Below, in pieces: positions 1-64,000 of a DNA stretch of 64,000 nt. The notes under the pieces were generated by a model that saw nothing but the letters and a program-made list of their open reading frames with translations, ran no database searches and was not told the DNA's origin. The position numbers were made by a program, and so were the translations under genes. Every line of letters starts with the position of its first letter. The first letter of the stretch is position 1. Origin of the DNA: a virus. The stretch spans positions 19,741 to 83,740 of the IMG/VR virus record IMGVR_UViG_3300020395_000004. One strand, 5' to 3'.

Positions 1-57
1 ATGATAAATGACCTACCTAATGAAATCGAAACATTCTTTGAAAAACTACTGGACTAA
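1..57 (+). CDS. Probable 3' end of an upstream small gene
   Basis: Frame 1 is open from the left edge to a TAA at 55-57 and gives an acidic 18-residue tail ending in FFEKLLD. The ATG at position 1 may be an internal methionine, so the true start is probably outside the window. The stop lies 4 bases before the next start, matching the packed layout that follows. Function cannot be judged from this fragment. Confidence 0.4.
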   Translation: MINDLPNEIETFFEKLLD

Positions 58-61
58 TTAA

Positions 62-352
62 ATGACACTAACCAAATCATTATTCACAACTGATGAGATA
101 CAGGATCTCAAAGAAGAGTTTGTAGAGTTTCAAATTAATGAAATGACTACTGAAGAGATGGCAGCATACATTCGTGATGCTGAATTAAAGAAAGTTAATC
201 CATTAACTGAAGACCAACTCAGAAATGAAATTGATGAGTATGATGAGTATTTGTATGAAATACTTGCAAATTATGTTAAGGATGTAGATAATAGTTGGGA
301 AATATTAAATGAGTTTATACACGATAGACAACAAAACATTTATTTTGAATAA
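62..352 (+). CDS. Small acidic phage protein, function unknown (96 aa)
   Basis: The protein is strongly acidic and appears largely helical, with clusters of Glu and Asp in its first 30 residues and around residues 55-80. There is no signal peptide, membrane segment or catalytic motif. The ATG follows the preceding stop by 4 bases and the stop overlaps the next start by one base (TAATG at 350-354), which suggests translational coupling in one operon. The style is that of the small proteins of T4-like cyanophages, but I cannot assign a function. Confidence 0.7.
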   Translation: MTLTKSLFTTDEIQDLKEEFVEFQINEMTTEEMAAYIRDAELKKVNPLTEDQLRNEIDEYDEYLYEILANYVKDVDNSWEILNEFIHDRQQNIYFE

Positions 353-576
353 TGGAAGTAATCATCACACCAGAAAATGTCACAATGGCATTATCCCCAA
401 AACAATGGGAATTAACTGATTATCAGTTATCATCACTTATTGAGTTTATCAATGAGAATAACCAATATAATGATGAAGAAGAGACTATCGATCATTGGGA
501 TGAGATAGCATACAAATTAATGCAACAATGGGACTATAGGTATGCAGATGAAAAGAGAAGATACATTCGAGAGTAA
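352..576 (+). CDS. Small phage protein, function unknown (74 aa)
   Basis: The start overlaps the previous stop by one base. The product is acidic in the middle (a run of Asp and Glu near residues 40-47), rich in Trp and Tyr, and ends in a basic tail (DEKRRYIRE). No family motif is visible. It shares an operon with its neighbours on both sides. An antisense ORF across its 3' end is regarded as a shadow. Confidence 0.65.
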   Translation: MEVIITPENVTMALSPKQWELTDYQLSSLIEFINENNQYNDEEETIDHWDEIAYKLMQQWDYRYADEKRRYIRE

Positions 577-577
577 T

Positions 578-739
578 ATGGAGAATTTTATAACAAGATA
601 TGCTAACCAAAAAGGTTACACCACTAGGGAATGCTACACACCTATCAAAGTGCAAGAAGTTCCTGAAGCATTCAAGCATAAATATGCTACATACGATGAA
701 TACATCGATGCACTAGCAGATTACATTAATGGTTATTAA
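578..739 (+). CDS. Small phage protein, function unknown (53 aa)
   Basis: The frame is open from an ATG at 542, but starting there would overlap the upstream gene by 35 bases. The in-frame ATG at 578 lies 1 base after the upstream TAA, in keeping with local spacing, so I chose it. The C-terminal half is Tyr-rich and acidic (residues 35-53). Function is unknown. Confidence 0.6.
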   Translation: MENFITRYANQKGYTTRECYTPIKVQEVPEAFKHKYATYDEYIDALADYINGY

Positions 740-741
740 TT

Positions 742-948
742 ATGGCACTAAGTAAACAAGTAAAAGACAGTTTAGAAGCAGCATCCGAGGATTTGAGGAA
801 TGCGTTGGCATTTAGTGCCAGATGTGAGAAACCTTACATATCAAAACATATTGCAGATATGTTATCACAAATTGATAATATAATATATGTTGTCCCAATA
901 TTAGATAAAGTGGAGGAAATGCAGGATGGCATCATTGATGATAACTGA
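742..948 (+). CDS. Conserved cyanophage-type small helical protein (68 aa)
   Basis: The protein starts MALSKQVKDSLEAASEDLR and continues as amphipathic helix, with a central KPYISKHIADML segment (residues 29-40). From memory this pattern recurs in T4-like cyanophages as a conserved hypothetical protein. It begins 2 bases after the preceding stop, and its last 23 bases overlap the next gene. No enzymatic motif is visible. The family resemblance is recollection, not a search result. Confidence 0.7.
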   Translation: MALSKQVKDSLEAASEDLRNALAFSARCEKPYISKHIADMLSQIDNIIYVVPILDKVEEMQDGIIDDN

Positions 949-1318
949 TGGAGTTAGGGATAACGATGAATTAAAATATTATGAGGACATTTATATTACT
1001 GATGATAATATAACTGTTGAATCTAAACAATTACCTGCTTATACTATAGTAGATAATACATATTATACTGGTGAAACTACTGAAGGATACAGAGTAAATG
1101 CTAGGATTAAATGTCAACTAGGCAATCCCGAAGGGATGCAGAGACACATGACAGCAGGTGATAAGGTATTAAATCCTATGATATTTAATGGTAATATATT
1201 ATGGACATATGAAAAGATAGGTATGTTTGATACAGTAGCAGAAAGTAAATCATTTATTGAATCATACATCAATGAGGATGCAACTAAACTAATCAATGAG
1301 AGACAGCATGATGTGTGA
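926..1318 (+). CDS. Small phage protein, function unknown (130 aa)
   Basis: A good Shine-Dalgarno sequence (GGAGGA inside the upstream gene, about 10 bases before the ATG) supports the start at 926. An in-frame ATG at 938 is a weaker alternative. The N-terminal part is acidic and Tyr-rich, and the middle (residues 40-90) looks beta-rich. No known domain is recognised. The overlap with the upstream gene suggests translational coupling. Confidence 0.65.
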   Translation: MASLMITDGVRDNDELKYYEDIYITDDNITVESKQLPAYTIVDNTYYTGETTEGYRVNARIKCQLGNPEGMQRHMTAGDKVLNPMIFNGNILWTYEKIGMFDTVAESKSFIESYINEDATKLINERQHDV

Positions 1319-1366
1319 CAGTTGATAAAGAGTCCAATACTATGCCCATTCTTGCCCACATGTGCT

Positions 1367-1372
1367 TATAAT
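1367..1372 (+). promoter_or_regulatory. -10-like box upstream of the 1401 gene
   Basis: A TATAAT hexamer lies in the 82-base gap between genes, 29 bases before the ATG at 1401. No good -35 box is present at 16-18 bases. It could be a phage early or middle promoter element, but in AT-rich DNA a hexamer alone is weak evidence. Its position argues against starting the following gene at 1362. Confidence 0.35.
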
Positions 1373-1400
1373 ATGCGAGTATCAATCGCATTCTTGCTTA

Positions 1401-1658
1401 ATGACAGTAACACGCACTAGAAGGACTAGGAAGGCATCTACAACTAAGAAATCCCCTGCTAGACCTAAAGTGACTAAAGTTACACCACCTGCAAGACCTG
1501 ATACACTTCTCAAATTTGATGACTACAAGAAAGACATCAAATTAAGACTAGAAATCCATAACTATGAGATTTCAGCACTATGGGATGATGTTAAATGGTC
1601 TTATGATAAAATCTCTAAGTATGTCAAATCATCATATGATAGGGCATTCAACCAGTAG
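1401..1658 (+). CDS. Basic N-terminus small protein, conserved cyanophage type (85 aa)
   Basis: The reading frame extends back to an ATG at 1362, but that start would translate the TATAAT element and gives an odd Cys-rich leader, so the ATG at 1401 is preferred. The first 30 residues are Arg, Lys and Thr rich (TRTRRTRKASTTKK) and may bind nucleic acid. The C-terminal 50 residues (from FDDYKKD to YDRAFN) look helical and resemble a conserved cyanophage hypothetical. A strong terminator follows 12 bases after the stop, so this is the last gene of its transcript. Confidence 0.65.
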   Translation: MTVTRTRRTRKASTTKKSPARPKVTKVTPPARPDTLLKFDDYKKDIKLRLEIHNYEISALWDDVKWSYDKISKYVKSSYDRAFNQ

Positions 1659-1670
1659 AGTAAGTGTCAC

Positions 1671-1696
1671 AAGACCCCTACACAGGGGTCTTTTTT
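1671..1696 (+). terminator. Factor-independent terminator
   Basis: Stem GACCCC (1673-1678) pairs with GGGGTC (1685-1690) around a six-base TACACA loop and is followed by six T residues (1691-1696). The flanking AA/TT can lengthen the stem. It lies just after the 1401 gene and closes the first operon. Confidence 0.85.
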
Positions 1697-1700
1697 AATG

Positions 1701-1706
1701 TATAAT
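1701..1706 (+). promoter_or_regulatory. -10-like box upstream of the helicase gene
   Basis: TATAAT occurs right after the terminator's T run and about 95 bases before the helicase start. No clear -35 is present at standard spacing. A promoter is expected here, because transcription from upstream should stop at the terminator. Confidence 0.35.
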
Positions 1707-1799
1707 AATAATATGAGATGAAAGTTATGCGGATGCACAATTAAGTGCTAGTCAACCGAGCAACATACAATCATCTCTTTCAATTTATTATTAAATCCC

Positions 1800-3035
1800 T
1801 TGATTTCACTTAGACCACATCAATTACGAGCATTAAATATAATGCAACGTGAAGATAAGGGACAAATAATAGTGCCAACTGGAGGTGGTAAAACATACAT
1901 TATGATTAACGATTACATTGCTATGTTACAAGAATGCAATGAAATTGAAAGTGATAATGTAACAGTAGTTGTTGCACCTCGTATATTATTAGCACAGCAA
2001 TTATGTGATGATTTCTATCATCAAGTCCCACAAGATTTAAACATATTTCATGCACATAGTGGAAGGACTTCGTTTCCAAGTTCTACTAAATCAAATGAAA
2101 TTGCAGAGTTTGTTGATAACAATCATCAAACAATTATATTCACAACTTATCATTCATTGAAGAAAGTTGTAGAATCTGATATAACAATAGATTGCATATA
2201 TTTTGATGAAAGTCACAATGGCACAGCAAGATCATTCTTTGAAAGTGTTAGTAACTGTAGTCAATATGCAGAGCGTTGTTATTACTTTACAGCAACACCT
2301 AGAATATCATATAAACATGATAGAGGGATGAATAATAAACATATCTGGGGAAATATCCTGGAATCCGTCCCTGCACCTGAGTTAATTGATGGTGGAAGTT
2401 TAATACCACCAACTATAATTCCATTTGAAGTTGATACTAACTATGCTAAACATAATGCACATGTCCATCATTCAATTACTATACAAAATGTTATCGACAG
2501 TATAGAATTAGAGGGCAGCAAAGTGTTAGTTAGTGTCCCATCATCTAAGGTATTAATTAACATGTTATCACGCACATATTTGATAAAAGAGTTAAGAAAT
2601 AAAGGATACGATTTATTACACATAACAAGTAAATTTGGTGCTTATGTCAACAACAAAAAAGTTAATCGCTCTCAATTCTTTGAGACTCTCAAGCAATGGG
2701 GTGAAGAGAAAGAAAGAAAGTTTATCATCTTTCATTACAGCATCCTATCGGAAGGCATCAACGTTAGTGGACTCACTCATACAGTATTCTTGCGAAATCT
2801 TAACATCGTTGAGATGGCACAAAGCATCGGACGTGTTATTAGGATGGATAAACAAGATACCAAAGATATTGCAGAAGGCACTATTGATAGTGGGGATATT
2901 TGTAATTATCGCAAATCCACTGGTTATTGTATTATTCCTACTCACAAGAGTTATGGCACTAAAACTCTCAAAAGAATGCAAAGAATAACGGATGACATTT
3001 TTAGAGATGGTGTGCATACCACAGCATATTGTTAA
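1800..3035 (+). CDS. Compact DExH superfamily 2 helicase (411 aa)
   Basis: This is a nucleic-acid-dependent ATPase/helicase of superfamily 2. Visible motifs are a Q-motif-like LRPHQ at residues 4-8, Walker A PTGGGKT at 26-32, Walker B DESH at 136-139, motif III-like FTATPR at 163-168 and motif VI QSIGRVIR at 341-348. Both RecA-like lobes are therefore present with little else; it is shorter than T4 UvsW (about 500 residues), and I cannot equate it with UvsW. The frame is open upstream only to 1752 and holds no ATG before the LRPHQ motif, so the TTG at 1800 is the likely start. No Shine-Dalgarno sequence is seen. A role in replication, recombination or host takeover is likely. Its neighbours are small unknown genes. 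Confidence 0.85.
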   Translation: MISLRPHQLRALNIMQREDKGQIIVPTGGGKTYIMINDYIAMLQECNEIESDNVTVVVAPRILLAQQLCDDFYHQVPQDLNIFHAHSGRTSFPSSTKSNEIAEFVDNNHQTIIFTTYHSLKKVVESDITIDCIYFDESHNGTARSFFESVSNCSQYAERCYYFTATPRISYKHDRGMNNKHIWGNILESVPAPELIDGGSLIPPTIIPFEVDTNYAKHNAHVHHSITIQNVIDSIELEGSKVLVSVPSSKVLINMLSRTYLIKELRNKGYDLLHITSKFGAYVNNKKVNRSQFFETLKQWGEEKERKFIIFHYSILSEGINVSGLTHTVFLRNLNIVEMAQSIGRVIRMDKQDTKDIAEGTIDSGDICNYRKSTGYCIIPTHKSYGTKTLKRMQRITDDIFRDGVHTTAYC

Positions 3036-3245
3036 AATGTGTAAACCGCAACCAGTACGTGTGCCACCGCACAAAGTGTCCACTAAATGCGGACAAGGTG
3101 CGGAAATCGGTTATAATAAGAATATGGGAAACGAAATCCCATCCCTGAGACTCTTAATTATCCACTTGGTAAACAGGTTAGCATAGAGTCAGACATCTGG
3201 GATTTTGTTTCTCTCACCTTTGTAAATCTTTACTTCTCTCTTAAC
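3036..3245. other. Intergenic region with a -10-like box and an inverted repeat
   Basis: This 210-base gap holds a TATAAT at 3112-3117 without a clear -35, and an 8-base inverted repeat (AAATCCCA at 3134-3141, TGGGATTT at 3198-3205). A 64-codon frame at 2992-3186 overlaps the helicase end and has an unconvincing product. I read the gap as a regulatory spacer that probably contains the promoter for the 3246 gene. Confidence 0.4.
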
Positions 3246-3560
3246 ATGCGTAAAATTGAATCAGAAATGAATGCAGCAGTAACAAATCGTTACAACTTCA
3301 GCAAGTCAAATACAACTGTAAACATCAATGACAGAATCGCTGAAGTCAGACTTCATGGAAATTTAATCGCTAGAGTTGGTGACAATTTCGTCCAAATCTT
3401 CGATGGTGGTTGGCAATCAGTTACAACCAAATCTAGATTAAATGCACTATTACAGGCAGTAACACCTAACGGTGGTGTATTTCAAAGAGATTGGACTTGG
3501 TATTACAACTCAAGCAAAGTTGGCACAGTCCCATTTTTCTCAGGTATGGAAGCAGCATAA
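3246..3560 (+). CDS. Conserved small phage protein, function unknown (104 aa)
   Basis: The product begins MRKIESEMNAAVTNRYNFSK and has a beta-rich middle with repeated hydrophobic strands (VRLHGNLIARVGDNFVQIF, about residues 34-52). It contains several Trp residues near the C-terminus. I believe similar proteins occur in cyanophages, but no function is known to me. It stands alone between a regulatory gap and a probable promoter, so it may have its own transcript. Confidence 0.7.
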   Translation: MRKIESEMNAAVTNRYNFSKSNTTVNINDRIAEVRLHGNLIARVGDNFVQIFDGGWQSVTTKSRLNALLQAVTPNGGVFQRDWTWYYNSSKVGTVPFFSGMEAA

Positions 3561-3595
3561 ACCCTGCTCTCACCTGAGTTTTTACTGGCATTTAA

Positions 3596-3601
3596 TATAA
3601 T
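3596..3601 (+). promoter_or_regulatory. -10-like box upstream of the 35-residue gene
   Basis: TATAAT lies 36 bases before the ATG at 3638. The sequence 17 bases upstream (CCTGAG) is a poor -35. It would give a leader of about 30 bases, a plausible arrangement for a host-polymerase promoter. Confidence 0.4.
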
Positions 3602-3637
3602 GTAAGTCCAGTATTTTGTCCCTTTGCTTATTACAAA

Positions 3638-3745
3638 ATGTCAAACAACGTTGCATTTAACTTTCTTGTTGAATCTCTATCTAGAGCAGAAACAGGTAAC
3701 GAATTAATCGCACTAATTGACACATACCTTGCAAATCAAGGTTAA
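3638..3745 (+). CDS. Mini-protein, conserved cyanophage type (35 aa)
   Basis: Translation gives a neat amphipathic peptide starting MSNNVAFNFLVESLSRAETG and ending in DTYLANQG. The helix-friendly sequence, the flanking -10 box and the downstream hairpin make it a credible stand-alone gene despite its length. I recall similar short peptides in T4-like cyanophages. Function is unknown. Confidence 0.6.
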   Translation: MSNNVAFNFLVESLSRAETGNELIALIDTYLANQG

Positions 3746-3757
3746 TTAAATAATAAT

Positions 3758-3776
3758 GAGGGGTGCAATTCCCCTC
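3758..3776 (+). terminator. Hairpin, possible terminator or attenuator
   Basis: GAGGGG (3758-3763) pairs perfectly with CCCCTC (3771-3776) around a seven-base loop. The following sequence is pyrimidine-rich (TCATTCTT) rather than a clean T run, so termination may be partial. It lies 12 bases after the 35-residue gene. Confidence 0.6.
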
Positions 3777-3795
3777 TCATTCTTAACAATCTCTC

Positions 3796-3972
3796 ATGTT
3801 AAATCATCTTTCAGACTTATTAGAATCATGGTGTAATAGTCAGCAATTAGAGTTTATTAGTGCTGACGATTTACTGTATGGTTACTATCAACAACTCACC
3901 ATAGATCAACGTGCTTGGTTAAACAATTACATTGAAATATGGGATAAAACACAACAATTTGAGGTGGGTTAA
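3796..3972 (+). CDS. Small acidic protein, function unknown (58 aa)
   Basis: Translation from the ATG at 3796 gives MLNHLSDLLESWCNSQQLEF followed by a Tyr-, Leu- and Gln-rich helical stretch, ending in QQFEVG. The stop is 2 bases before the next start. No motif is recognised. It begins a run of closely spaced genes (3796-4721). Confidence 0.6.
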   Translation: MLNHLSDLLESWCNSQQLEFISADDLLYGYYQQLTIDQRAWLNNYIEIWDKTQQFEVG

Positions 3973-3974
3973 TC

Positions 3975-4205
3975 ATGTATAAAAGTGAAACATTAGGACG
4001 TATCTTTTGGTGTGAAGATGATACTTATGACTTCAAATCATGTCCTATGAAGTTAGATGGCACAGGCGATTTTGACTATTGGGATTATGTATCAGAGTGG
4101 ACAGAATGGCATGAAGTTGATATGAATTTACTCTTTGATATTCACAAAGCATGTATATTTAATAAGAGAGAATATGCAGGTAGTATAACATTTAATGGGG
4201 TATAA
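3975..4205 (+). CDS. Small Trp/Asp-rich protein, function unknown (76 aa)
   Basis: The ATG follows the previous stop by 2 bases, with a GAGGTGGG purine tract upstream as ribosome binding site. The protein is acidic and aromatic (DFDYWDYVSEWTEWHEVD around residues 33-50) and contains three cysteines. No family is recognised, but the composition is typical of small phage proteins that act on host targets. Confidence 0.65.
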   Translation: MYKSETLGRIFWCEDDTYDFKSCPMKLDGTGDFDYWDYVSEWTEWHEVDMNLLFDIHKACIFNKREYAGSITFNGV

Positions 4206-4208
4206 TTA

Positions 4209-4421
4209 ATGCACTATTCAACACCATACGACATAGGATTAGGCGATTTAGTGTTATTTAAGGGCATTATTTACTATGTCTTAATTAACTACATTAAAGG
4301 TGAAACTGACGCTAAAGGTTATACACCAAACAGCAACAGAACCATCTTAATTAATGATACTTTCGGCACAAGGATTATGTGTCATAATTATAAAGAATTG
4401 GAGGTAATTGATGAAGAATAA
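4209..4421 (+). CDS. Small beta-rich protein, function unknown (70 aa)
   Basis: The start is 3 bases after the upstream stop. The sequence alternates hydrophobic strands (LGDLVLFKGIIYYVLINYIK, residues 11-30) with polar loops and looks like a compact beta barrel, somewhat SH3-like. That is an impression from strand pattern only. The last 11 bases overlap the next gene. Confidence 0.65.
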   Translation: MHYSTPYDIGLGDLVLFKGIIYYVLINYIKGETDAKGYTPNSNRTILINDTFGTRIMCHNYKELEVIDEE

Positions 4422-4533
4422 AAGTATTACATCACAACTAAGTGATGAAGCAATTTATCAAATACTAGAGATAATTGCAAGTGAAATTGATAATATAGAT
4501 GATAAAGAGTTATTCATTAGTATGGAGGATTAA
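4411..4533 (+). CDS. Mini-protein, function unknown (40 aa)
   Basis: The ATG at 4411 is preceded by a strong GGAGG (about 7 bases upstream, inside the previous gene). The product is an acidic helical peptide (MKNKSITSQLSDEAIYQILE at the start, ending in FISMED). The strong ribosome binding site and the coupled overlap make it likely to be translated. Confidence 0.6.
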   Translation: MKNKSITSQLSDEAIYQILEIIASEIDNIDDKELFISMED

Positions 4534-4535
4534 CA

Positions 4536-4721
4536 ATGCAAAGTGATGAGTTTGAAATCAAATTACCTGTTTATTTTACATGTAACGAGTATAAATTCGT
4601 AAGGGAATGTATTCAAAATGCACAGGATAATTGGACACAAGATAAATACAAAACTTGTGATATTGTCCTTAATAAGTTATATGAATTAAGTGAAACTTGC
4701 ATACAAGATAGAATCAATTAA
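4536..4721 (+). CDS. Small protein, function unknown (61 aa)
   Basis: A strong GGAGGA lies 6-9 bases before the ATG. The protein begins with an acidic beta-like segment (DEFEIKLPVYFTCNEYKF) followed by a helix rich in Asn, Asp and Lys, and it has four cysteines. No catalytic motif is seen. Confidence 0.65.
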   Translation: MQSDEFEIKLPVYFTCNEYKFVRECIQNAQDNWTQDKYKTCDIVLNKLYELSETCIQDRIN

Positions 4722-4750
4722 CATTAAATCATTCAATCGCATTATTATCA

Positions 4751-5014
4751 ATGACAAAACTAAATCCACGTCCAGTTTACAACAATCCACAGAAACCAGT
4801 TGTTAACAACAATGTCAACAAATTCCCCAGATTAACTAATCAAGAATGGGATGATATTATAGGATTAATTGATGATAAACTAGAAAGGCAATATTATGAA
4901 TGTTATCAAACAATAAAGGACAAACTAGAAGCATATAGGCAAGAAGATGTAATTGTCAACAGGTTATGTGACACTAATATTAGTGACTACGATAAGATAC
5001 CAAATCGCTATTAA
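4751..5014 (+). CDS. Small protein, function unknown (87 aa)
   Basis: The N-terminal 25 residues are Pro- and Asn-rich and probably disordered. The rest is helical and charged (from LTNQEWDDIIGLIDDKLERQ to about residue 75). This layout of a disordered arm plus helix is common among small phage regulators or inhibitors, but nothing specific can be assigned. Confidence 0.65.
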   Translation: MTKLNPRPVYNNPQKPVVNNNVNKFPRLTNQEWDDIIGLIDDKLERQYYECYQTIKDKLEAYRQEDVIVNRLCDTNISDYDKIPNRY

Positions 5015-5019
5015 TACAT

Positions 5020-5025
5020 TATAAT
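5020..5025 (+). promoter_or_regulatory. -10-like box upstream of the 5052 gene
   Basis: TATAAT is placed 26 bases before the ATG at 5052, just after the preceding stop. No -35 match exists at 17 bases. The position is reasonable but the evidence is weak. Confidence 0.3.
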
Positions 5026-5051
5026 ATTAGTATAGACAACAAACAAACCTT

Positions 5052-5306
5052 ATGAATCCAGTATTAAAGCAATTCATTGATTACATTTTTTCATTCTACG
5101 GATGTCCTGATGATGTCCTTTACCCACTTGTTAAGGATAACAGGATGGTAACCAAACATGAAATTTATCAAGCAATCAAAGTTTATATTGCTAAACTGGA
5201 AACCGCATCCGCAGGATCTTTCTACACTTGGGGCGGTGGTGATTCTCTAGACAGAGAAAGAGTAAGGGATATTTTAATCTCAGATTTCAACTTCACACTT
5301 CAGTAA
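5052..5306 (+). CDS. Small conserved-looking protein, function unknown (84 aa)
   Basis: The protein begins MNPVLKQFIDYIFSFYGCPD and has a helix-rich first half, then a Gly-rich segment (YTWGGGDSLDRERVRDIL, about residues 57-74). The WGGGDS loop is distinctive and may be functional. The SLDRERVRDIL helix resembles the terminal helix of small phage regulators. I cannot name a family. Confidence 0.65.
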   Translation: MNPVLKQFIDYIFSFYGCPDDVLYPLVKDNRMVTKHEIYQAIKVYIAKLETASAGSFYTWGGGDSLDRERVRDILISDFNFTLQ

Positions 5307-5326
5307 ACCTAATTCATTCTAAAATT

Positions 5327-5494
5327 ATGCCAAATGCTTCAAACAAACTACAGACAGACCTTTATAACATCGCATCTAATCACGAAGGAATTTTAGATAT
5401 GATAGTTTACGGATTTGTTAATGATATGTCACCATCTCAAGTAAGACAATATCAAGACATGCTAGACACCAATTTTCCTAATCAAGTATCCTAA
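5327..5494 (+). CDS. Small helical protein, function unknown (55 aa)
   Basis: Translation from the ATG at 5327 gives MPNASNKLQTDLYNIASNHE and then a helical stretch (GILDMIVYGFVNDMSPSQVR). The stop is one base before the next ATG. The hydrophobic helix pattern and coupling make it a credible gene. There is no known domain. Confidence 0.6.
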   Translation: MPNASNKLQTDLYNIASNHEGILDMIVYGFVNDMSPSQVRQYQDMLDTNFPNQVS

Positions 5495-5495
5495 A

Positions 5496-5624
5496 ATGTT
5501 ACAACTTCCTACTTCTTACCTAAAATCAGACACATTACTCAAAATCTATCAAACAGTAACACGCAAACCACAAAGTGTTTACAATCCCCCTAGAAGTAGA
5601 AAGATTTCAATACTTAATGATTAA
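5496..5624 (+). CDS. Mini-protein with basic C-terminus, function unknown (42 aa)
   Basis: It starts one base after the upstream TAA (TAAAATG). The product runs from MLQLPTSYLKSD to a basic stretch (NPPRSRKISILND). The coding evidence is only spacing and frame length, so confidence is moderate. Confidence 0.45.
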   Translation: MLQLPTSYLKSDTLLKIYQTVTRKPQSVYNPPRSRKISILND

Positions 5625-5676
5625 ACACTAAGTATTAACAAATCACTCACAGATCGCCAAATTTTTTATTAATCAA

Positions 5677-6006
5677 ATGACCAAACTTTCCACTCTAATT
5701 GATAACATAAACAACACACAAGTTGTAGAGCAAAATGTATATAAACTTGCAAAATGTGTAGATGCTAGTTATAAACAATCATATGATTATAGAGTCATTA
5801 ATTGTGAAGTTAAAAAAGGTAAAAAGTATTGGAAACTAATATTTGACAACAGCGTTCATGCATTTGTAGATGTAAACAATGGTGACGTATTTAAACCTGC
5901 TAGTTGGAATAAACCTGCTAAACATGTGAGGTATAACTTATTAACTAATCCAGAGATTTGCTTCACTAAATGTGATTGGGCAGGAGGATATTTGTATATA
6001 AGATGA
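5677..6006 (+). CDS. Small basic phage protein, function unknown (109 aa)
   Basis: The protein has a short helical N-terminus (about 25 residues) and a mixed basic region with alternating strands (YRVINCEVKKGKKYWKLIF, about residues 38-56; then HAFVDVNNGDVFKPASW). This gives a compact alpha/beta look. Similar proteins occur in cyanophages as far as I recall, without a known function. Its stop overlaps the next start (ATGA at 6003-6006). Confidence 0.7.
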   Translation: MTKLSTLIDNINNTQVVEQNVYKLAKCVDASYKQSYDYRVINCEVKKGKKYWKLIFDNSVHAFVDVNNGDVFKPASWNKPAKHVRYNLLTNPEICFTKCDWAGGYLYIR

Positions 6007-6140
6007 TAACAATCTCACCACACATGCAAGGGAGTTTTCCACAATTAGCGGACATACTTGTGGAAAATAGTGTATATTTTAAATGGTTAATTAAACATAG
6101 GTATGTGTTATTTAACGATGATAATATTGACTCTAGTTAG
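6003..6140 (+). CDS. Mini-protein, function unknown (45 aa)
   Basis: The ATG overlaps the previous stop as ATGA, a classic coupled start. The product is MITISPHMQGSFPQLADILV followed by an aromatic, basic stretch and an acidic end. The last 80 bases before the next promoter hold nothing else I can support. Confidence 0.5.
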   Translation: MITISPHMQGSFPQLADILVENSVYFKWLIKHRYVLFNDDNIDSS

Positions 6141-6216
6141 TGTTATCTAAGAGCGTAACATAGCGAGATTTTTTTGTCAACAACTATGGAGAAATATGTC
6201 AATCTTCGCTAACACC

Positions 6217-6245
6217 TTGACATGACACATTTTTTGCTATATAAT
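6217..6245 (+). promoter_or_regulatory. Consensus sigma-70 promoter (TTGACA, 17 bp, TATAAT)
   Basis: A perfect -35 (TTGACA, 6217-6222) and a perfect -10 (TATAAT, 6240-6245) are separated by exactly 17 bases. Transcription should start near 6252, giving a leader of about 15 bases before the ATG at 6267. Such a promoter would be read by unmodified host polymerase, as expected for an early phage gene. It also rules out the upstream ATG at 6222, which lies inside the promoter. Confidence 0.88.
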
Positions 6246-6266
6246 AACAATGTAAGCACAATTACA

Positions 6267-6419
6267 ATGGGAAGATCTTACAAACGTAATGACCCTTATT
6301 CATCACATAAGGCGAAAAGTTTGAGAGAAAAGAGAAAACAATCCAACACTAAGTTCAAAGGAGTTACTAACAACAATCCGCACAATAATGTGGAAAAGTA
6401 TTACAAACCCCGCCCCTAA
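6267..6419 (+). CDS. Small basic early protein, cyanophage type (50 aa)
   Basis: Translation from 6267 gives MGRSYKRNDPYSSHKAKSLR followed by more Lys and Arg. The protein is very basic, probably disordered, and could bind nucleic acid or an acidic host protein. The ATG at 6222 is in frame but falls on the -35 box, so 6267 is taken. The MGRSYKRND start is familiar to me from cyanophage small proteins. It is the first gene behind a consensus host promoter, so early expression is inferred. Confidence 0.75.
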   Translation: MGRSYKRNDPYSSHKAKSLREKRKQSNTKFKGVTNNNPHNNVEKYYKPRP

Positions 6420-6459
6420 TTGCCCCCCTATACTATGCCCCGCATTGCCCTTTTTTGCT

Positions 6460-6630
6460 ATGTCTAAAATAACAACTATTCAGACAATTCCACCAGTAAA
6501 TGTTAAATTGTGGTCACACGGTTCTAAACACTTTTGGGCATACGATTACCCAGGAAATAGTAAGAACGGACCATTTAAATCTGAGAAATTAGCATTACTT
6601 GACGCAACCCAATTCTCTAGTGATTCATGA
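6460..6630 (+). CDS. Small protein, function unknown (56 aa)
   Basis: The frame opens at 6388, but that leader is Pro- and Cys-rich, overlaps the previous gene and looks untranslated, so the ATG at 6460 is preferred. The product MSKITTIQTIPPVNVKLWSH has strand-like segments and then a GNSKNGPFKSEKLALLDA region resembling a small sheet plus helix. Its stop overlaps the next ATG (ATGA at 6627-6630). Confidence 0.6.
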   Translation: MSKITTIQTIPPVNVKLWSHGSKHFWAYDYPGNSKNGPFKSEKLALLDATQFSSDS

Positions 6631-6818
6631 CAACAATTCCACACAAATTGCAGTTATTACTTAACACATACGATGAGGGATTATTACCCCCTGATTTACA
6701 AATAGAGATGGCACAGTTCTTAATAGATTGTGACCTACATAATGAGTTATTACAGTATCAACAACTATGCGACTATTACATCGCTGAGGGTATATGTTAT
6801 GACGTGCAATTAGCATGA
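6627..6818 (+). CDS. Small acidic helical protein, function unknown (63 aa)
   Basis: The start is coupled to the previous stop through ATGA. The protein is Leu-, Gln- and Asp-rich (LPPDLQIEMAQFLIDCDLHN, about residues 20-39) and helical. It is the last gene of the small-gene block before a 148-base gap with a long hairpin. Confidence 0.65.
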   Translation: MTTIPHKLQLLLNTYDEGLLPPDLQIEMAQFLIDCDLHNELLQYQQLCDYYIAEGICYDVQLA

Positions 6819-6834
6819 CTAATTAACACATAGT

Positions 6835-6880
6835 ATGCACACAGTTATTAACAATTAAGACAGTTAATTTCTGTGTGTAT
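6835..6880. terminator. Composite hairpin at the border between early and virion genes
   Basis: The outer arms ATGCACACAG (6835-6844) and CTGTGTGTAT (6871-6880) pair over ten positions with one G-U wobble. Inside, ATTAAC (6847-6852) pairs with GTTAAT (6863-6868), with a TT/TT internal loop and a ten-base apical loop. No T run follows, so it may be a processing site, a factor-dependent stop or an operator. It sits in the 148-base gap 6819-6966, which holds no gene. Confidence 0.55.
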
Positions 6881-6966
6881 GTGTATATTAAAAAATCGAT
6901 AAATGCTAACCTACAAAAGTATACCATCGATATCAAAAAATTTTCCCAGTAAAAAATTTCTCCAGT

Positions 6967-7446
6967 ATGGTTTTAAACCCTAGACAAGAAAAGAAAATCG
7001 CCCTGCAAGAAACCTATAAGGATTTGGTAGGTCTCCCATGGCCTGCTCGTAGGTATCCAGGGTGTTACGATATTATACAGAAATACGCTAAGGCACAATT
7101 AGACCTCGACCTACCTAACTTCTCAGGGGTCTACCAGTCATTCGCAGATGACGCTGTAGCACAGGCAAATGGTCTATGGATAGAGAAACCTACATGGGGT
7201 GAGGAATTAGACTTTACAAACCTACAGAAGGATGACCTATTATTGTTTAGGTTATATACACAGGAAGGTAGGATTGTTACTCCAGAGAATGAGCGTATAC
7301 CTAATCATGGTGCTGCTTACCTAGGTGATGGTTATATGCTACATCAACCATATAAGGAGTTAAGTCAGATAGTAGACATGAAAAGTAGTGGATGTAAGAT
7401 ATATCAGACATCTTGTGTAGGTGTAGTTAGGAATAACACTACATAG
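6967..7446 (+). CDS. NlpC/P60-type cysteine peptidase, probable tail cell-wall hydrolase (159 aa)
   Basis: The size and motif order fit an NlpC/P60 (CHAP-like) amidase or endopeptidase that cuts peptidoglycan peptides. The candidate nucleophile is C33 in YPGCYDII, a general-base His is H114 in PNHGAAYLGDG, and H126 in YMLHQP could complete the site. LQKDDLLLF before the His matches the usual GD-x-L-F strand. Lambda-type tail tip proteins carry the same fold. Its place next to baseplate genes suggests a virion-associated enzyme that opens the wall during DNA entry rather than a lysis endolysin, but both are possible. There is no signal peptide or membrane segment. Confidence 0.75.
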   Translation: MVLNPRQEKKIALQETYKDLVGLPWPARRYPGCYDIIQKYAKAQLDLDLPNFSGVYQSFADDAVAQANGLWIEKPTWGEELDFTNLQKDDLLLFRLYTQEGRIVTPENERIPNHGAAYLGDGYMLHQPYKELSQIVDMKSSGCKIYQTSCVGVVRNNTT

Positions 7447-7471
7447 CAATAGACAACTGAATAATAAGTTA

Positions 7472-7636
7472 ATGAGCAAAAGGTTTACTTTACAGATAGA
7501 GGAGACCTACGACGGTGATTGTTATGTTAACATACCACAGGATTTAATGGATGAATGTGGATGGAAAGCAGGAGATGTGCTAGAATATGAAGAAGAGACC
7601 GATGGGTCTGTTATCTTGATTAAAAGTGAAGAATGA
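7472..7636 (+). CDS. AbrB/MazE-like mini-protein (54 aa)
   Basis: Translation gives MSKRFTLQIEETYDGDCYVN, then IPQDLMDECGWKAGDVLEYE and a final SVILIKSEE. The segment P-x(2)-L-x(4)-GWKAGDVLE with a following strand is the usual signature of the SpoVT-AbrB swapped-hairpin fold seen in MazE and AbrB. It could be a DNA-binding regulator or antitoxin-like protein. No toxin partner is adjacent. From memory, cyanophages carry similar small proteins. Confidence 0.65.
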   Translation: MSKRFTLQIEETYDGDCYVNIPQDLMDECGWKAGDVLEYEEETDGSVILIKSEE

Positions 7637-7727
7637 GATATAATCAAATAATGCTAACTATACTGGTTGTATGTAATATCATCAACTTGGTAAAAAATTA
7701 GCGTTTGAAAAAAATAAAAAAATCGTC

Positions 7728-7976
7728 GTGGAAACTCCAAAGTTTAACAGTGATGAGGAATTCATCGCTTGGGCATTACAAAATATAAGTGAAGCAATAA
7801 AGAATCTATCCAGTAGAATAGAAGCTTTAGAGGGGGCAATAGGTAAAATGCCTCCCCCTGGTGCTGATATGATTAAGTATAAAGTCCCAGGTGATGACTC
7901 CTACTCTAATTTGAAAGAGTTATTTGATAATCTGTATAAGAGGATAAATACCTTAGAGAATAATAGTAAAACGTAG
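7728..7976 (+). CDS. Coiled-coil small structural protein (82 aa)
   Basis: The start is a GTG at 7728; the stop overlaps the next GTG by one base (TAGTG). Residues 10-40 form a heptad-like helix (ISEAIKNLSSRIEALEGAIG). A Pro-rich loop (MPPPGADM) and a second helix near the C-terminus (LKELFDNLYKRINTLENN) follow. This helix-loop-helix form and the tight link to the 1,203-residue gene suggest a chaperone or trimerisation partner for that structural protein. That role is inference. Confidence 0.6.
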   Translation: METPKFNSDEEFIAWALQNISEAIKNLSSRIEALEGAIGKMPPPGADMIKYKVPGDDSYSNLKELFDNLYKRINTLENNSKT

Positions 7977-10900
7977 TGCCAGCTTATATTCAGGAAACAG
8001 GTCGAAGTTTTCCGAATCCTACTAAAGGCGGTGGTTTTAACCAAGTCTTTAAACGTCCTTCATCAGGTGAGTATACTACTCATGGAGATTACCCTGATGT
8101 AGGTAGCGGTATGGACTATAGTATCACCTTTGAGGGTGCTGGTCCAGGTACTATGCCTATGGGCAAAGATATTGTCCATTATATTGGTGATGATGACCCT
8201 ACTAATGTTACCAGTGGTGGTGGGGAAAGAAGAGGAGTCTATAGATGGTATAGAGGGGTCAAAGATGACCACATGTATACACAAGACCCTCAACAAAAGA
8301 AATCAGACTTCGGTTGCGAGAATGAGTCTTGGAGGACAGCAGCAGGAGGATATAACTCAGAACCTAGGCAAGGGACACCTGTATTCTATGTAATGAGAGA
8401 GCAGGTACCTAATAGTGTGCCACTCAATACCTATTACAGTCACTGGCCTGACGATTCACAACTGACCGTAGGAGGTAATGTCCCTACTGGATTAAACGGA
8501 GTAGGTTGTGGAAGAAACAAATACTTTAATACTGGTAAGTTAGGATATGCCTTTACTTCAGAAGCAGATGCATTAGCATACTGTAGTGGTGGAGAGACTC
8601 CTGTCCCTCTATATGAGTATCTACATCCTGACCCAGACCATTTCTATACAATAGACCCTGCTAATGAAGTTAATCTTAGTGGTGGTCCTATAGCACCTAA
8701 ACATGCCTATGGTGGAGAATACTCCTACCTAGGCATTTTGTGTTGGGTATTTGCTGAACCTCCTAGAGATGCACCTACCGATACTATAGTAGACGTAGGT
8801 AAAATAGGTCCAACAGGGCAAACTCTTAACAAGAGTGGTTGGTATGACTACACTGATGATGACCAATACTCCTATGGTGAGTCTGGATGGGGTTCTGGAG
8901 GGTGGTCTGAGTTCATGTATAGGCAAATGCGTGACTCAAACAGTAATGCAGTAGAGGGTCCACCTGCTGTTAACGGTTGGGGTAACCCAGATAACGTAGA
9001 TATGCTATCTAATGATGCTCAATTTGAATGGGCTTATGGTTTATCTGGTGCTGTAAAGGGTGCTGTGCCTAGATTCCTCGGTTTTGAGGACATGTATGAT
9101 GCTCAATTCGTCTTTTATTTGTTTGATACCTCCTTCCCATGGAATGGTCCTATCTTTTCTACACAGTATATCCTCTCAAATGCGAAATGTTGTCCAAATA
9201 CTACTGACCCAGAGGGTTGTCCGCAGTGTGCACCAGTATGGACGTACCATTCTCACTTCTATGAGATACAATCAGACTCATGGGAGACTACAAAAACAGA
9301 GATTTCCATACATGATGAGAGTAGTACGGGTGTAAAAGAGTCATTCTGGACTATAGGAACTGATTCTACTACACTATTCTTCCGTTATGTTACCCGTACA
9401 GGTGACTTTAACCGTGGAGATAAGATAAATGGGTGGGATATTGACGCAGTTTACTACTTTGGTGATGAATTAAAGTGTGGAATAATGGAATTAACGTGGG
9501 ATCAGGGTAGTGGTGCAACGAAAAATACCTTTTCTTATCAACAATCCTTCACTTCTACGGATAATGGGGAGATAGAAGTGCTTGCTGGCTACGGTGTACC
9601 CAATAAAGCAGCGTTTTGTGGCACATATGAGTTTCCAAAGAAGATATCTTACTGGAAAGTAGAGGTAGATCCACAGGCTTTGATACCTCATCGTAAGATG
9701 GATGAGGCAGAAATGCGAGCTGTAGTCGGAGATGATGGTACAATCGTCGCAATAGACATAGTTAATGGCGGTAGAGGGTATGTTTTAGAGGATACAATCA
9801 TAGAATTAACGCATCCGAGGGAAATGGATAACTTCTCTGCTACGGATACAGCAGATTTTATGGAAAATAGTATTAATAGTGACACGGATTACGATAAAGC
9901 ACTCGGTAATAGTCGCACAGAGAAAGGATTTAAGCGTAAAAACATGGAATCTGCTGTAAAAGCGTATGGAACGCATAGCGGAATCGTGGATTTGAGTAAA
10001 GATAAGAATAATGAGCTCTATAAACTGAAAAAAGCAGTCGTAGAAGTAGAGAAAATAGACGAAGCAGGTACAATTAAGCGTGTAAGAGTCGTAGATGGTG
10101 GTGCAGGATACAACCAAGCGAATGTTCCTACCGTAATGATAGTACAACCAGAGAAAATTAAGGTATCAGAGGACGCATCTCAGGATGAGATAGCTGCGAC
10201 TGAGAAAGGAATGCAAGAAGCATGGAATCACGAGTTTACGGATGGAGATGTGCAACCAATTTCATCTACATTTGACAAAGAAACCATGGGAATCATCGGA
10301 TCTTCCATGGGAGTCTCCCCACAGGGAGAAAATTCAGGATCATCTGTCTATGTTGAGGTACCAGACTCCTATGTAAGGGCAGCTAGTGACGGTGTAGACG
10401 ACGATGTAACCAAATTATGCATGAATATACCCGCAGAATGTATTAATGTAGATGCTAAGGGTTATATTTCTGATGCTATGCCTGATGAAACCCAGTTTGA
10501 AATCATATCTGGAGCAGATCCAAACGGTATAGGACTATTTGAGAAGGAAGTGATGCCATATGCATATAGTGGCACTGCTCAAGTAGACCAATACTCAGAG
10601 AATGTCTCCCACTTATACGGTCCATTTGGTAAACAGAGGTGTATTGAGGTAAGACAACCTAAACTTTACAACATAACTCGTTGGTTTGATATGCCATGTG
10701 CATATTTGGATGCTAACGAGGCAGGTGAGCAGAAGGCATTTGGTTATCTACCCTTTAAATACTGTGGTTCTGAGCAGAAGGATGCAACCTTTAGAGTATC
10801 ACTTAGTTGTGAGGGACGTATAACTGGTAGTCAAGGTGGTGCGTGTATGGATTTCATACAGAGTTTACCTACTCCGCATCTACAACAGAAGAGACCTACA

Positions 10901-11587
10901 CCAACAAACAATAGATGTTGGAATTGTAGACGTGGTAATGTACCTGGTAGGTGTTACCGTGACCCTAGTGACCCTAATGACATTGTATTTGTGCCAGTAG
11001 GTTTGGATGAGAATACTTACGACTATAATAGGAGTAACTTTACAGAGCTAGAGCAGTTACAAATGTGGGCAGGGCAGAATATTACCAGTGCAGCCGCAGT
11101 GCAGACATGGTTAGGACACCCAACCGCACAAGACCCTGCTGGTACTCCGCACTCTGTTGATTATACTGAGCTTACTGTTGCGTCATGTAGCGGAGGAGTC
11201 CCGCCAAATGAGTGTTGGGATACCTATGTGCGTGGAGTAACTGCGTCAGACGGTCCATTAGTAGTGTATAGTGAGTACGATGCGAACGGAAATGGCGGTG
11301 GTGGTAGTACCTTCTGTCAGACAAGTCAATTATATGACTCTTGTGTTGCACTAGATAAGTGTATGGATGCGTCTATTGCCATCAACCCTAAGCGTATGAC
11401 TGGTAGTGGCACTAATGCACGGATGTTAATGGGTCCGTATAATGGAACTATGACCGTGCGGAATTATCTTACTGGTGGTACTATTGCACTAGATAAGAGT
11501 ATCAAGAATTATGGTAACCCATACTTTGATGAGTGTAGTGAGGAGAATGCGTGGACAGAAGGTACACAGGTTAACGAGGATTTATAA
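7976..11587 (+). CDS. Large virion structural protein with DUF5648-like segments (1,203 aa)
   Basis: The GTG start is coupled to the preceding gene. Residues about 80-270 contain two DUF5648-like segments (RWYRGVKDDHMYTQDP and YEYLHPDPDHFYTIDP), a repeat family found in surface and adhesion proteins. GGxGY beta repeats near residues 595-605 and 705-715 flank a Lys/Glu-rich helical insert (about 620-705). The C-terminal 300 residues are Cys-rich and Gly/Thr-rich and resemble tail spike or fibre tissue. The gene stands directly before the PAAR protein, the position where T4 has its gp5 spike, but no lysozyme or OB-fold signature is recognised, so a gp5 call is not made. Its stop overlaps the PAAR start (TAATG). 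Confidence 0.7.
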   Translation: MPAYIQETGRSFPNPTKGGGFNQVFKRPSSGEYTTHGDYPDVGSGMDYSITFEGAGPGTMPMGKDIVHYIGDDDPTNVTSGGGERRGVYRWYRGVKDDHMYTQDPQQKKSDFGCENESWRTAAGGYNSEPRQGTPVFYVMREQVPNSVPLNTYYSHWPDDSQLTVGGNVPTGLNGVGCGRNKYFNTGKLGYAFTSEADALAYCSGGETPVPLYEYLHPDPDHFYTIDPANEVNLSGGPIAPKHAYGGEYSYLGILCWVFAEPPRDAPTDTIVDVGKIGPTGQTLNKSGWYDYTDDDQYSYGESGWGSGGWSEFMYRQMRDSNSNAVEGPPAVNGWGNPDNVDMLSNDAQFEWAYGLSGAVKGAVPRFLGFEDMYDAQFVFYLFDTSFPWNGPIFSTQYILSNAKCCPNTTDPEGCPQCAPVWTYHSHFYEIQSDSWETTKTEISIHDESSTGVKESFWTIGTDSTTLFFRYVTRTGDFNRGDKINGWDIDAVYYFGDELKCGIMELTWDQGSGATKNTFSYQQSFTSTDNGEIEVLAGYGVPNKAAFCGTYEFPKKISYWKVEVDPQALIPHRKMDEAEMRAVVGDDGTIVAIDIVNGGRGYVLEDTIIELTHPREMDNFSATDTADFMENSINSDTDYDKALGNSRTEKGFKRKNMESAVKAYGTHSGIVDLSKDKNNELYKLKKAVVEVEKIDEAGTIKRVRVVDGGAGYNQANVPTVMIVQPEKIKVSEDASQDEIAATEKGMQEAWNHEFTDGDVQPISSTFDKETMGIIGSSMGVSPQGENSGSSVYVEVPDSYVRAASDGVDDDVTKLCMNIPAECINVDAKGYISDAMPDETQFEIISGADPNGIGLFEKEVMPYAYSGTAQVDQYSENVSHLYGPFGKQRCIEVRQPKLYNITRWFDMPCAYLDANEAGEQKAFGYLPFKYCGSEQKDATFRVSLSCEGRITGSQGGACMDFIQSLPTPHLQQKRPTPTNNRCWNCRRGNVPGRCYRDPSDPNDIVFVPVGLDENTYDYNRSNFTELEQLQMWAGQNITSAAAVQTWLGHPTAQDPAGTPHSVDYTELTVASCSGGVPPNECWDTYVRGVTASDGPLVVYSEYDANGNGGGGSTFCQTSQLYDSCVALDKCMDASIAINPKRMTGSGTNARMLMGPYNGTMTVRNYLTGGTIALDKSIKNYGNPYFDECSEENAWTEGTQVNEDL

Positions 11588-12120
11588 TGGCATTTGGATT
11601 TTTAAAACCAGTTGCATCACTTAACGGACTACCTTGCAGTGGTCACGGACTTTGTTTGCCTTCTACTATACACTCTGTACAGAGTTGTGGTAGTCCTCCT
11701 ATTCCTTATTCTATTGTGATTAAGGAATTTACATGTTGGTGGCCTCCGCACCCTACGGTTCCCTTCTTCCCTGTTACACCATTACGTGCTACAGTGTTAG
11801 TGAATCGTATTCCCATCATGTTATTGGGTGATACATTCATACCACACATTGCTGTGTGTACCAATATAATTGTGTACATATGTCCTTGTGGTAAGGCAAT
11901 GTGTCCAACGCCCACTCCAATCCCTTGTAGCGTCCTTACAATCGAAGATGGTGGAGGAGTCGGTCATACTAGAATCTGTATGGCAACGACCTTTACTGTA
12001 TTTGCATTGAAGCGACCTATAGGTAGGATTCTGGATCCGTTAGGAGTTGGATTCTCAGGGTTTAGTTACCCTTGTTCATCTGTGGTTGCATTTGGGCATG
12101 CAACTGTGTTAGCATCATAG
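11587..12120 (+). CDS. PAAR-type membrane-piercing spike tip (177 aa, T4 gp5.4 counterpart)
   Basis: The protein is rich in Gly, Pro, Cys and His with short hydrophobic strands, as in PAAR repeat proteins that cap the central spike of contractile tails. Candidate metal ligands include the His/Cys set around GHGLCLPS (residues 19-26), PHIAVC (about 81-86) and CPCGKAMC (about 95-102). Many start at MAFGF and carry G-D-x-x-x-P motifs such as LLGDTFIP. It lies one base over the end of the 1,203-residue gene and before gp25, matching the place of T4 gene 5.4. The sharpened tip should bind one metal ion. The exact ligands need a structure model. Confidence 0.72.
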   Translation: MAFGFLKPVASLNGLPCSGHGLCLPSTIHSVQSCGSPPIPYSIVIKEFTCWWPPHPTVPFFPVTPLRATVLVNRIPIMLLGDTFIPHIAVCTNIIVYICPCGKAMCPTPTPIPCSVLTIEDGGGVGHTRICMATTFTVFALKRPIGRILDPLGVGFSGFSYPCSSVVAFGHATVLAS

Positions 12121-12136
12121 TAGTTTATTTTAAATT

Positions 12137-12274
12137 ATGGCATTATACTCGTCAACTGGTGGATATATTACTCCTCCTGCAAAGAAAACAAGACAAGGAA
12201 ACTCGAAAAACACAAAATTGAGTGCTACTTCTCGTAATGGAGCAAGAAAAAAATATAGGGGTCAAGGAAAATAG
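12137..12274 (+). CDS. Small basic cyanophage protein (45 aa)
   Basis: Translation gives MALYSSTGGYITPPAKKTRQ followed by GNSKNTKLSATSRNGARKKY and RGQGK. The strongly basic sequence with a Gly-Tyr-Ile-Thr-Pro-Pro start is one I recall as a conserved small protein between PAAR and gp25 in cyanophages. It has no assigned function, and assembly or packaging help is a guess. Confidence 0.65.
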   Translation: MALYSSTGGYITPPAKKTRQGNSKNTKLSATSRNGARKKYRGQGK

Positions 12275-12285
12275 TCGGGAAACCC

Positions 12286-12293
12286 TATAAATA
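12286..12293 (+). promoter_or_regulatory. T4-type late promoter (TATAAATA) for the baseplate genes
   Basis: TATAAATA is the consensus late promoter octamer of T4-like phages, read by the gp55 late sigma. It lies 12 bases after the 45-residue gene. Transcription should begin about 6 bases downstream, near 12,300, leaving a short leader before the gp25 ATG at 12321. Confidence 0.8.
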
Positions 12294-12320
12294 AACATAT
12301 TGGCACTAAATATAGGTAAT

Positions 12321-12734
12321 ATGCCATCGTATAGGTTCAGATCTGAAAAATATATCAGTAGAGGGTTTAAGGATTTAGCAGTCTCTTTTAAACCAAACCC
12401 TTCTACAGGAGATTTTGGTGTGGTCAAAAATGAAAACGCTATAAAACAGTCTGTCCGAAACATCATATTAACAATGTTTGGTGAAAGACCTTTTCAATAT
12501 GAAATTGGGTCTAGGGTTAAAGCACTATTGTTTGAGCCTTGGGATCCATTTAGTGCTGATAGTATGAAAAGTGAAATTCGTAATGCTCTGGATAGATTAG
12601 AACCAAGAATCGAAGTTAACCAAATTAAGTTAAGGGATGATTCTGATATAAATTCCATCCAGGTTGGTATTGACTACACTATCGTGGGTCAAGAAGAAAT
12701 ACAAAACGTCGAATTTCTCTTAGAGAGAGCATAA
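12321..12734 (+). CDS. 25: Baseplate wedge subunit gp25 (137 aa)
   Basis: gp25 is the small wedge protein at the sheath-baseplate junction, homologous to TssE of type VI secretion. The length matches T4 gp25 (132 residues). Visible are the DLAVSFKPNPSTGDFG start and the ENAIKQSVRNIILTMFGERP core; the second is the classic gp25 helix and E-R-P motif. A TTG at 12300 is in frame, but it sits at the predicted transcription start of the late promoter, so the ATG at 12321 (with AGGT upstream) is chosen. The stop overlaps gene 6 by one base. gp25 and gp6 form the wedge core with gp53. Confidence 0.9.
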   Translation: MPSYRFRSEKYISRGFKDLAVSFKPNPSTGDFGVVKNENAIKQSVRNIILTMFGERPFQYEIGSRVKALLFEPWDPFSADSMKSEIRNALDRLEPRIEVNQIKLRDDSDINSIQVGIDYTIVGQEEIQNVEFLLERA

Positions 12735-14833
12735 TGTCCGCTATTCCATCACAATTAACGTCGTTAGACTTCTTTGAAATCAAAGAATCTATCAGATCTT
12801 ACCTTAGAACTCGTAAAGAATTCACAGACTACGACTTTGAAGGTAGTTCTGCGTCATATTTGATAGATATTCTTGCTTATAACACTTATTATACTGCCTT
12901 TAATGCTAATATGGCATTAAATGAGGCATTTTTGGAGACTGCTACTGTTAGAGATAACATTGTAAGGATAGCAAAGCAGTTAAATTACACTCCAAGGTCT
13001 ATAAAAGCAGCTAGAGCATGCTTGAGATTGGTTGCACAGACAACAACATCTCTAAATGGCACTACATTCCCAGAATTTTGCACATTACATAAAGGTGATG
13101 TGTTTGTAGCAGAGAATGAGGCTGATACTTTTACCTTTGCATTGACAGAAGACATCAAAGTTGCGGTAGATTCATCTACTGGAAAGGCAACCTTCGATAA
13201 TGTATTGGTATATCAGGGAAATCTGCTAACATACAACTATACAGTTGATTATACAGTCAAGCAGGACTATGTAATACCTGCTGAAAACGTTGATACCTCT
13301 CTTTTGAGAGTAGATGTATCTCCAAATGCTCAATCCTCTGAAACTGACACCTATAGTCAGGCAGCAAACATCACATCTACTGATGCTACCTCAAGGATTT
13401 ACTATTTGGAAGAGGCAGATGACCTTAGATACCGTTTAGTCTTCGGTGATGGGGTTATTGGACGTAAATTAATCGATGGAGAATACCTTACCCTCACCTA
13501 TGTGGTAACAAATGGTGTTGAGGCTAATGGATGTAAGAATTTTGACTATATTGGTTATATAAACGACTCAGATGGTAGACCAATTAACCCTTCTGCCATC
13601 ACATTGGTCACCAAAGACGCTGCACAGGACGGTGAAGAGCACGAAACCGCACTTTCGGTTAAGTTTAGAGCACCTAGGGCATATGCAACCCAAAACAGGG
13701 CAGTTACTGAAACAGATTATGAGCATATCGTCTCTGAAATCTATCCACAAGCAGCTTCAGTGACTGCTTATGGTGGTGAGAAGTTAAATCCACCTGTTTA
13801 TGGTAAAGTTTATGTCGCTATACGACCAAAAACAGGAAATAAGCTTAATGAGACAACAAAACAGAAGATAAAAAACGATTTGAAGAAATATTCAGTCGCT
13901 TCTATTGAACCAGTCATCATTGACCCAACTTCTTTCTACGTTATTCCAAAATCTTACGTTTATTACAACGGAAACGAGACTGGACTTACTGGATCGCAAC
14001 TTGGCACTAAAGTTTTACAGTCTATTGATGCTTATAACAGAAATGGACAGAATAACAGGTTTGGAGGACGTATAGACGGCTCTAAATTTGGTGCAATGCT
14101 TGATAATAGCGATACCTCCATTGCAGGTAACGTTACACAGATGACTTTAGGTCAAAATCTCGATAAATTCACTTTTGGTAACGTATTTACCCAATGTCTT
14201 GATTTTGGTAACCCACTTTATAACCCATCTAACTATTCTGGCAATCCAGATGGAGGAGATGGTGATAATACAGGTGTTTCCTGTAAACCTTCCTTCTCTG
14301 TTGCTAAATCTGGTACATTTTATGCCACAGGCTACACAGAAGACCTTGTAAACCTCACTTTAAGTGATGGTGCTACTGCTGCTGCTATATCAACTCCTGG
14401 TTTAAGCACAAATGTAACAAATCAGGTGTTAGTCCCAGTAAATATAAGAGATGATGGATCAGGAAACCTTATTCTAGTTACTACTAGAGATGAGACTGAA
14501 TTGATACTCAATCCTTCCGTTGGAAGTGTAGATTATGCGAATGGAATAGTCTGTGTTGGACCGATTGCAATACAAGGCACTCCAGATGATACTGAAAGAC
14601 TTCCAATTCAAGTATTACCAGCTGGTGGATCAATTAATATCCCACCAGGTGTAGATCCAACAATCTTTAACCCATCAGTCAATCCTATTGACTATACAAT
14701 CAACGATACTGCAATCCCCACCTTCGATCCTAACAACTTTAATGGTTTCAATTTCGGTGATATTGGGGGCATAAATATTATCGATTATCCAACTGATACG
14801 TTCACGTATCCAGTCAGCGACTCCTGTTTCTAA
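12734..14833 (+). CDS. 6: Baseplate wedge subunit gp6 (699 aa)
   Basis: gp6 makes the iris ring that joins the baseplate wedges and is the gpJ-type wedge protein of contractile tails. The N-terminus shows the usual SLDFFEIKESIRSYLRTR followed by DYDFEGSSASYLIDILAYNT (residues about 8-48), and the middle has the TETDYEHIVSEIYPQ motif (about 318-332) typical of baseplate J-like domains. The length is close to T4 gp6 (660). The last 200 residues (from about 495) are a Gly/Asp/Pro-rich beta extension absent from a minimal gp6. Its start overlaps gp25 and a 6-base gap separates it from the giant gene. Confidence 0.9.
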   Translation: MSAIPSQLTSLDFFEIKESIRSYLRTRKEFTDYDFEGSSASYLIDILAYNTYYTAFNANMALNEAFLETATVRDNIVRIAKQLNYTPRSIKAARACLRLVAQTTTSLNGTTFPEFCTLHKGDVFVAENEADTFTFALTEDIKVAVDSSTGKATFDNVLVYQGNLLTYNYTVDYTVKQDYVIPAENVDTSLLRVDVSPNAQSSETDTYSQAANITSTDATSRIYYLEEADDLRYRLVFGDGVIGRKLIDGEYLTLTYVVTNGVEANGCKNFDYIGYINDSDGRPINPSAITLVTKDAAQDGEEHETALSVKFRAPRAYATQNRAVTETDYEHIVSEIYPQAASVTAYGGEKLNPPVYGKVYVAIRPKTGNKLNETTKQKIKNDLKKYSVASIEPVIIDPTSFYVIPKSYVYYNGNETGLTGSQLGTKVLQSIDAYNRNGQNNRFGGRIDGSKFGAMLDNSDTSIAGNVTQMTLGQNLDKFTFGNVFTQCLDFGNPLYNPSNYSGNPDGGDGDNTGVSCKPSFSVAKSGTFYATGYTEDLVNLTLSDGATAAAISTPGLSTNVTNQVLVPVNIRDDGSGNLILVTTRDETELILNPSVGSVDYANGIVCVGPIAIQGTPDDTERLPIQVLPAGGSINIPPGVDPTIFNPSVNPIDYTINDTAIPTFDPNNFNGFNFGDIGGINIIDYPTDTFTYPVSDSCF

Positions 14834-14839
14834 GAATAA

Positions 14840-17800
14840 ATGACTCCGATAACCAAGAATATCAACGTCTCTGATAGGGTCGAAAATCAGTTACCTGAAT
14901 TTATACGCCAGGAAGACAGACAATTAGTCAACTTCCTATTTGAATACTATAAATCACAGGAAAAAACTGGTAGACCATACGATATCCTCAACAACTTGAT
15001 GAGGTATCTTGACCTTGACAAATACTCCTCAGAAGAGTTGTCAAGTAGCACGAGCTTGTTAAAAGATATTGGGGTAGATGACACTAAGATAGAAATAGAG
15101 AGTATTAATGGATTCCAGACAAGAGATGGATCCATAATGGTTGATAATGAGATCATTTACTACGAGGGAGTCACTCGTGGACCTGATGTTATTATTACAC
15201 CTGGTATTTCACTTCCACAGTTTAATAAGAAGAAGCAACAACTAGAAAACCCCTTCACATCGTTTGATGGTGTTGAAAGAGTCTTCCCATTAAGTTTTTT
15301 AGGTACTCCTATAGCACCTCCTAGTGCAGAGCACTTAATTGTAGTGACATACAACGATATGCTGATTCCTGGATCAGAGTATACTGTTAATGGCACTAAT
15401 ATATCATTTACAAATCCACCTAGAGCAAGAACAGGTGCAGATGATTCAGAATTTACTCAAGTAGTATATTTGGTTGGATATGCAGACCAAACAATCGTTA
15501 CTGCTGACCAAATCCCATATCAAGAGTGGCAGAATACTCAAGTTTATCCATTAAGAGTTAATGGACAGTCTTATACTCCAACTTCTGATATTGGTTTAAT
15601 TATTAACAAGAATGGTAGGTTACAAACTCCTCAAGACGACTATACCCTCTTTGAAGACAAGGTTATCTTCAAAAACCCAGTCGGTGCTGCTGATCTTATC
15701 CATATTAGGTCTGTTGAATATGTTGCTCCTGCATATGGGTCTGGAGCCTCAGCTATTGCTCAAGTTGATACTATAGGTCAGATTGAAGCAATCATTCCTA
15801 AGGATGGTGGTAAGAAGTATCGTCTAGATTTCGCTCCTAAGGTTGCTATAACCCATAAAGATGGTATTAGTGCTACTGCAAAGTCCCTAGTTGGTGGTAT
15901 TAAGGATATTAACCTTATAGATGGTGGACAAGGGTATTCTTCTTATAACCCACCTATCCCAGTAGTTGTAGCACCTGCAGATCCTAATGGATCCATTGCA
16001 CAACTAAGTTTAACAGTTAATGATGTAACTGGAACAGTTGATAGCGTTACTATTACTAATAGTGGTAGTGGATATGACTTTATTCCCGCTATTTCCTTTA
16101 AGAATCCTTCTGGTGCTACTATAGGTGCACCTACTATTGACATAGAAGGTAGAGTTAACATAGGTAGCATCCCTGTTATCACTATGGGTAGTGGATATAG
16201 TAATCCACCTACAGTTTATATTGATGCTGCTCCAGATGGGGGTATCAATGCTCAGGCAGTCTCTAAAATCAACCAAGATGGTCAAGTATATGAGATTACC
16301 ATTGTTAATAGGGGTAAAGGATACATTACACCTCCTAGAGTAAAGATTGTTGAGCCTATAGGTGCTCAAGTCCTCGATGTAACGGTTGCATCGGGAAGTG
16401 TTACAAATATTGAGATGTTAACAGGTGGTAGCGGTTATACAGACGCACCATCAGTCTACATAGTTGACAAAAGGGTTGATGGATATGGAGAACCAATTGG
16501 AGGTACTGGTGCAACAGCAGTTGCCACCATTTTTAATGGTGAAATCACCGATATCAACATTACTAACTTTGGAACTGGTTATTCCGAGTCTGAACCCCCT
16601 CAAATCTATATTGCAGAACCTAAATCCGCTAGAGCATCGGTAGATGTAGGTTTTGACGAAGTAACTGGATTCGACATCCTAGAAAAGGGCAGTGGATACT
16701 CTTCTTCTGCCTTTTTACAATGTTCTCGTGGTGTTTCTGGTCCTGTTAAGTATGATAACCTTCATAATGAGATATATGCCACTGAAGCGAATTTAAGACA
16801 GTCTGATCACCATGCAGGTGCTGCTGTAGTCAATTTAGACACTTTATTCATCAAAGAAGTCTTCGATAAGTTTAGAAGGCAGTATTTGCCGACTTTAGAC
16901 ATTGATTTTGCGTCAATTAACCCAGTTCAGGTAATTAAGAATATTACCGACTTCTATATCTCGAAAGGTACTAAATTATCGACTCAATACCTCTTCAAAA
17001 TTCTTTTTGGTGAAGATGTTGACCTTTATTATCCAAAAGATGAAATAATCAGTCCATCTCATGCAACTTGGGTTGTAGACACGGTTTTAAGAGCCGAATT
17101 GATGGAAGGAGACCCAAATAACCTAATTGACTCCCAAGTTAACCAATATGCCGATGATGTAGACCCTAATGTTACTGCTGCGTCTGCATTGATTGAAAAC
17201 GTCATTACAATCATCGAAGGAACCGATACAATCTACGAATTGGCGATTTCTGAAGAAACCTTGGTTGGAAGCTTCATTATTCCTTATAAAACTCGTCTTG
17301 TTGAGCCATTAACGACCACTGGGCAAATAATCACTGTTGACTCTACTATTGGATGGCCTGAAAGAAATGGTACCATAAGAATAAATGATGAAGAAGAAGT
17401 ACAATATAAAGAGAAATCTCTAAACCAATTCATTGAATGTACCAGAAGCAAAAACGGAATTGTTGAAGATTGGGATCCAGGAACAATAATTCAGTCCGAT
17501 ATTTACGTTTGGACTAACTTTGGAACAGCACAGCAATGTAAGTTAAGAATATTAGGAATTGCTGAAGCAGGTACTACAGTTCTTAATGATACAGGGTCAT
17601 ATTACCTTCAAGGAGATAAACTAAAGGTAGCAAACCTTGGATCTACTGCTGAGGAGTTAAGACTCCAATCTTGGTTATATAACGTCAAGAAACTTATCCA
17701 AGTTACCACTATAACTCCTGGTGGAGTTAATAACCAGACTGCGACTGTAGTTTGCGGTAACCCACATGGATTATTGGTTTCTGACCAAGTTACCATATAT

Positions 17801-20800
17801 GGTGCTAACCCAGTTGTCTATAATGGCACATTTACGGTTACATCACGTATTGACCAATTTACTTTCTCTTATCAGATAGCAACACCTACAGAGATAATTC
17901 CTACTGGTAATATCCTCTTATCTGTTGACTTAAACAGAGGTAAGTCTGATGTAGTATCAATAAACAAGGTTGTTAGTGAGTTTACAACTAACATACAGAA
18001 TGCATTTTTCAACGATAACTATGTTTATGTTGCTGCTTCTGGTTTACCCAACTATAAGATTGGTCCTTTCACTGGGTCAGCTCTCATCCCAGGAAACCAA
18101 AGGAAACTCTTAAGATTCCCCAGAACAGTACAAACCGTCTCAGAAAGACAAGCAGTTGCTCCAGGTACTCCAATAGGTAGTTGGGTCAACGGTGTTTCTA
18201 TATGGTCATATAAGTCTCCAGACTATATCCAGTATGGTCCTTTAACCTCTGTTAGTGTTACTAGCGTTGGTGAAGGATATGATGCAGGTGCTAAACCCAA
18301 CGTAGAAATCACTGGGGGTGGTGGAACAGGTGCTACTGCTGAAGTTATAGTTAATGGTAGTCTTTCATCATTTGATGTTATAGAACAGGGTAGTGGATAT
18401 ACAGAATCACCTTTAGTATCAATCGTAGGTGGCGGTGGTATTGGTGCTACTGCTCAAGCAGTTATTACAGGTGGTAGAGTAACAAGAATTTTAGTTGAGC
18501 AACCAGGTTCAGGTTATACGACTCAACCCCTAGTTTCTATTACTGGAGGTGGAGGCACTGGTGCGACTGCTACTGCCAGTGTCCGTGGACCTATTAGTAG
18601 TGTTAGTATTACAAACTTCGGTAGTGGATATACTTCACTCCCTGACATTAAAGTTAACTCTGGTGAGAATGCTTTAGCACAACCAATCGTATTAAATGGT
18701 AGAATCGTTTCTATCGCTATTATCAACTCTGGTAATTCCTATACAACAGCACCTAATGTAATAATCAATGGTGATGGATTTGGTGCAATCGCTAAAGCAA
18801 CTATCGGTACAATTGGTGAAGATAAAGGACGTGTATTAAGCGTTTCTATCACTAACCGTGGAATTGGGTATACACAAGGTTTAACAACCGTCAGACTCGA
18901 AGCAGTGGGTCAATTAGCGTCATTCCAACCTACAGTTTACCAATGGAATAGAAACCTTCAATATGAATTGGTAGACAAGTTTGATGGTGCAAGTGGATAT
19001 GTATTTACTGGATTTAACAACCAGTTTGGTGGTGAATATGCTCACCTATCAGATCCTAAAGAATTAAGATATGTTGTTGGTGATAACGTATTCTTAAATC
19101 CTGTTACACAGAATTTCCAAGAAGTTGCTTCTAACTATGACCACTCACCTATTATAGGTTGGGCATTTGATGGAAACCCAATTTATGGTCCTTATGGTTA
19201 CATTGACCCAACTGACCAGAATAGTGGTATCAGAAGGATGCGTACATCCTTCAAATTGAAGACTAATGTTGTATTTGATGCAACTACTAATCCTAACCCT
19301 TCTAGGGTAGATGGACCTCCTATTTCAACATATGCTGCTGGAACATTTGTTGATGATTACTACTATGATTTCCAATCTGGTGATTTAGACCAATATAATG
19401 GTCGTTTCTGTAAAACACCTGATTATCCAGATGGCACATATGCATACTTCGTAACTATCGATGCTAGTGACGCAGGTATTGCTGAATTCCCATATATCGT
19501 TGGACCTCAGTTTAACTCACTTCCAGATTCATGGAATATGAATCAAGCAGCAACACAGGAGAATATTCCTGATGGAGTTGTCCGTTATAGAGATCCATAT
19601 ACTGATGTTGACATTGATATTGACCGTCAACCAAACCAGACTGCTGATGTCTTTACTACTGAGATAGAAGGTTATCCTATCATCTTTGAAATACAAGACT
19701 CTAATAATGATGGTTTGATTGATGCTAATGAGCAACAAGAATTATTAGAGATGTCTGAAGAGGCAACTCTACAAATATACGATTATTTCCCAAGAGTATC
19801 AGCAGAGTCTAGAGTTGATATTGAAGTTGAGACAACTACCCAATTTGAGAATGCTCAGATAGATGGATTCGTTGTTGAAAACCCAGGTGTTTCATATCAG
19901 GTAAATGACACCATATTCTTCGATAATGAAGGAACTGGTGGATTTGGTGCATCTGCTCTTATTGAATCTGTTAAAGGACAGAATATAATTGGTTATCAAA
20001 AAGAAATGATTGGTGACCGTCCTTACGGTGTAATTACTACTGATATAGAGCATGAATTACGTCAACAGGATGAAATCATTGTAAACTCACGTCCTGTTAT
20101 TGATAATACTAATAAGACGTTTAGAGTTAAGGTTGTAGCGGGTGTTGAGAATATTGCTATAACTCAATCAGGTACTGGATATAATACAGATATTCCTCCA
20201 ACATTTGAGTTAATTACTGCATCTGGACAAGATGCTGAGTTATCACTTGTATTAGAGAATACAGGTCAAGTTAATGCTGTTAATATCATTAACTCAGGTA
20301 ATGGATACGATTCTGATAATCCTCCTCAGATTAGGGTATCACATCCACAACAATTCAAGAAAACAAGGTATTGGTTAGCTGAATATCAAGAAGCAACAGG
20401 TATAGTTAGTATCAATGATATTGTAACCACTGAAGAGCGTTATACTTATATTTGCGGTAGCATCACTGAGACAGATGGTGATATGGCAGCATTCCTTGCC
20501 AAGTTTGATGATTTAGGTCAACTTGTTTGGGAAAGAAACCTTCTTCCTCAAAATGCAGGTCAGAAGAAAGCAGAATTCATTAAGATTCTAGTTGACGCAG
20601 TTCCAGAGAATGACCTCATATATGTTGTTGGACATACTTACGATCCAAACAATTCAGCATATAATCCTGATATATGGTTAGGTAAGTATGAATCTGGATT
20701 TAATAATGCTAATGCACCTGATGGTATTCTTAAATGGCAGAAAGCGATTGCAGGTATCAGTGGTACTACAAGAAGGGATTGGGTAACTTCCTTAGCACTT

Positions 20801-23800
20801 GACCAGGAAGGTCGTATCTATCTTGCAGGTTATACAGATAGTAATTCCATAGATCCTAACGATATGTGGATTATCCAGTGTAACTTGGATGGTGACCTTG
20901 TAGAGAAGAGAAAGATTGCATCTGCAACTGATTCTGAAATGATTAATCAGATTCAGTGGATATCTGATGATAGATTCTTCATGGTTGGTCAAAATGACGA
21001 AAATGACGATTGTATCTTCGGTGTATTCTGGTTTGACGGTGCAAACCTTGAAATTGAATATATTCGCCAAATTCCAACAATAGGTGGATATGTAAGAAAT
21101 CCTAAATTCACTATTGACGAATATGACGATGTAATCTTAGTTTGGGACGTATATAACGGTGCAGCACAGAAATACGATAAAGTCCAGATTAACAAGTTCC
21201 CATTATCTACAGCATCTACTTCATGGACATGGAGTAAGACTGTAACCATTAGTGGTGATATTGACGCTATTAGACATGCAGGAGTCAATGTAGATAAGTT
21301 TGGAAATTATACTTTAGTTACTGATGTAATAGAAGACCAAAATCAGAGATATGCGATATACCACTATATCAAGTATGATGGTAACGTAATTAAAGAATCT
21401 AAAGTTGATGATACTACAAGTATCGGATTCCAAGCTATAACTCACTCAGTTGATAACTCTGGTGATGTAATAATGGTTATTAACAGACAACAGTCTGACC
21501 AAATTGCAGCATATAGATTTAATGATGATACTGATTTAGATTACGACTTTACTAAGCAGAATAAGGCAGCAATGACCTTCTATTCTCCATCTGACGCATC
21601 ATATGATTCATCATTCTATAAGTATGGCACTGGTGCACTTAAACTAAGTGCAGTTAACCCAGTTTCTCTTCCTAATCTTAATCTTGAGTCTAAAGAGTGG
21701 AGTTTCAGAGCATGGTTATCCATGAATTCTACTGCTCATTCTACAGACCATAAACCACTTCTTTGGGATATTCTACCAGTAGCAGGTGATTCAATTCAGG
21801 TTGAATTGGATGGTGATACTAATAGTGCAAACTATGAGAAAGTTATAATCTATGTAAACTCTGTACAGGTTGCAACTTCTCTTCTTGCTACTAACTGGAC
21901 TGCATTTGCAGGTGCATCATGGGTGCATGTTACATTCCAGAAGAGAGAAGAATCATTAGGTCTTTATCAATATGAAGTCTTTATCAATGGTGCTTTAGTT
22001 TGTAACTTCCAATCAACATCTGATATCAGTGTTGGTAGTGCAGTCCTTTGTGGTAAGTCTGCTGGACCTACATCTAACAATACATTCATTGGATGGGTAG
22101 ATGACTATGTGATTGATGATGTTGCTCCATATCTTTCTGCTTATAGTGTGCCATCGGCCGAGATTGAAATTACTACTTCAAACTCTGATTCTGCCTTAGT
22201 TAAATTTGACAGAGAGCATACTAAGAGAGGAAGTTATGCACTTAGTGGACTAGACAATTATACACAATTAGACTTTACAGATAATGAGATTACAACTACA
22301 TGGGTTGATGTAGGTCTATCTGCTATCAGTCCATGGATTGTTGGAGCAGGTGGTTTACAGATTCTTGATATGTCTCAGGTTGTTTCTAACCTGAATCCTG
22401 GCACATATACATTTACTGCTAATAAGTTTGAGTATGGTACTAAGACTTCTACAATACCATCTCCTCTAGGTAAGAAACTTATTATTGAACCTGAAGTAAT
22501 CAGTAAATTCTATATTAGAGATGCTCTATATCAGAAGATTGATAATGTAATGGAATTCACCTTCAGTCAAGATATTAAGTTGACTAAAGGATCAATACTT
22601 CAACAATTCAACAGCTCTGGTGTTACACAAGCATATGGTACTATTGTAAAAGTTCCAGAAGGAACTCTCCTGAATCCTGGATATGGTAATAAGTATCAAG
22701 TTGGTAAAATATATGGTACTTTTAATAACACTGACCGTTATAGGACAGTAGCAAATGATATTAACCAGATTGAAGGAACTTACTTTAATACAGAAGAAGA
22801 GGAATCACCTTGGCAAGCAAATACAGCATATACTGCGGGTGATAGAGTATACGCTGATAAGAAGATTTACGAAGTCCAAGCAACAGGTACTTCTGGTACT
22901 ATTTCATTATCACATACATCTGGTGTTGCTAGTGACGGATTATTAAACTGGGCATTTATTGATGATGCAGGTAAGTTTACTGTTGACTTAACACAACATC
23001 CATATCCTAGACCTCAGTGGGTTGGTATGGATATGCCAGAATGGTTACCAGATCGCTTATATGTTGAGGGACAAAGAGTATGGTGGAAACTCAATGTATA
23101 TGAAGTAGCAGTAGGTGGTGCAGGTGTAGCAGGAACAAATGCTCCTGTGCATGATACTGGTGATGCATCTGATGGTGGTGTAACATGGACTCACGTTTCT
23201 ACTGAGGAAGCAATCAGCGTCTATAGTAGATTGATGGGTTATGATATGGGCAATAATTATACGGTCCAGATCATGGAAGTCCATCCTGGTTCAGTATACA
23301 TTCCAGATGACGTTGTTAGTTTAAATGCAGGAAATATAACTCTTGCTGAAGATGAAAAGAGTGTAGAGATATCTGGATTTGCTTCAGTTAAAAAGATTCA
23401 AGTTACTGCACGTTTAGAGAAAGATATAATTAGGACAAATGCTGTAAGGACAGAATTTGTTTATTGCACATCAAATACTGCTCATATGTTTAAAGCAGGT
23501 GATATCCTCTTTACTGAAGGATTCAGTACTGCACAATTTAATGGTAGTTTCTTTATTGACCAAGTAATTGGCACTAGAGAATTTACATTTGCTATTAGAG
23601 CAACTGCAAGTAGTGATCCTGCATTTATTAATAATGCTCTTGGTGGTGTTAACATCTATGCAAAACACCCAACATTAGAGTTTACTAGAAATCATCAGTA
23701 TGTCTTTGACCTATCTGACTCTTCTAACTTTGGATATTACTTATCATTCTCTCAAGATAACCAATACAAACTAGAATACTCATTTAACAACATTGAAAGA

Positions 23801-26800
23801 AATGGAACTCCTGGTATTGCAACAACACCAGCTCCAACAGTTCAATTCTCTGTATTAGGTGAAGTTACTAATATTTCCTACTACTTTGACCCATCAAGAA
23901 CTGGTGCTGATTCACCAGTAGGTACAAACAGTTTTATTGATGTCATTAAAACTCCTTTCGATGGTAGATTTACTATTTCAGAAGTACCAACAGATACATC
24001 ATTCAAATTCCCACTCCTTAAGGAACCTGAAAGGACTAATGCTGAGGTTGGAGAAGATTATCTAGGTAATGATTATTCATACTATTCAACTACATCTGTA
24101 AGGGCAGTTGGACCTATTAATACAATTCAACTGGTTTCTCCAGGTGGATTCTATCAGAAGTTACCTATCATTAGTGATATTGCATCTTTCAGACAAATTG
24201 AGAAATGTGTAGTAGTAGATGGAGGTACTGAATATGCTCCAGGTGTTTACTATGATGTGCCTATTGCAGGAGATGGTGAAGGTGCTAAATGTACTGTTAC
24301 TGTTGAAGTAGATGAGGAGATTGGATCAGGAACTATTACAGGTTGTGCTGTAACTGACCCAGGTAAAGGTTATACAACTGCATCTATTGATATTGACGCT
24401 ATACCTGGAATATTAGGAGCAACTCTTGCTGGATCTGGTGGTAGTGTAAATGTTGTTATTCCATCAGAAGGTAGTGGTGCATCTGTATTCTTAACAGGTA
24501 CTAATATTGGTAAGATTAAGAGATTAAAGAATAATGAATTTGGTTTCGGTTATTCACATGACTATACCTTAAAACCAGAGATTACCTTCCCTGTTAACTT
24601 ACAACTCTTTAATACTTCAATACTAAGTCAGATTACCATAACTGATCCAGGTTCTGGATACTCATCAACTCCAGCTGTTGTAATCGAAGGTGGTGGTGGA
24701 TCTGGTGCTGAAGCAGAAGCAATTATTAAGAATAATAGATTATCTGAGATAATAATCAAGAATCCAGGTGCAGGTTACTCATCTGAACCAACTGTTACTC
24801 TTAAATCAGAATTTAACTACGTTGTTAACTTAGACCTTAATTATCTACAGTTTAACTTCCCACATGGTATTACGTCAGGTGCAGAAGTTACATTTAGGGC
24901 AGAAAACGTAGGATCCACAACTGGCGAATTACCAAAACCATCTACCGCAGGTTTAACCAGTTTGGTGGCAAATCAGGTTTACTATGCTATTGCTGGTACA
25001 GCAGCAGGACTAGAGCCTGACCAATTAAGATTCGGTCTTACTAAAGCATCTGCATTAGCAGGATCTTACATTACCTTCTTAACACAAGGTAGTGGTCGTC
25101 AAGTCCTTTTAACTGAGGTATTCGGTGGTAAAGCAACTGCTGTTGTTGAAACTTCTAGATTCCTTGAAGGTGAAGATGTATACCAAGGTTCTAATGTTGA
25201 AACTGCCACTGCTATGGGTACAGTTTCTACTAACACTGGTTGGCAGATAGGTCCTAAGATTCTTAAGATTGTTGATTATACTGGTGATTGGGCAGTTGGT
25301 GAGTCTGTAACAGGTACTATTTCTAAAGCATCTGGTGTTATCGATAACTTCTCGATTGCACGTGGTGTGTTAAATATCGGCTCCCTAACGAAGACACCAG
25401 GCCGATTTATTGATGACGTTGGTAAACCATCTGAGATTGTCCAGAAGATTCAAGATAGTTTCTTCTATCAAAACTTCTCTTACGTTGTCCAATCACAAAT
25501 TCCTATCACAGAGTGGAAGTCTCAAGTATTAGAGAATAACCACCCAGCTGGTTTCAACATGTTTGGTCAGTTACAACTTACTGGTGGTAAGGACGTATCT
25601 GGACGTAAGATTGGTACTGAGTTTACTAAGAAAGTTAATATTAACAACTATAGTAATGTAAACCAGATTACATCATTTGGTGCTGCTCAACCAATCTATA
25701 CTGACTACAACAATACTGAGGTTCTTTTCCGTAAGAAACGTCTAACATCTTCTGAGGAAATCTTAACTTCAATCGTTAAGAAACTTGATAATTTTGAGGA
25801 TCAGTTTGATGGTATTAAGAAAGCATTCCCAATTACTGTTGAAGGTGAGCAGGTAATCGTTAAGCAAGATCAGTTGATGATTACACTTAATGGTGTTATT
25901 CAGGCTCCTGGTATTTCTTATCAAGTTGTTGGTGGAGATTTAGTATTCTCTGAGCCACCAAGACCTCCTTCAAAAGTTAACTATAGAATCATTGGTGTTA
26001 CACCTACTCCAATATACAGAATTGCTCTTTATAGTCCTGGTGGTAATGCAAACTATGGTATATTCCCAACTATAGGTCAGCAAGTACAAGGTGAATTCTC
26101 CGATGCTGTTGGAACTGTTATAGATTCAGGTACTAATCATATTGATGTTATCAATATCGTTGGTGGACCATTCCAACTTAACGAAGAGATTGTTAGAGGA
26201 GAAATCTTCTCAGCATTAGTCGAAACAGTTACTCAGGTTAATAGTGATACTATATTTGAATTTGGTGAAGCAATTACTAACCTTGAAGGTGATACTGCAT
26301 ATGTTGAAGAGACAAACGTAGATACTGATGGTAATGTTACAGATAGACTTGTTGTAAGTAAGACTTCAGGTACTCCAAGATTTGAAACTGGAATATATGA
26401 CTTAAGACTTAACGAATACATTTATTCTGCATCATCTAAGATTGCAGGACAGATTACATACACTGCACCTTACTCAGACCCAATTAATGACGAAGTTGTT
26501 GATGAATTAATCATTAACCGAGGCACAACTTTCTTCGGACTACTATTTGAGCGTTTATTAAGTCTAACAAACCCAAATATCATTTTAGACAATATTTCGC
26601 AATCTTCAATCACTCCAACTAAGCTTTATGATTCTTCAAACAGAATTAACGCTGATTTCCTTGATTTTGAAGAAGTTAGGACTACAGAAGTTACATATTC
26701 ACAATTAGCGAATGGTGCTTTTGCAGATGGTGATATTATCCGAAATAAGAAGACTTTCTACGGAAATCCAATTTCTGTCTTCCATGGAAACGCTGCAAAC

Positions 26801-29800
26801 CGTTTCTTAGATGGTGGACGTAATATTGCGAATAATAAGCAAGAAATCATCGATTTTGCTGAAGCAAGCATTGCAATAGACTATCCAGACTATTATTTCC
26901 CATCTGACGTTATTACTAACGCTTGGAGTCGATTTAAAGATGCTTACAGGATGATTCAGAAGAATAAGGCATTAATCGTCGGAATGGCGTTTGATGACAT
27001 GAAAACTCAATTCCCTTCATCCTCAATTCCTTCAGATGCGAAATGTAAGCGAGATATTGAATATTTCGTAGATGCAGTAAGTATTGACATGTATGCAGGT
27101 GGAAACCGCTATACACGTAAATTCTGTCAGCAATATTTCAATGAGGCTGGATCTTTCACTTATATCAATGCTCAAGCAACTGAGACCAAATGGGCTTACG
27201 AAAAAGCAAGAGATAGGATGAAAGTTGCTATTGCTAATGGATATTCAGGAACTATTAGTGCAGCAAACTCTGGAGACTCTTGGGTTGCATATCAAGACTT
27301 AACAATCACTGCTGACCCATCACCAACCAATCCTTACGGTACTGCAGGAACTAACACTTCAAATACTGATTCAGACAACTGTACTGATGTCCAATCTGCT
27401 ATTGAGACATTACATGAAATAGTTGATGAAACATTAACTAATGGATCTCTAACTGAATTACCAGTTGAATCTGGTGGTACATATTCACCACACCAAGAGA
27501 AGTGCAGAAGAGACCTTGGATATTTCATTGATGCTATTTCTAATGACCTTAAGACTGGTGGTAACTATCAAACTGTCCTATTCACAAGATCATTCTTTGA
27601 TGCTTCTGGCACACCTCTAACTAACGGAATTGTTGGTGAAGAAGCAGAAGCAGTCCATGCATTTACAACTGCTGGTACATTGATGCATAGAGCAATTAAT
27701 AACTTAATGTATTGGAAGGATCTTAGTGGGGTTGGATATAACCTTAATGATCCTACTACTTACTCTGGTGGTGTTGCTCCTGCTAATACTTACGATGCAA
27801 ACTATGCATCTGGTAATAATCAAGATATTAACAACTGTGCAAACGTTAAGTCCTATATTGATACGCTGAAAGCGATTGCTACGACTGCAATGACAGCAGG
27901 TAACTTAACTAACGTTAATAACCTTGCATCCATCACAGATGGTACATTCCAAGATGGAGAAACAATTAGGACAACTAAATTTGCATATAAGAATAGAAGT
28001 CGTGGATTATTCGCTCTTGGAGATACAATCAAGGGTATTACATCTGGTGCTGTATTTGAAGCAATCGGTGCTAATGCAGGTTTAAAATGGATATTTGCTT
28101 CTAATGTTACTGGCACATTCCAAGATGAAGAATGGATAACCAATTCTACTTTAACTGCAACAAATTGCACCCAAAGTGTAATTGTTAAGAAAGCAGAATT
28201 AGTAGGAGATAAATCTGTCTACAAACCTTCAAATGGACTTCTAACACAAACAGCAAGTGAAGATTTTGCTTTTGGAACTGGAGATTTCACAATCCAATCA
28301 TGGATACGTCCTGCTGCTAATGTTGGCACACAATACCTATTTGACTTCAGAAGATTATCTGCTGCTCAAGGTTTAAACATTAGAATGGATGGTCAAGGTC
28401 TTAAGGTCTATAATGGCACAACCTTGATGGTAAGTGGTAGTGGTGATTTTGCAACAACTGGTACTTGGTATCACATCGCTATTGTAAGAAATTCTGGTGT
28501 TACTCAGGCATATGTTAATGGTGCTCAAATAGGGTCTAACTACGTTGACACTAACGATTATCTTTACAATGCTCCTCATATTGGGTCTGACTTTAACCAG
28601 TCATCTCATTGGACTGGACATATTGATAATCTTTGCATTAAGAAGGGTGTTTGTGATTTCATTACTGGATTTACTCCTCCTACTCAAGTTGACTTTGCTG
28701 AAGATAATATTGTATTAGGTATCGATGGTGAAGGTCCATTCATTGCTTCTACTACTGAAGTATGGGCAACATACACTGGACAGAGAACATCATCTACAAC
28801 TGCTAAGAGAGTTGATTATGATGGTTTAGCACTTATTGCTTCTGATATTGATACTGGTAGAAAAGAATTAAGAGATTGTGCTGAAATAATCGACCTTAAC
28901 GGTGCATGGATTGCTGAGGAAGCAGTTGGTCGAATGAAGGCAGCATTCGTTGATTTCACCATTAGAGGTGACGATCCAGGAAATAATAGTTACGGTGGTA
29001 CTAACCTTTGTATTAGGGATACTAAAGATTATATTCTTGGTGCTCTAATTAAAGACTTACAAGAAGGTGGAGATTTCCATACAATCTATACTGCAAGGAC
29101 ATACCTTACTACAAGTGGTAAATTAGACCATATCACAGATGAGATTCTACAATCTCTCTATACATGGAATGAGGTATTTAAACTTTGTGAGACTGTTATT
29201 ACAACAACATCTACTGACCTATCAGGTGAATATAGCACAAGATTGAGAATACCTAATAACTTCTCATCTCCTGCATCTTCTACTGTTACTGATGAGATTA
29301 AACTATTAGGTGATAATTTACTTAAAGTTGTTGCTCCTAATGACCAAAGATTCAGAGAAGGTGGATTCCAACTTTGGAAGAATAGAGATTATATTGCTGA
29401 AGAAGTAGCAGGATATATTCAAAACAAATATCAACAGGAGATTAATGAAGTAACATATGACTTCCTTGAAATGCCTGGATATGGTCAACCCTACTGTGAA
29501 CGTGATATCAAACAATTTATTCTTCCTGCTGTGATGGCTGATTTGGTCACAGGTGGTACATATCAGACTGAAGCAGTTATTGACAAGTATCTTGATAGTC
29601 AGAATAAGGTAATACATGTTGATGAAGAATTAAACCCAATGCTTGATGCATTTGAGTATTGTAAGATGCTCTGCATGAAGGCAGTTAATAACTTACTATT
29701 ATCAAGTGGTGAAGCAGCTGCTGAGTTGGGTGTCCCAACATGGGTACAAGAAGAGTATTATGCACCTCAGTGGACTGCTAGAGCAGCATATAGAGATGAT

Positions 29801-32800
29801 ACTATTGTCCTTGATACAGAAGGATATCCTCAGGCAGGAACTAGACAAAACAATGACAGATATCTTGATGCTGCTGACCTAATCTGGAAGAATAGACACG
29901 TCATCGCTAAAGAGTGTGTTAGCACTATGAATGACTTGTCCAAGTATGAGAATCTAAACATTCCTGGTGGACATGTTAACTGTGAAGATGATGTTTTAGA
30001 TATGATTGAAGCAATGGTACATGACCTTCGCTTTGATTGTAACGAGAAGACATATGATGCTGCTGCATTATACATTGAGACTGAAAATAACTCACTTAAG
30101 CATATTGAGGGTGAGTGGGAAGCATCTATAACTGTAGTTAAGATTCTAAGAGATATTACTTCTCTAATAATGCGTAATGCATTTGGTAGAGATTATGAAG
30201 AAGGTGGATCCCCTGATCAGAAACCAGTTGAATCTTATGAGCAAAATCCAAGAATTGACCTTTATAAGAATTGTGGTGATGCGATTGATGGAAACATCAG
30301 ATATATCGCAGAGCAAGCAGTTGCAGCTGGATTAGTCCAATTCCCTAACCTTAATATTCCTGGTGGTCCTATTAACTGTGTCCATGACGTTACTGATATT
30401 CTTAGAGCATTAGTATTCAACATCAAGTATGGTGGTAATAACTGGTTACAATATTCTACTGAATTCTATGCAACATATTCTGGTAATTTAGACCATGTTA
30501 CTAATGCACCTACTGAAACTAATTGGATAATGAATAAAGCACGTGATTTTGCAATCCGTGCAATGAAGGGTCAGATTATTACTAATGAAGCAGGACATGT
30601 AGTAGACCAAAGATTCTACGATGCAGTGCCAAGACCTACTACAACTATGGTCACAACCAGTGTATTAACTGGTGCACCTGTTACTGACAATTATAATAAT
30701 CTTGTAACAAGATCATTCAAGTTTGGTGAAGATAAGATTTCTACAACTGATACTGGCACAGGTATCATACCTGATGAAGATGCTGTATTCAGTGTTGTAA
30801 CTAAACTACCTTCTAGTCCAATAGATTGCTGTCTATTTGAAGCAGGTGGTGGTACATCTGGTGTATGGTTTGGTATCAGAGATGGTGGTACATGGTTGAG
30901 ATTAAGAGCTGGTAATGGTACTAACTCATATACATCTGGAGCATCATATACTGCTGATACTGGTCTTGCAATGCTCGACCTACAGATTAGTAACCTAACA
31001 CAATACTTTGATGATGGTGACCATGAATTAGTATGGCAGATTGTTATTGGTGGTAACCAAACAACTGGTGCAGGTAGTGTTACTCTTTGGATTGATGGTC
31101 AACAGATTGGACAAGCAACAACACCTGGTGGTGGTTGGACAGGTTTAACTGGAGCATCTGGATTATTTGCTAATACTCAGTGGGCAGGATTCGGTGTTTC
31201 TAATGGATCTTTGGTAGCAGGAGAAGCAGCAACTATTAACACATTTACAGTTAATGTTGGACCTGCTCCTACTATTGCATATGATATAACTGCTGCTGAT
31301 TACGATTCATCTACAGGTGATTTAATATTAAATGTTGGTAATCATAATCATACTCCAGGAACATTCTTGAGGTTGATTTCTAACTCATTAACATTTACAT
31401 GTGACCAAGATAATCATGCTTCTAATCACACTTATCCTAGATCTGGTGACCCCGCAGGTAATACTGCTGTAGAGGTATTAGATGTAGGTAGAACTGAGCA
31501 TACTGCAACTGCTGCGTCATACGATCCTAACTCAGGAATAATGAATATGACCATAGAGCAGCATGGTATGACTGCATCAACATCTCATACTGCTAAAGAT
31601 GCTGCATATGACCCAGATTCAGGTGTCCTAACAATTACTCTTGATGACCATGGATTTAAGACAGGTGACCAAGTTAAGATTCATAATGGATCTCTAATCT
31701 TTACATGTGCTCAAGATAATCATGCTACTAAGCATGGATATCCTAGACAGAAAGATCCAGCTGGTGACCAGTGGTTATTAATAGAAGAAGTTACACCAAA
31801 TACATTTAAAGTTAATGTTGGTGCTACACCTAAAGTTGAGTATAATGTTTCCGATGCAGTATATGACCAAAATGATGGTGAATTAACTCTTGATATTGGT
31901 CAGCATCGTTTCGTTGGTGCTTCAAATCATGTTGCAACATTTGCTGAATATAATGCAGATAAGGGAACATTAAAACTAACAGTATCTGGACATGGAGTTA
32001 TAGTTGGTGACCAGATTCAGATCATGGAAAATTCCATGACATTTACTTGCTCAATGGATAATCATTATACTAACCATGTATATCCAAGAAGCACTGACCC
32101 ATGTGTAGGTCAATGGTTAGATGTTGTTGAATCTGATATTCCTGGTGGAACATTTACAGTTAACGTAGGTCAATCTCCTATAGTTGGTTGGGATCCATCT
32201 GATGCAACATATAATTCTGAGACAGGTCATTTAACACTTGAAATTGGCAATCACTCTCTTGCAGTTGGTACTCATGTGAAACTATCACAAGAGTCATTAA
32301 ACTTCACTTGCTCAATGGATGACCATGCAACGATTCATAGTTATCCTAGAGATACAGACCCAACTCATAATGAACCAATACAAATTCTTGCAACCACTGC
32401 TACTTCTATAACAGTACCAGTTGGTACAACTCCTACAGTTCAATATACTCCAACAAATGCAACATTTACTCCTGCTGATGGTCTATTAGAATTAACATTA
32501 GATAGAAAGCATACATTCCGTCCTGCTACTATTCATAACATTTCTGGTGGTGAATATAATGGATCTACTGGAATGATGAGAGTTACAGTTGCTGACCATG
32601 GATTCTCTAATGGTGATTTTGTTAAGATTGCTGATGGTGGAATTACATTCTCATGCACAATGGATGGCAATGCATCTAACCATGCATATCCAAGAGCATC
32701 AGACCCATATTCTAATAAATGGTTAGCAGTTAGAAATGCATCTAAAGATTCATTCGATGTATATGTTGGTAGAACACCTGAGTTACCATTTACAATAACT

Positions 32801-35800
32801 GATGCTACATTTGTACCTTCTACAGGTCATATGAGAGTATGGATTGGTGACCATGATTTAGTTGCAGGTGATTATGTAAGAATGACAGAAGAGTCAATCG
32901 GATTTACCTGTTTATTAGATAATAATATTTCCAAGAAATACTATCCTAGGTCATCTGGATCTAACTACGTTGGTAACGGTGGTGCTGACCCATTCTGGAA
33001 TAAGAGAATCCAGATTGCATATGCAGGTATGCCTTTAACTGCTACTACTGGCACATCATATAATCCTACAACTGGAGTTATGAGCATCTCTACTGATGCT
33101 CCTCATGGAATGAGTGACGGTGATGAAGTTAAGATTGCAACTGATTCATTAGTATTCACTTGTTTAGAAGATAACAACCAAACAAATCATACTTATCCTA
33201 GAGCAACTGATCCATTTAATGATAGATGGATGAGAGTTTCTAATACATCAACATATACATTTGATGTCCAAGTATTGAGTTATGCTCCATCAACTAACTC
33301 AACAACTCATACATTTGTCCAAGCAAATGTAAATGGAATCACTAAGAAGGATGGCACAATTACTCTTGATGTAGGTGCATCCTCAGATACTACTGCTCAT
33401 ACTTACACTGCAACTCCTGGTTTAACTCCAACTGCTATTACTCATAATCCTGTAACAGGTATTATGGATATCACAGTTGAAGGACACAAATTAATGGCAG
33501 GTGACTTTATTAAGATTGCTGATAATTCATTGACATTTACTTGTGCAATGGATAACCATGCATCTGACCATGTATATCCTCGTCCTGCTGACCCAGCTAG
33601 TGGATCATGGTTGAAAGTCTTAACTGCTACTACTGATACATTTACAGTACAAGTATTAAAAGATATACCACAGAGTAATACTACAACTCATCTATTCAAG
33701 TCTGCTGTTGCTGAATGTATTACAAAATCTGTTATTAAAACTGGTGGTGTATATGACCACACTTATGTAACATCTTCTGTTGGTGCTTTACGTCATGCAG
33801 GTGATAGTGTAAGACTTGCTCCTGATGCATTGACATTCCGTTGTGATGCTGATGGTCAAGCATCTGATCATGTATATCCTAGATCTGCTACTACACAACA
33901 TACACCTTCAGATGTTGTATATAATCCTAACACTGGTAACCTTAAGTTTACAGTTAATAATCATGGATTCTTACCACATTCATATGTCAAGATTGCTGAT
34001 AACTCTCTAACATTTACATGTGCTAAGGATGACAATGCTACTGGACATTTATATCCAAGACCTACTGACCCTGTAAGTGGTAAGTGGGTGATGATTAATG
34101 ATGTAAGTGCGAATACATTCACTGTTGAAGTATTAGATGTAATTCCATCTACAAATACTACAGTCCATACATTTGTATCTGCAACTTCTAACTGCATTAC
34201 ACATAAGAAAGACCACTTCTATGATACAAATATTCCTATCTACGAAGTAGGAATGACATCATCTACACCTTCTAATGTTTCTTATAATCCAACATTAGGT
34301 GAGATGGTTGTTACTGTTAATAATACTCTTACTGGATGTAATAAGATTACACCTGATAGTGCTACCTATTATCCTGCTACTGGTATTTTAAGAATACAGA
34401 TGAATGGTCATCCTGTTAAGAATGGTCAAATGGTTTGGTTACAAGATGGAGCATTTACATTCCGTTGTGACGAAGATGGTCAAGCATCTGATCATGCTTA
34501 TCCAAGACCTTCTGATCCTGCAAGTAATAAATTCCTTAAAGCATTTAATGTTGGCACAAATACTATAGATGTTAACGTAGGATACTTTGAAGGACAAGGT
34601 GCAATTTCTAACCAAACAACTCATGTATTCCAGAGTGGTGCAATGAATGGAGTATGGCATGCAAATTCTTATGTAATGTTTGAAGAGAATGCTGTTACAT
34701 TCCAGTGCACTAAGGATAACAATGCAACTAATCATTCATATCCTAGACCTTCAGATCCATCATGGAATAAGTGGTTACCTGTATTCAATACTTCCTCTGG
34801 ACAGTTTAGTGTTAAGGTTGGTAAGTCTGGTATTAATGACATTTACGATCATACTTTCGTTTCCTTTGCTACTGATGGTCTTAAGACACAAACTGGCACT
34901 ATTAAATTAGATGTTGGTAATGGTCAAATTACAAACCCAACAACTCATGTATTCCAATCTGCTAATGCTAATTCTTTAATTGGTGGTGGTGAATATACAC
35001 ACGACTTCAAATCAACAAATTCAACATACACTGTAACGGATGCTAACTATCTTCCTGCTACAGGTATAATGACTCTTACAATTCCTAATCATGGATTCCA
35101 AGATGGTGAGAGTATTAAGATTTCTAATGATTCATTAGTATTCACATGTCTTCAAGACGCAGGTGGATCTGAGCACAGTTACCCAAGATATACAGACCCT
35201 GTTGCAGATAAATGGATTAAGATTCATAATTGCACAGATGATACATTTGATGTCCAAGTACTAGAGAATATTCCATCAACTAACCAGACTCTTCATACAT
35301 TCAAACGTGCATCTGCTAATGGTGTAACAAGAGCAGTATTAGCAACTGGTGGTAACTACACTCATAAGTTTATTGCTCCTGCACAATTAACTCCAACTAA
35401 CGCAGTATACGATCCATCAACAGGTGTGATGACTGTAACTGTTACTAAGCATGGATTAAAGAATGGCACAAGAATTAAAGTTGAAGATGGATTCGTAACA
35501 TTCACATGTGGTCAAGATAGTAACCAAACTAATCATTCATATCCTAGGGCATCTGACCCATTTAGTGATGAGTGGATGAAGGTATCTAACGTCACTACTG
35601 ACACATTTGATATTCAAGTATTATTCAATATTCCATCTACAAATACTACACCTCATACATTTGTATCTGGTAAACCTAAGAGTATAACTGTTGCTACTTT
35701 AATGAAGGGTAATGACAGTATTAAGATTGCTGACAATGGTTTAACATTCACATGTAGTAAAGATGGTAATTCTACTGAGCACACATATCCACGTCCTAAT

Positions 35801-38800
35801 GTTGACCCATCATGGAATAATTCTCTAAGGATTGTTGATGATGGTGTATCACGTCATACTCCAACAGATGCTTCTTATACTGCTACAACTGGAGTCCTAA
35901 CATTAACAGTACCTAATCATGGTTGGTCTAATGGTCAGTATATTAGATTAGAAGATTATGCATTAGATTTAACTTGCACCATGGATGATGGTAGTGAGAA
36001 TCATGCATATCCTAGAGGCACAGATCCTATTAGTAATAAGTGGTTAGAAATTTCTAACGTAACTGCATCTACATTTGATATTAATGTAGGCACTACACCT
36101 TCTGTCCAGTATACTCCTGCTGATGCTTCTTATGACCCATATTCAGGTCATATGGAATTGAATATTGGTGCTCACCCACTTAAGGTTGGTCAAAGTGTTA
36201 AACTTGCTGATGGTGCTGTTACCTTTAGTTGTGACATGGATATGAATGCATCTAACCATGCATATCCAAGGACAACTGTTGACACATTTACTCCAACAGC
36301 AGGAGCATATGATGGCACAACTGGTTATCTAACATTAACTCTTAATGGTCATGGATTTGATAACGGATCATTAATTAAGATTGCAGATAATGCTCTTACT
36401 GCTACCTGTGAAATGGATGGTAATTCATCAGGTAAGACATATCCAAGATCAACAGATCCTATTAGTGGAAAATGGAAACCTGTAGAGAATGCAACTGAAA
36501 ATACATTTGATATTTTTGTTGGTAAGACAGAATTCAAGAGTTTCGATCCACAGCAAGTAGATTATAATCCTGCTACAGGTAATATGGTAATCACTGTTGG
36601 TCCTGACCACGGTATTACAACTGCACATAGTGTTTACATTAATCGTGAATCAATGTGCTTCACTTGTGCACAAGATGGTCATGGAAGTGACCACTTCTAT
36701 CCACGTCCTAATGGTAGTGGTGGTGCATCTGGTGATGACCCTGCATATCAAGAGGCTGTTGCTGTAACTGCTGTTGATGATAGCACTATAACAGTTAATG
36801 TTAACCCATCACCTTCTGGAGCATCTAATCATGCTCATATCTTCAAACCTGCTGTAGGTTTAACTCCACAGAATGTGACATATAGTGGTGTATCTGGTGT
36901 GATGACTGTTACCTATGCAAGTCATGGCATGATAACAGGTGAGCAGATTATGTTTGAGGATAATTCCTTAATCTTCACATGTGGTAAAGATGACCATGCT
37001 ACTGAGCATGCTTATCCAAGACACGGTGACCCTGCAAGCAACAGATGGTTAACAATTACAAGAATTGATGACAATAGATTCACTGTTAAAGTTTTAGATG
37101 AAACTCCTTCTACTAACACTTCTGCTCATACATTCAAGTATGCTAAAGCAGGTGCAATGAAGAGAGGATCTATCAGAGCAGGTGGATCATTTACACATAC
37201 ATTTACAACATTCGCATCAGGTGGTGTATCTCATAAGAGAGATAGAGCATATGACCATTCTATAGAAATTAAGAAAGTTGGTCATGGTGAATATACTGCT
37301 ACAGGTGCAACATATAATGCTGAGACAGGTGTCCTACAATTAACAATTAATGGTCATCCATTTGCTAATGGTAACATGATTAAGTTGAAGCCTAATTCAC
37401 TAATCATGACTTGTGATATGGATAACAATGCTACTAAGCACTCTTATCCTAGAAAGACAGATTTTGCTTATGATAGATGGTTAGAAATTTCCAACAAGCA
37501 AACAAATACTATTGATGTTAACGTTGGTAAAACACCTCGTGCTAACTACCTAGTTTCTGCTGCCACATTTGACCCAACATCAGGTGACATGGAACTTACT
37601 ATTGGTAAGCATGGATATCATGGTGGCACAACACATACAGTAACTAATGGTACCTATGATGCTATAACTGGTAAGATGGTTATCACAGTTCCTGATCATG
37701 GATTCATTATTGGCGATAGAGTTAAGTTTGTAGATAATTCAATTTCATTCAAGTGTGGTATGGATGGATATGATGTTGTTAAATCTTATCCAAGACCAAC
37801 TGACCCTGCACATAACACATGGTTAGAAATTGATGATATAACACTTCATACATTCTCTATTAATGTTGGTACATCACCTAAGACAACTCATAACGTAACT
37901 AACGCTAATTACAATCCTACCAGTGGTGTAATGGAATTAACCATTGGATCACATAACTTGGATGTTGGTGATAGTATCAAACTTAAGCCAAATTCATTAA
38001 CATTTACTTGTGATTATAATGGTGATGGTCAGACAACTCAGAAGACATATCCTCGCTCATCTGGTGCTGCTACTGCAAACGGTAAAGACTATGCTTATGA
38101 TGCAGCATTGGTTATTACTGCTAAGACAGGAACATCAATCACAGTTAACGTTAACGGTGGTCAAGGTGCTATTACTGACGTAACTACTCACACATGGGCT
38201 GGTGGAACATCAGCAGGTGCTGTTATGTCTGGTGGTGGTTATGCACATCAATTCTGGTCTGCTGCTGCAAACGGACTTCAGAGAGCAAACGAATCAGTTT
38301 ACATTGAGAATGAGTCATTAGTATTCAAGTGTAATAATGATGGTTATGCTACTGAGCACAAGTATCCACGTGCTAATGGTCAAGGTGGTGCTACTGCTGA
38401 TGACCCATATTATGATACTTCAGTTCCTATAGTTTCTGTAGGAGATGAAACTATTACAGTTAACGTTGGTAAATCTTCAGATACATCAACTCATCTATTT
38501 GTAAGGTCTGAAAATGCATTCGATGTTTCTGGTGCATCCTTCGTACCTGGCTCAGGTGAATTAACAATCACAATGCCTAGTCATCCATTCACCTCAGGTG
38601 ATAAGGTTATGCTTAAGGATCAAGGATTCACATTCACTTGTCAAGAAGATAATGACCAAACAACTCATTCATATCCTAGAGCATCAGACCCTGCTTCAAA
38701 TAATACTTGGTTGACAGTTACTGTTGTAGATGCATCTAACTTTAAAGTTAACGTTGGTACTTCTTCTAACGTTACAACTCACACATGGGTATCATCATTA

Positions 38801-41800
38801 CCTGGTGCTGTTATAAGAGGTGTAATTAGAGGTGGTGGAGTTTATGCTCATACCTTCGATAGTTTCGTTGATGGTGGAGTACAATGGAAGAATTCTACTA
38901 TTAGTCTTGACGTTGGTGAGTCACCAGCTAAAGGATATGGTGTTAGTGGTGCATCCTTTGTACCTGCCACAGGTCTATTGACAATGACAATCGGCAACCA
39001 TCAGCTTAAGACTGGTATGTATGCCAAGATTGCTAACAAGTCAATGGTATTCCGTTGCGACCAAGACTCACAGCAAACTGACCACGTATATCCACGTCCT
39101 AATGGATTCAGTGGTGCTACAGGTAATGACCCTGCATACAATAATAGAGTAGAAATTACTTCTGTATCTGCTGATAGTATTACAGTTGATGTTGGTACAT
39201 CTTCTAACACTACAACTCATTATTTCCAAAACGCTAATAACGTTTACACACCAACTTTTGCATCATATGACCCAACATCAGGTTTAATGAATATCAGCAT
39301 TCCTGGTGACACTAAAAACGTTACAGGTGCTGCATACAACCCAACTTCTGGTACATTAGAATTAACAATCGGTGCTCATACTTTAACTACAGATGATGTA
39401 ATTAAGTTGAAGCCTAATTCATTAACATTCACTTGTGATTATGGTGGAGATGGAAACGTAACTCAGAAGACATATCCTCGTGCACAAGGTGCATCTACTT
39501 CTGATGGAAAAGATTATGCATATGATACTGCATTAGCAATTACTGCTGTAGACCAAGCAGGTGGCACAATCACAGTTAACGTTAACGGTGGTCAGGGTGC
39601 TATCACTGATACTACTACCCATACATTCCAATCTGCACTTGCAGGTGCTGTTATCGTTGGTAACGGTTTCATAGATGGTGAGTATATTAAGATTGCTGAT
39701 GATGCATTTAAGTTTACTTGTGATAAGGATAATAACGTTACATATCACGATTATCCAAGAGCATCAGATCCATCAAGTGGAAGATGGTTGAAGATTTCTA
39801 ACTGTAATGTTGATACATTCGATGTCCAAGTATTACAAAACGTACCTTCCACAAACACAACTGACCATACATTTGTATCTGCTGTAGCATCTAGTATTCA
39901 GAGGTCTGTTGTTACTATCGGTGGTGAGTATAATCATACATTCGTATCTGCTGTTAGTGGTGGTGTAACTGCGGGTGGAAACTATACACATACATTTGCA
40001 TCTGCTAAGCCAAATTCACTACACAGACAGAGTGGTAAGATTACAGTTAATGTAAATGTTGCTGCTACTGCTGACCTATATGACCATACATTTGTTAGTG
40101 CAATTCCTGGTGCTGTTATAGCAGGTGGTAATTATATGCACTCATTTGTATCTGCTGCCACAGGTGGAATTGAGAAAGCAAATTCATATATCTTGATAAA
40201 AGATGGTGCTCTTAACTTCACATGTGATTTAGATGATTATGAAACTGAGCACTTATATCCTAGAGATACAGACCATGCAAGTAATGAATGGTTGGCAGTA
40301 TCTAATGTCACTGTGGATACATTTGATGTCCAAGTATTGAAAGGAGTCCCATCATCATTCTTAGGTAAGCATACATTTGTATCTTGTGCTGAAGGTGGTA
40401 TATGGAAGCAAGACGGTACTATTAAGATTAACGTTGGACCTTCACCTGCGGGTAATACATATGCTCACAGATTTGTAAGTGCTAACTCTGGTGCTTTAAT
40501 ACAGGGTGGTAACTATAGACATAACTTTGTATCTGCTGCATCTGGATGCATTAAGGTAACAAATAGTGGTGCTACATTAACACCTACTGATGCATACTAC
40601 GTCCCAACAACAGGTAAGTTAACTCTAACTGTTGCAGGTCATAGTTTAACAACTGATGATACTATTGAAATTGATACTAACGGATTAACATTCACATGTA
40701 GTCAAGACCAGAATGCAACTAACCACACATATCCTCGTGTGACAGACTATGCTGACGGTAAGAAATTACATGTCCAAATGTCTAACTCATGGGCATGGCC
40801 TACTCAAGATTTGAAATACTTCAGGTCACGTCAGGTATCACAAAACTACACAGGTACAGAAGGTGCTCCAGTAGAAACTGAGATTACACAACTCATACAA
40901 TTTGTAACTGATGGACTTACTAATCCTAACACAGTTGCAAGTAGGTCTTACATCATGCCTACTGTATGGCCTGTTAAGTATACTCCAGAAGTTGTAGTAA
41001 GAGATCTTACTATTCAATATGATACAGCACAGGGTGGACAAGGTAACCAAGGTACATGGAATCAAACATGTCAAAACGTTGCTTCAACAATCGCTACTGT
41101 TGCTGATATCTACATTCAAACAATAGCAGAGGCAGCAAATAATAATGTTAACTACTTAACTTCAAACGTTACTAAGACATTCCCATTCAATAGCAACACA
41201 ATATATCAAGATGGCACATGCTATAACGTAACATCTGCTATTGATACGTTGTTTGATATTATGAAGCATACACTTGGTGCTGGATCAAATAACTCCAAGA
41301 ATATCGCTAACATGATACTCTTCAATCAGCAAGCAATAGCAGGAAGAGCATTTGGTGAGACACAGGTTAACTGGCCTACAACTAATCTAACTATTGACTT
41401 TGCTAATGATGTCCTTGCAGCAGTACGTTATGACTTAGTAACTGGTGGTAACTCAGGTGCATTTGAATTAGCACAACAGTGGTTTGACGGTGAAGGTAAC
41501 TTCATAGCATTCCCAACCGTAGTTAGGACACACATCTTATATTGTTTAACAAGAGTTAGAGAATATATTAAGAGTGTTATGTATCTTGTTGGTGAAGATG
41601 CTGTATGGAATAATTACGATGTATATGTCCCAGAAGGAAGACTTGAGTGGAATCAAGAAGCAGTTGAATTTATGGTTGACTCTTCACTTAACCCACTTGA
41701 ATTTGCTTTAGAGAGAGGAGAATTCCCAACAGAAGCAAGAGTCCAGTGGATTGCATCTAGTGATGCTGTTAACCGTGTTACAAGGAATGAAGTAGGTTGG

Positions 41801-44584
41801 GATTATAACACCGACCCTGCATTGGTTACTCTAACTCCTGAAGTTGAAGTTGGATATGACCGTGCTGAATATAGAATAAGAATTAATCAACCAAACAACT
41901 TCCGTCGTGGTGATGTGTTAAGTTACATTCCTACTGGTGGTCAAGCTCTTAGTGGATTGACAAATCAGGAATATTTCTACTGTCTAACTGCTACTGCTCA
42001 GTGGTTTGAAATAGGTGCTTCCTATATCCACGATGGTAGATTTAGATTACTACAAGTAGATACATCTAACTCAAACACACAGGTATTCCAAGTAATGCAG
42101 AGAAGTGGTATTTCAAGGACTGCTCCTACATACCCAGTTGATATGTCCGATACTCCAATACAAGGTGGATTCAATGCTGCTGACGTTGTATATGGGTCAA
42201 CATCTGGATCTAGTGCTGAGGTATCAAATGTCCTTACTAATGAAGGTAAGATTTATAAGATGTATACACACTATGATTTAACTGGTGTATCACAATCGGC
42301 TGGCACATACGAAAACTTCATTAATGGTGAGACTGTCCAAGTCCAAGGTGCAACTTCTAATACTGGTTTTGTATTACAGACTGCTGCAACAGATGATGAC
42401 ACAGGTGAATCTATCCTTAAACTTAACTCCATCGCAGGTGCTATTAACTTGAATGATGTTGTTGAGGGTGTAGATAGTGGCACAACTGCAACAGTTGGTA
42501 CTCCATCTGAAAGATTCTTACTTAACGTTACATCTGGTGCATTCTCAGCAGGTGACTGGTTCTTCGAGGAAGGTGCTAACACTGAAGCATACATGGATGC
42601 TTATGTTAATAAGTCTGGTTCTCTAACTGGTAATGAAGGTGGTAGAATTACAATCGATGTTGAGACCATTGATAGTCAGTGGACTCCTGGTGATATTATC
42701 TACGGTAGTGTTACTAACTATATTCTTTCAGTTAAGGGTATTAGTGGTACACAAATTCAGTTGAATCAGTGGTTACACGGTAGAGTAACCTATGAATTAG
42801 ACCTAGGCGTACCTATCGTTGATACTGGTATCTCTGATACATTCAACGTTGGTGACGAGGTTACACTCCTACAAGGTACCGTCCAGAAGAATCCAGGTTG
42901 GATTGCTACTGTAACCAAGTATATTAATGGTCTAGAATTAGATCCAGGCGAGCCTAACTATGGTATTCATAAAGTTTGGATTGGTAACTTAGTACCTGTT
43001 GGAGCAGGTGCTGATATCTCTGAGGTAACTCAAGGAATTAATACTATTGGTAAGATTCAATTAGGGTCTAATTTCCCAACAATATACGCACAGTGCACAA
43101 ACGTAACTACAACAAATTACTCATCTTATGCAAGAGTAGTTGCTATAGAGCAAGCAGGTATTACTGCTGAAATTTGGGTAGAGAATGCAGTTGGTGATTT
43201 TGTTGATAATATGTCACTTGTATCTGACTTTGGATGGGGTGGTGCTGTTACTTCTGCTAGGACACTAGAGGGTAGAGTTGACAGATACTTCAGAGGATTT
43301 GATGGAAATCAAACAATATTTGACTTAACCATTTCTAATGGTGAAGCATACTTCCCAGATCCAGCTGGACATCTATTAGTATTCGTTAATGGTATTCTAC
43401 AACCTCCAGGTGGTGCTAACTCTTATGTTGCATACTCAGATAAGATTCAGTTTGCTGAGCCTCCTGAGATTGGATCACAATTCGTTGGATACTATGTTGG
43501 TAAATTACGTCAGTTAGATGATATCAGTTATGAGTTTGACTCATTGAGATCTTCCTTCAACCTTAAGCGTCAAGGTTTATTCTACTCCTTAACACTGACT
43601 GAAGGTGTATCTTCTAACGTTATACGTCCTGAGAATAACATTATCGTATCACTTAACGGTATTATTCAGGAACCAGGTCTAGCATACGAGATTGTTGGTT
43701 CACGATTAATCTTCGCTGAAGTCCCACGTGCGGGATCAACCTTCGTTGGTTTCTCATATATTGGTAGTGATGCTGACGTTATCGCAGCAACAGTCGTACC
43801 TCCTGTTGAGGCAGGTGACCAACTCTTTATCGAGGGTGAGGAATTTAATCGTGAAGTTGCTCTAATTGAATCTTCCAACTCCTTGATTACTTTTGAGTAT
43901 ACAGGATCAGTTAAGGGTAGAAATGCTGCTGCTATCGCTCAGATAACCTCTGGTAAGATAACAGGTGCTAACCTAACCAACTCTGGTGATGGTTATACTT
44001 CACGTCCTAACGTTGACGTTATATCTTCCTCTGGATTTGATTCTCGCATCAAGGCATTGATGGGTATTACACGCATAGATGTTAAGACATCTGGTGTTGG
44101 ATACTCTATACCAAATGTTGCTATTGATAACGTAGTTCCAGATGATTTCACACCTCCAGAAGGTGCACCAATTAACGGTGGATTTGATGTATTCGCAGGT
44201 GAAGGCACAGATGCAGGTGGTGGAGGTACCACAATCGAATCTGGTACAATAGCAATTCTTCAGGATCCAGTTAACGTTACTGTTAACCAAGGTCAGAATG
44301 CAGCATTCACAGTTGTCTCTAGTGTAACTAACGACCAGACAATGAATTATCAGTGGCAGAAGAAGGAGTATGGTACACAGACTTGGAGCAACATCATTGG
44401 TGCTAACCAAGCAACATACAATACTTCTATCACACAACAAGCAGATGATGGTGACGAATATAGAGTCGCTATCACAGCAGCAGGTGCAATCCCAGTTTAC
44501 TCACTCTCTGCTACATTGAGTGTCCAGACTGGTGCTACTATCTTGAGTAACTTCACTCCAGACCTTATCTTTGACGACAACTAA
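14840..44584 (+). CDS. Giant multidomain virion protein, gp7-position (9,914 aa)
   Basis: One frame of 29,745 bases without a stop encodes roughly a megadalton of protein. Residues 1-310 plus about 640-1,130 (including FDKFRRQYLPTLDIDF) look like the conserved part at T4 gp7's place, but gp7 is only 1,032 residues. Then come GxGY beta repeats (about 300-630, 1,130-1,360, 3,090-3,335), a YHYH-like domain (1,370-1,560), an EF-hand loop (1,620-1,631), a propeller-like region (1,840-2,230), LamG-like domains (2,234-2,434; 4,454-4,617; 5,285-5,475), two CBM5/12-like segments (2,654-2,790), helical units (4,065-5,270 and about 8,850), the YPR array (5,478-8,651), paired LNG-PG modules (about 9,480-9,650) and an Ig-like end (9,800-9,900). 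It is probably a late baseplate or peripheral fibre protein that contacts host glycans. Proteolytic maturation is possible. Confidence 0.8.
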   Translation: MTPITKNINVSDRVENQLPEFIRQEDRQLVNFLFEYYKSQEKTGRPYDILNNLMRYLDLDKYSSEELSSSTSLLKDIGVDDTKIEIESINGFQTRDGSIMVDNEIIYYEGVTRGPDVIITPGISLPQFNKKKQQLENPFTSFDGVERVFPLSFLGTPIAPPSAEHLIVVTYNDMLIPGSEYTVNGTNISFTNPPRARTGADDSEFTQVVYLVGYADQTIVTADQIPYQEWQNTQVYPLRVNGQSYTPTSDIGLIINKNGRLQTPQDDYTLFEDKVIFKNPVGAADLIHIRSVEYVAPAYGSGASAIAQVDTIGQIEAIIPKDGGKKYRLDFAPKVAITHKDGISATAKSLVGGIKDINLIDGGQGYSSYNPPIPVVVAPADPNGSIAQLSLTVNDVTGTVDSVTITNSGSGYDFIPAISFKNPSGATIGAPTIDIEGRVNIGSIPVITMGSGYSNPPTVYIDAAPDGGINAQAVSKINQDGQVYEITIVNRGKGYITPPRVKIVEPIGAQVLDVTVASGSVTNIEMLTGGSGYTDAPSVYIVDKRVDGYGEPIGGTGATAVATIFNGEITDINITNFGTGYSESEPPQIYIAEPKSARASVDVGFDEVTGFDILEKGSGYSSSAFLQCSRGVSGPVKYDNLHNEIYATEANLRQSDHHAGAAVVNLDTLFIKEVFDKFRRQYLPTLDIDFASINPVQVIKNITDFYISKGTKLSTQYLFKILFGEDVDLYYPKDEIISPSHATWVVDTVLRAELMEGDPNNLIDSQVNQYADDVDPNVTAASALIENVITIIEGTDTIYELAISEETLVGSFIIPYKTRLVEPLTTTGQIITVDSTIGWPERNGTIRINDEEEVQYKEKSLNQFIECTRSKNGIVEDWDPGTIIQSDIYVWTNFGTAQQCKLRILGIAEAGTTVLNDTGSYYLQGDKLKVANLGSTAEELRLQSWLYNVKKLIQVTTITPGGVNNQTATVVCGNPHGLLVSDQVTIYGANPVVYNGTFTVTSRIDQFTFSYQIATPTEIIPTGNILLSVDLNRGKSDVVSINKVVSEFTTNIQNAFFNDNYVYVAASGLPNYKIGPFTGSALIPGNQRKLLRFPRTVQTVSERQAVAPGTPIGSWVNGVSIWSYKSPDYIQYGPLTSVSVTSVGEGYDAGAKPNVEITGGGGTGATAEVIVNGSLSSFDVIEQGSGYTESPLVSIVGGGGIGATAQAVITGGRVTRILVEQPGSGYTTQPLVSITGGGGTGATATASVRGPISSVSITNFGSGYTSLPDIKVNSGENALAQPIVLNGRIVSIAIINSGNSYTTAPNVIINGDGFGAIAKATIGTIGEDKGRVLSVSITNRGIGYTQGLTTVRLEAVGQLASFQPTVYQWNRNLQYELVDKFDGASGYVFTGFNNQFGGEYAHLSDPKELRYVVGDNVFLNPVTQNFQEVASNYDHSPIIGWAFDGNPIYGPYGYIDPTDQNSGIRRMRTSFKLKTNVVFDATTNPNPSRVDGPPISTYAAGTFVDDYYYDFQSGDLDQYNGRFCKTPDYPDGTYAYFVTIDASDAGIAEFPYIVGPQFNSLPDSWNMNQAATQENIPDGVVRYRDPYTDVDIDIDRQPNQTADVFTTEIEGYPIIFEIQDSNNDGLIDANEQQELLEMSEEATLQIYDYFPRVSAESRVDIEVETTTQFENAQIDGFVVENPGVSYQVNDTIFFDNEGTGGFGASALIESVKGQNIIGYQKEMIGDRPYGVITTDIEHELRQQDEIIVNSRPVIDNTNKTFRVKVVAGVENIAITQSGTGYNTDIPPTFELITASGQDAELSLVLENTGQVNAVNIINSGNGYDSDNPPQIRVSHPQQFKKTRYWLAEYQEATGIVSINDIVTTEERYTYICGSITETDGDMAAFLAKFDDLGQLVWERNLLPQNAGQKKAEFIKILVDAVPENDLIYVVGHTYDPNNSAYNPDIWLGKYESGFNNANAPDGILKWQKAIAGISGTTRRDWVTSLALDQEGRIYLAGYTDSNSIDPNDMWIIQCNLDGDLVEKRKIASATDSEMINQIQWISDDRFFMVGQNDENDDCIFGVFWFDGANLEIEYIRQIPTIGGYVRNPKFTIDEYDDVILVWDVYNGAAQKYDKVQINKFPLSTASTSWTWSKTVTISGDIDAIRHAGVNVDKFGNYTLVTDVIEDQNQRYAIYHYIKYDGNVIKESKVDDTTSIGFQAITHSVDNSGDVIMVINRQQSDQIAAYRFNDDTDLDYDFTKQNKAAMTFYSPSDASYDSSFYKYGTGALKLSAVNPVSLPNLNLESKEWSFRAWLSMNSTAHSTDHKPLLWDILPVAGDSIQVELDGDTNSANYEKVIIYVNSVQVATSLLATNWTAFAGASWVHVTFQKREESLGLYQYEVFINGALVCNFQSTSDISVGSAVLCGKSAGPTSNNTFIGWVDDYVIDDVAPYLSAYSVPSAEIEITTSNSDSALVKFDREHTKRGSYALSGLDNYTQLDFTDNEITTTWVDVGLSAISPWIVGAGGLQILDMSQVVSNLNPGTYTFTANKFEYGTKTSTIPSPLGKKLIIEPEVISKFYIRDALYQKIDNVMEFTFSQDIKLTKGSILQQFNSSGVTQAYGTIVKVPEGTLLNPGYGNKYQVGKIYGTFNNTDRYRTVANDINQIEGTYFNTEEEESPWQANTAYTAGDRVYADKKIYEVQATGTSGTISLSHTSGVASDGLLNWAFIDDAGKFTVDLTQHPYPRPQWVGMDMPEWLPDRLYVEGQRVWWKLNVYEVAVGGAGVAGTNAPVHDTGDASDGGVTWTHVSTEEAISVYSRLMGYDMGNNYTVQIMEVHPGSVYIPDDVVSLNAGNITLAEDEKSVEISGFASVKKIQVTARLEKDIIRTNAVRTEFVYCTSNTAHMFKAGDILFTEGFSTAQFNGSFFIDQVIGTREFTFAIRATASSDPAFINNALGGVNIYAKHPTLEFTRNHQYVFDLSDSSNFGYYLSFSQDNQYKLEYSFNNIERNGTPGIATTPAPTVQFSVLGEVTNISYYFDPSRTGADSPVGTNSFIDVIKTPFDGRFTISEVPTDTSFKFPLLKEPERTNAEVGEDYLGNDYSYYSTTSVRAVGPINTIQLVSPGGFYQKLPIISDIASFRQIEKCVVVDGGTEYAPGVYYDVPIAGDGEGAKCTVTVEVDEEIGSGTITGCAVTDPGKGYTTASIDIDAIPGILGATLAGSGGSVNVVIPSEGSGASVFLTGTNIGKIKRLKNNEFGFGYSHDYTLKPEITFPVNLQLFNTSILSQITITDPGSGYSSTPAVVIEGGGGSGAEAEAIIKNNRLSEIIIKNPGAGYSSEPTVTLKSEFNYVVNLDLNYLQFNFPHGITSGAEVTFRAENVGSTTGELPKPSTAGLTSLVANQVYYAIAGTAAGLEPDQLRFGLTKASALAGSYITFLTQGSGRQVLLTEVFGGKATAVVETSRFLEGEDVYQGSNVETATAMGTVSTNTGWQIGPKILKIVDYTGDWAVGESVTGTISKASGVIDNFSIARGVLNIGSLTKTPGRFIDDVGKPSEIVQKIQDSFFYQNFSYVVQSQIPITEWKSQVLENNHPAGFNMFGQLQLTGGKDVSGRKIGTEFTKKVNINNYSNVNQITSFGAAQPIYTDYNNTEVLFRKKRLTSSEEILTSIVKKLDNFEDQFDGIKKAFPITVEGEQVIVKQDQLMITLNGVIQAPGISYQVVGGDLVFSEPPRPPSKVNYRIIGVTPTPIYRIALYSPGGNANYGIFPTIGQQVQGEFSDAVGTVIDSGTNHIDVINIVGGPFQLNEEIVRGEIFSALVETVTQVNSDTIFEFGEAITNLEGDTAYVEETNVDTDGNVTDRLVVSKTSGTPRFETGIYDLRLNEYIYSASSKIAGQITYTAPYSDPINDEVVDELIINRGTTFFGLLFERLLSLTNPNIILDNISQSSITPTKLYDSSNRINADFLDFEEVRTTEVTYSQLANGAFADGDIIRNKKTFYGNPISVFHGNAANRFLDGGRNIANNKQEIIDFAEASIAIDYPDYYFPSDVITNAWSRFKDAYRMIQKNKALIVGMAFDDMKTQFPSSSIPSDAKCKRDIEYFVDAVSIDMYAGGNRYTRKFCQQYFNEAGSFTYINAQATETKWAYEKARDRMKVAIANGYSGTISAANSGDSWVAYQDLTITADPSPTNPYGTAGTNTSNTDSDNCTDVQSAIETLHEIVDETLTNGSLTELPVESGGTYSPHQEKCRRDLGYFIDAISNDLKTGGNYQTVLFTRSFFDASGTPLTNGIVGEEAEAVHAFTTAGTLMHRAINNLMYWKDLSGVGYNLNDPTTYSGGVAPANTYDANYASGNNQDINNCANVKSYIDTLKAIATTAMTAGNLTNVNNLASITDGTFQDGETIRTTKFAYKNRSRGLFALGDTIKGITSGAVFEAIGANAGLKWIFASNVTGTFQDEEWITNSTLTATNCTQSVIVKKAELVGDKSVYKPSNGLLTQTASEDFAFGTGDFTIQSWIRPAANVGTQYLFDFRRLSAAQGLNIRMDGQGLKVYNGTTLMVSGSGDFATTGTWYHIAIVRNSGVTQAYVNGAQIGSNYVDTNDYLYNAPHIGSDFNQSSHWTGHIDNLCIKKGVCDFITGFTPPTQVDFAEDNIVLGIDGEGPFIASTTEVWATYTGQRTSSTTAKRVDYDGLALIASDIDTGRKELRDCAEIIDLNGAWIAEEAVGRMKAAFVDFTIRGDDPGNNSYGGTNLCIRDTKDYILGALIKDLQEGGDFHTIYTARTYLTTSGKLDHITDEILQSLYTWNEVFKLCETVITTTSTDLSGEYSTRLRIPNNFSSPASSTVTDEIKLLGDNLLKVVAPNDQRFREGGFQLWKNRDYIAEEVAGYIQNKYQQEINEVTYDFLEMPGYGQPYCERDIKQFILPAVMADLVTGGTYQTEAVIDKYLDSQNKVIHVDEELNPMLDAFEYCKMLCMKAVNNLLLSSGEAAAELGVPTWVQEEYYAPQWTARAAYRDDTIVLDTEGYPQAGTRQNNDRYLDAADLIWKNRHVIAKECVSTMNDLSKYENLNIPGGHVNCEDDVLDMIEAMVHDLRFDCNEKTYDAAALYIETENNSLKHIEGEWEASITVVKILRDITSLIMRNAFGRDYEEGGSPDQKPVESYEQNPRIDLYKNCGDAIDGNIRYIAEQAVAAGLVQFPNLNIPGGPINCVHDVTDILRALVFNIKYGGNNWLQYSTEFYATYSGNLDHVTNAPTETNWIMNKARDFAIRAMKGQIITNEAGHVVDQRFYDAVPRPTTTMVTTSVLTGAPVTDNYNNLVTRSFKFGEDKISTTDTGTGIIPDEDAVFSVVTKLPSSPIDCCLFEAGGGTSGVWFGIRDGGTWLRLRAGNGTNSYTSGASYTADTGLAMLDLQISNLTQYFDDGDHELVWQIVIGGNQTTGAGSVTLWIDGQQIGQATTPGGGWTGLTGASGLFANTQWAGFGVSNGSLVAGEAATINTFTVNVGPAPTIAYDITAADYDSSTGDLILNVGNHNHTPGTFLRLISNSLTFTCDQDNHASNHTYPRSGDPAGNTAVEVLDVGRTEHTATAASYDPNSGIMNMTIEQHGMTASTSHTAKDAAYDPDSGVLTITLDDHGFKTGDQVKIHNGSLIFTCAQDNHATKHGYPRQKDPAGDQWLLIEEVTPNTFKVNVGATPKVEYNVSDAVYDQNDGELTLDIGQHRFVGASNHVATFAEYNADKGTLKLTVSGHGVIVGDQIQIMENSMTFTCSMDNHYTNHVYPRSTDPCVGQWLDVVESDIPGGTFTVNVGQSPIVGWDPSDATYNSETGHLTLEIGNHSLAVGTHVKLSQESLNFTCSMDDHATIHSYPRDTDPTHNEPIQILATTATSITVPVGTTPTVQYTPTNATFTPADGLLELTLDRKHTFRPATIHNISGGEYNGSTGMMRVTVADHGFSNGDFVKIADGGITFSCTMDGNASNHAYPRASDPYSNKWLAVRNASKDSFDVYVGRTPELPFTITDATFVPSTGHMRVWIGDHDLVAGDYVRMTEESIGFTCLLDNNISKKYYPRSSGSNYVGNGGADPFWNKRIQIAYAGMPLTATTGTSYNPTTGVMSISTDAPHGMSDGDEVKIATDSLVFTCLEDNNQTNHTYPRATDPFNDRWMRVSNTSTYTFDVQVLSYAPSTNSTTHTFVQANVNGITKKDGTITLDVGASSDTTAHTYTATPGLTPTAITHNPVTGIMDITVEGHKLMAGDFIKIADNSLTFTCAMDNHASDHVYPRPADPASGSWLKVLTATTDTFTVQVLKDIPQSNTTTHLFKSAVAECITKSVIKTGGVYDHTYVTSSVGALRHAGDSVRLAPDALTFRCDADGQASDHVYPRSATTQHTPSDVVYNPNTGNLKFTVNNHGFLPHSYVKIADNSLTFTCAKDDNATGHLYPRPTDPVSGKWVMINDVSANTFTVEVLDVIPSTNTTVHTFVSATSNCITHKKDHFYDTNIPIYEVGMTSSTPSNVSYNPTLGEMVVTVNNTLTGCNKITPDSATYYPATGILRIQMNGHPVKNGQMVWLQDGAFTFRCDEDGQASDHAYPRPSDPASNKFLKAFNVGTNTIDVNVGYFEGQGAISNQTTHVFQSGAMNGVWHANSYVMFEENAVTFQCTKDNNATNHSYPRPSDPSWNKWLPVFNTSSGQFSVKVGKSGINDIYDHTFVSFATDGLKTQTGTIKLDVGNGQITNPTTHVFQSANANSLIGGGEYTHDFKSTNSTYTVTDANYLPATGIMTLTIPNHGFQDGESIKISNDSLVFTCLQDAGGSEHSYPRYTDPVADKWIKIHNCTDDTFDVQVLENIPSTNQTLHTFKRASANGVTRAVLATGGNYTHKFIAPAQLTPTNAVYDPSTGVMTVTVTKHGLKNGTRIKVEDGFVTFTCGQDSNQTNHSYPRASDPFSDEWMKVSNVTTDTFDIQVLFNIPSTNTTPHTFVSGKPKSITVATLMKGNDSIKIADNGLTFTCSKDGNSTEHTYPRPNVDPSWNNSLRIVDDGVSRHTPTDASYTATTGVLTLTVPNHGWSNGQYIRLEDYALDLTCTMDDGSENHAYPRGTDPISNKWLEISNVTASTFDINVGTTPSVQYTPADASYDPYSGHMELNIGAHPLKVGQSVKLADGAVTFSCDMDMNASNHAYPRTTVDTFTPTAGAYDGTTGYLTLTLNGHGFDNGSLIKIADNALTATCEMDGNSSGKTYPRSTDPISGKWKPVENATENTFDIFVGKTEFKSFDPQQVDYNPATGNMVITVGPDHGITTAHSVYINRESMCFTCAQDGHGSDHFYPRPNGSGGASGDDPAYQEAVAVTAVDDSTITVNVNPSPSGASNHAHIFKPAVGLTPQNVTYSGVSGVMTVTYASHGMITGEQIMFEDNSLIFTCGKDDHATEHAYPRHGDPASNRWLTITRIDDNRFTVKVLDETPSTNTSAHTFKYAKAGAMKRGSIRAGGSFTHTFTTFASGGVSHKRDRAYDHSIEIKKVGHGEYTATGATYNAETGVLQLTINGHPFANGNMIKLKPNSLIMTCDMDNNATKHSYPRKTDFAYDRWLEISNKQTNTIDVNVGKTPRANYLVSAATFDPTSGDMELTIGKHGYHGGTTHTVTNGTYDAITGKMVITVPDHGFIIGDRVKFVDNSISFKCGMDGYDVVKSYPRPTDPAHNTWLEIDDITLHTFSINVGTSPKTTHNVTNANYNPTSGVMELTIGSHNLDVGDSIKLKPNSLTFTCDYNGDGQTTQKTYPRSSGAATANGKDYAYDAALVITAKTGTSITVNVNGGQGAITDVTTHTWAGGTSAGAVMSGGGYAHQFWSAAANGLQRANESVYIENESLVFKCNNDGYATEHKYPRANGQGGATADDPYYDTSVPIVSVGDETITVNVGKSSDTSTHLFVRSENAFDVSGASFVPGSGELTITMPSHPFTSGDKVMLKDQGFTFTCQEDNDQTTHSYPRASDPASNNTWLTVTVVDASNFKVNVGTSSNVTTHTWVSSLPGAVIRGVIRGGGVYAHTFDSFVDGGVQWKNSTISLDVGESPAKGYGVSGASFVPATGLLTMTIGNHQLKTGMYAKIANKSMVFRCDQDSQQTDHVYPRPNGFSGATGNDPAYNNRVEITSVSADSITVDVGTSSNTTTHYFQNANNVYTPTFASYDPTSGLMNISIPGDTKNVTGAAYNPTSGTLELTIGAHTLTTDDVIKLKPNSLTFTCDYGGDGNVTQKTYPRAQGASTSDGKDYAYDTALAITAVDQAGGTITVNVNGGQGAITDTTTHTFQSALAGAVIVGNGFIDGEYIKIADDAFKFTCDKDNNVTYHDYPRASDPSSGRWLKISNCNVDTFDVQVLQNVPSTNTTDHTFVSAVASSIQRSVVTIGGEYNHTFVSAVSGGVTAGGNYTHTFASAKPNSLHRQSGKITVNVNVAATADLYDHTFVSAIPGAVIAGGNYMHSFVSAATGGIEKANSYILIKDGALNFTCDLDDYETEHLYPRDTDHASNEWLAVSNVTVDTFDVQVLKGVPSSFLGKHTFVSCAEGGIWKQDGTIKINVGPSPAGNTYAHRFVSANSGALIQGGNYRHNFVSAASGCIKVTNSGATLTPTDAYYVPTTGKLTLTVAGHSLTTDDTIEIDTNGLTFTCSQDQNATNHTYPRVTDYADGKKLHVQMSNSWAWPTQDLKYFRSRQVSQNYTGTEGAPVETEITQLIQFVTDGLTNPNTVASRSYIMPTVWPVKYTPEVVVRDLTIQYDTAQGGQGNQGTWNQTCQNVASTIATVADIYIQTIAEAANNNVNYLTSNVTKTFPFNSNTIYQDGTCYNVTSAIDTLFDIMKHTLGAGSNNSKNIANMILFNQQAIAGRAFGETQVNWPTTNLTIDFANDVLAAVRYDLVTGGNSGAFELAQQWFDGEGNFIAFPTVVRTHILYCLTRVREYIKSVMYLVGEDAVWNNYDVYVPEGRLEWNQEAVEFMVDSSLNPLEFALERGEFPTEARVQWIASSDAVNRVTRNEVGWDYNTDPALVTLTPEVEVGYDRAEYRIRINQPNNFRRGDVLSYIPTGGQALSGLTNQEYFYCLTATAQWFEIGASYIHDGRFRLLQVDTSNSNTQVFQVMQRSGISRTAPTYPVDMSDTPIQGGFNAADVVYGSTSGSSAEVSNVLTNEGKIYKMYTHYDLTGVSQSAGTYENFINGETVQVQGATSNTGFVLQTAATDDDTGESILKLNSIAGAINLNDVVEGVDSGTTATVGTPSERFLLNVTSGAFSAGDWFFEEGANTEAYMDAYVNKSGSLTGNEGGRITIDVETIDSQWTPGDIIYGSVTNYILSVKGISGTQIQLNQWLHGRVTYELDLGVPIVDTGISDTFNVGDEVTLLQGTVQKNPGWIATVTKYINGLELDPGEPNYGIHKVWIGNLVPVGAGADISEVTQGINTIGKIQLGSNFPTIYAQCTNVTTTNYSSYARVVAIEQAGITAEIWVENAVGDFVDNMSLVSDFGWGGAVTSARTLEGRVDRYFRGFDGNQTIFDLTISNGEAYFPDPAGHLLVFVNGILQPPGGANSYVAYSDKIQFAEPPEIGSQFVGYYVGKLRQLDDISYEFDSLRSSFNLKRQGLFYSLTLTEGVSSNVIRPENNIIVSLNGIIQEPGLAYEIVGSRLIFAEVPRAGSTFVGFSYIGSDADVIAATVVPPVEAGDQLFIEGEEFNREVALIESSNSLITFEYTGSVKGRNAAAIAQITSGKITGANLTNSGDGYTSRPNVDVISSSGFDSRIKALMGITRIDVKTSGVGYSIPNVAIDNVVPDDFTPPEGAPINGGFDVFAGEGTDAGGGGTTIESGTIAILQDPVNVTVNQGQNAAFTVVSSVTNDQTMNYQWQKKEYGTQTWSNIIGANQATYNTSITQQADDGDEYRVAITAAGAIPVYSLSATLSVQTGATILSNFTPDLIFDDN
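26998..30580 (+). repeat. Six helical units (C-x2-D...GGN) before the YPR array
   Basis: Repeated helical blocks start with a Cys-x2-Asp and carry D-L-x-x-G-G-N or a variant about 16 residues later (near 27034, 27500, 29006, 29491, 29977 and 30374). A partner motif, N-C-x-x-V-x-S-x-I-x-T-L, follows units 1 and 2 (near 27375 and 27833). A seventh unit (about 41390-41590) lies beyond the YPR array. The LamG-like domain at 28200-28690 lies between units 2 and 3. Confidence 0.65.
31270..40790 (+). repeat. Array of 30 YPR repeats within the giant protein
   Basis: I counted 30 copies of a unit of about 80-110 residues. The core reads Y-x-P-x-(T/S)-G-x-(M/L)-x-(L/I/V)-T-(I/V), then H-G, G-D-x-(I/V)-K-(I/L), F-T-C-x-x-D, H-x-Y-P-R, a D-P turn, W-L and an x-F-D-V-x-V end. 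Cys is present in all 30 copies, Asp three residues later in 28, and the residue two before YPR is His in 25 and Lys in 5. Units are diverged at DNA level, so this is an old array and not an assembly artefact. Confidence 0.85.
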
Positions 44585-44592
44585 ATAATCTC

Positions 44593-46581
44593 ATGGCAGG
44601 TACAGCATCATTTAACTCAGCAACCCAGATACTTACTGTAGCAGCAGATGGATTACCATCTCCTGTTGCTTCTGGTGTGTTCCCTAATGATAATAACTCC
44701 AATACAATTACAGAGCAGGACTTTGATCATGACTTCCTATACCGTGGAGGAACATTTGGACCTACTAGGACTTTTAATTCTAATCAGTATACGCATGACG
44801 GTTTCATTAGGTCGATATCGTTAATCTCTAGTGACTTAAATGTCTTTACTGGTAACTTTATCCAACCTGGCGATGAAGTTTTATTCGTATTCAGTGATGG
44901 TCTGAAGAAAAGATTTATCTATAGAGGTACAACTTTTACATCTATAGAAGGAGAATTCTGGTTAGCAACATCAGATAGACTTGATTTGATTATGGATACA
45001 CAGGAAAATACTCCTGTGTCAGGAACATATGAATATTTCGATGCAAGAAATTCCAGATCTGCTACACCTTTAGGTGCTATAGGAATTGCAGGTAACGGAG
45101 TTACTATTTTTAACCCATCAGCAGGTGGTGGACTTAACCCTCCTCCTGGTTTTCAGTGGATAGCAGCAGGAGAGAGTCCTTTTGTTGATTCTGGAGAAGA
45201 TTCTTGTGGTGGACACCCAGAAACAACTGGTCAGTATCATTATCACGACCCACATTTTATAGATTGTTGGAATAATAATGGTGCAATGGCAGGTTATAAT
45301 GATTATTATGGGTCAACACAGTTTAATGGTGATAATTTAAGACATCCAGACGGTCATTCTAAGATTTTAGGCATAGCATTTGATGGATTTCCTATTTACG
45401 GACCCTATGGATATAACAGTCCCTTTGATAATATTAGTACACCTCGTGTAATGAGGACTTCATATCGTGTTAGAGACGTTGAAATACCAGGAAGACCTGA
45501 TTATGGCAACTCATCTGACAACCCTCCTGCTGGAACCTTAATGGAGGACTGGGAATTTGTTGAAGGTGTTGGTGATTTAGACACTTGTAATGGTAGATTC
45601 TGCACTACACCTGAATATACAACAGGAACTTATGCATATTTCGTCACTGTAGATGAAAATGACACCGATGTTGTTAAATTTCCATTCATTATTGGTAAAA
45701 CAACTAGAGAAACTATTGATACTACCTTTACTAATGAGCCTGTACAGGGTGGTGCACAGTTACCAGAGGTCACTATTACTGTTACAGTGGGCACAGACTC
45801 AGTAAACGGTCAAGCAACAGGTGTATTCTACTTCAATGGTGTTGAAAAACCTGCTAATTTCGCTCTTGAGAGAGAAACTACGAAGTATATCTTCAATCAA
45901 GATGCTGATTCTAATGCAACCTTCGGTGATACTTACCATCCTTTGATGGTATCACCTGGAGAAGATGGTGAATTAGCTGGTTACGACCATTATATGATGG
46001 GTATTACCTATAAATTGGATGGTGTACCTAAGACTATGATGCAATATCATATGGGATTCGAGGCAGCAACCACTCGTAGAATGGAATGGGTTGTACCTGC
46101 CACTGCACCTAACTTACTTTGGTATTGGTGTCATTTCCATACAGGTCAGGGTAATAGTTTTGCTATCTCTGGTGGCACAGTCATCCCAACTCTAGCATTT
46201 ACACTACAACCACAGAATGTAACTGTAAGTAGTGGTGCAACTGCAACATTTACTGTCCAAACAGAGATATCTCCAGAAGACGGACCAGTTACTTATCAAT
46301 GGTATAGGTCTACTGACGGTGGATTTGCATTCAGTGCTGTTACTGGAGCAACAACTGACACATATCAGTTGACTGGACTGTCTTATATGACTGGATATCG
46401 TTATAGATGTCGTATTACTGGTCCTGTGGGAGCACCAGTACAAGCAGATAACTCCCCATTAGATTCACAAGCTGCAATTCTAACTGTCACAGGTGGTGGT
46501 GATGGTGGAAGCACTGATAATCGCTTCGATAGCACATTGTCAACATTTGACTCTACGCTACAAACATATGATGGTACCTAA
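44593..46581 (+). CDS. Virion protein with YHYH, cupredoxin-like and Ig-like domains (662 aa)
   Basis: Residues about 195-370 form a YHYH domain: GQYHYHDPH near residue 215, then GIAFDGFPIYGPYGY and later NGRFCTTPEY and GTYAYFVT. Residues about 395-530 look like a cupredoxin fold with H449 (TYHPL), C513, H516 and Q519 (WYWCHFHTGQGN), the spacing of a type-1 copper site with Gln in the axial place. Residues about 535-640 are an Ig-like domain ending in AAILTV. The C-terminal tail (FDSTLSTFDSTLQTYDGT) is a short repeat. It follows the giant gene by 8 bases and looks like a second, smaller host-contact protein built from the same modules. Confidence 0.75.
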   Translation: MAGTASFNSATQILTVAADGLPSPVASGVFPNDNNSNTITEQDFDHDFLYRGGTFGPTRTFNSNQYTHDGFIRSISLISSDLNVFTGNFIQPGDEVLFVFSDGLKKRFIYRGTTFTSIEGEFWLATSDRLDLIMDTQENTPVSGTYEYFDARNSRSATPLGAIGIAGNGVTIFNPSAGGGLNPPPGFQWIAAGESPFVDSGEDSCGGHPETTGQYHYHDPHFIDCWNNNGAMAGYNDYYGSTQFNGDNLRHPDGHSKILGIAFDGFPIYGPYGYNSPFDNISTPRVMRTSYRVRDVEIPGRPDYGNSSDNPPAGTLMEDWEFVEGVGDLDTCNGRFCTTPEYTTGTYAYFVTVDENDTDVVKFPFIIGKTTRETIDTTFTNEPVQGGAQLPEVTITVTVGTDSVNGQATGVFYFNGVEKPANFALERETTKYIFNQDADSNATFGDTYHPLMVSPGEDGELAGYDHYMMGITYKLDGVPKTMMQYHMGFEAATTRRMEWVVPATAPNLLWYWCHFHTGQGNSFAISGGTVIPTLAFTLQPQNVTVSSGATATFTVQTEISPEDGPVTYQWYRSTDGGFAFSAVTGATTDTYQLTGLSYMTGYRYRCRITGPVGAPVQADNSPLDSQAAILTVTGGGDGGSTDNRFDSTLSTFDSTLQTYDGT

Positions 46582-46584
46582 ATA
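46577..46584 (+). promoter_or_regulatory. Late-promoter-like octamer (CCTAAATA)
   Basis: CCTAAATA differs from TATAAATA at the first two bases and contains the stop codon of the upstream gene (TAA 46579-46581). A start near 46,591 would leave about 15 bases before the ATG at 46606. It is a fair candidate for a late promoter of the fibre-like gene. Confidence 0.5.
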
Positions 46585-46605
46585 ACCTTGTAGAAAACTG
46601 TACTC

Positions 46606-48084
46606 ATGGCAAAGCAAAATCTCAATATAGGTTCGTCGGCAAACGACGGGACTGGTGACAGTCTGAGGGATGGTGCTATCAAATTGAATAGCGTCATCAA
46701 CGAACTGTATACCAATCTGGGAAACGATACCAACCTTCAAATTAATGTAGGGTCTCCGACACAGGGACAACTACTTAAATGGAATGGTGCTCAGTTTGCT
46801 GAGGGCGGTTTTAACTCATTTACTGAAGATGTAGATGTAAATGATTTCTCAATAATATCAAGTGCAAATGGTGACATTACTCTTAAACCCAATGGGACTG
46901 GCGATGTTAAGTTTTGGGCAGCCAATACTGGAAGTGCTCTTACTTATATCGATGGTGAAGATGGAAAATTAAAATATTCAAATCATTTCCCAACAGTAGG
47001 TGATTTACCTGATGTTAACAGTCATCATGGTATGTTTGCCTATGTTTCTGCTGATGGTAAACCTAGAGTTGCTAGTAGCACTGCTTGGGTACCAATAATA
47101 ACAGAGCAAAGTGGATTAGGTAGTCTAGGTGACGTTGATATGACCGTTGGTGGCGGTCCAAGTGGTGGTCAAGTTATTAAATGGAATGGATCAACAAACA
47201 AATGGGAACCAGCTAACGATGATTCGTCAGGTGGTGGAGGTGGTGGCACAACTCAAAACCTCTTTGAAGGAATCACTGCTGACACTGGCAGTACTACTGC
47301 TAGTGCTCCTACTGATGTCCTTACAGTTGCGGGAGGCACTAATATCTCGACTACAATCGTCGGAGACACCCTCACAATAGCAATGACAGGGACACTTGGT
47401 GACCCTGATCAGAATCTCTACAGTGTCATAGGTAGTGATTCAGGAAATAAGACTGCAAATAGTGCAACAGCACAGATTAATTTCGTTGGTGGCACTGGAG
47501 TTTCTACTGCTATAGCAGGAGATGACCTAACAATTACTAATGATGCACCTAACGTAGTCCAAGAAGTTTATAAAACAATAACAGGTGATAGTGGTACCAC
47601 AACTGCACAGTTGTCAACCTCTACCCTGAATATTGCAGGTGGTTCAGGATGCACATCAGTAGCAACTTCTAATACTTTGACAGTTAATGTAGATGTACCT
47701 TTACCATCTACTTCAACTAGAGGACAACAACTAATATTTGATGGTAGTGACTGGATATCAGCAGTCGCACACGTCAATTTTGACATTACATCTAATATGA
47801 GTAATGCATATAGACTATCTGGTGGTGGAGTTGGCACTTCTACTGACAACCCACAAATATACCTCATGAGAGGTTTCACATATAGATTCGTTAACACAAC
47901 TGGTAATGCTCACCCATTTGAAATAAGAGCATCAGCAGGTGGATCTGCCATTACTAATGGTATTACAGGTTCAACTACTGGAGTCCAGTATTATACTATC
48001 CCACAGACTTTAAGTCCTGGTACCACTTATGTTTATGAGTGTACTGCTCACCCCGCTATGGTAGGTAACATTGTAATCGTATGA
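46606..48084 (+). CDS. Fibre-like virion protein with C-terminal plastocyanin-like domain (492 aa)
   Basis: The N-terminus (MAKQNLNIGSSANDGTGDSL) is a common start of cyanophage fibre or baseplate-attached proteins. The middle is Gly/Thr/Asn-rich beta tissue with repeats of the type VAGGTNISTTIVGDTLTI (about residues 240-360). The last 100 residues form a cupredoxin-like domain with H436 (AHPFE), C479, H482 and M485 (YECTAHPAMVGN), in the order and spacing of a type-1 copper site (C-x2-H-x2-M). The end MVGNIVIV matches the last strand of plastocyanins. The next gene starts within ATGA at 48081. Copper binding is inferred, not shown. Confidence 0.75.
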   Translation: MAKQNLNIGSSANDGTGDSLRDGAIKLNSVINELYTNLGNDTNLQINVGSPTQGQLLKWNGAQFAEGGFNSFTEDVDVNDFSIISSANGDITLKPNGTGDVKFWAANTGSALTYIDGEDGKLKYSNHFPTVGDLPDVNSHHGMFAYVSADGKPRVASSTAWVPIITEQSGLGSLGDVDMTVGGGPSGGQVIKWNGSTNKWEPANDDSSGGGGGGTTQNLFEGITADTGSTTASAPTDVLTVAGGTNISTTIVGDTLTIAMTGTLGDPDQNLYSVIGSDSGNKTANSATAQINFVGGTGVSTAIAGDDLTITNDAPNVVQEVYKTITGDSGTTTAQLSTSTLNIAGGSGCTSVATSNTLTVNVDVPLPSTSTRGQQLIFDGSDWISAVAHVNFDITSNMSNAYRLSGGGVGTSTDNPQIYLMRGFTYRFVNTTGNAHPFEIRASAGGSAITNGITGSTTGVQYYTIPQTLSPGTTYVYECTAHPAMVGNIVIV

Positions 48085-50021
48085 CAAGAACTGTTCCTGG
48101 ATCTGGTGCTCAAATTATTCCGATATTTAATAGTGTATCTGGGGTAAGGGACGTTTATGTGATCAATGGTGGTGAAGGATACGATCCTAATGACCCTCCT
48201 AGATTAAGAATTGAGAATTGTGGTACACCAATCAGGGATGCAGTATTAAGAGCAGTCATTGAAGGTGAAGCTGGTGTTATAACTGCTGTAGAAGTATTAG
48301 ATCCAGGTGAAGGATATGATCCACTTAAATTAGTCATCGAAGATGATACTTCAGATGGTAAAGCAACTGGACAGATATTCATAAAAGATGATGGTAGTGG
48401 TGGAATTGACTTCATTCAGATGACAGTTCCAGGTGACCAGTATTTTGATGCAGTAGCATCTATACAAGGTGGTGGTGGATCTGGTGCTGAATTAGTACCT
48501 GTTACAGGACTGGTTACTGGTCTAGCGATTGAAGAGCAAGGTAGAAATTATACAGAAGAAGACGTTAACATCATCATATCAGGTGGTGGAGGACAGGGTG
48601 CAACTGGTGTTGCTGCTGTATCTCAGTTTGGTGAAGTTTCTTCTATTACATTAACTAATCAAGGTGAATTCTTCGAGACACCTCCTCTCATACAAATTAT
48701 TAAAGGTGGAGGTTCAGGTGCAACAGCAGAAGCGTTTATTGACCTTGGAGTCATTACGAACATTGACCTATTGGCAGGTGGTGGAGGTTATAGCACTCCT
48801 CCAGAAATTATTTTCACGAGAGATACCAACCTCATCAGGTCAGCAAGAGTCAGACAATCCTTAAACTCTACGATATTTAATTTAACAGGATTAGTTACTG
48901 ACGTAGATACCAGTCAGAATACCATATATGTTGAGTCAACTGCACCTTTCCCAGGTTCAGGTAAGATTCTATTAGGTAGAGAGGTTATCAGATATACAGG
49001 TAAAACCTCTAAGCATGATGAATCTGACTTAAACGTTAACCCAGATTACGTCCCATGGGATTCATTCACAGGATGTGATAGAGGAGTTAACTTTAGATTT
49101 GACCAGAAAGTTATCTTAGATAACCTACAGGATGATCCTAATACTGGATTAACAAATTATGATTTCAATGTAACTGATAAGGTTAGAAGGGTTGTTGAAT
49201 CCTCTAATAACAGAGTTGCTATTGTATATGATTGGGATAGAGTTAATAGAGCACTATATCTCGTATTCCAAGTTGATGAGTTGGCATTTATTGATGGTGG
49301 TAGATCCAGTGAACAGTCTAAAATTATAGCATTCGTTGGTGGTACCGCAGGTGCATCTGGCACAGGTGTTGAACCACATGTTTTATTAGAAGTGGAAGGT
49401 GAAGATATAGTTACCTTTACTGACCCATTGTCTTTGATCCTTAACAGAAGGTTTGAGGATAATGATGAAGAATACACCGATGAAGAAGGTGTGCAACGAT
49501 TTGGTGATGGAATTATTGACTTAGTTAACACTGGTACTGAGTTTGAAAACCAGATTAACTTAGATGGTGGTATTGCATCATCTAAATATGGTATTGAGGA
49601 AACTTTAGGTGGTCAAAATACCACTCTATTCCAATTAGGTGATCAGATATATGATGGAAGTCCTAATGCTTTAGTAGCAACTATCCAATCTGCGGGTCAG
49701 TTAGGAGATGGTGATGCTCACACATCAACATTCGAGATAGTAGTAGGAGAATTCCAAGTAGGGTCTGCATATAATCCAGCTGGTGAAGAAATCGAAGGGA
49801 TTACCAGTGGTGTTAAAGCAACTATGACTCAAGTTTTACCCAATACACCCAAGACAGGCCAGACTACATTAATAGGTAGAAGTATTGTCCCTAACCTCGT
49901 TGCTTCTCCTGACAAATACTATTTCCAAGATGGCGAAATGCTAAGAGGAAATAATTCTGGTGCTCAATGTTATATCTTCTCTGTGTCATACGATTTGTAT
50001 GCCAGAAATGAAGATGATTAA
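48081..50021 (+). CDS. GxGY-repeat virion protein (646 aa)
   Basis: Residues 20-260 consist of about six beta repeats of the form G-x-G-Y (GEGYDPN, GEGYDPL, and others) alternating with GGGGSGA loops, as in the giant protein. From about 270 to 345 a module of the type I-L-L-G-x-E-V-I-R-Y ending CDRGVNF recurs in neighbouring proteins. The rest is acidic beta structure. It has no catalytic motif and is probably a fibre-attachment or peripheral baseplate protein. The start overlaps the upstream stop by 4 bases. Confidence 0.7.
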   Translation: MTRTVPGSGAQIIPIFNSVSGVRDVYVINGGEGYDPNDPPRLRIENCGTPIRDAVLRAVIEGEAGVITAVEVLDPGEGYDPLKLVIEDDTSDGKATGQIFIKDDGSGGIDFIQMTVPGDQYFDAVASIQGGGGSGAELVPVTGLVTGLAIEEQGRNYTEEDVNIIISGGGGQGATGVAAVSQFGEVSSITLTNQGEFFETPPLIQIIKGGGSGATAEAFIDLGVITNIDLLAGGGGYSTPPEIIFTRDTNLIRSARVRQSLNSTIFNLTGLVTDVDTSQNTIYVESTAPFPGSGKILLGREVIRYTGKTSKHDESDLNVNPDYVPWDSFTGCDRGVNFRFDQKVILDNLQDDPNTGLTNYDFNVTDKVRRVVESSNNRVAIVYDWDRVNRALYLVFQVDELAFIDGGRSSEQSKIIAFVGGTAGASGTGVEPHVLLEVEGEDIVTFTDPLSLILNRRFEDNDEEYTDEEGVQRFGDGIIDLVNTGTEFENQINLDGGIASSKYGIEETLGGQNTTLFQLGDQIYDGSPNALVATIQSAGQLGDGDAHTSTFEIVVGEFQVGSAYNPAGEEIEGITSGVKATMTQVLPNTPKTGQTTLIGRSIVPNLVASPDKYYFQDGEMLRGNNSGAQCYIFSVSYDLYARNEDD

Positions 50022-50025
50022 CCCC

Positions 50026-50033
50026 TATAAATA
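50026..50033 (+). promoter_or_regulatory. T4-type late promoter (TATAAATA) for the gp8-like gene
   Basis: TATAAATA starts 5 bases after the upstream stop and 30 bases before the ATG at 50056. A leader of about 16 bases would still hold the ribosome site AAGAAGG. It matches the T4 late consensus exactly. Confidence 0.8.
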
Positions 50034-50055
50034 TAAAGAAGGCAATCCGTAGACA

Positions 50056-51591
50056 ATGGCGTTACTTACCGACCAATTTAGAATTTTTACTGCCGAAAGG
50101 TTCCGCAAGGCACTTGAGGGACCTATACCTACACAGTCTGACTTAGAGGCAGGTACTTCTAGGGATCGCTTGTATGTGTTCATCGGTAGACCCCAACCAT
50201 GGGATAACGAGAATGCACCTCCAGACCCAGTAGATTCATTCCAAGAGTTTTCAGATGACTATTCTGACATGATCTCTATGAAGAGAGTGTTAGCGAATGA
50301 TACTGTGCAGGTTATCCGTAGGACAGACTGGATACCCCCAGAGCAAACTACTGGTGGATTGGGTTATGTTTATGATATGTACCGCCATGATTACTCCTCG
50401 ACTAAAACTGCATCATCGGGTGCGACGAAACTTTACGACGCAGATTTCTACGTTGTTAACTCGTCTTATCAGGTTTACAAGTGCATCTTTAATGGGACAA
50501 GTCCTTCTGATCCTAACGGTAAACCTTCTACTGTTGAGCCTACTGGTACCTCCACTTCAATTATCACAACTGCTGATGGTTACCGTTGGAAGTATATGTT
50601 TACGATCCCTGTTGGTCAAGTCTTGAAATTCTTCTCCAATGAGTATATGCCTGTGTTGTCTGACACCGCAGTTGTTGCTGATGCTATTGGTGGAGAGATT
50701 GATACTGTTATTATTGCATCTTCAGGTGCAGGATATAACAATGGTACATATGAAAACGTCCCCATTAAAGGAGACGGTGTAGGTGGTAGAGTATCACTTG
50801 TGGTTGATGGTGGTAGAATTGCTTCTGCTACTGTGACATCTGGTGGTAGTGGATACACCTTTGGTAAAGTAATCATCGATGAAGTCAACGGTATTGGTGC
50901 AGGAACTGGTACTGGTGGTAGTGTCGAGGTTGTTATTCCTCCAGTGGAGGGACATGGTGCAGCACCTGCTACTGAGTTAGGTGGTTTCCGTGTAATGATA
51001 AACACTAAGTTCACCTATGATGAAGGATCTGGTGACTTCCCAACTGATAACGACTATCGTCGTATTGGTTTGGTTATTAATCCTAACAAGTTTGGCACTG
51101 AAGAGTTAACCTCAGATTTAACATTGAGTGCAACAAAAGCGGTGATATTTGCACCGACCTTTACTGGAAACTTCCAGACTGATGAAATTATTACCCAATC
51201 TCGTACCGTTGGTGGTCAGCAGGTAACTGCAAGAGGTAGGGTTATATCATGGAATAGTACTACTAAGGTACTAAAGTATTACCAGAATAGAATAGATGGA
51301 GTCTTCCCTGAATTTACTGGTAACCTAATTGAGTTTGAAGGTGGTAACCCAATAGTAGGTGCGATTTCAGGTGCATCTGCTGACCCTGATATTAACTTCC
51401 CCATTGTATCTGGTTCATCAACAAGAATCATTAACAATGCTGAATATGATTTGGGTATGGCATTTACCAACGGATATGCAAAAGCAGAAGTAGATCCAAA
51501 CTCTGGTGACGTTATTTACATAGATAACAGAGGAGCAATCACTCGTGCGGGTGACCAAATTGAAGACATCAAAATCGTAATCGAGTTCTAA
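50056..51591 (+). CDS. 8: Baseplate wedge subunit, gp8-like (511 aa)
   Basis: The N-terminus (MALLTDQFRIFTAERFRKAL, then RDRLYVFIGRPQPWDNENAP) matches what I recall of the gp8-family wedge protein of T4-like cyanophages, and synteny agrees (6, 7-position, 8). T4 gp8 has 334 residues. The extra length includes a GxGY beta insert (about residues 213-300, AGYNNGT and SGYTFG). It forms part of the baseplate outer wedge and folds as a dimer in T4. It is transcribed from its own late promoter. The next gene follows by 3 bases. Confidence 0.75.
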   Translation: MALLTDQFRIFTAERFRKALEGPIPTQSDLEAGTSRDRLYVFIGRPQPWDNENAPPDPVDSFQEFSDDYSDMISMKRVLANDTVQVIRRTDWIPPEQTTGGLGYVYDMYRHDYSSTKTASSGATKLYDADFYVVNSSYQVYKCIFNGTSPSDPNGKPSTVEPTGTSTSIITTADGYRWKYMFTIPVGQVLKFFSNEYMPVLSDTAVVADAIGGEIDTVIIASSGAGYNNGTYENVPIKGDGVGGRVSLVVDGGRIASATVTSGGSGYTFGKVIIDEVNGIGAGTGTGGSVEVVIPPVEGHGAAPATELGGFRVMINTKFTYDEGSGDFPTDNDYRRIGLVINPNKFGTEELTSDLTLSATKAVIFAPTFTGNFQTDEIITQSRTVGGQQVTARGRVISWNSTTKVLKYYQNRIDGVFPEFTGNLIEFEGGNPIVGAISGASADPDINFPIVSGSSTRIINNAEYDLGMAFTNGYAKAEVDPNSGDVIYIDNRGAITRAGDQIEDIKIVIEF

Positions 51592-51594
51592 GCA

Positions 51595-54500
51595 ATGCCA
51601 CAGAATACCAATTTAAATATTAGTCCATACTTTGATGACTTCGATAAAGACAAGAATTTTTATCGAGTCCTCTTTAGACCTGGGTATCCGATACAGGCAA
51701 GAGAGCTTACGACTATGCAATCGATTCTTCAGAATCAGTTGGAGTCGGTTGGACAACACTTCTTTAAAGAAGGAAGTATGGTTATTCCTGGTCAGGTCGG
51801 TTATGACCTACAGGTGCAAGCAATCATACTGCAACAATCTTTCCTTGGTGTAGACGTTGAGACATATCGTACTCAGATTACAGGACAGATTATAGAAGGT
51901 ATTACCACTGGTATTAAAGCAAAAGTCTTATATTCAATCCCCTCTACAGAGTCTAGTCGTGGATATATTACTCTATACGTTAAGTATGTTGAGTCAGGTG
52001 ACTCTGTAAGTGACACTGGTATCAAGACATTTCAGCCCAACGAGCAACTATTGGCCGAAAATGAAATAACTTTCGGTACAACTCTTATTGAGGTTGGATC
52101 CCCATTCGCACAATTACTACCTGTTGAATCTACTGCGGTTGCATCAACTGCATATATTAACGCAGGTGTATACTTTATTAGAGGACATTTTGTAGATGTT
52201 GCATCATCATATCTCATCCTTGACCAATATAGTAACAACCCTTCCTACAGAGTTGGACTTGAAGTCAGTGAATCAATCGTTACGCCAGAAGACGACCCAA
52301 GTCTTAATGACAACGCAGCTGGCACATCTAACTATTCTGCTCCAGGTGGTCACAGATTTAGAATTAAAACTTCTCTCGTTAAGAAACCAATCAACGATGA
52401 GACCGATAAAAACTTTATTGAACTACTTCGTATCAACAACTCAAAGATTGAACAGTTCGTTACTCACACTGCTTATTCAGAGTTGGAAAGGTCACTTGCA
52501 AGGAGAACCTTTGAAGAAAGTGGAGACTATGTAATTGATACCTTCGCTGTTAAGGCAAGAGAAAGTTTAGACGACGGATTTAATAATGGTGTTTATAGTG
52601 CAGGTGAAACAACCTCTGGTGGACAATTAGCATCAGACGATTTAATTTCATTTGAGATTAGCCCAGGTAGAGCATACGTTAAAGGTTATAGGACAGAGTT
52701 TTTGGTACCACAATACGTGGATGCAGACAAACCAAGAGACTTTGATTCAGTGCAAAACGCCATACTAGCATTCAGACTAGGGCAGTTTGTAAAGGTTTAT
52801 GACATCTACGGATGGCCTAATCTAACAGGTGAAGGTGTATCAGCAGCATATCAAACACTTGAGTTATATGATGACTGGACACTTAATACCACAAATACTG
52901 TAACTGGTACACTAATTGGACGTTGTAGGACAGTCCAGCTTCAGGAAGACCAGACTGGTATTTGGGATTTGTGGATATTTGATGCTCAAATGTTTACTGC
53001 AATCAACTTTGCAGCAGGTAATAACAGTGTTGCAGTGGGTGATTTACTACGTGGTAGGACATCTCAAGCAACAGGTTTCGTTGCTGAATCAGGTTCAGGT
53101 ACCAACTGTAGACTAGAGCAAGTTTCAGGTGTCTTCCTAAATGGCGAGGTTATCGAGCGTGATGGCCGAGTTGTTGGTACAATGGAAGCAGCACATACTT
53201 TCAACCTTACAGATACACGTTCATGCGTAGGTAGAGAAGATCCAAGTAATGGTTCATCTACTATTATCTTCGGTGCTAACTGGTTATTAAATGACCAAGC
53301 AGAAATAGAAGGGTCTACTATTACTATTGACCAAGCAGGTAATAGCAGATTAGAAGGATTTAGGACTAAGTTTGCTAATGACTTACGTCCAGGTGATGTT
53401 GTTACCTCAACTAATACTTCTTCTGAGGGTGAGAATACTCTTAGGATTCAGACAGTTGACGTTACAGCATTGAATATTACAGCACAAAATGCTGCTACAG
53501 GTCAGTCAGGATTTATATTTGATTATCTTAATCAGTATGCATTACTAGAAGCAGCTGCCAAAAAAGGTACTGTTAATGATGCTGAAGTTAACTCACTTAT
53601 TAGAATGCGTCCTTTCGTATTCCAGAAGGACTATCAGAATGGTGAATTAACTATTGACACACCAAGGACTTCTATGAAGTCTATTGCTGACGAGTCATTC
53701 TTTGTCTATAGGACATTTAATAATAAGACTGTTGTATCTGGTGGTGTTACAGTTTCACTACCTGAATCAGAGCAGTTTGCAACACTAGATGATGAAAACT
53801 ATATCTTAACTATCATTGCTGAATCAGGATCTGCATGGAATGTTGGAGACAACCTTAATATAGAAGCACTAAGTGAAGCAGGTACATTAACAGTTACCTT
53901 TGGTGCTGACAGACAGTCAATTACTATTGACCAACTAGCAAATGTTAATACTATTAAATTAACTGCTCTAGTTTCTAAGAATATAGTATCTAAAAAAATC
54001 AAAACTGCTGCTAAGATGAGAGCGATGAAGGTTATTCGCACTCGGATTAACAACGACCAAACTAAATACGGACTTGCCTATGGTAATTTGTATGGCACAC
54101 GTATTGAAGATGAAGAAATTTCATTCGCTTTGAATGATGTATACAACGTACATGCTGTATACGAATCGGAGACTGATGCAGATGCTGCTCCACCATATGT
54201 TGTATTAACCGAATCTACTTTCTTTGATAACGGAACTGTTATCGTAGGTAGGACATCAGGTGCACGTGGTAGAGTTATTCAGTTTATCAACTCCACATTA
54301 AGACTATACTTTGTGCAGTTAAATGAAATACCATTTGCTGCGGGTGAGACTATTGATGGTGTAGATGATGATGGTGTACCACTTAACGCAATCGTTGATG
54401 ACGCTGAAGGATCAGTATCTAGGGGTAGTAAAGTTATTACCACTCAGTATACTCTTGAAGCAGGTCAGAAGGCACACTTCTATGATGTTTGTAAGATTAC

Positions 54501-57500
54501 AAGGTATCCACAGTATACCCCACCAATCAGAAAACTTCTTGTTATATTTGATTACTTCATACATGAATCATCAGGTGACTACTTTGCATCACAGTCATAC
54601 ACAGGTATAGACTATAAAGATATTCCAAAATACAAACTAGATGGATCTATTAACTTCTTGAGAGACCAAGTAGACTTCCGTCCAGGTGTAGGAGAATTAG
54701 CATCAGGGTCAGGTACAGTTACACAACCATTCTATGTTAACTGTGCGTCACTAGACTTTGCTGCAAGACAATTTGACACCTCTGGAGGTGTTGGTGGATC
54801 TACTATCTTCGATATACCGAAGGTTAATACAGAGATTCGTATGGACTATGCATACTATCTCCCACGTGCAGATAAGTTATATTTAACGCACGATAACCAA
54901 CTTAAGGTAGTTAAAGGTGTATCCTCTGAGGACTTACCTCCCCCAGACGGTATCGAGAATGCTATGCTATTAGCACAGATTGAATACCGCCCATATGTTT
55001 ATGACGTAGAAAGAGACATTCTGATTAACCCAGAAATCATTCGTCGTTATACGATGAAAGATATCGGAGATTTAGAGACACGTCTTGAGCACGTTGAATA
55101 CTACACATCATTGTCACTGCTAGAGGTACAAGCAGAAAATACTAAGACATATGATGACAACGGATTTGACCGTCTTAAGAATGGTTACGTTGTTGATGAC
55201 TTCACTGACCATAACGTTGGTGACGTGTTTAGTATTGACTACAAATGCTCTCTCGATTTCCAAAACGGATTCCTCAGACCGTCACACTATACTACAAACG
55301 TACCACTAGAATTAAATATGGCTTCGTCTTCTAATATAGTGAAGACAGAAGGTAACATGGCATTGCTGCCATGGGATGATTTAGCAATCATCACTCAACC
55401 CTATGCATCTAGGGTAGAGAATGTAAACCCATTTAACGTGTTTACTTTCATCGGTAGAGTTGACTTAACTCCTGCATCTGATGACTGGTTAGATACTAAG
55501 AGATTACCTGCACGTGTTGAAAACGTAGAAGGTGACTTCTCTGCTGTATCAAGAGATTTACAAGTTGACCAGAATGGTTTCGCACCTATCCAGTGGGGTA
55601 GTTGGAAGACTAACTGGACTGGAGAATCTCTACTATCCACATCACAGTTTAGGAATAGGTCTGGTAGTTTCTCAGCAGGTGGTCGTAAACTAGGAAGATT
55701 AGGTCACGGACAAGGAAGACAACCCATCTTCGTACATGAAAGAAGGACTTGGAGGGTTGTTAATAACCAAGCAAGACAGGGTATTAGGACTCGTGTAGTA
55801 CCAAAGATTGATAGAAAGTCTTTAGGTGATAGCGTATTATCACAAACAGCGATTCCATGGATACGTTCACGAAACGTAGCCTTCAACGTAGAGCGTATGA
55901 AGCCTCGCACAAGAGTATTTGCATTCTTCGATGGAGTTAACGTATCTACTTACATTACCCCTAAAGTAATTGAGTTAGTTAAGTCATCTACTGCTAACCC
56001 ATTAAGTAATGAAACACCCTTTGTTACAGGTGAAACTGTAGTTGGTAGTATCTCAGGTTGTCGTCTTAAAGTCGCTGCTGCGAATGATGGATATGCAACT
56101 GACCCTTATGCTACAGGTACCGCTACACTACAAGAGTCTTATGCATCAAATACTCCATATATTAACATAGATACGAAGTCATTGGCCGAGAGCGTCAATC
56201 CAAACTACTATGGTAATATGGTGATTGGTGAAATATTGATAGGACAGACATCTGGAGCACGTGGTGTTGTTAAAGACCGTCGTCTATTGACTGACAATAT
56301 TGGTAACCTACAAGGTACATTCTTCATACCTAACCCAGGTAATGATTCCAACCCACGTTGGGCAACAGGTACTAGGACATTCCGTTTTACTACCTCCTCT
56401 ACTAATAGTAAGGCAAGTGGTGAAGTAGATTCTTCTGCTGAAACTACTTACACAGCACAAGGTGAATTGAAAACTGTTAGAGAAAATATTCTTGCAGTTA
56501 GAAATGCAGAGTTGGTTAGAGATACCGTTTCAGATACGAGACAGGTTATCACTACTAGGACTGAGACAAGGCAGATTGGTTGGTATGACCCTCTTGCTCA
56601 ATCATTCCTATGTGATGAAGAAGGTGGTGTATTCTTAACTGGTGTTGATGTATTCTTCAAAACAAAGGATGCCAACATCCCTATCTCTATGCAGATAAGG
56701 ACTATGGAGAATGGTTATCCCACTAAGGATATCCTACCTTTCTCAGATGTGACTATCAGTCCTTCACAGATTGAGTTGTCTGACAACGCAGCAATTCCAT
56801 CAAGGTTTACATTCAGGTCTCCTGTTTATATCAAACAATCAACTGAATATTGTTTCGTATTACTATCTGACTCTAACGAGTATACCGTATGGATATCTCG
56901 AATGGGTGATATAGATGTATCAGGAACAAGGACTATATCTGAGCAGCCATATGCGGGTGTGCTATTCAAATCACAAAACGCATCTACTTGGACTGCTGAC
57001 CAGTTTGAGGACATGAAGTTTACAGTATACCGTGCTAAGTTTAATCAGATGCAAGGTACTGCAATTCTCAATAACGCTGAATTAGGTAAAGGTAATGGAG
57101 GTATTCATAACCTTATTGAGAATCCAATCCTCACATTAAAACCAAAACAAACCTTACTTCTACCTGCTACACAAAACTTTAACTTTACTATAGGTGCAAG
57201 GATTAAGCAGGAACCATCAGGAGCATCTGCTACTATAGTAGAATTTGACTCAATATCAGATCCAGAGAAGTTAACCATCACAGATATAGATGGTGCATTC
57301 GCAGCAGGATTTTTAGATGCTAACAATGACCCATTCCAAGGACTTAGGTCTTCACAGTCAGTTTCTTCAATAGTATTATCTGCTGTATATAATGGCACGT
57401 TTGAAGTTGGAGATGTGGTAACAGGTTCAACATCTGGTGCTACAGGTACAGTTACTGCATACGATGCAGGTACAACAACTTTGACATTAAATTATATCAG

Positions 57501-58929
57501 TAAGGCATTTGATACTGGAGATACATTATCAGAGCCAGGAGGCACATCTGCTACTATTACAAGCATTGGTTATAGTGGTGACTCTTATGTTGCTTATCCT
57601 ACACAAGCTCCATCATTCCCTGATGACGACAAAGAAATTGCCATCTCACATAGAAACCATGGTATGCATCAACGCACCAACAACGTAGAAATTGAAGGTG
57701 TTATATCTGAAGTTCCATCTACAACGTTGACTACAACTCTGTCAGCAGGTGCTACTTCAATTCAGGTACAAGATGTATCCCAATTCCATGGTGTGATAGG
57801 TGGTGCTATAATCGGTAACTTAAATCCTGGTTATATAAAGATTGAAGATGAAATCATACAATACTCAGCAATCTCTGCTAATGGACAGGTATTAACTGTC
57901 GCAACTTCTGGTAGAGGTGCTGCTGGTACTGCTGATGTAGAGCATCCCTCAGGTAGCATAGTTGAATGTTACAATTTAGATGGGGTACCTCTTACAGAAA
58001 TCAACAAAGTACATACCTCTATTGAGTGTCCTTGGTTGGATACATTTATGATAGCAGTTGACCACGTTGCAACTAATGGTATCAGAGGTGGAGGAACACA
58101 TGTATGGTCATCTCAAAACGTCCAGTTTGAGACTCTAACTCCTAGAGTATCAACCATGGTGTTGCCTGAGACTGAGGTAACAGCACGTGTTAACACAACT
58201 ACTGCCACATCTGTAGGTAGTGGAGGTGGAGAAGGTGCATCACAACCACGTGACCAAGCATCCTTCGTTAATAATGGACAATATTATGATATTGTGTTGA
58301 ATGAGCAAAATGCTTTCACTTCACCACAAATGATTTGCTCTAAAATTAACGAGCAAAATAAACTTGATGGTAATAAGTCTCTTACCATGGCATTAACATT
58401 GACCACAGAGAAAGATTCTGTGTCTCCATGTATTGACCTTGATAGATTATCATTGATTACAACATCTAATAGAATCAACTGGTGGCCTGGCGGTCCTGCT
58501 CCTTATGGACAGCAGTCTCAGATTGATAGGACAATGGATGTAAGCGTCCTACCAACTGGTGACCAGAATGACGCAGTGTATCTCACTCGTCTCGCTCGCC
58601 TAGGTTCTGAGGCCAGAACTATTAAGATTGATTTCCAAACTACTAGACATCCATCAACAGAGATTAGAGTTTACTATCGTGCATTCAAGCAAGGTGATAA
58701 CGCTGATCCTAATACAGTTGGATGGACATATGTTGGTGCTCCTCTAAGTGAGGTCAATAACCAATCATATGACTCTTCTGGTACTGATGAAATTCTTTGG
58801 AAGGATTATGCTTACGAAGTTAACGGACTTAATTTTAACGCATTCCAGATAAAAATCGTAATGAGATCTTGGAGTCAAGCAAGAGTTCCATTGATTGCCG
58901 ACTTGAGGGCTATAGCGTTAGCTACATAG
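51595..58929 (+). CDS. Very large virion structural protein with N-terminal DUF4815 (2,444 aa)
   Basis: The first 400 residues are the DUF4815 domain of T4-like cyanophages. It starts with NISPYFDDFDKDKNFYRVLF and contains QARELTTMQSILQNQLE (about 35-50) and the FEISPGRAYVKGYRTEFLVP segment (about 350-370). Repeats of the form G-x-x-x-x-G-x-T-S-G-A-x-G occur near residues 480, 880, 1,540 and 1,940. A beta module ends in SGRGAAG near 2,105. The C-terminus (VYLTRLARLGSEARTIKIDF, to the end) is conserved in appearance. The place matches the T4 gp9/gp10 region, so it probably builds the baseplate pin or fibre socket; no direct gp10 homology is claimed. Confidence 0.8.
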   Translation: MPQNTNLNISPYFDDFDKDKNFYRVLFRPGYPIQARELTTMQSILQNQLESVGQHFFKEGSMVIPGQVGYDLQVQAIILQQSFLGVDVETYRTQITGQIIEGITTGIKAKVLYSIPSTESSRGYITLYVKYVESGDSVSDTGIKTFQPNEQLLAENEITFGTTLIEVGSPFAQLLPVESTAVASTAYINAGVYFIRGHFVDVASSYLILDQYSNNPSYRVGLEVSESIVTPEDDPSLNDNAAGTSNYSAPGGHRFRIKTSLVKKPINDETDKNFIELLRINNSKIEQFVTHTAYSELERSLARRTFEESGDYVIDTFAVKARESLDDGFNNGVYSAGETTSGGQLASDDLISFEISPGRAYVKGYRTEFLVPQYVDADKPRDFDSVQNAILAFRLGQFVKVYDIYGWPNLTGEGVSAAYQTLELYDDWTLNTTNTVTGTLIGRCRTVQLQEDQTGIWDLWIFDAQMFTAINFAAGNNSVAVGDLLRGRTSQATGFVAESGSGTNCRLEQVSGVFLNGEVIERDGRVVGTMEAAHTFNLTDTRSCVGREDPSNGSSTIIFGANWLLNDQAEIEGSTITIDQAGNSRLEGFRTKFANDLRPGDVVTSTNTSSEGENTLRIQTVDVTALNITAQNAATGQSGFIFDYLNQYALLEAAAKKGTVNDAEVNSLIRMRPFVFQKDYQNGELTIDTPRTSMKSIADESFFVYRTFNNKTVVSGGVTVSLPESEQFATLDDENYILTIIAESGSAWNVGDNLNIEALSEAGTLTVTFGADRQSITIDQLANVNTIKLTALVSKNIVSKKIKTAAKMRAMKVIRTRINNDQTKYGLAYGNLYGTRIEDEEISFALNDVYNVHAVYESETDADAAPPYVVLTESTFFDNGTVIVGRTSGARGRVIQFINSTLRLYFVQLNEIPFAAGETIDGVDDDGVPLNAIVDDAEGSVSRGSKVITTQYTLEAGQKAHFYDVCKITRYPQYTPPIRKLLVIFDYFIHESSGDYFASQSYTGIDYKDIPKYKLDGSINFLRDQVDFRPGVGELASGSGTVTQPFYVNCASLDFAARQFDTSGGVGGSTIFDIPKVNTEIRMDYAYYLPRADKLYLTHDNQLKVVKGVSSEDLPPPDGIENAMLLAQIEYRPYVYDVERDILINPEIIRRYTMKDIGDLETRLEHVEYYTSLSLLEVQAENTKTYDDNGFDRLKNGYVVDDFTDHNVGDVFSIDYKCSLDFQNGFLRPSHYTTNVPLELNMASSSNIVKTEGNMALLPWDDLAIITQPYASRVENVNPFNVFTFIGRVDLTPASDDWLDTKRLPARVENVEGDFSAVSRDLQVDQNGFAPIQWGSWKTNWTGESLLSTSQFRNRSGSFSAGGRKLGRLGHGQGRQPIFVHERRTWRVVNNQARQGIRTRVVPKIDRKSLGDSVLSQTAIPWIRSRNVAFNVERMKPRTRVFAFFDGVNVSTYITPKVIELVKSSTANPLSNETPFVTGETVVGSISGCRLKVAAANDGYATDPYATGTATLQESYASNTPYINIDTKSLAESVNPNYYGNMVIGEILIGQTSGARGVVKDRRLLTDNIGNLQGTFFIPNPGNDSNPRWATGTRTFRFTTSSTNSKASGEVDSSAETTYTAQGELKTVRENILAVRNAELVRDTVSDTRQVITTRTETRQIGWYDPLAQSFLCDEEGGVFLTGVDVFFKTKDANIPISMQIRTMENGYPTKDILPFSDVTISPSQIELSDNAAIPSRFTFRSPVYIKQSTEYCFVLLSDSNEYTVWISRMGDIDVSGTRTISEQPYAGVLFKSQNASTWTADQFEDMKFTVYRAKFNQMQGTAILNNAELGKGNGGIHNLIENPILTLKPKQTLLLPATQNFNFTIGARIKQEPSGASATIVEFDSISDPEKLTITDIDGAFAAGFLDANNDPFQGLRSSQSVSSIVLSAVYNGTFEVGDVVTGSTSGATGTVTAYDAGTTTLTLNYISKAFDTGDTLSEPGGTSATITSIGYSGDSYVAYPTQAPSFPDDDKEIAISHRNHGMHQRTNNVEIEGVISEVPSTTLTTTLSAGATSIQVQDVSQFHGVIGGAIIGNLNPGYIKIEDEIIQYSAISANGQVLTVATSGRGAAGTADVEHPSGSIVECYNLDGVPLTEINKVHTSIECPWLDTFMIAVDHVATNGIRGGGTHVWSSQNVQFETLTPRVSTMVLPETEVTARVNTTTATSVGSGGGEGASQPRDQASFVNNGQYYDIVLNEQNAFTSPQMICSKINEQNKLDGNKSLTMALTLTTEKDSVSPCIDLDRLSLITTSNRINWWPGGPAPYGQQSQIDRTMDVSVLPTGDQNDAVYLTRLARLGSEARTIKIDFQTTRHPSTEIRVYYRAFKQGDNADPNTVGWTYVGAPLSEVNNQSYDSSGTDEILWKDYAYEVNGLNFNAFQIKIVMRSWSQARVPLIADLRAIALAT

Positions 58930-58979
58930 AACCTCATCCCCAACCCTTACATGGTTGATTATAATTATTATTATTCCAT

Positions 58980-59258
58980 ATGTCAAGTTCTAAAGATCAC
59001 TCCGACCAGATTCAACCTTTCAAAGATGACCTAATCCCAGTCGAGAACAGGGATGGGTGGTTTAGAGACCCCGAATCTAATGCTGTAGTTAACTGTAACA
59101 AAACACAGTATGAACAATATATGGCATCATATAACAAGCGTCAAAAGAAAGACGATGACTTCGACAGTTTACAAAACGATGTAGACCTGCTAAAATCAGA
59201 TATATCTGACATGAAGTCAATGCTTACACTATTATTGGAGAAAGAAAATGCCAGCTGA
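58980..59258 (+). CDS. Small virion-associated coiled-coil protein (92 aa)
   Basis: The N-terminal 40 residues are mixed (PVENRDGWFRDPESNAVVNC), and residues 55-92 form a coiled coil (FDSLQNDVDLLKSDISDMKS). Cyanophages have similar small proteins after the DUF4815 gene, from memory. The 50-base gap before it holds no clear terminator or late octamer. The last 11 bases overlap the next gene. Confidence 0.65.
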   Translation: MSSSKDHSDQIQPFKDDLIPVENRDGWFRDPESNAVVNCNKTQYEQYMASYNKRQKKDDDFDSLQNDVDLLKSDISDMKSMLTLLLEKENAS

Positions 59259-59472
59259 TGTGACCGAAACACAAGACCCTGCGGAACTGCTAGGGCAATT
59301 TAAAGAAAGATATCAAGCTCTACTTGGAGAGAATCAACAACTCGCTAAGAAGATTAAAGATAACGAAAGTACTGCTCTAAAACTTCTAGGTGCTATTGAA
59401 ACATTAGAATATTTGAATCCTCCTACAGAGGAAACACCACCAACAGAGGAAACAGCAGCAGAAGACACATAA
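59248..59472 (+). CDS. Small coiled-coil protein with acidic Thr/Pro tail (74 aa)
   Basis: Residues 10-50 form a heptad-like helix (LGQFKERYQALLGENQQLAK), and the tail is a repeated PTEET motif (PPTEETPPTEETAAEDT). The start overlaps the previous gene by 11 bases. It may be a trimerisation or fibre-assembly helper for the next gene, but this is inferred only from position. Confidence 0.65.
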   Translation: MPADVTETQDPAELLGQFKERYQALLGENQQLAKKIKDNESTALKLLGAIETLEYLNPPTEETPPTEETAAEDT

Positions 59473-59475
59473 ATA
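59468..59475 (+). promoter_or_regulatory. Late-promoter-like octamer (CATAAATA)
   Basis: CATAAATA differs from the T4 late consensus at one base and contains the upstream stop (TAA 59470-59472). A start near 59,482 would leave about 31 bases before the ATG at 59513. Confidence 0.65.
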
Positions 59476-59512
59476 AACCAGTAAGACTGTGCTCTGAAGG
59501 ATCCCTAATTAA

Positions 59513-62500
59513 ATGGCAAATAGACTACAACTAAGACGTGATGGTGCACAGCAGTGGGCTAACGTCAACCCAATCCTAGCTCAGGGTGAGTTGGGTATCG
59601 AAATAGATACCTCTCGACTGAAGATAGGAGATGGTGTCACATCTTGGAACTCTCTTAAGTATGAGAGACCATTAGAAACAGAATCAAACACTGCAAATAC
59701 ACTTGTTAAAAGGGACGCTGATGGTAACTTTGAAGCAGGAGCCATTACTGCTTCTTTAGTTGGTAACGCTGCTACAGCAACAAGATTAGCAAACGCTCGA
59801 TCTATCGCCTTAGGTGGTGATATGTCGGGTAGTGGTACGTTCGATGGATCCTCGAACCTAACTATCACTGCTGAATTGAATTATGCTGTTGCTCTACCTC
59901 ATTATGACCCTAATGATTTAGATGCGACAGGTACATATAGTCAGGTTACAGTTGACTCTCGTGGTCGTATTGTTGATGCAACTAACCCTACCACTTTAAG
60001 TGCATATGGAATTGCTGACGCACAACCATTAGATAGTGACCTATCTTCACTAGCAAGTATGACTACATTTGGTCTGCTCTCAAGGCAGTCTGAAGGTGCT
60101 ATTGTTAGTAGAAGTATTACAGGTGGTGCTAATAGAATCCTTGTACAGAATGGTAATGGTCAAGCATCTAACCCATTCATTGACCTTGCTGATACTACAG
60201 TTGTTGTCGGTGACTATAACCCTATAGGTAACCTAGACACACCTCTAATATCTGCAACCACTGGTGACGAGACAGTTAACACAACTAACTTTAACGTTGA
60301 CAGATATGGTCGTTTAACATTTGCTCAGACTTCTGCTATTGCTACAGCAAAAGTAGGTACTGAAGCATCTGCATTTAGTAATGGTACTTCGTATAGTAGA
60401 TTTGATAGAATTAAAAACTCTACTGATAAATTCTACGAAGCATCTATTAGAGATATTCCTCCTGGATTAGGAGAACCAACTCATACAGATACAAGTGATA
60501 CAGGTGGATGGAGATACTTAGGTAGTGCTCTATCACCACAGAAAGGTATAGCATCTTTCAATCAAGAAGACTTTAGTATTACTGCATGGTTAGACCCACA
60601 ACAGGGTGGACATGTAAGTATTGCTGAGAGAGGTGTAGAAAACTCTCAACTTCAATCATTAGGACATCTAATGTTTGGAGATAGTCAAACTACACAGACA
60701 TTAGAATTAGACCCAGAGCGTAATCAACACAACGCATATCATGGTCTAACCCATCTAAACCACCTTAACATTAATAACCGTGGTGGTAACGTTGCTGCAA
60801 GAATAGTTGCTTATGATACTGCTGAGTATCCATATCAACCAGGTATATTATCACAGGGTAGTAGTTATTCAGCACCTGCTGCTGATGCCCAGTATGGTAA
60901 TAGTAAAGAATTTACAGGGTCATCCTTAACAGGTATATTTGACCTTAACTTAGACACAACATTCTCTGCTGATGTATTACTTGATGGTGATAAGAGAGAT
61001 CAAGAATTAAAGAGAGTCGTAGCACCTGACGCTACTGAAACCAACCGCATGAGATTTACTTATGCTGCGGATTCAGCAAATGATGTTGACATGCTTATCT
61101 CCTCTACTAACGCAGGGGCAGGTAATGCAACAATTAATATACAGGCAGACCAAGGAATGGTCCTTACTGCCATACATCCAGATGCGAGGGTATGTTTTGA
61201 AAACTTCCATGCGAAAGCTAATGTCTTGGCTTGCGATCCTGGCAGTAATCTGGTCCTTGATCCAGATGACAATCAACAGAATACAGGTACTGTAGAAATT
61301 TGGGGTGACCTATTAGTACAAGGTCAGACCACTACAGTTAACTCAACTGTAATGACAGTAGACGATCCTATCATTACATTGGGTGGAGACACTGCTCCAG
61401 GTTCTGCTGATAGTAAAGATCGTGGTATAGAATTTAGATATTATAGAACTGGAGACCAAGCAAGGGTTGGATTCTTTGGTTGGGATAACGATTATGCAAA
61501 CTCTAACATATGGACTGGCACTGGCGGCTTTAGGTTCCTCCTCGATGCCACTAACTCCTCTGAAATTTTCTCTGGCACTGACGCTCCTATCATTGCTGGA
61601 ACACTCGCACTCACAACAAACACAGGAAGCAACTCCACGTCGGAAGGGTCTCTGGTAGTAACTGGTGGTGTAGGTATATCACAAAATGTCCACATAGGTG
61701 GTACTACAACTATCGCAGGACAGACAGAGATTAACGATACAGTGTTAATCAAGTCTGATAATGAAGACTTTAAGATTCAGACTGCTGCGGGTGTAGATAA
61801 GTTTACAGTTGATACTGATACTGGTAACACAGTTATTAAAGGTACAACTAATGCTGATGGTGATGCTTATTTCTATTCTGACTTCTATGTTAGAGCAGAC
61901 AATAAGGGATTCATGGTCCAGAATGCAAATGGTGATAACTTATTCTGGGTTGATACTGACAATGGTAACTTCCACACCGATGGCACGATGGACATCGATG
62001 GTGGTTCTACCTTAAACAGTACTTTAGATGTAGATGGTGCTACTACTCTTAACAGCACATTAGATGTTGATGATGATGTAGTCTTCCATAATGACTTCCT
62101 AATGGATGTCACTGGTAAAGAGTTTAAGATTACTAATGGTACCGATACTAAATTCCTTATCAGTAGCACAAATGGTAACACTGATATTGAAGGTAGTTTA
62201 AACATAGGTGGATTCAACACCTTTGAAAGGACAAATAATATAACAGTTGATACTACTGCTAACGATGCCATCACTAAGACTGCTGATGGAAATGCTACAT
62301 TTGCAGGTGGTGTTAACATCGATAAGGATGTAAGAATAGGTGGAGACTTATATGTCTCAGACAGAATTGATTCTAAGGATGCTGGTACAGCAAGGACACG
62401 TCCTTCTCTACTTAATAACTTAGATGTAAGATATCGTGAGTATATTGGTAGTGTTGCAGCACATAACGCAACATTCGCTGATGACCCAGATGCAAACCTT

Positions 62501-64000
62501 AGAGTAGCAGGTGGTGCAGGTATCGTAGCAGACCTACATGTAGGAGATGACTTCTATGTTGGTAAGGTTGGTACTAATGATAACGTAGAGTTTTCTATCT
62601 TAGGTGAGTCTGGATATACAACTATAGGTCGTGTAGGACAGGGTGGTGCAACAGATGGTGCTCTCGTAGTCCATGGTGACGCAACATTTAATAGAGAATT
62701 TAATATAACTGGTAGTCTTACTACCATTGGTAATGCTAATACTGATGTATTAACAGTCAATGCAGTATCGCAATTTACCGATGATGTCACAGTTGACGGA
62801 AGTTTAACAGTCAACACCAACGCATTAATCGAAGGTAACCTCACAGTTAATGGTACTACTACAACAGTTAATAGCACTACAGTAACTGTAGATGACCCTG
62901 TATTCACATTGGGTGGAGACACTGCTCCAGGTTCTCAAGATGCATTAGACCGTGGTATAGAATTTAGATACCATGATGGTGTTACTGCAAGAATAGGATT
63001 CTTTGGTTGGGATACTTCAGCATCAAGATATGCATTCTATAATGCTGCAACTAATTCATCAGAGGCATTCTCTGGAGTACGCTCAGGAATTGATGCAGGA
63101 AGTTTAAAATTATTTGATACAACTAATGCTACTAATGCTGCTACAGGTGCATTAATCGTAGGTGGTGGTGCTTCTGTAGGTCTTGACTTCTATGTTGGAG
63201 ACGACTTAGTTGTTACTGATGATGGTAGTTTTGGTGGCAATGTAGATATCACAGGTACTCTTGATGTAACTGATGATTTTGCGGTCAACTCTACTAAGTT
63301 TACAGTTGATGCTGGTACAGGTAACACTGTAATAGCAGGGACTGTCCAAGTAGATGGTAACGCAACTATCGGTAATTCTGGATCTGATGCACATAGTGTT
63401 ACAGGTACTGTCCAGTTTAACCAAGCGATTACTTCCACAGATATCACTGCGGATAATATTAAAATAGGTGTTGATGGTGATACTGAAATTTCTACTACCT
63501 CTGGAAATCTAGTATTAGATTCAGCAGGTGGTACAGTAAATGTTACAGATGATTTAGATGTTGACCTCAACCTTAATGTCGATGGTAATACCAAGGTTGA
63601 TGGTACCCTTACCGTTGATGGAAATACTACTATTGGTAATGCTTCTGGTGACGCTCATTCTGTTACAGGTACAGTTCAATTCAACCAAGCAATCACTTCC
63701 ACAGATATCACAGCTGATTCTGTTACTATTGGTGTGGACTCTGATTCTGAAATTAGCACAACTTCTGGAAACAACCTTATACTTGACTCCGCAACTGGAG
63801 AGACTCAAGTCGATGATAACCTCACAGTCACTGGTACGTTAGATGTAGATGGTAACACACAGATTGGTAACAACTCTGGTGATGCTCATGCCTTCACAGG
63901 TACAGTAACATTCAATCAGGCAATTACATCTACTGACATCACTGCTGACAACGTGCAGATTGGTGTATCAGGTGCATCTGAAGTTGATACTTCCTCTGGT
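59513..64000 (+). CDS. Long tail fibre protein, 3' end outside the window (at least 1,496 aa)
   Basis: The ATG opens a frame that stays open to the right edge, exactly 1,496 codons. The N-terminus (MANRLQLRRDGAQQWANVNP, then LGIEIDTSRLKIGDGVTSW) is the typical attachment domain of phage fibres (Mtd-like N-terminal domain). The body contains two copies of a T-V-D-D-P...LGGDTAPGS...RGIEFRY module (61321-61520 and 62860-63040), many V-D-G-N-T and L-D-V-D-G beta-helix steps and, near the edge, a tandem block with TGTVQFNQAITSTDITAD. It is the receptor-contacting long fibre or its proximal part. The absence of an ending means no adhesin tip can be seen here. Confidence 0.85.
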   Translation, partial: MANRLQLRRDGAQQWANVNPILAQGELGIEIDTSRLKIGDGVTSWNSLKYERPLETESNTANTLVKRDADGNFEAGAITASLVGNAATATRLANARSIALGGDMSGSGTFDGSSNLTITAELNYAVALPHYDPNDLDATGTYSQVTVDSRGRIVDATNPTTLSAYGIADAQPLDSDLSSLASMTTFGLLSRQSEGAIVSRSITGGANRILVQNGNGQASNPFIDLADTTVVVGDYNPIGNLDTPLISATTGDETVNTTNFNVDRYGRLTFAQTSAIATAKVGTEASAFSNGTSYSRFDRIKNSTDKFYEASIRDIPPGLGEPTHTDTSDTGGWRYLGSALSPQKGIASFNQEDFSITAWLDPQQGGHVSIAERGVENSQLQSLGHLMFGDSQTTQTLELDPERNQHNAYHGLTHLNHLNINNRGGNVAARIVAYDTAEYPYQPGILSQGSSYSAPAADAQYGNSKEFTGSSLTGIFDLNLDTTFSADVLLDGDKRDQELKRVVAPDATETNRMRFTYAADSANDVDMLISSTNAGAGNATINIQADQGMVLTAIHPDARVCFENFHAKANVLACDPGSNLVLDPDDNQQNTGTVEIWGDLLVQGQTTTVNSTVMTVDDPIITLGGDTAPGSADSKDRGIEFRYYRTGDQARVGFFGWDNDYANSNIWTGTGGFRFLLDATNSSEIFSGTDAPIIAGTLALTTNTGSNSTSEGSLVVTGGVGISQNVHIGGTTTIAGQTEINDTVLIKSDNEDFKIQTAAGVDKFTVDTDTGNTVIKGTTNADGDAYFYSDFYVRADNKGFMVQNANGDNLFWVDTDNGNFHTDGTMDIDGGSTLNSTLDVDGATTLNSTLDVDDDVVFHNDFLMDVTGKEFKITNGTDTKFLISSTNGNTDIEGSLNIGGFNTFERTNNITVDTTANDAITKTADGNATFAGGVNIDKDVRIGGDLYVSDRIDSKDAGTARTRPSLLNNLDVRYREYIGSVAAHNATFADDPDANLRVAGGAGIVADLHVGDDFYVGKVGTNDNVEFSILGESGYTTIGRVGQGGATDGALVVHGDATFNREFNITGSLTTIGNANTDVLTVNAVSQFTDDVTVDGSLTVNTNALIEGNLTVNGTTTTVNSTTVTVDDPVFTLGGDTAPGSQDALDRGIEFRYHDGVTARIGFFGWDTSASRYAFYNAATNSSEAFSGVRSGIDAGSLKLFDTTNATNAATGALIVGGGASVGLDFYVGDDLVVTDDGSFGGNVDITGTLDVTDDFAVNSTKFTVDAGTGNTVIAGTVQVDGNATIGNSGSDAHSVTGTVQFNQAITSTDITADNIKIGVDGDTEISTTSGNLVLDSAGGTVNVTDDLDVDLNLNVDGNTKVDGTLTVDGNTTIGNASGDAHSVTGTVQFNQAITSTDITADSVTIGVDSDSEISTTSGNNLILDSATGETQVDDNLTVTGTLDVDGNTQIGNNSGDAHAFTGTVTFNQAITSTDITADNVQIGVSGASEVDTSSG
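63371..64000 (+). repeat. Tandem fibre repeats of about 77-88 residues
   Basis: Three copies of a block beginning I-G-N-x-S-G-D-A-H and continuing to F-N-Q-A-I-T-S-T-D-I-T-A-D start near 63371, 63635 and 63866, spaced 264 and 231 bases. They continue past the right edge. DNA identity is visible but not perfect, so the array is fairly recent and still aligned. Confidence 0.75.

Follow-up and report, generated by a model that had tools for sequence, protein, structure and literature searches.

A megadalton open reading frame at the gp7 place of a T4-like cyanophage, with a putative gp7 core and a modular repeat-rich extension

Here, we analyse a 64,000-nt stretch of viral DNA (the window), taken from an 83,740-bp IMG/VR record, which carries a single gene for a protein of 9,914 residues. 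We propose that this giant serves a T4-like cyanophage, with its nearest relatives in Kyanoviridae, as wedge protein at the gp7 position, and that it would fuse a wedge anchor to an adhesion array, with approximately 9,000 residues of beta-rich, lectin-like and repeat modules. We give this explanation as a whole a probability of about 75%. The features discussed below are:

12300..12734, + strand: wedge subunit, gp25 homologue (by gene order and PHROG; the P-TIM40 gene there is named gp25-like)
12734..14833, + strand: gp6 homologue, directly upstream of the giant gene
14840..44584, + strand: giant gene, 9,914 aa, baseplate/virion protein at the gp7 place, PHROG phrog_701
14864..15007, + strand: N-terminal helices, residues 9-56 (AF2, low confidence; weakly aligned with the gp7 helical domain)
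15017..16729, + strand: beta-rich segment with GxGY repeats, residues 60-630 (AF2)
16937..17032, + strand: gp7 core motif, residues 700-731 (hhalign)
17060..17593, + strand: putative gp7 domain V fold, residues 741-918, with an inserted barrel at 814-888 (VIA-align, Foldseek)
19025..19465, + strand: YHYH domain, residues 1396-1542 (Pfam PF14240, E 2e-28)
26936..27220, + strand: phycobiliprotein-like repeat 1, residues 4033-4127 (Pfam, phage repeat HMM, PDB profile search)
27395..27685, + strand: phycobiliprotein-like repeat 2, residues 4186-4282 (phage repeat HMM; part of the profile)
28259..28639, + strand: Concanavalin/LamG-like domain, residues 4474-4600 (Pfam PF13385)
28874..29182, + strand: phycobiliprotein-like repeat 3, residues 4679-4781 (phage repeat HMM)
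29399..29671, + strand: phycobiliprotein-like repeat 4, residues 4854-4944 (phage repeat HMM)
29864..30157, + strand: phycobiliprotein-like repeat 5, residues 5009-5106 (phage repeat HMM; part of the profile)
30263..30550, + strand: phycobiliprotein-like repeat 6, residues 5142-5237 (phage repeat HMM; part of the profile)
31265..40837, + strand: YPR repeat array, residues 5476-8666 (30 YPR motifs, 32 HMM matches)
40838..44581, + strand: conserved C-terminal block, residues 8667-9914 (from relatives; Ig-like end by eye)
41300..41506, + strand: phycobiliprotein-like repeat 7, residues 8821-8889, no Cys (weak, phage repeat HMM E 2.8e-5)

The reading frame starts with ATG at 14840, ends with its one stop at 44582-44584 and contains no N. 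When the ORF was divided into ten blocks of 1,000 codons each (the last one shorter), the other five frames showed 36-155 stops in every block, and GC by codon position was coding-like in all ten. No exact nucleotide repeat of at least 30 bp occurs within the ORF and Tandem Repeats Finder reports no entry inside it, which makes an assembly error driven by repeats unlikely. A second record, G001 (199,258 bp), matches the gene identically across 29,745 nt and may share underlying data with the window. A third, G003, differs by 202 mismatches with zero indels and zero stops at equal length, the changes amounting to 103 synonymous and 83 non-synonymous codons. The resulting pN/pS is 0.26 over the whole ORF; the three regions that end by residue 4350 have 0.09-0.18, the three after it 0.36-0.49. 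With the C-terminal block as query, 22 IMG/VR records were examined; in 11 of them one frame stays open for 9,458-9,922 aa, two further ones are complete at 7,476 and 7,070 aa, and in the remaining nine the frame is apparently truncated. The earlier note had described one uninterrupted gene under selection with a megadalton product, and this is in good agreement with the open frame of 9,914 codons, the G003 comparison, the regional pN/pS values of 0.09-0.49 and a predicted mass of 1,075.7 kDa. Near the right end of the window, a tandem repeat at 61997-62072 (36-bp unit, 2.1 copies) may fall in an ORF running past the window end.

The gene order is PAAR, gp25, gp6, giant, ..., gp8, VrlC/DUF4815, as in T4-like cyanophages. 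The giant gene lies directly after gp6 in the wedge cluster, and the gp7 place claimed by the earlier note, together with its figure of 1,032 residues for T4 gp7, is thus upheld. By DNA, P-TIM40 is the closest of the named phages (73% over 42% of a 15-kb query). The family itself is already known: in T4-like cyanophages the gene after gp6 is called gp7 or "baseplate wedge initiator", the P-SSM4 gene at this place carries the annotation gp7, and several cyanophage giants are annotated as baseplate wedge initiator or virion structural protein. Lengths at the gp7 place are 8,573 (P-RSM6), 7,351 (P-TIM40), 7,312 (P-SSM4), 6,932 (S-SSM4), 6,817 (ACG-2014d), 6,737 (S-WAM1), 6,619 (S-SZBM1), 6,603 (P-RSM4), 6,378 (S-RIM2), 4,458 (MED4-213), 4,446 (P-HM1), 3,048 (S-PM2) and 2,995 aa (Sf-FS3). 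The P-HM1 gene was taken as gp7-place by its gp7 annotation, the gene upstream lying outside the stretch examined. Outside the cyanophages, the lengths are 1,016 aa in Pelagibacter phage HTVC008M and 1,032 aa in T4. Other IMG/VR records contain single open frames with lengths between 1,663 and 9,581 aa, of which the shortest are apparently truncated. A huge-phage survey mentions predicted proteins up to 7,694 aa (PMC7162821). The rarity that had been ascribed to the protein is overstated, since nine of the 13 named cyanophages examined have a gene of 6.4-8.6 kaa at the same place; the longest of the 13 reaches 8,573 aa, and the clade of the window is longer. Family membership is also reflected in phrog_701, which matches the giant with E 0 (residues 7-3829 on 3-3740) and its second half as well (residues 4002-4824 on 5344-6123 of 6136), so that both ends of the family are matched. 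Three PHROG matches (phrog_26741, 17744, 2885) are common to T4 gp7 and the giant, and S-SZBM1_208 is 56% identical to the giant across the first 1,000 residues.

A homologous gp7 core probably occupies the first ~920 residues, as judged from profile comparison and a predicted model. The search of the N-terminus against gp7 profiles that the earlier note had proposed was positive: residues 700-731 align with T4 gp7 729-760 (hhalign P 1.3e-7, probability 94, 38% identity; 57-sequence alignment), and with a shallower 14-sequence alignment the motif still gives P 3.7e-5 and probability 71. A second hhalign match, of residues 9-56 on gp7 from about 644, reaches P 0.026 only, and the Pfam match of PF23786 (Baseplate_wedge) on residues 695-736 is weak and below the cut-off. 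The AF2 model covers residues 1-1140 (mean pLDDT 72, pTM 0.51); its block 60-630 has a pLDDT mostly of 81-93, from residue 71 on. In this predicted model, VIA-align places residues 741-918 on 763-854 of 9f4a (Z 9.1, rmsd 2.8, 89 aligned), on T4 5iv5 (Z 8.8, rmsd 2.6, 86 aligned) and on 5hx2 (Z 7.4), collinear with the core motif, which suggests a domain V fold. The first two ranks (Z 10.2 and 9.1) go to other phage proteins, which align on the inserted barrel 814-888. The best PDB match in Foldseek is 9f4a_A0 with E 9.2e-6; given a probability of 0.25 and a TM of 0.05, we regard it as local only. Two more chains pass E 0.001, namely lambda tail tip and the unrelated CatSper. Entry 9f4a includes gp7 of the T4-like Klebsiella phage KP1, and its chain A0 (1,031 residues) was taken as gp7 because of its length and the alignment at gp7 positions. 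Pfam finds none of Gp7_5th, Gp7_6th and Gp7_helical in the giant at E 0.01, while T4 gp7 matches all three; for this reason, a gp7 core and not a full gp7 is claimed. For gp7 residues 1-640 and domain VI, no counterpart aligned in the giant, at the limited sensitivity of these comparisons.

Modules account for the extra length: between conserved N and C blocks lies a YPR repeat, in 0 to about 30 copies. Relatives are collinear with the giant up to residue about 4,350 in the N block and from about 8,650 in the C block, ACG-2014d in pieces only. In S-WAM1 and S-SZBM1, the equivalent of residue ~5260 directly adjoins that of ~8640-8670, with zero YPR repeats. HMM matches to the repeat number 20 in P-RSM6, 8 in G019, 5 in P-TIM40, 3 each in G020 and ACG-2014d, and 0 in S-WAM1 and S-SZBM1. 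Each protein of the close clade contains 26-31 YPR tripeptides, with one beyond the array included in some of these counts. Compared with ten relatives, the array lacks 116-568 aa in eight, 6 in G013 and none in G003, whereas at most 25 aa are missing from any region outside it; insertions amount to 233 aa at most within the array and to 12 outside it. In the 199-kb record, the YPR family has 29 matches, all of them in the giant gene. The repeat also occurs in annotated tail-fibre ORFs of other cyanophages (among the matches listed, 60 of 339 records). Among aligned copies, C-x2-D, H, YPR and DP are almost invariant, and each repeat of the array (31265-40837) thereby holds a single conserved Cys, the second of its kind in the giant after that of the phycobiliprotein-like repeats. 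An AF2 model of the repeat (pLDDT 73, pTM 0.35) gave 575 Foldseek matches at E 10 and zero at E 0.001; the best of these, a grappling-hook protein fragment (E 6.4e-3, TM 0.12), was considered as the fold and discarded as unusable. A phmmer search of both protein halves against the PDB returned nothing at E 1. The next gene (44593-46581) carries YHYH and weak Ig-like domains, module types that recur in the giant.

One related contig, G002 (L121-L122), is window-like from residue 1 to about 3212 (97-100% DNA identity) and resembles G009 (L131-L132) from about 3228 to about 9300 (96-100%), with the switch within a 49-nt identical stretch. This may be a real recombination or a chimeric contig; the latter is possible because the junction is confined to the G002 contig, its sole occurrence in viral_contigs. 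Mosaicism as a general habit was rejected: when 17 proteins were compared in 136 pairs by 3,000 residues at the N-terminal and 1,240 at the C-terminal end, a switch showed in the G002 pairs alone.

The giant also carries seven copies of a phycobiliprotein-like repeat; phages that have it contain 3-9 copies each. Residues 3971-4420 score 24.7 bits against Phycobilisome PF00502 (cut-off 22.2), and 22.5 bits are reached in G001 with neighbours included. The half protein (18.9) and isolated repeat 1 (20.1) fall below the cut-off, repeats 5-6 with flanks give E 0.15 only, and of 24 copies scored in isolation, 6 reach E 0.1. A profile was built of 24 copies, hand-chosen from 45 listed; they come from seven proteins, none of them that of P-SSM4. 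Searched against 177,635 PDB sequences, it gave 47 matches at E 10, of which 46 were phycobiliproteins, the best being CpcA with 1.8e-4. In profile-profile comparison, 84 dereplicated copies of 121 matched cyanobacterial subunits with P 7.7e-9 (alpha) and 8e-9 (other subunit set), or, over match columns, 9.5e-8 and 1.2e-8 with scores of 44.7 and 50.0. The maximum in 150 permuted controls was 21.0 and the reversed profile gave 12.9-13.1; since permutation destroys helix periodicity, the PDB-wide search is the fairer control. The alignment suggests a helical repeat. It covers about 60 residues, is not lengthened by the flanks and has at its centre the residue that corresponds to the bilin-attachment Cys. 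The phage-only HMM picks 128 of 5,051 cyanobacterial ORFs, all 128 with C.[RN]D, which speaks for specificity and not for prevalence because the cyanobacterial loci were chosen for such genes. The S-PM2 tail fibre, which gives nothing with Pfam, carries repeats and matches NCBIfam phycocyanin alpha with E 0.001, far below the cut-off; P-HM1 YapH matches PF00502 with E 5e-4, also below it. From these comparisons, the repeats are most likely a co-opted host-derived fold serving as a tail module. Among the papers listed in literature searches, judged by titles and abstract openings, none reports tail proteins with phycobiliprotein-like domains.

Among the 84 copies, conservation is highest in the columns of Asp (80) and Cys (79), which we take to be the equivalents of the bilin-attachment Cys and its partner Asp, numbering 84/87. 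Each is kept in 6 of 7 window copies, and in 58 (Cys) and 62 (Asp) of 69 copies from the window and 12 named cyanophages. A motif-blind model gives 58 and 60 of 69, and for five phages outside model building 20/21 and 21/21. P-SSM4 has the Cys in none of its three copies. Of 13 named cyanophages, each covered over 50 kb or less, 12 carry repeats; seven of these 12 entered model building. No copy was found in 50 kb of Sf-FS3, in the whole HTVC008M genome or in a 20-kb T4 stretch. A tblastn search with repeats 5-6 matched 227 phage records, every one a cyanophage by its name. The idea that the Cys is kept only with phycobilisome hosts was abandoned: the MED4 phages P-HM1 and MED4-213 keep it in 5/5 copies each, while P-SSM4 (NATL2A) has 0/3. 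MED4 is not known to have phycobilisomes.

G001 also encodes two adjacent bilin reductases, a ferredoxin-dependent pair at 25165-26506 (L495:5165-6506). One lies above the NCBIfam PcyA cut-off (220 vs 206) and the second is far from all NCBIfam cut-offs (best 61 bits vs 263). The record further holds a heme oxygenase gene (E 6.6e-69) and a CpeT lyase match that is marginal (21.2 vs 21 bits). Bilin genes are described as known cyanophage auxiliary genes (PMC13198022). For this reason, and because the reductase is absent from 4 of 6 records, some of them incomplete, the co-occurrence of bilin genes and repeat in this genome is suggestive only; a strict partnership of reductase and repeat found no support, the reductase being present in the other two. 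It is conceivable but improbable that tail and baseplate proteins hold captured phycobiliprotein domains loaded with bilins from phage heme oxygenase, PcyA and a CpeT-like lyase, which would give a pigmented virion tail. If true, the tail would be the missing acceptor for the bilins made by the phage, and bilin-binding repeats would give these a virion destination.

That a homologue of the giant reaches the virion is reported for S-SZBM1_208 (6,619 aa), of which a proteome of purified virions contains 71 peptides that cover 13.5% (PMC9146016). S-CREM2 ORF122 (1,937 aa by coordinates), annotated as baseplate wedge and placed by us at the gp7 place by gene order, is likewise in its virion (PMC10665884). 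In the proposed role, the gp7 core would be built into each wedge beside gp6, with the N-terminus presumably binding gp6. There would be one copy per wedge and six per virion by analogy with T4, whose gp7 monomers number six (PMC3004832); in the present phage these would total 6.5 MDa. The long modular remainder would project outward as an outer baseplate or fibre-like surface contacting the host, which the repeats may lengthen or diversify.

Three other explanations concern the frame and the role. An assembly artefact in the ORF or the YPR array is suggested by the metagenomic nature of the contig and the possible chimera in G002; it was rejected and has next to no probability, given DNA free of exact repeats of at least 30 bp, the equal length of G003 despite its substitutions and a frame of 9.4-9.9 kaa in 11 of 22 records. 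A polyprotein, cut into several virion proteins, would be thinkable from the size alone and from the 13.5% coverage of the S-SZBM1 homologue (PMC9146016); in T4, the prohead protease cuts the proteins of the head. The five Pfam families found include no protease, autoproteolysis or S74 domain, and that homologue is a single 724-kDa entry with 71 peptides, whose positions the published table does not show (PMC9146016). Among the features predicted here we found no support for the cleavage into parts that the earlier note had considered, and regard it as improbable. Equally little weight goes to a free tail fibre or adhesin in place of a wedge component: the modules are mostly fibre- or lectin-like and several PHROG matches are fibre families, but the gp7 core motif and domain V lie close to the N-terminus and the gene adjoins gp6.

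A more serious objection concerns the repeats, whose likeness to phycobiliproteins could be convergence on a short C-x-x-D helix pattern, with no homology. The aligned part of about 60 residues does not extend into the flanks, and the seeds were picked by a regular expression demanding C/F/S-x-x-D plus a G/N turn, a choice that favours the motif. Masking the four motif columns weakens P from about 1e-8 to 2.9e-4 for alpha (probability 40) and to 3.5e-5 for the other set (72); masking GG(N) in addition leaves 7.6e-3 and 9.6e-5, and one score (20.2) then falls inside the permuted range. Arg is found in 32 of 69 copies, those of P-SSM4 are without Cys, and isolated repeat 1 stays below the Pfam cut-off. 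These points are countered by the 46 of 47 phycobiliproteins in the PDB-wide search, by a register that is unchanged on both subunit sets, masked or unmasked, by the masked phage HMM, which picks 19 of 5,051 cyanobacterial ORFs, 19 of 19 with C.[RN]D, and by the independent library matches in P-HM1 and S-PM2. Because of the masked control, we raised our estimate for convergence markedly and lowered that for the bilin reading slightly; convergence is now unlikely but a good deal less so than cleavage or a free fibre, and a co-opted host-derived fold is preferred.

In the repeats, about 60 residues including the Cys-x-x-Asp equivalent are shared with C-phycocyanin alpha and its kin (PF00502, TIGR01338), whose fold comprises ~160 residues; the phage repeat matches only a part of it and, unlike C-phycocyanin alpha, sits inside a virion protein. 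HTVC008M gp055 (1,016 aa) comes after two wedge-subunit genes and matches giant residues 670-788 (P 8e-9) and 1135-1308 (P 3e-9); against T4 gp7, its motif is non-significant (P 0.12). Its annotation as 'head closure Hc2' (L496:33435-36485) looks doubtful, given its alignment with the core of the giant. One paper describes cyanophages as being without gp7, apparently with VrlC in its stead (PMC7029224), with which a gp7 core in these phages contrasts. P-RSM6 CPXG_00128, P-TIM40_99, P-SSM4 gp7 and S-SZBM1_208 are, like the giant, single ORFs at the gp7 place, and the N and C blocks are collinear with it in the four phages tested, P-RSM6, P-TIM40, S-SZBM1 and S-WAM1. These named giants have 6.6-8.6 kaa, the clade of the window 9.4-9.9 kaa with its 26-31 YPR tripeptides. 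With T4 gp7 (5HX2, 5IV5; Klebsiella phage KP1, 9F4A), the giant would have the core motif, domain V and the place after gp6 in common, and to the 1,032 residues of T4 it adds YHYH, lectin-like and repeat modules. A baseplate part of this size would thus have become a megadalton modular protein through the insertion of countable repeats.
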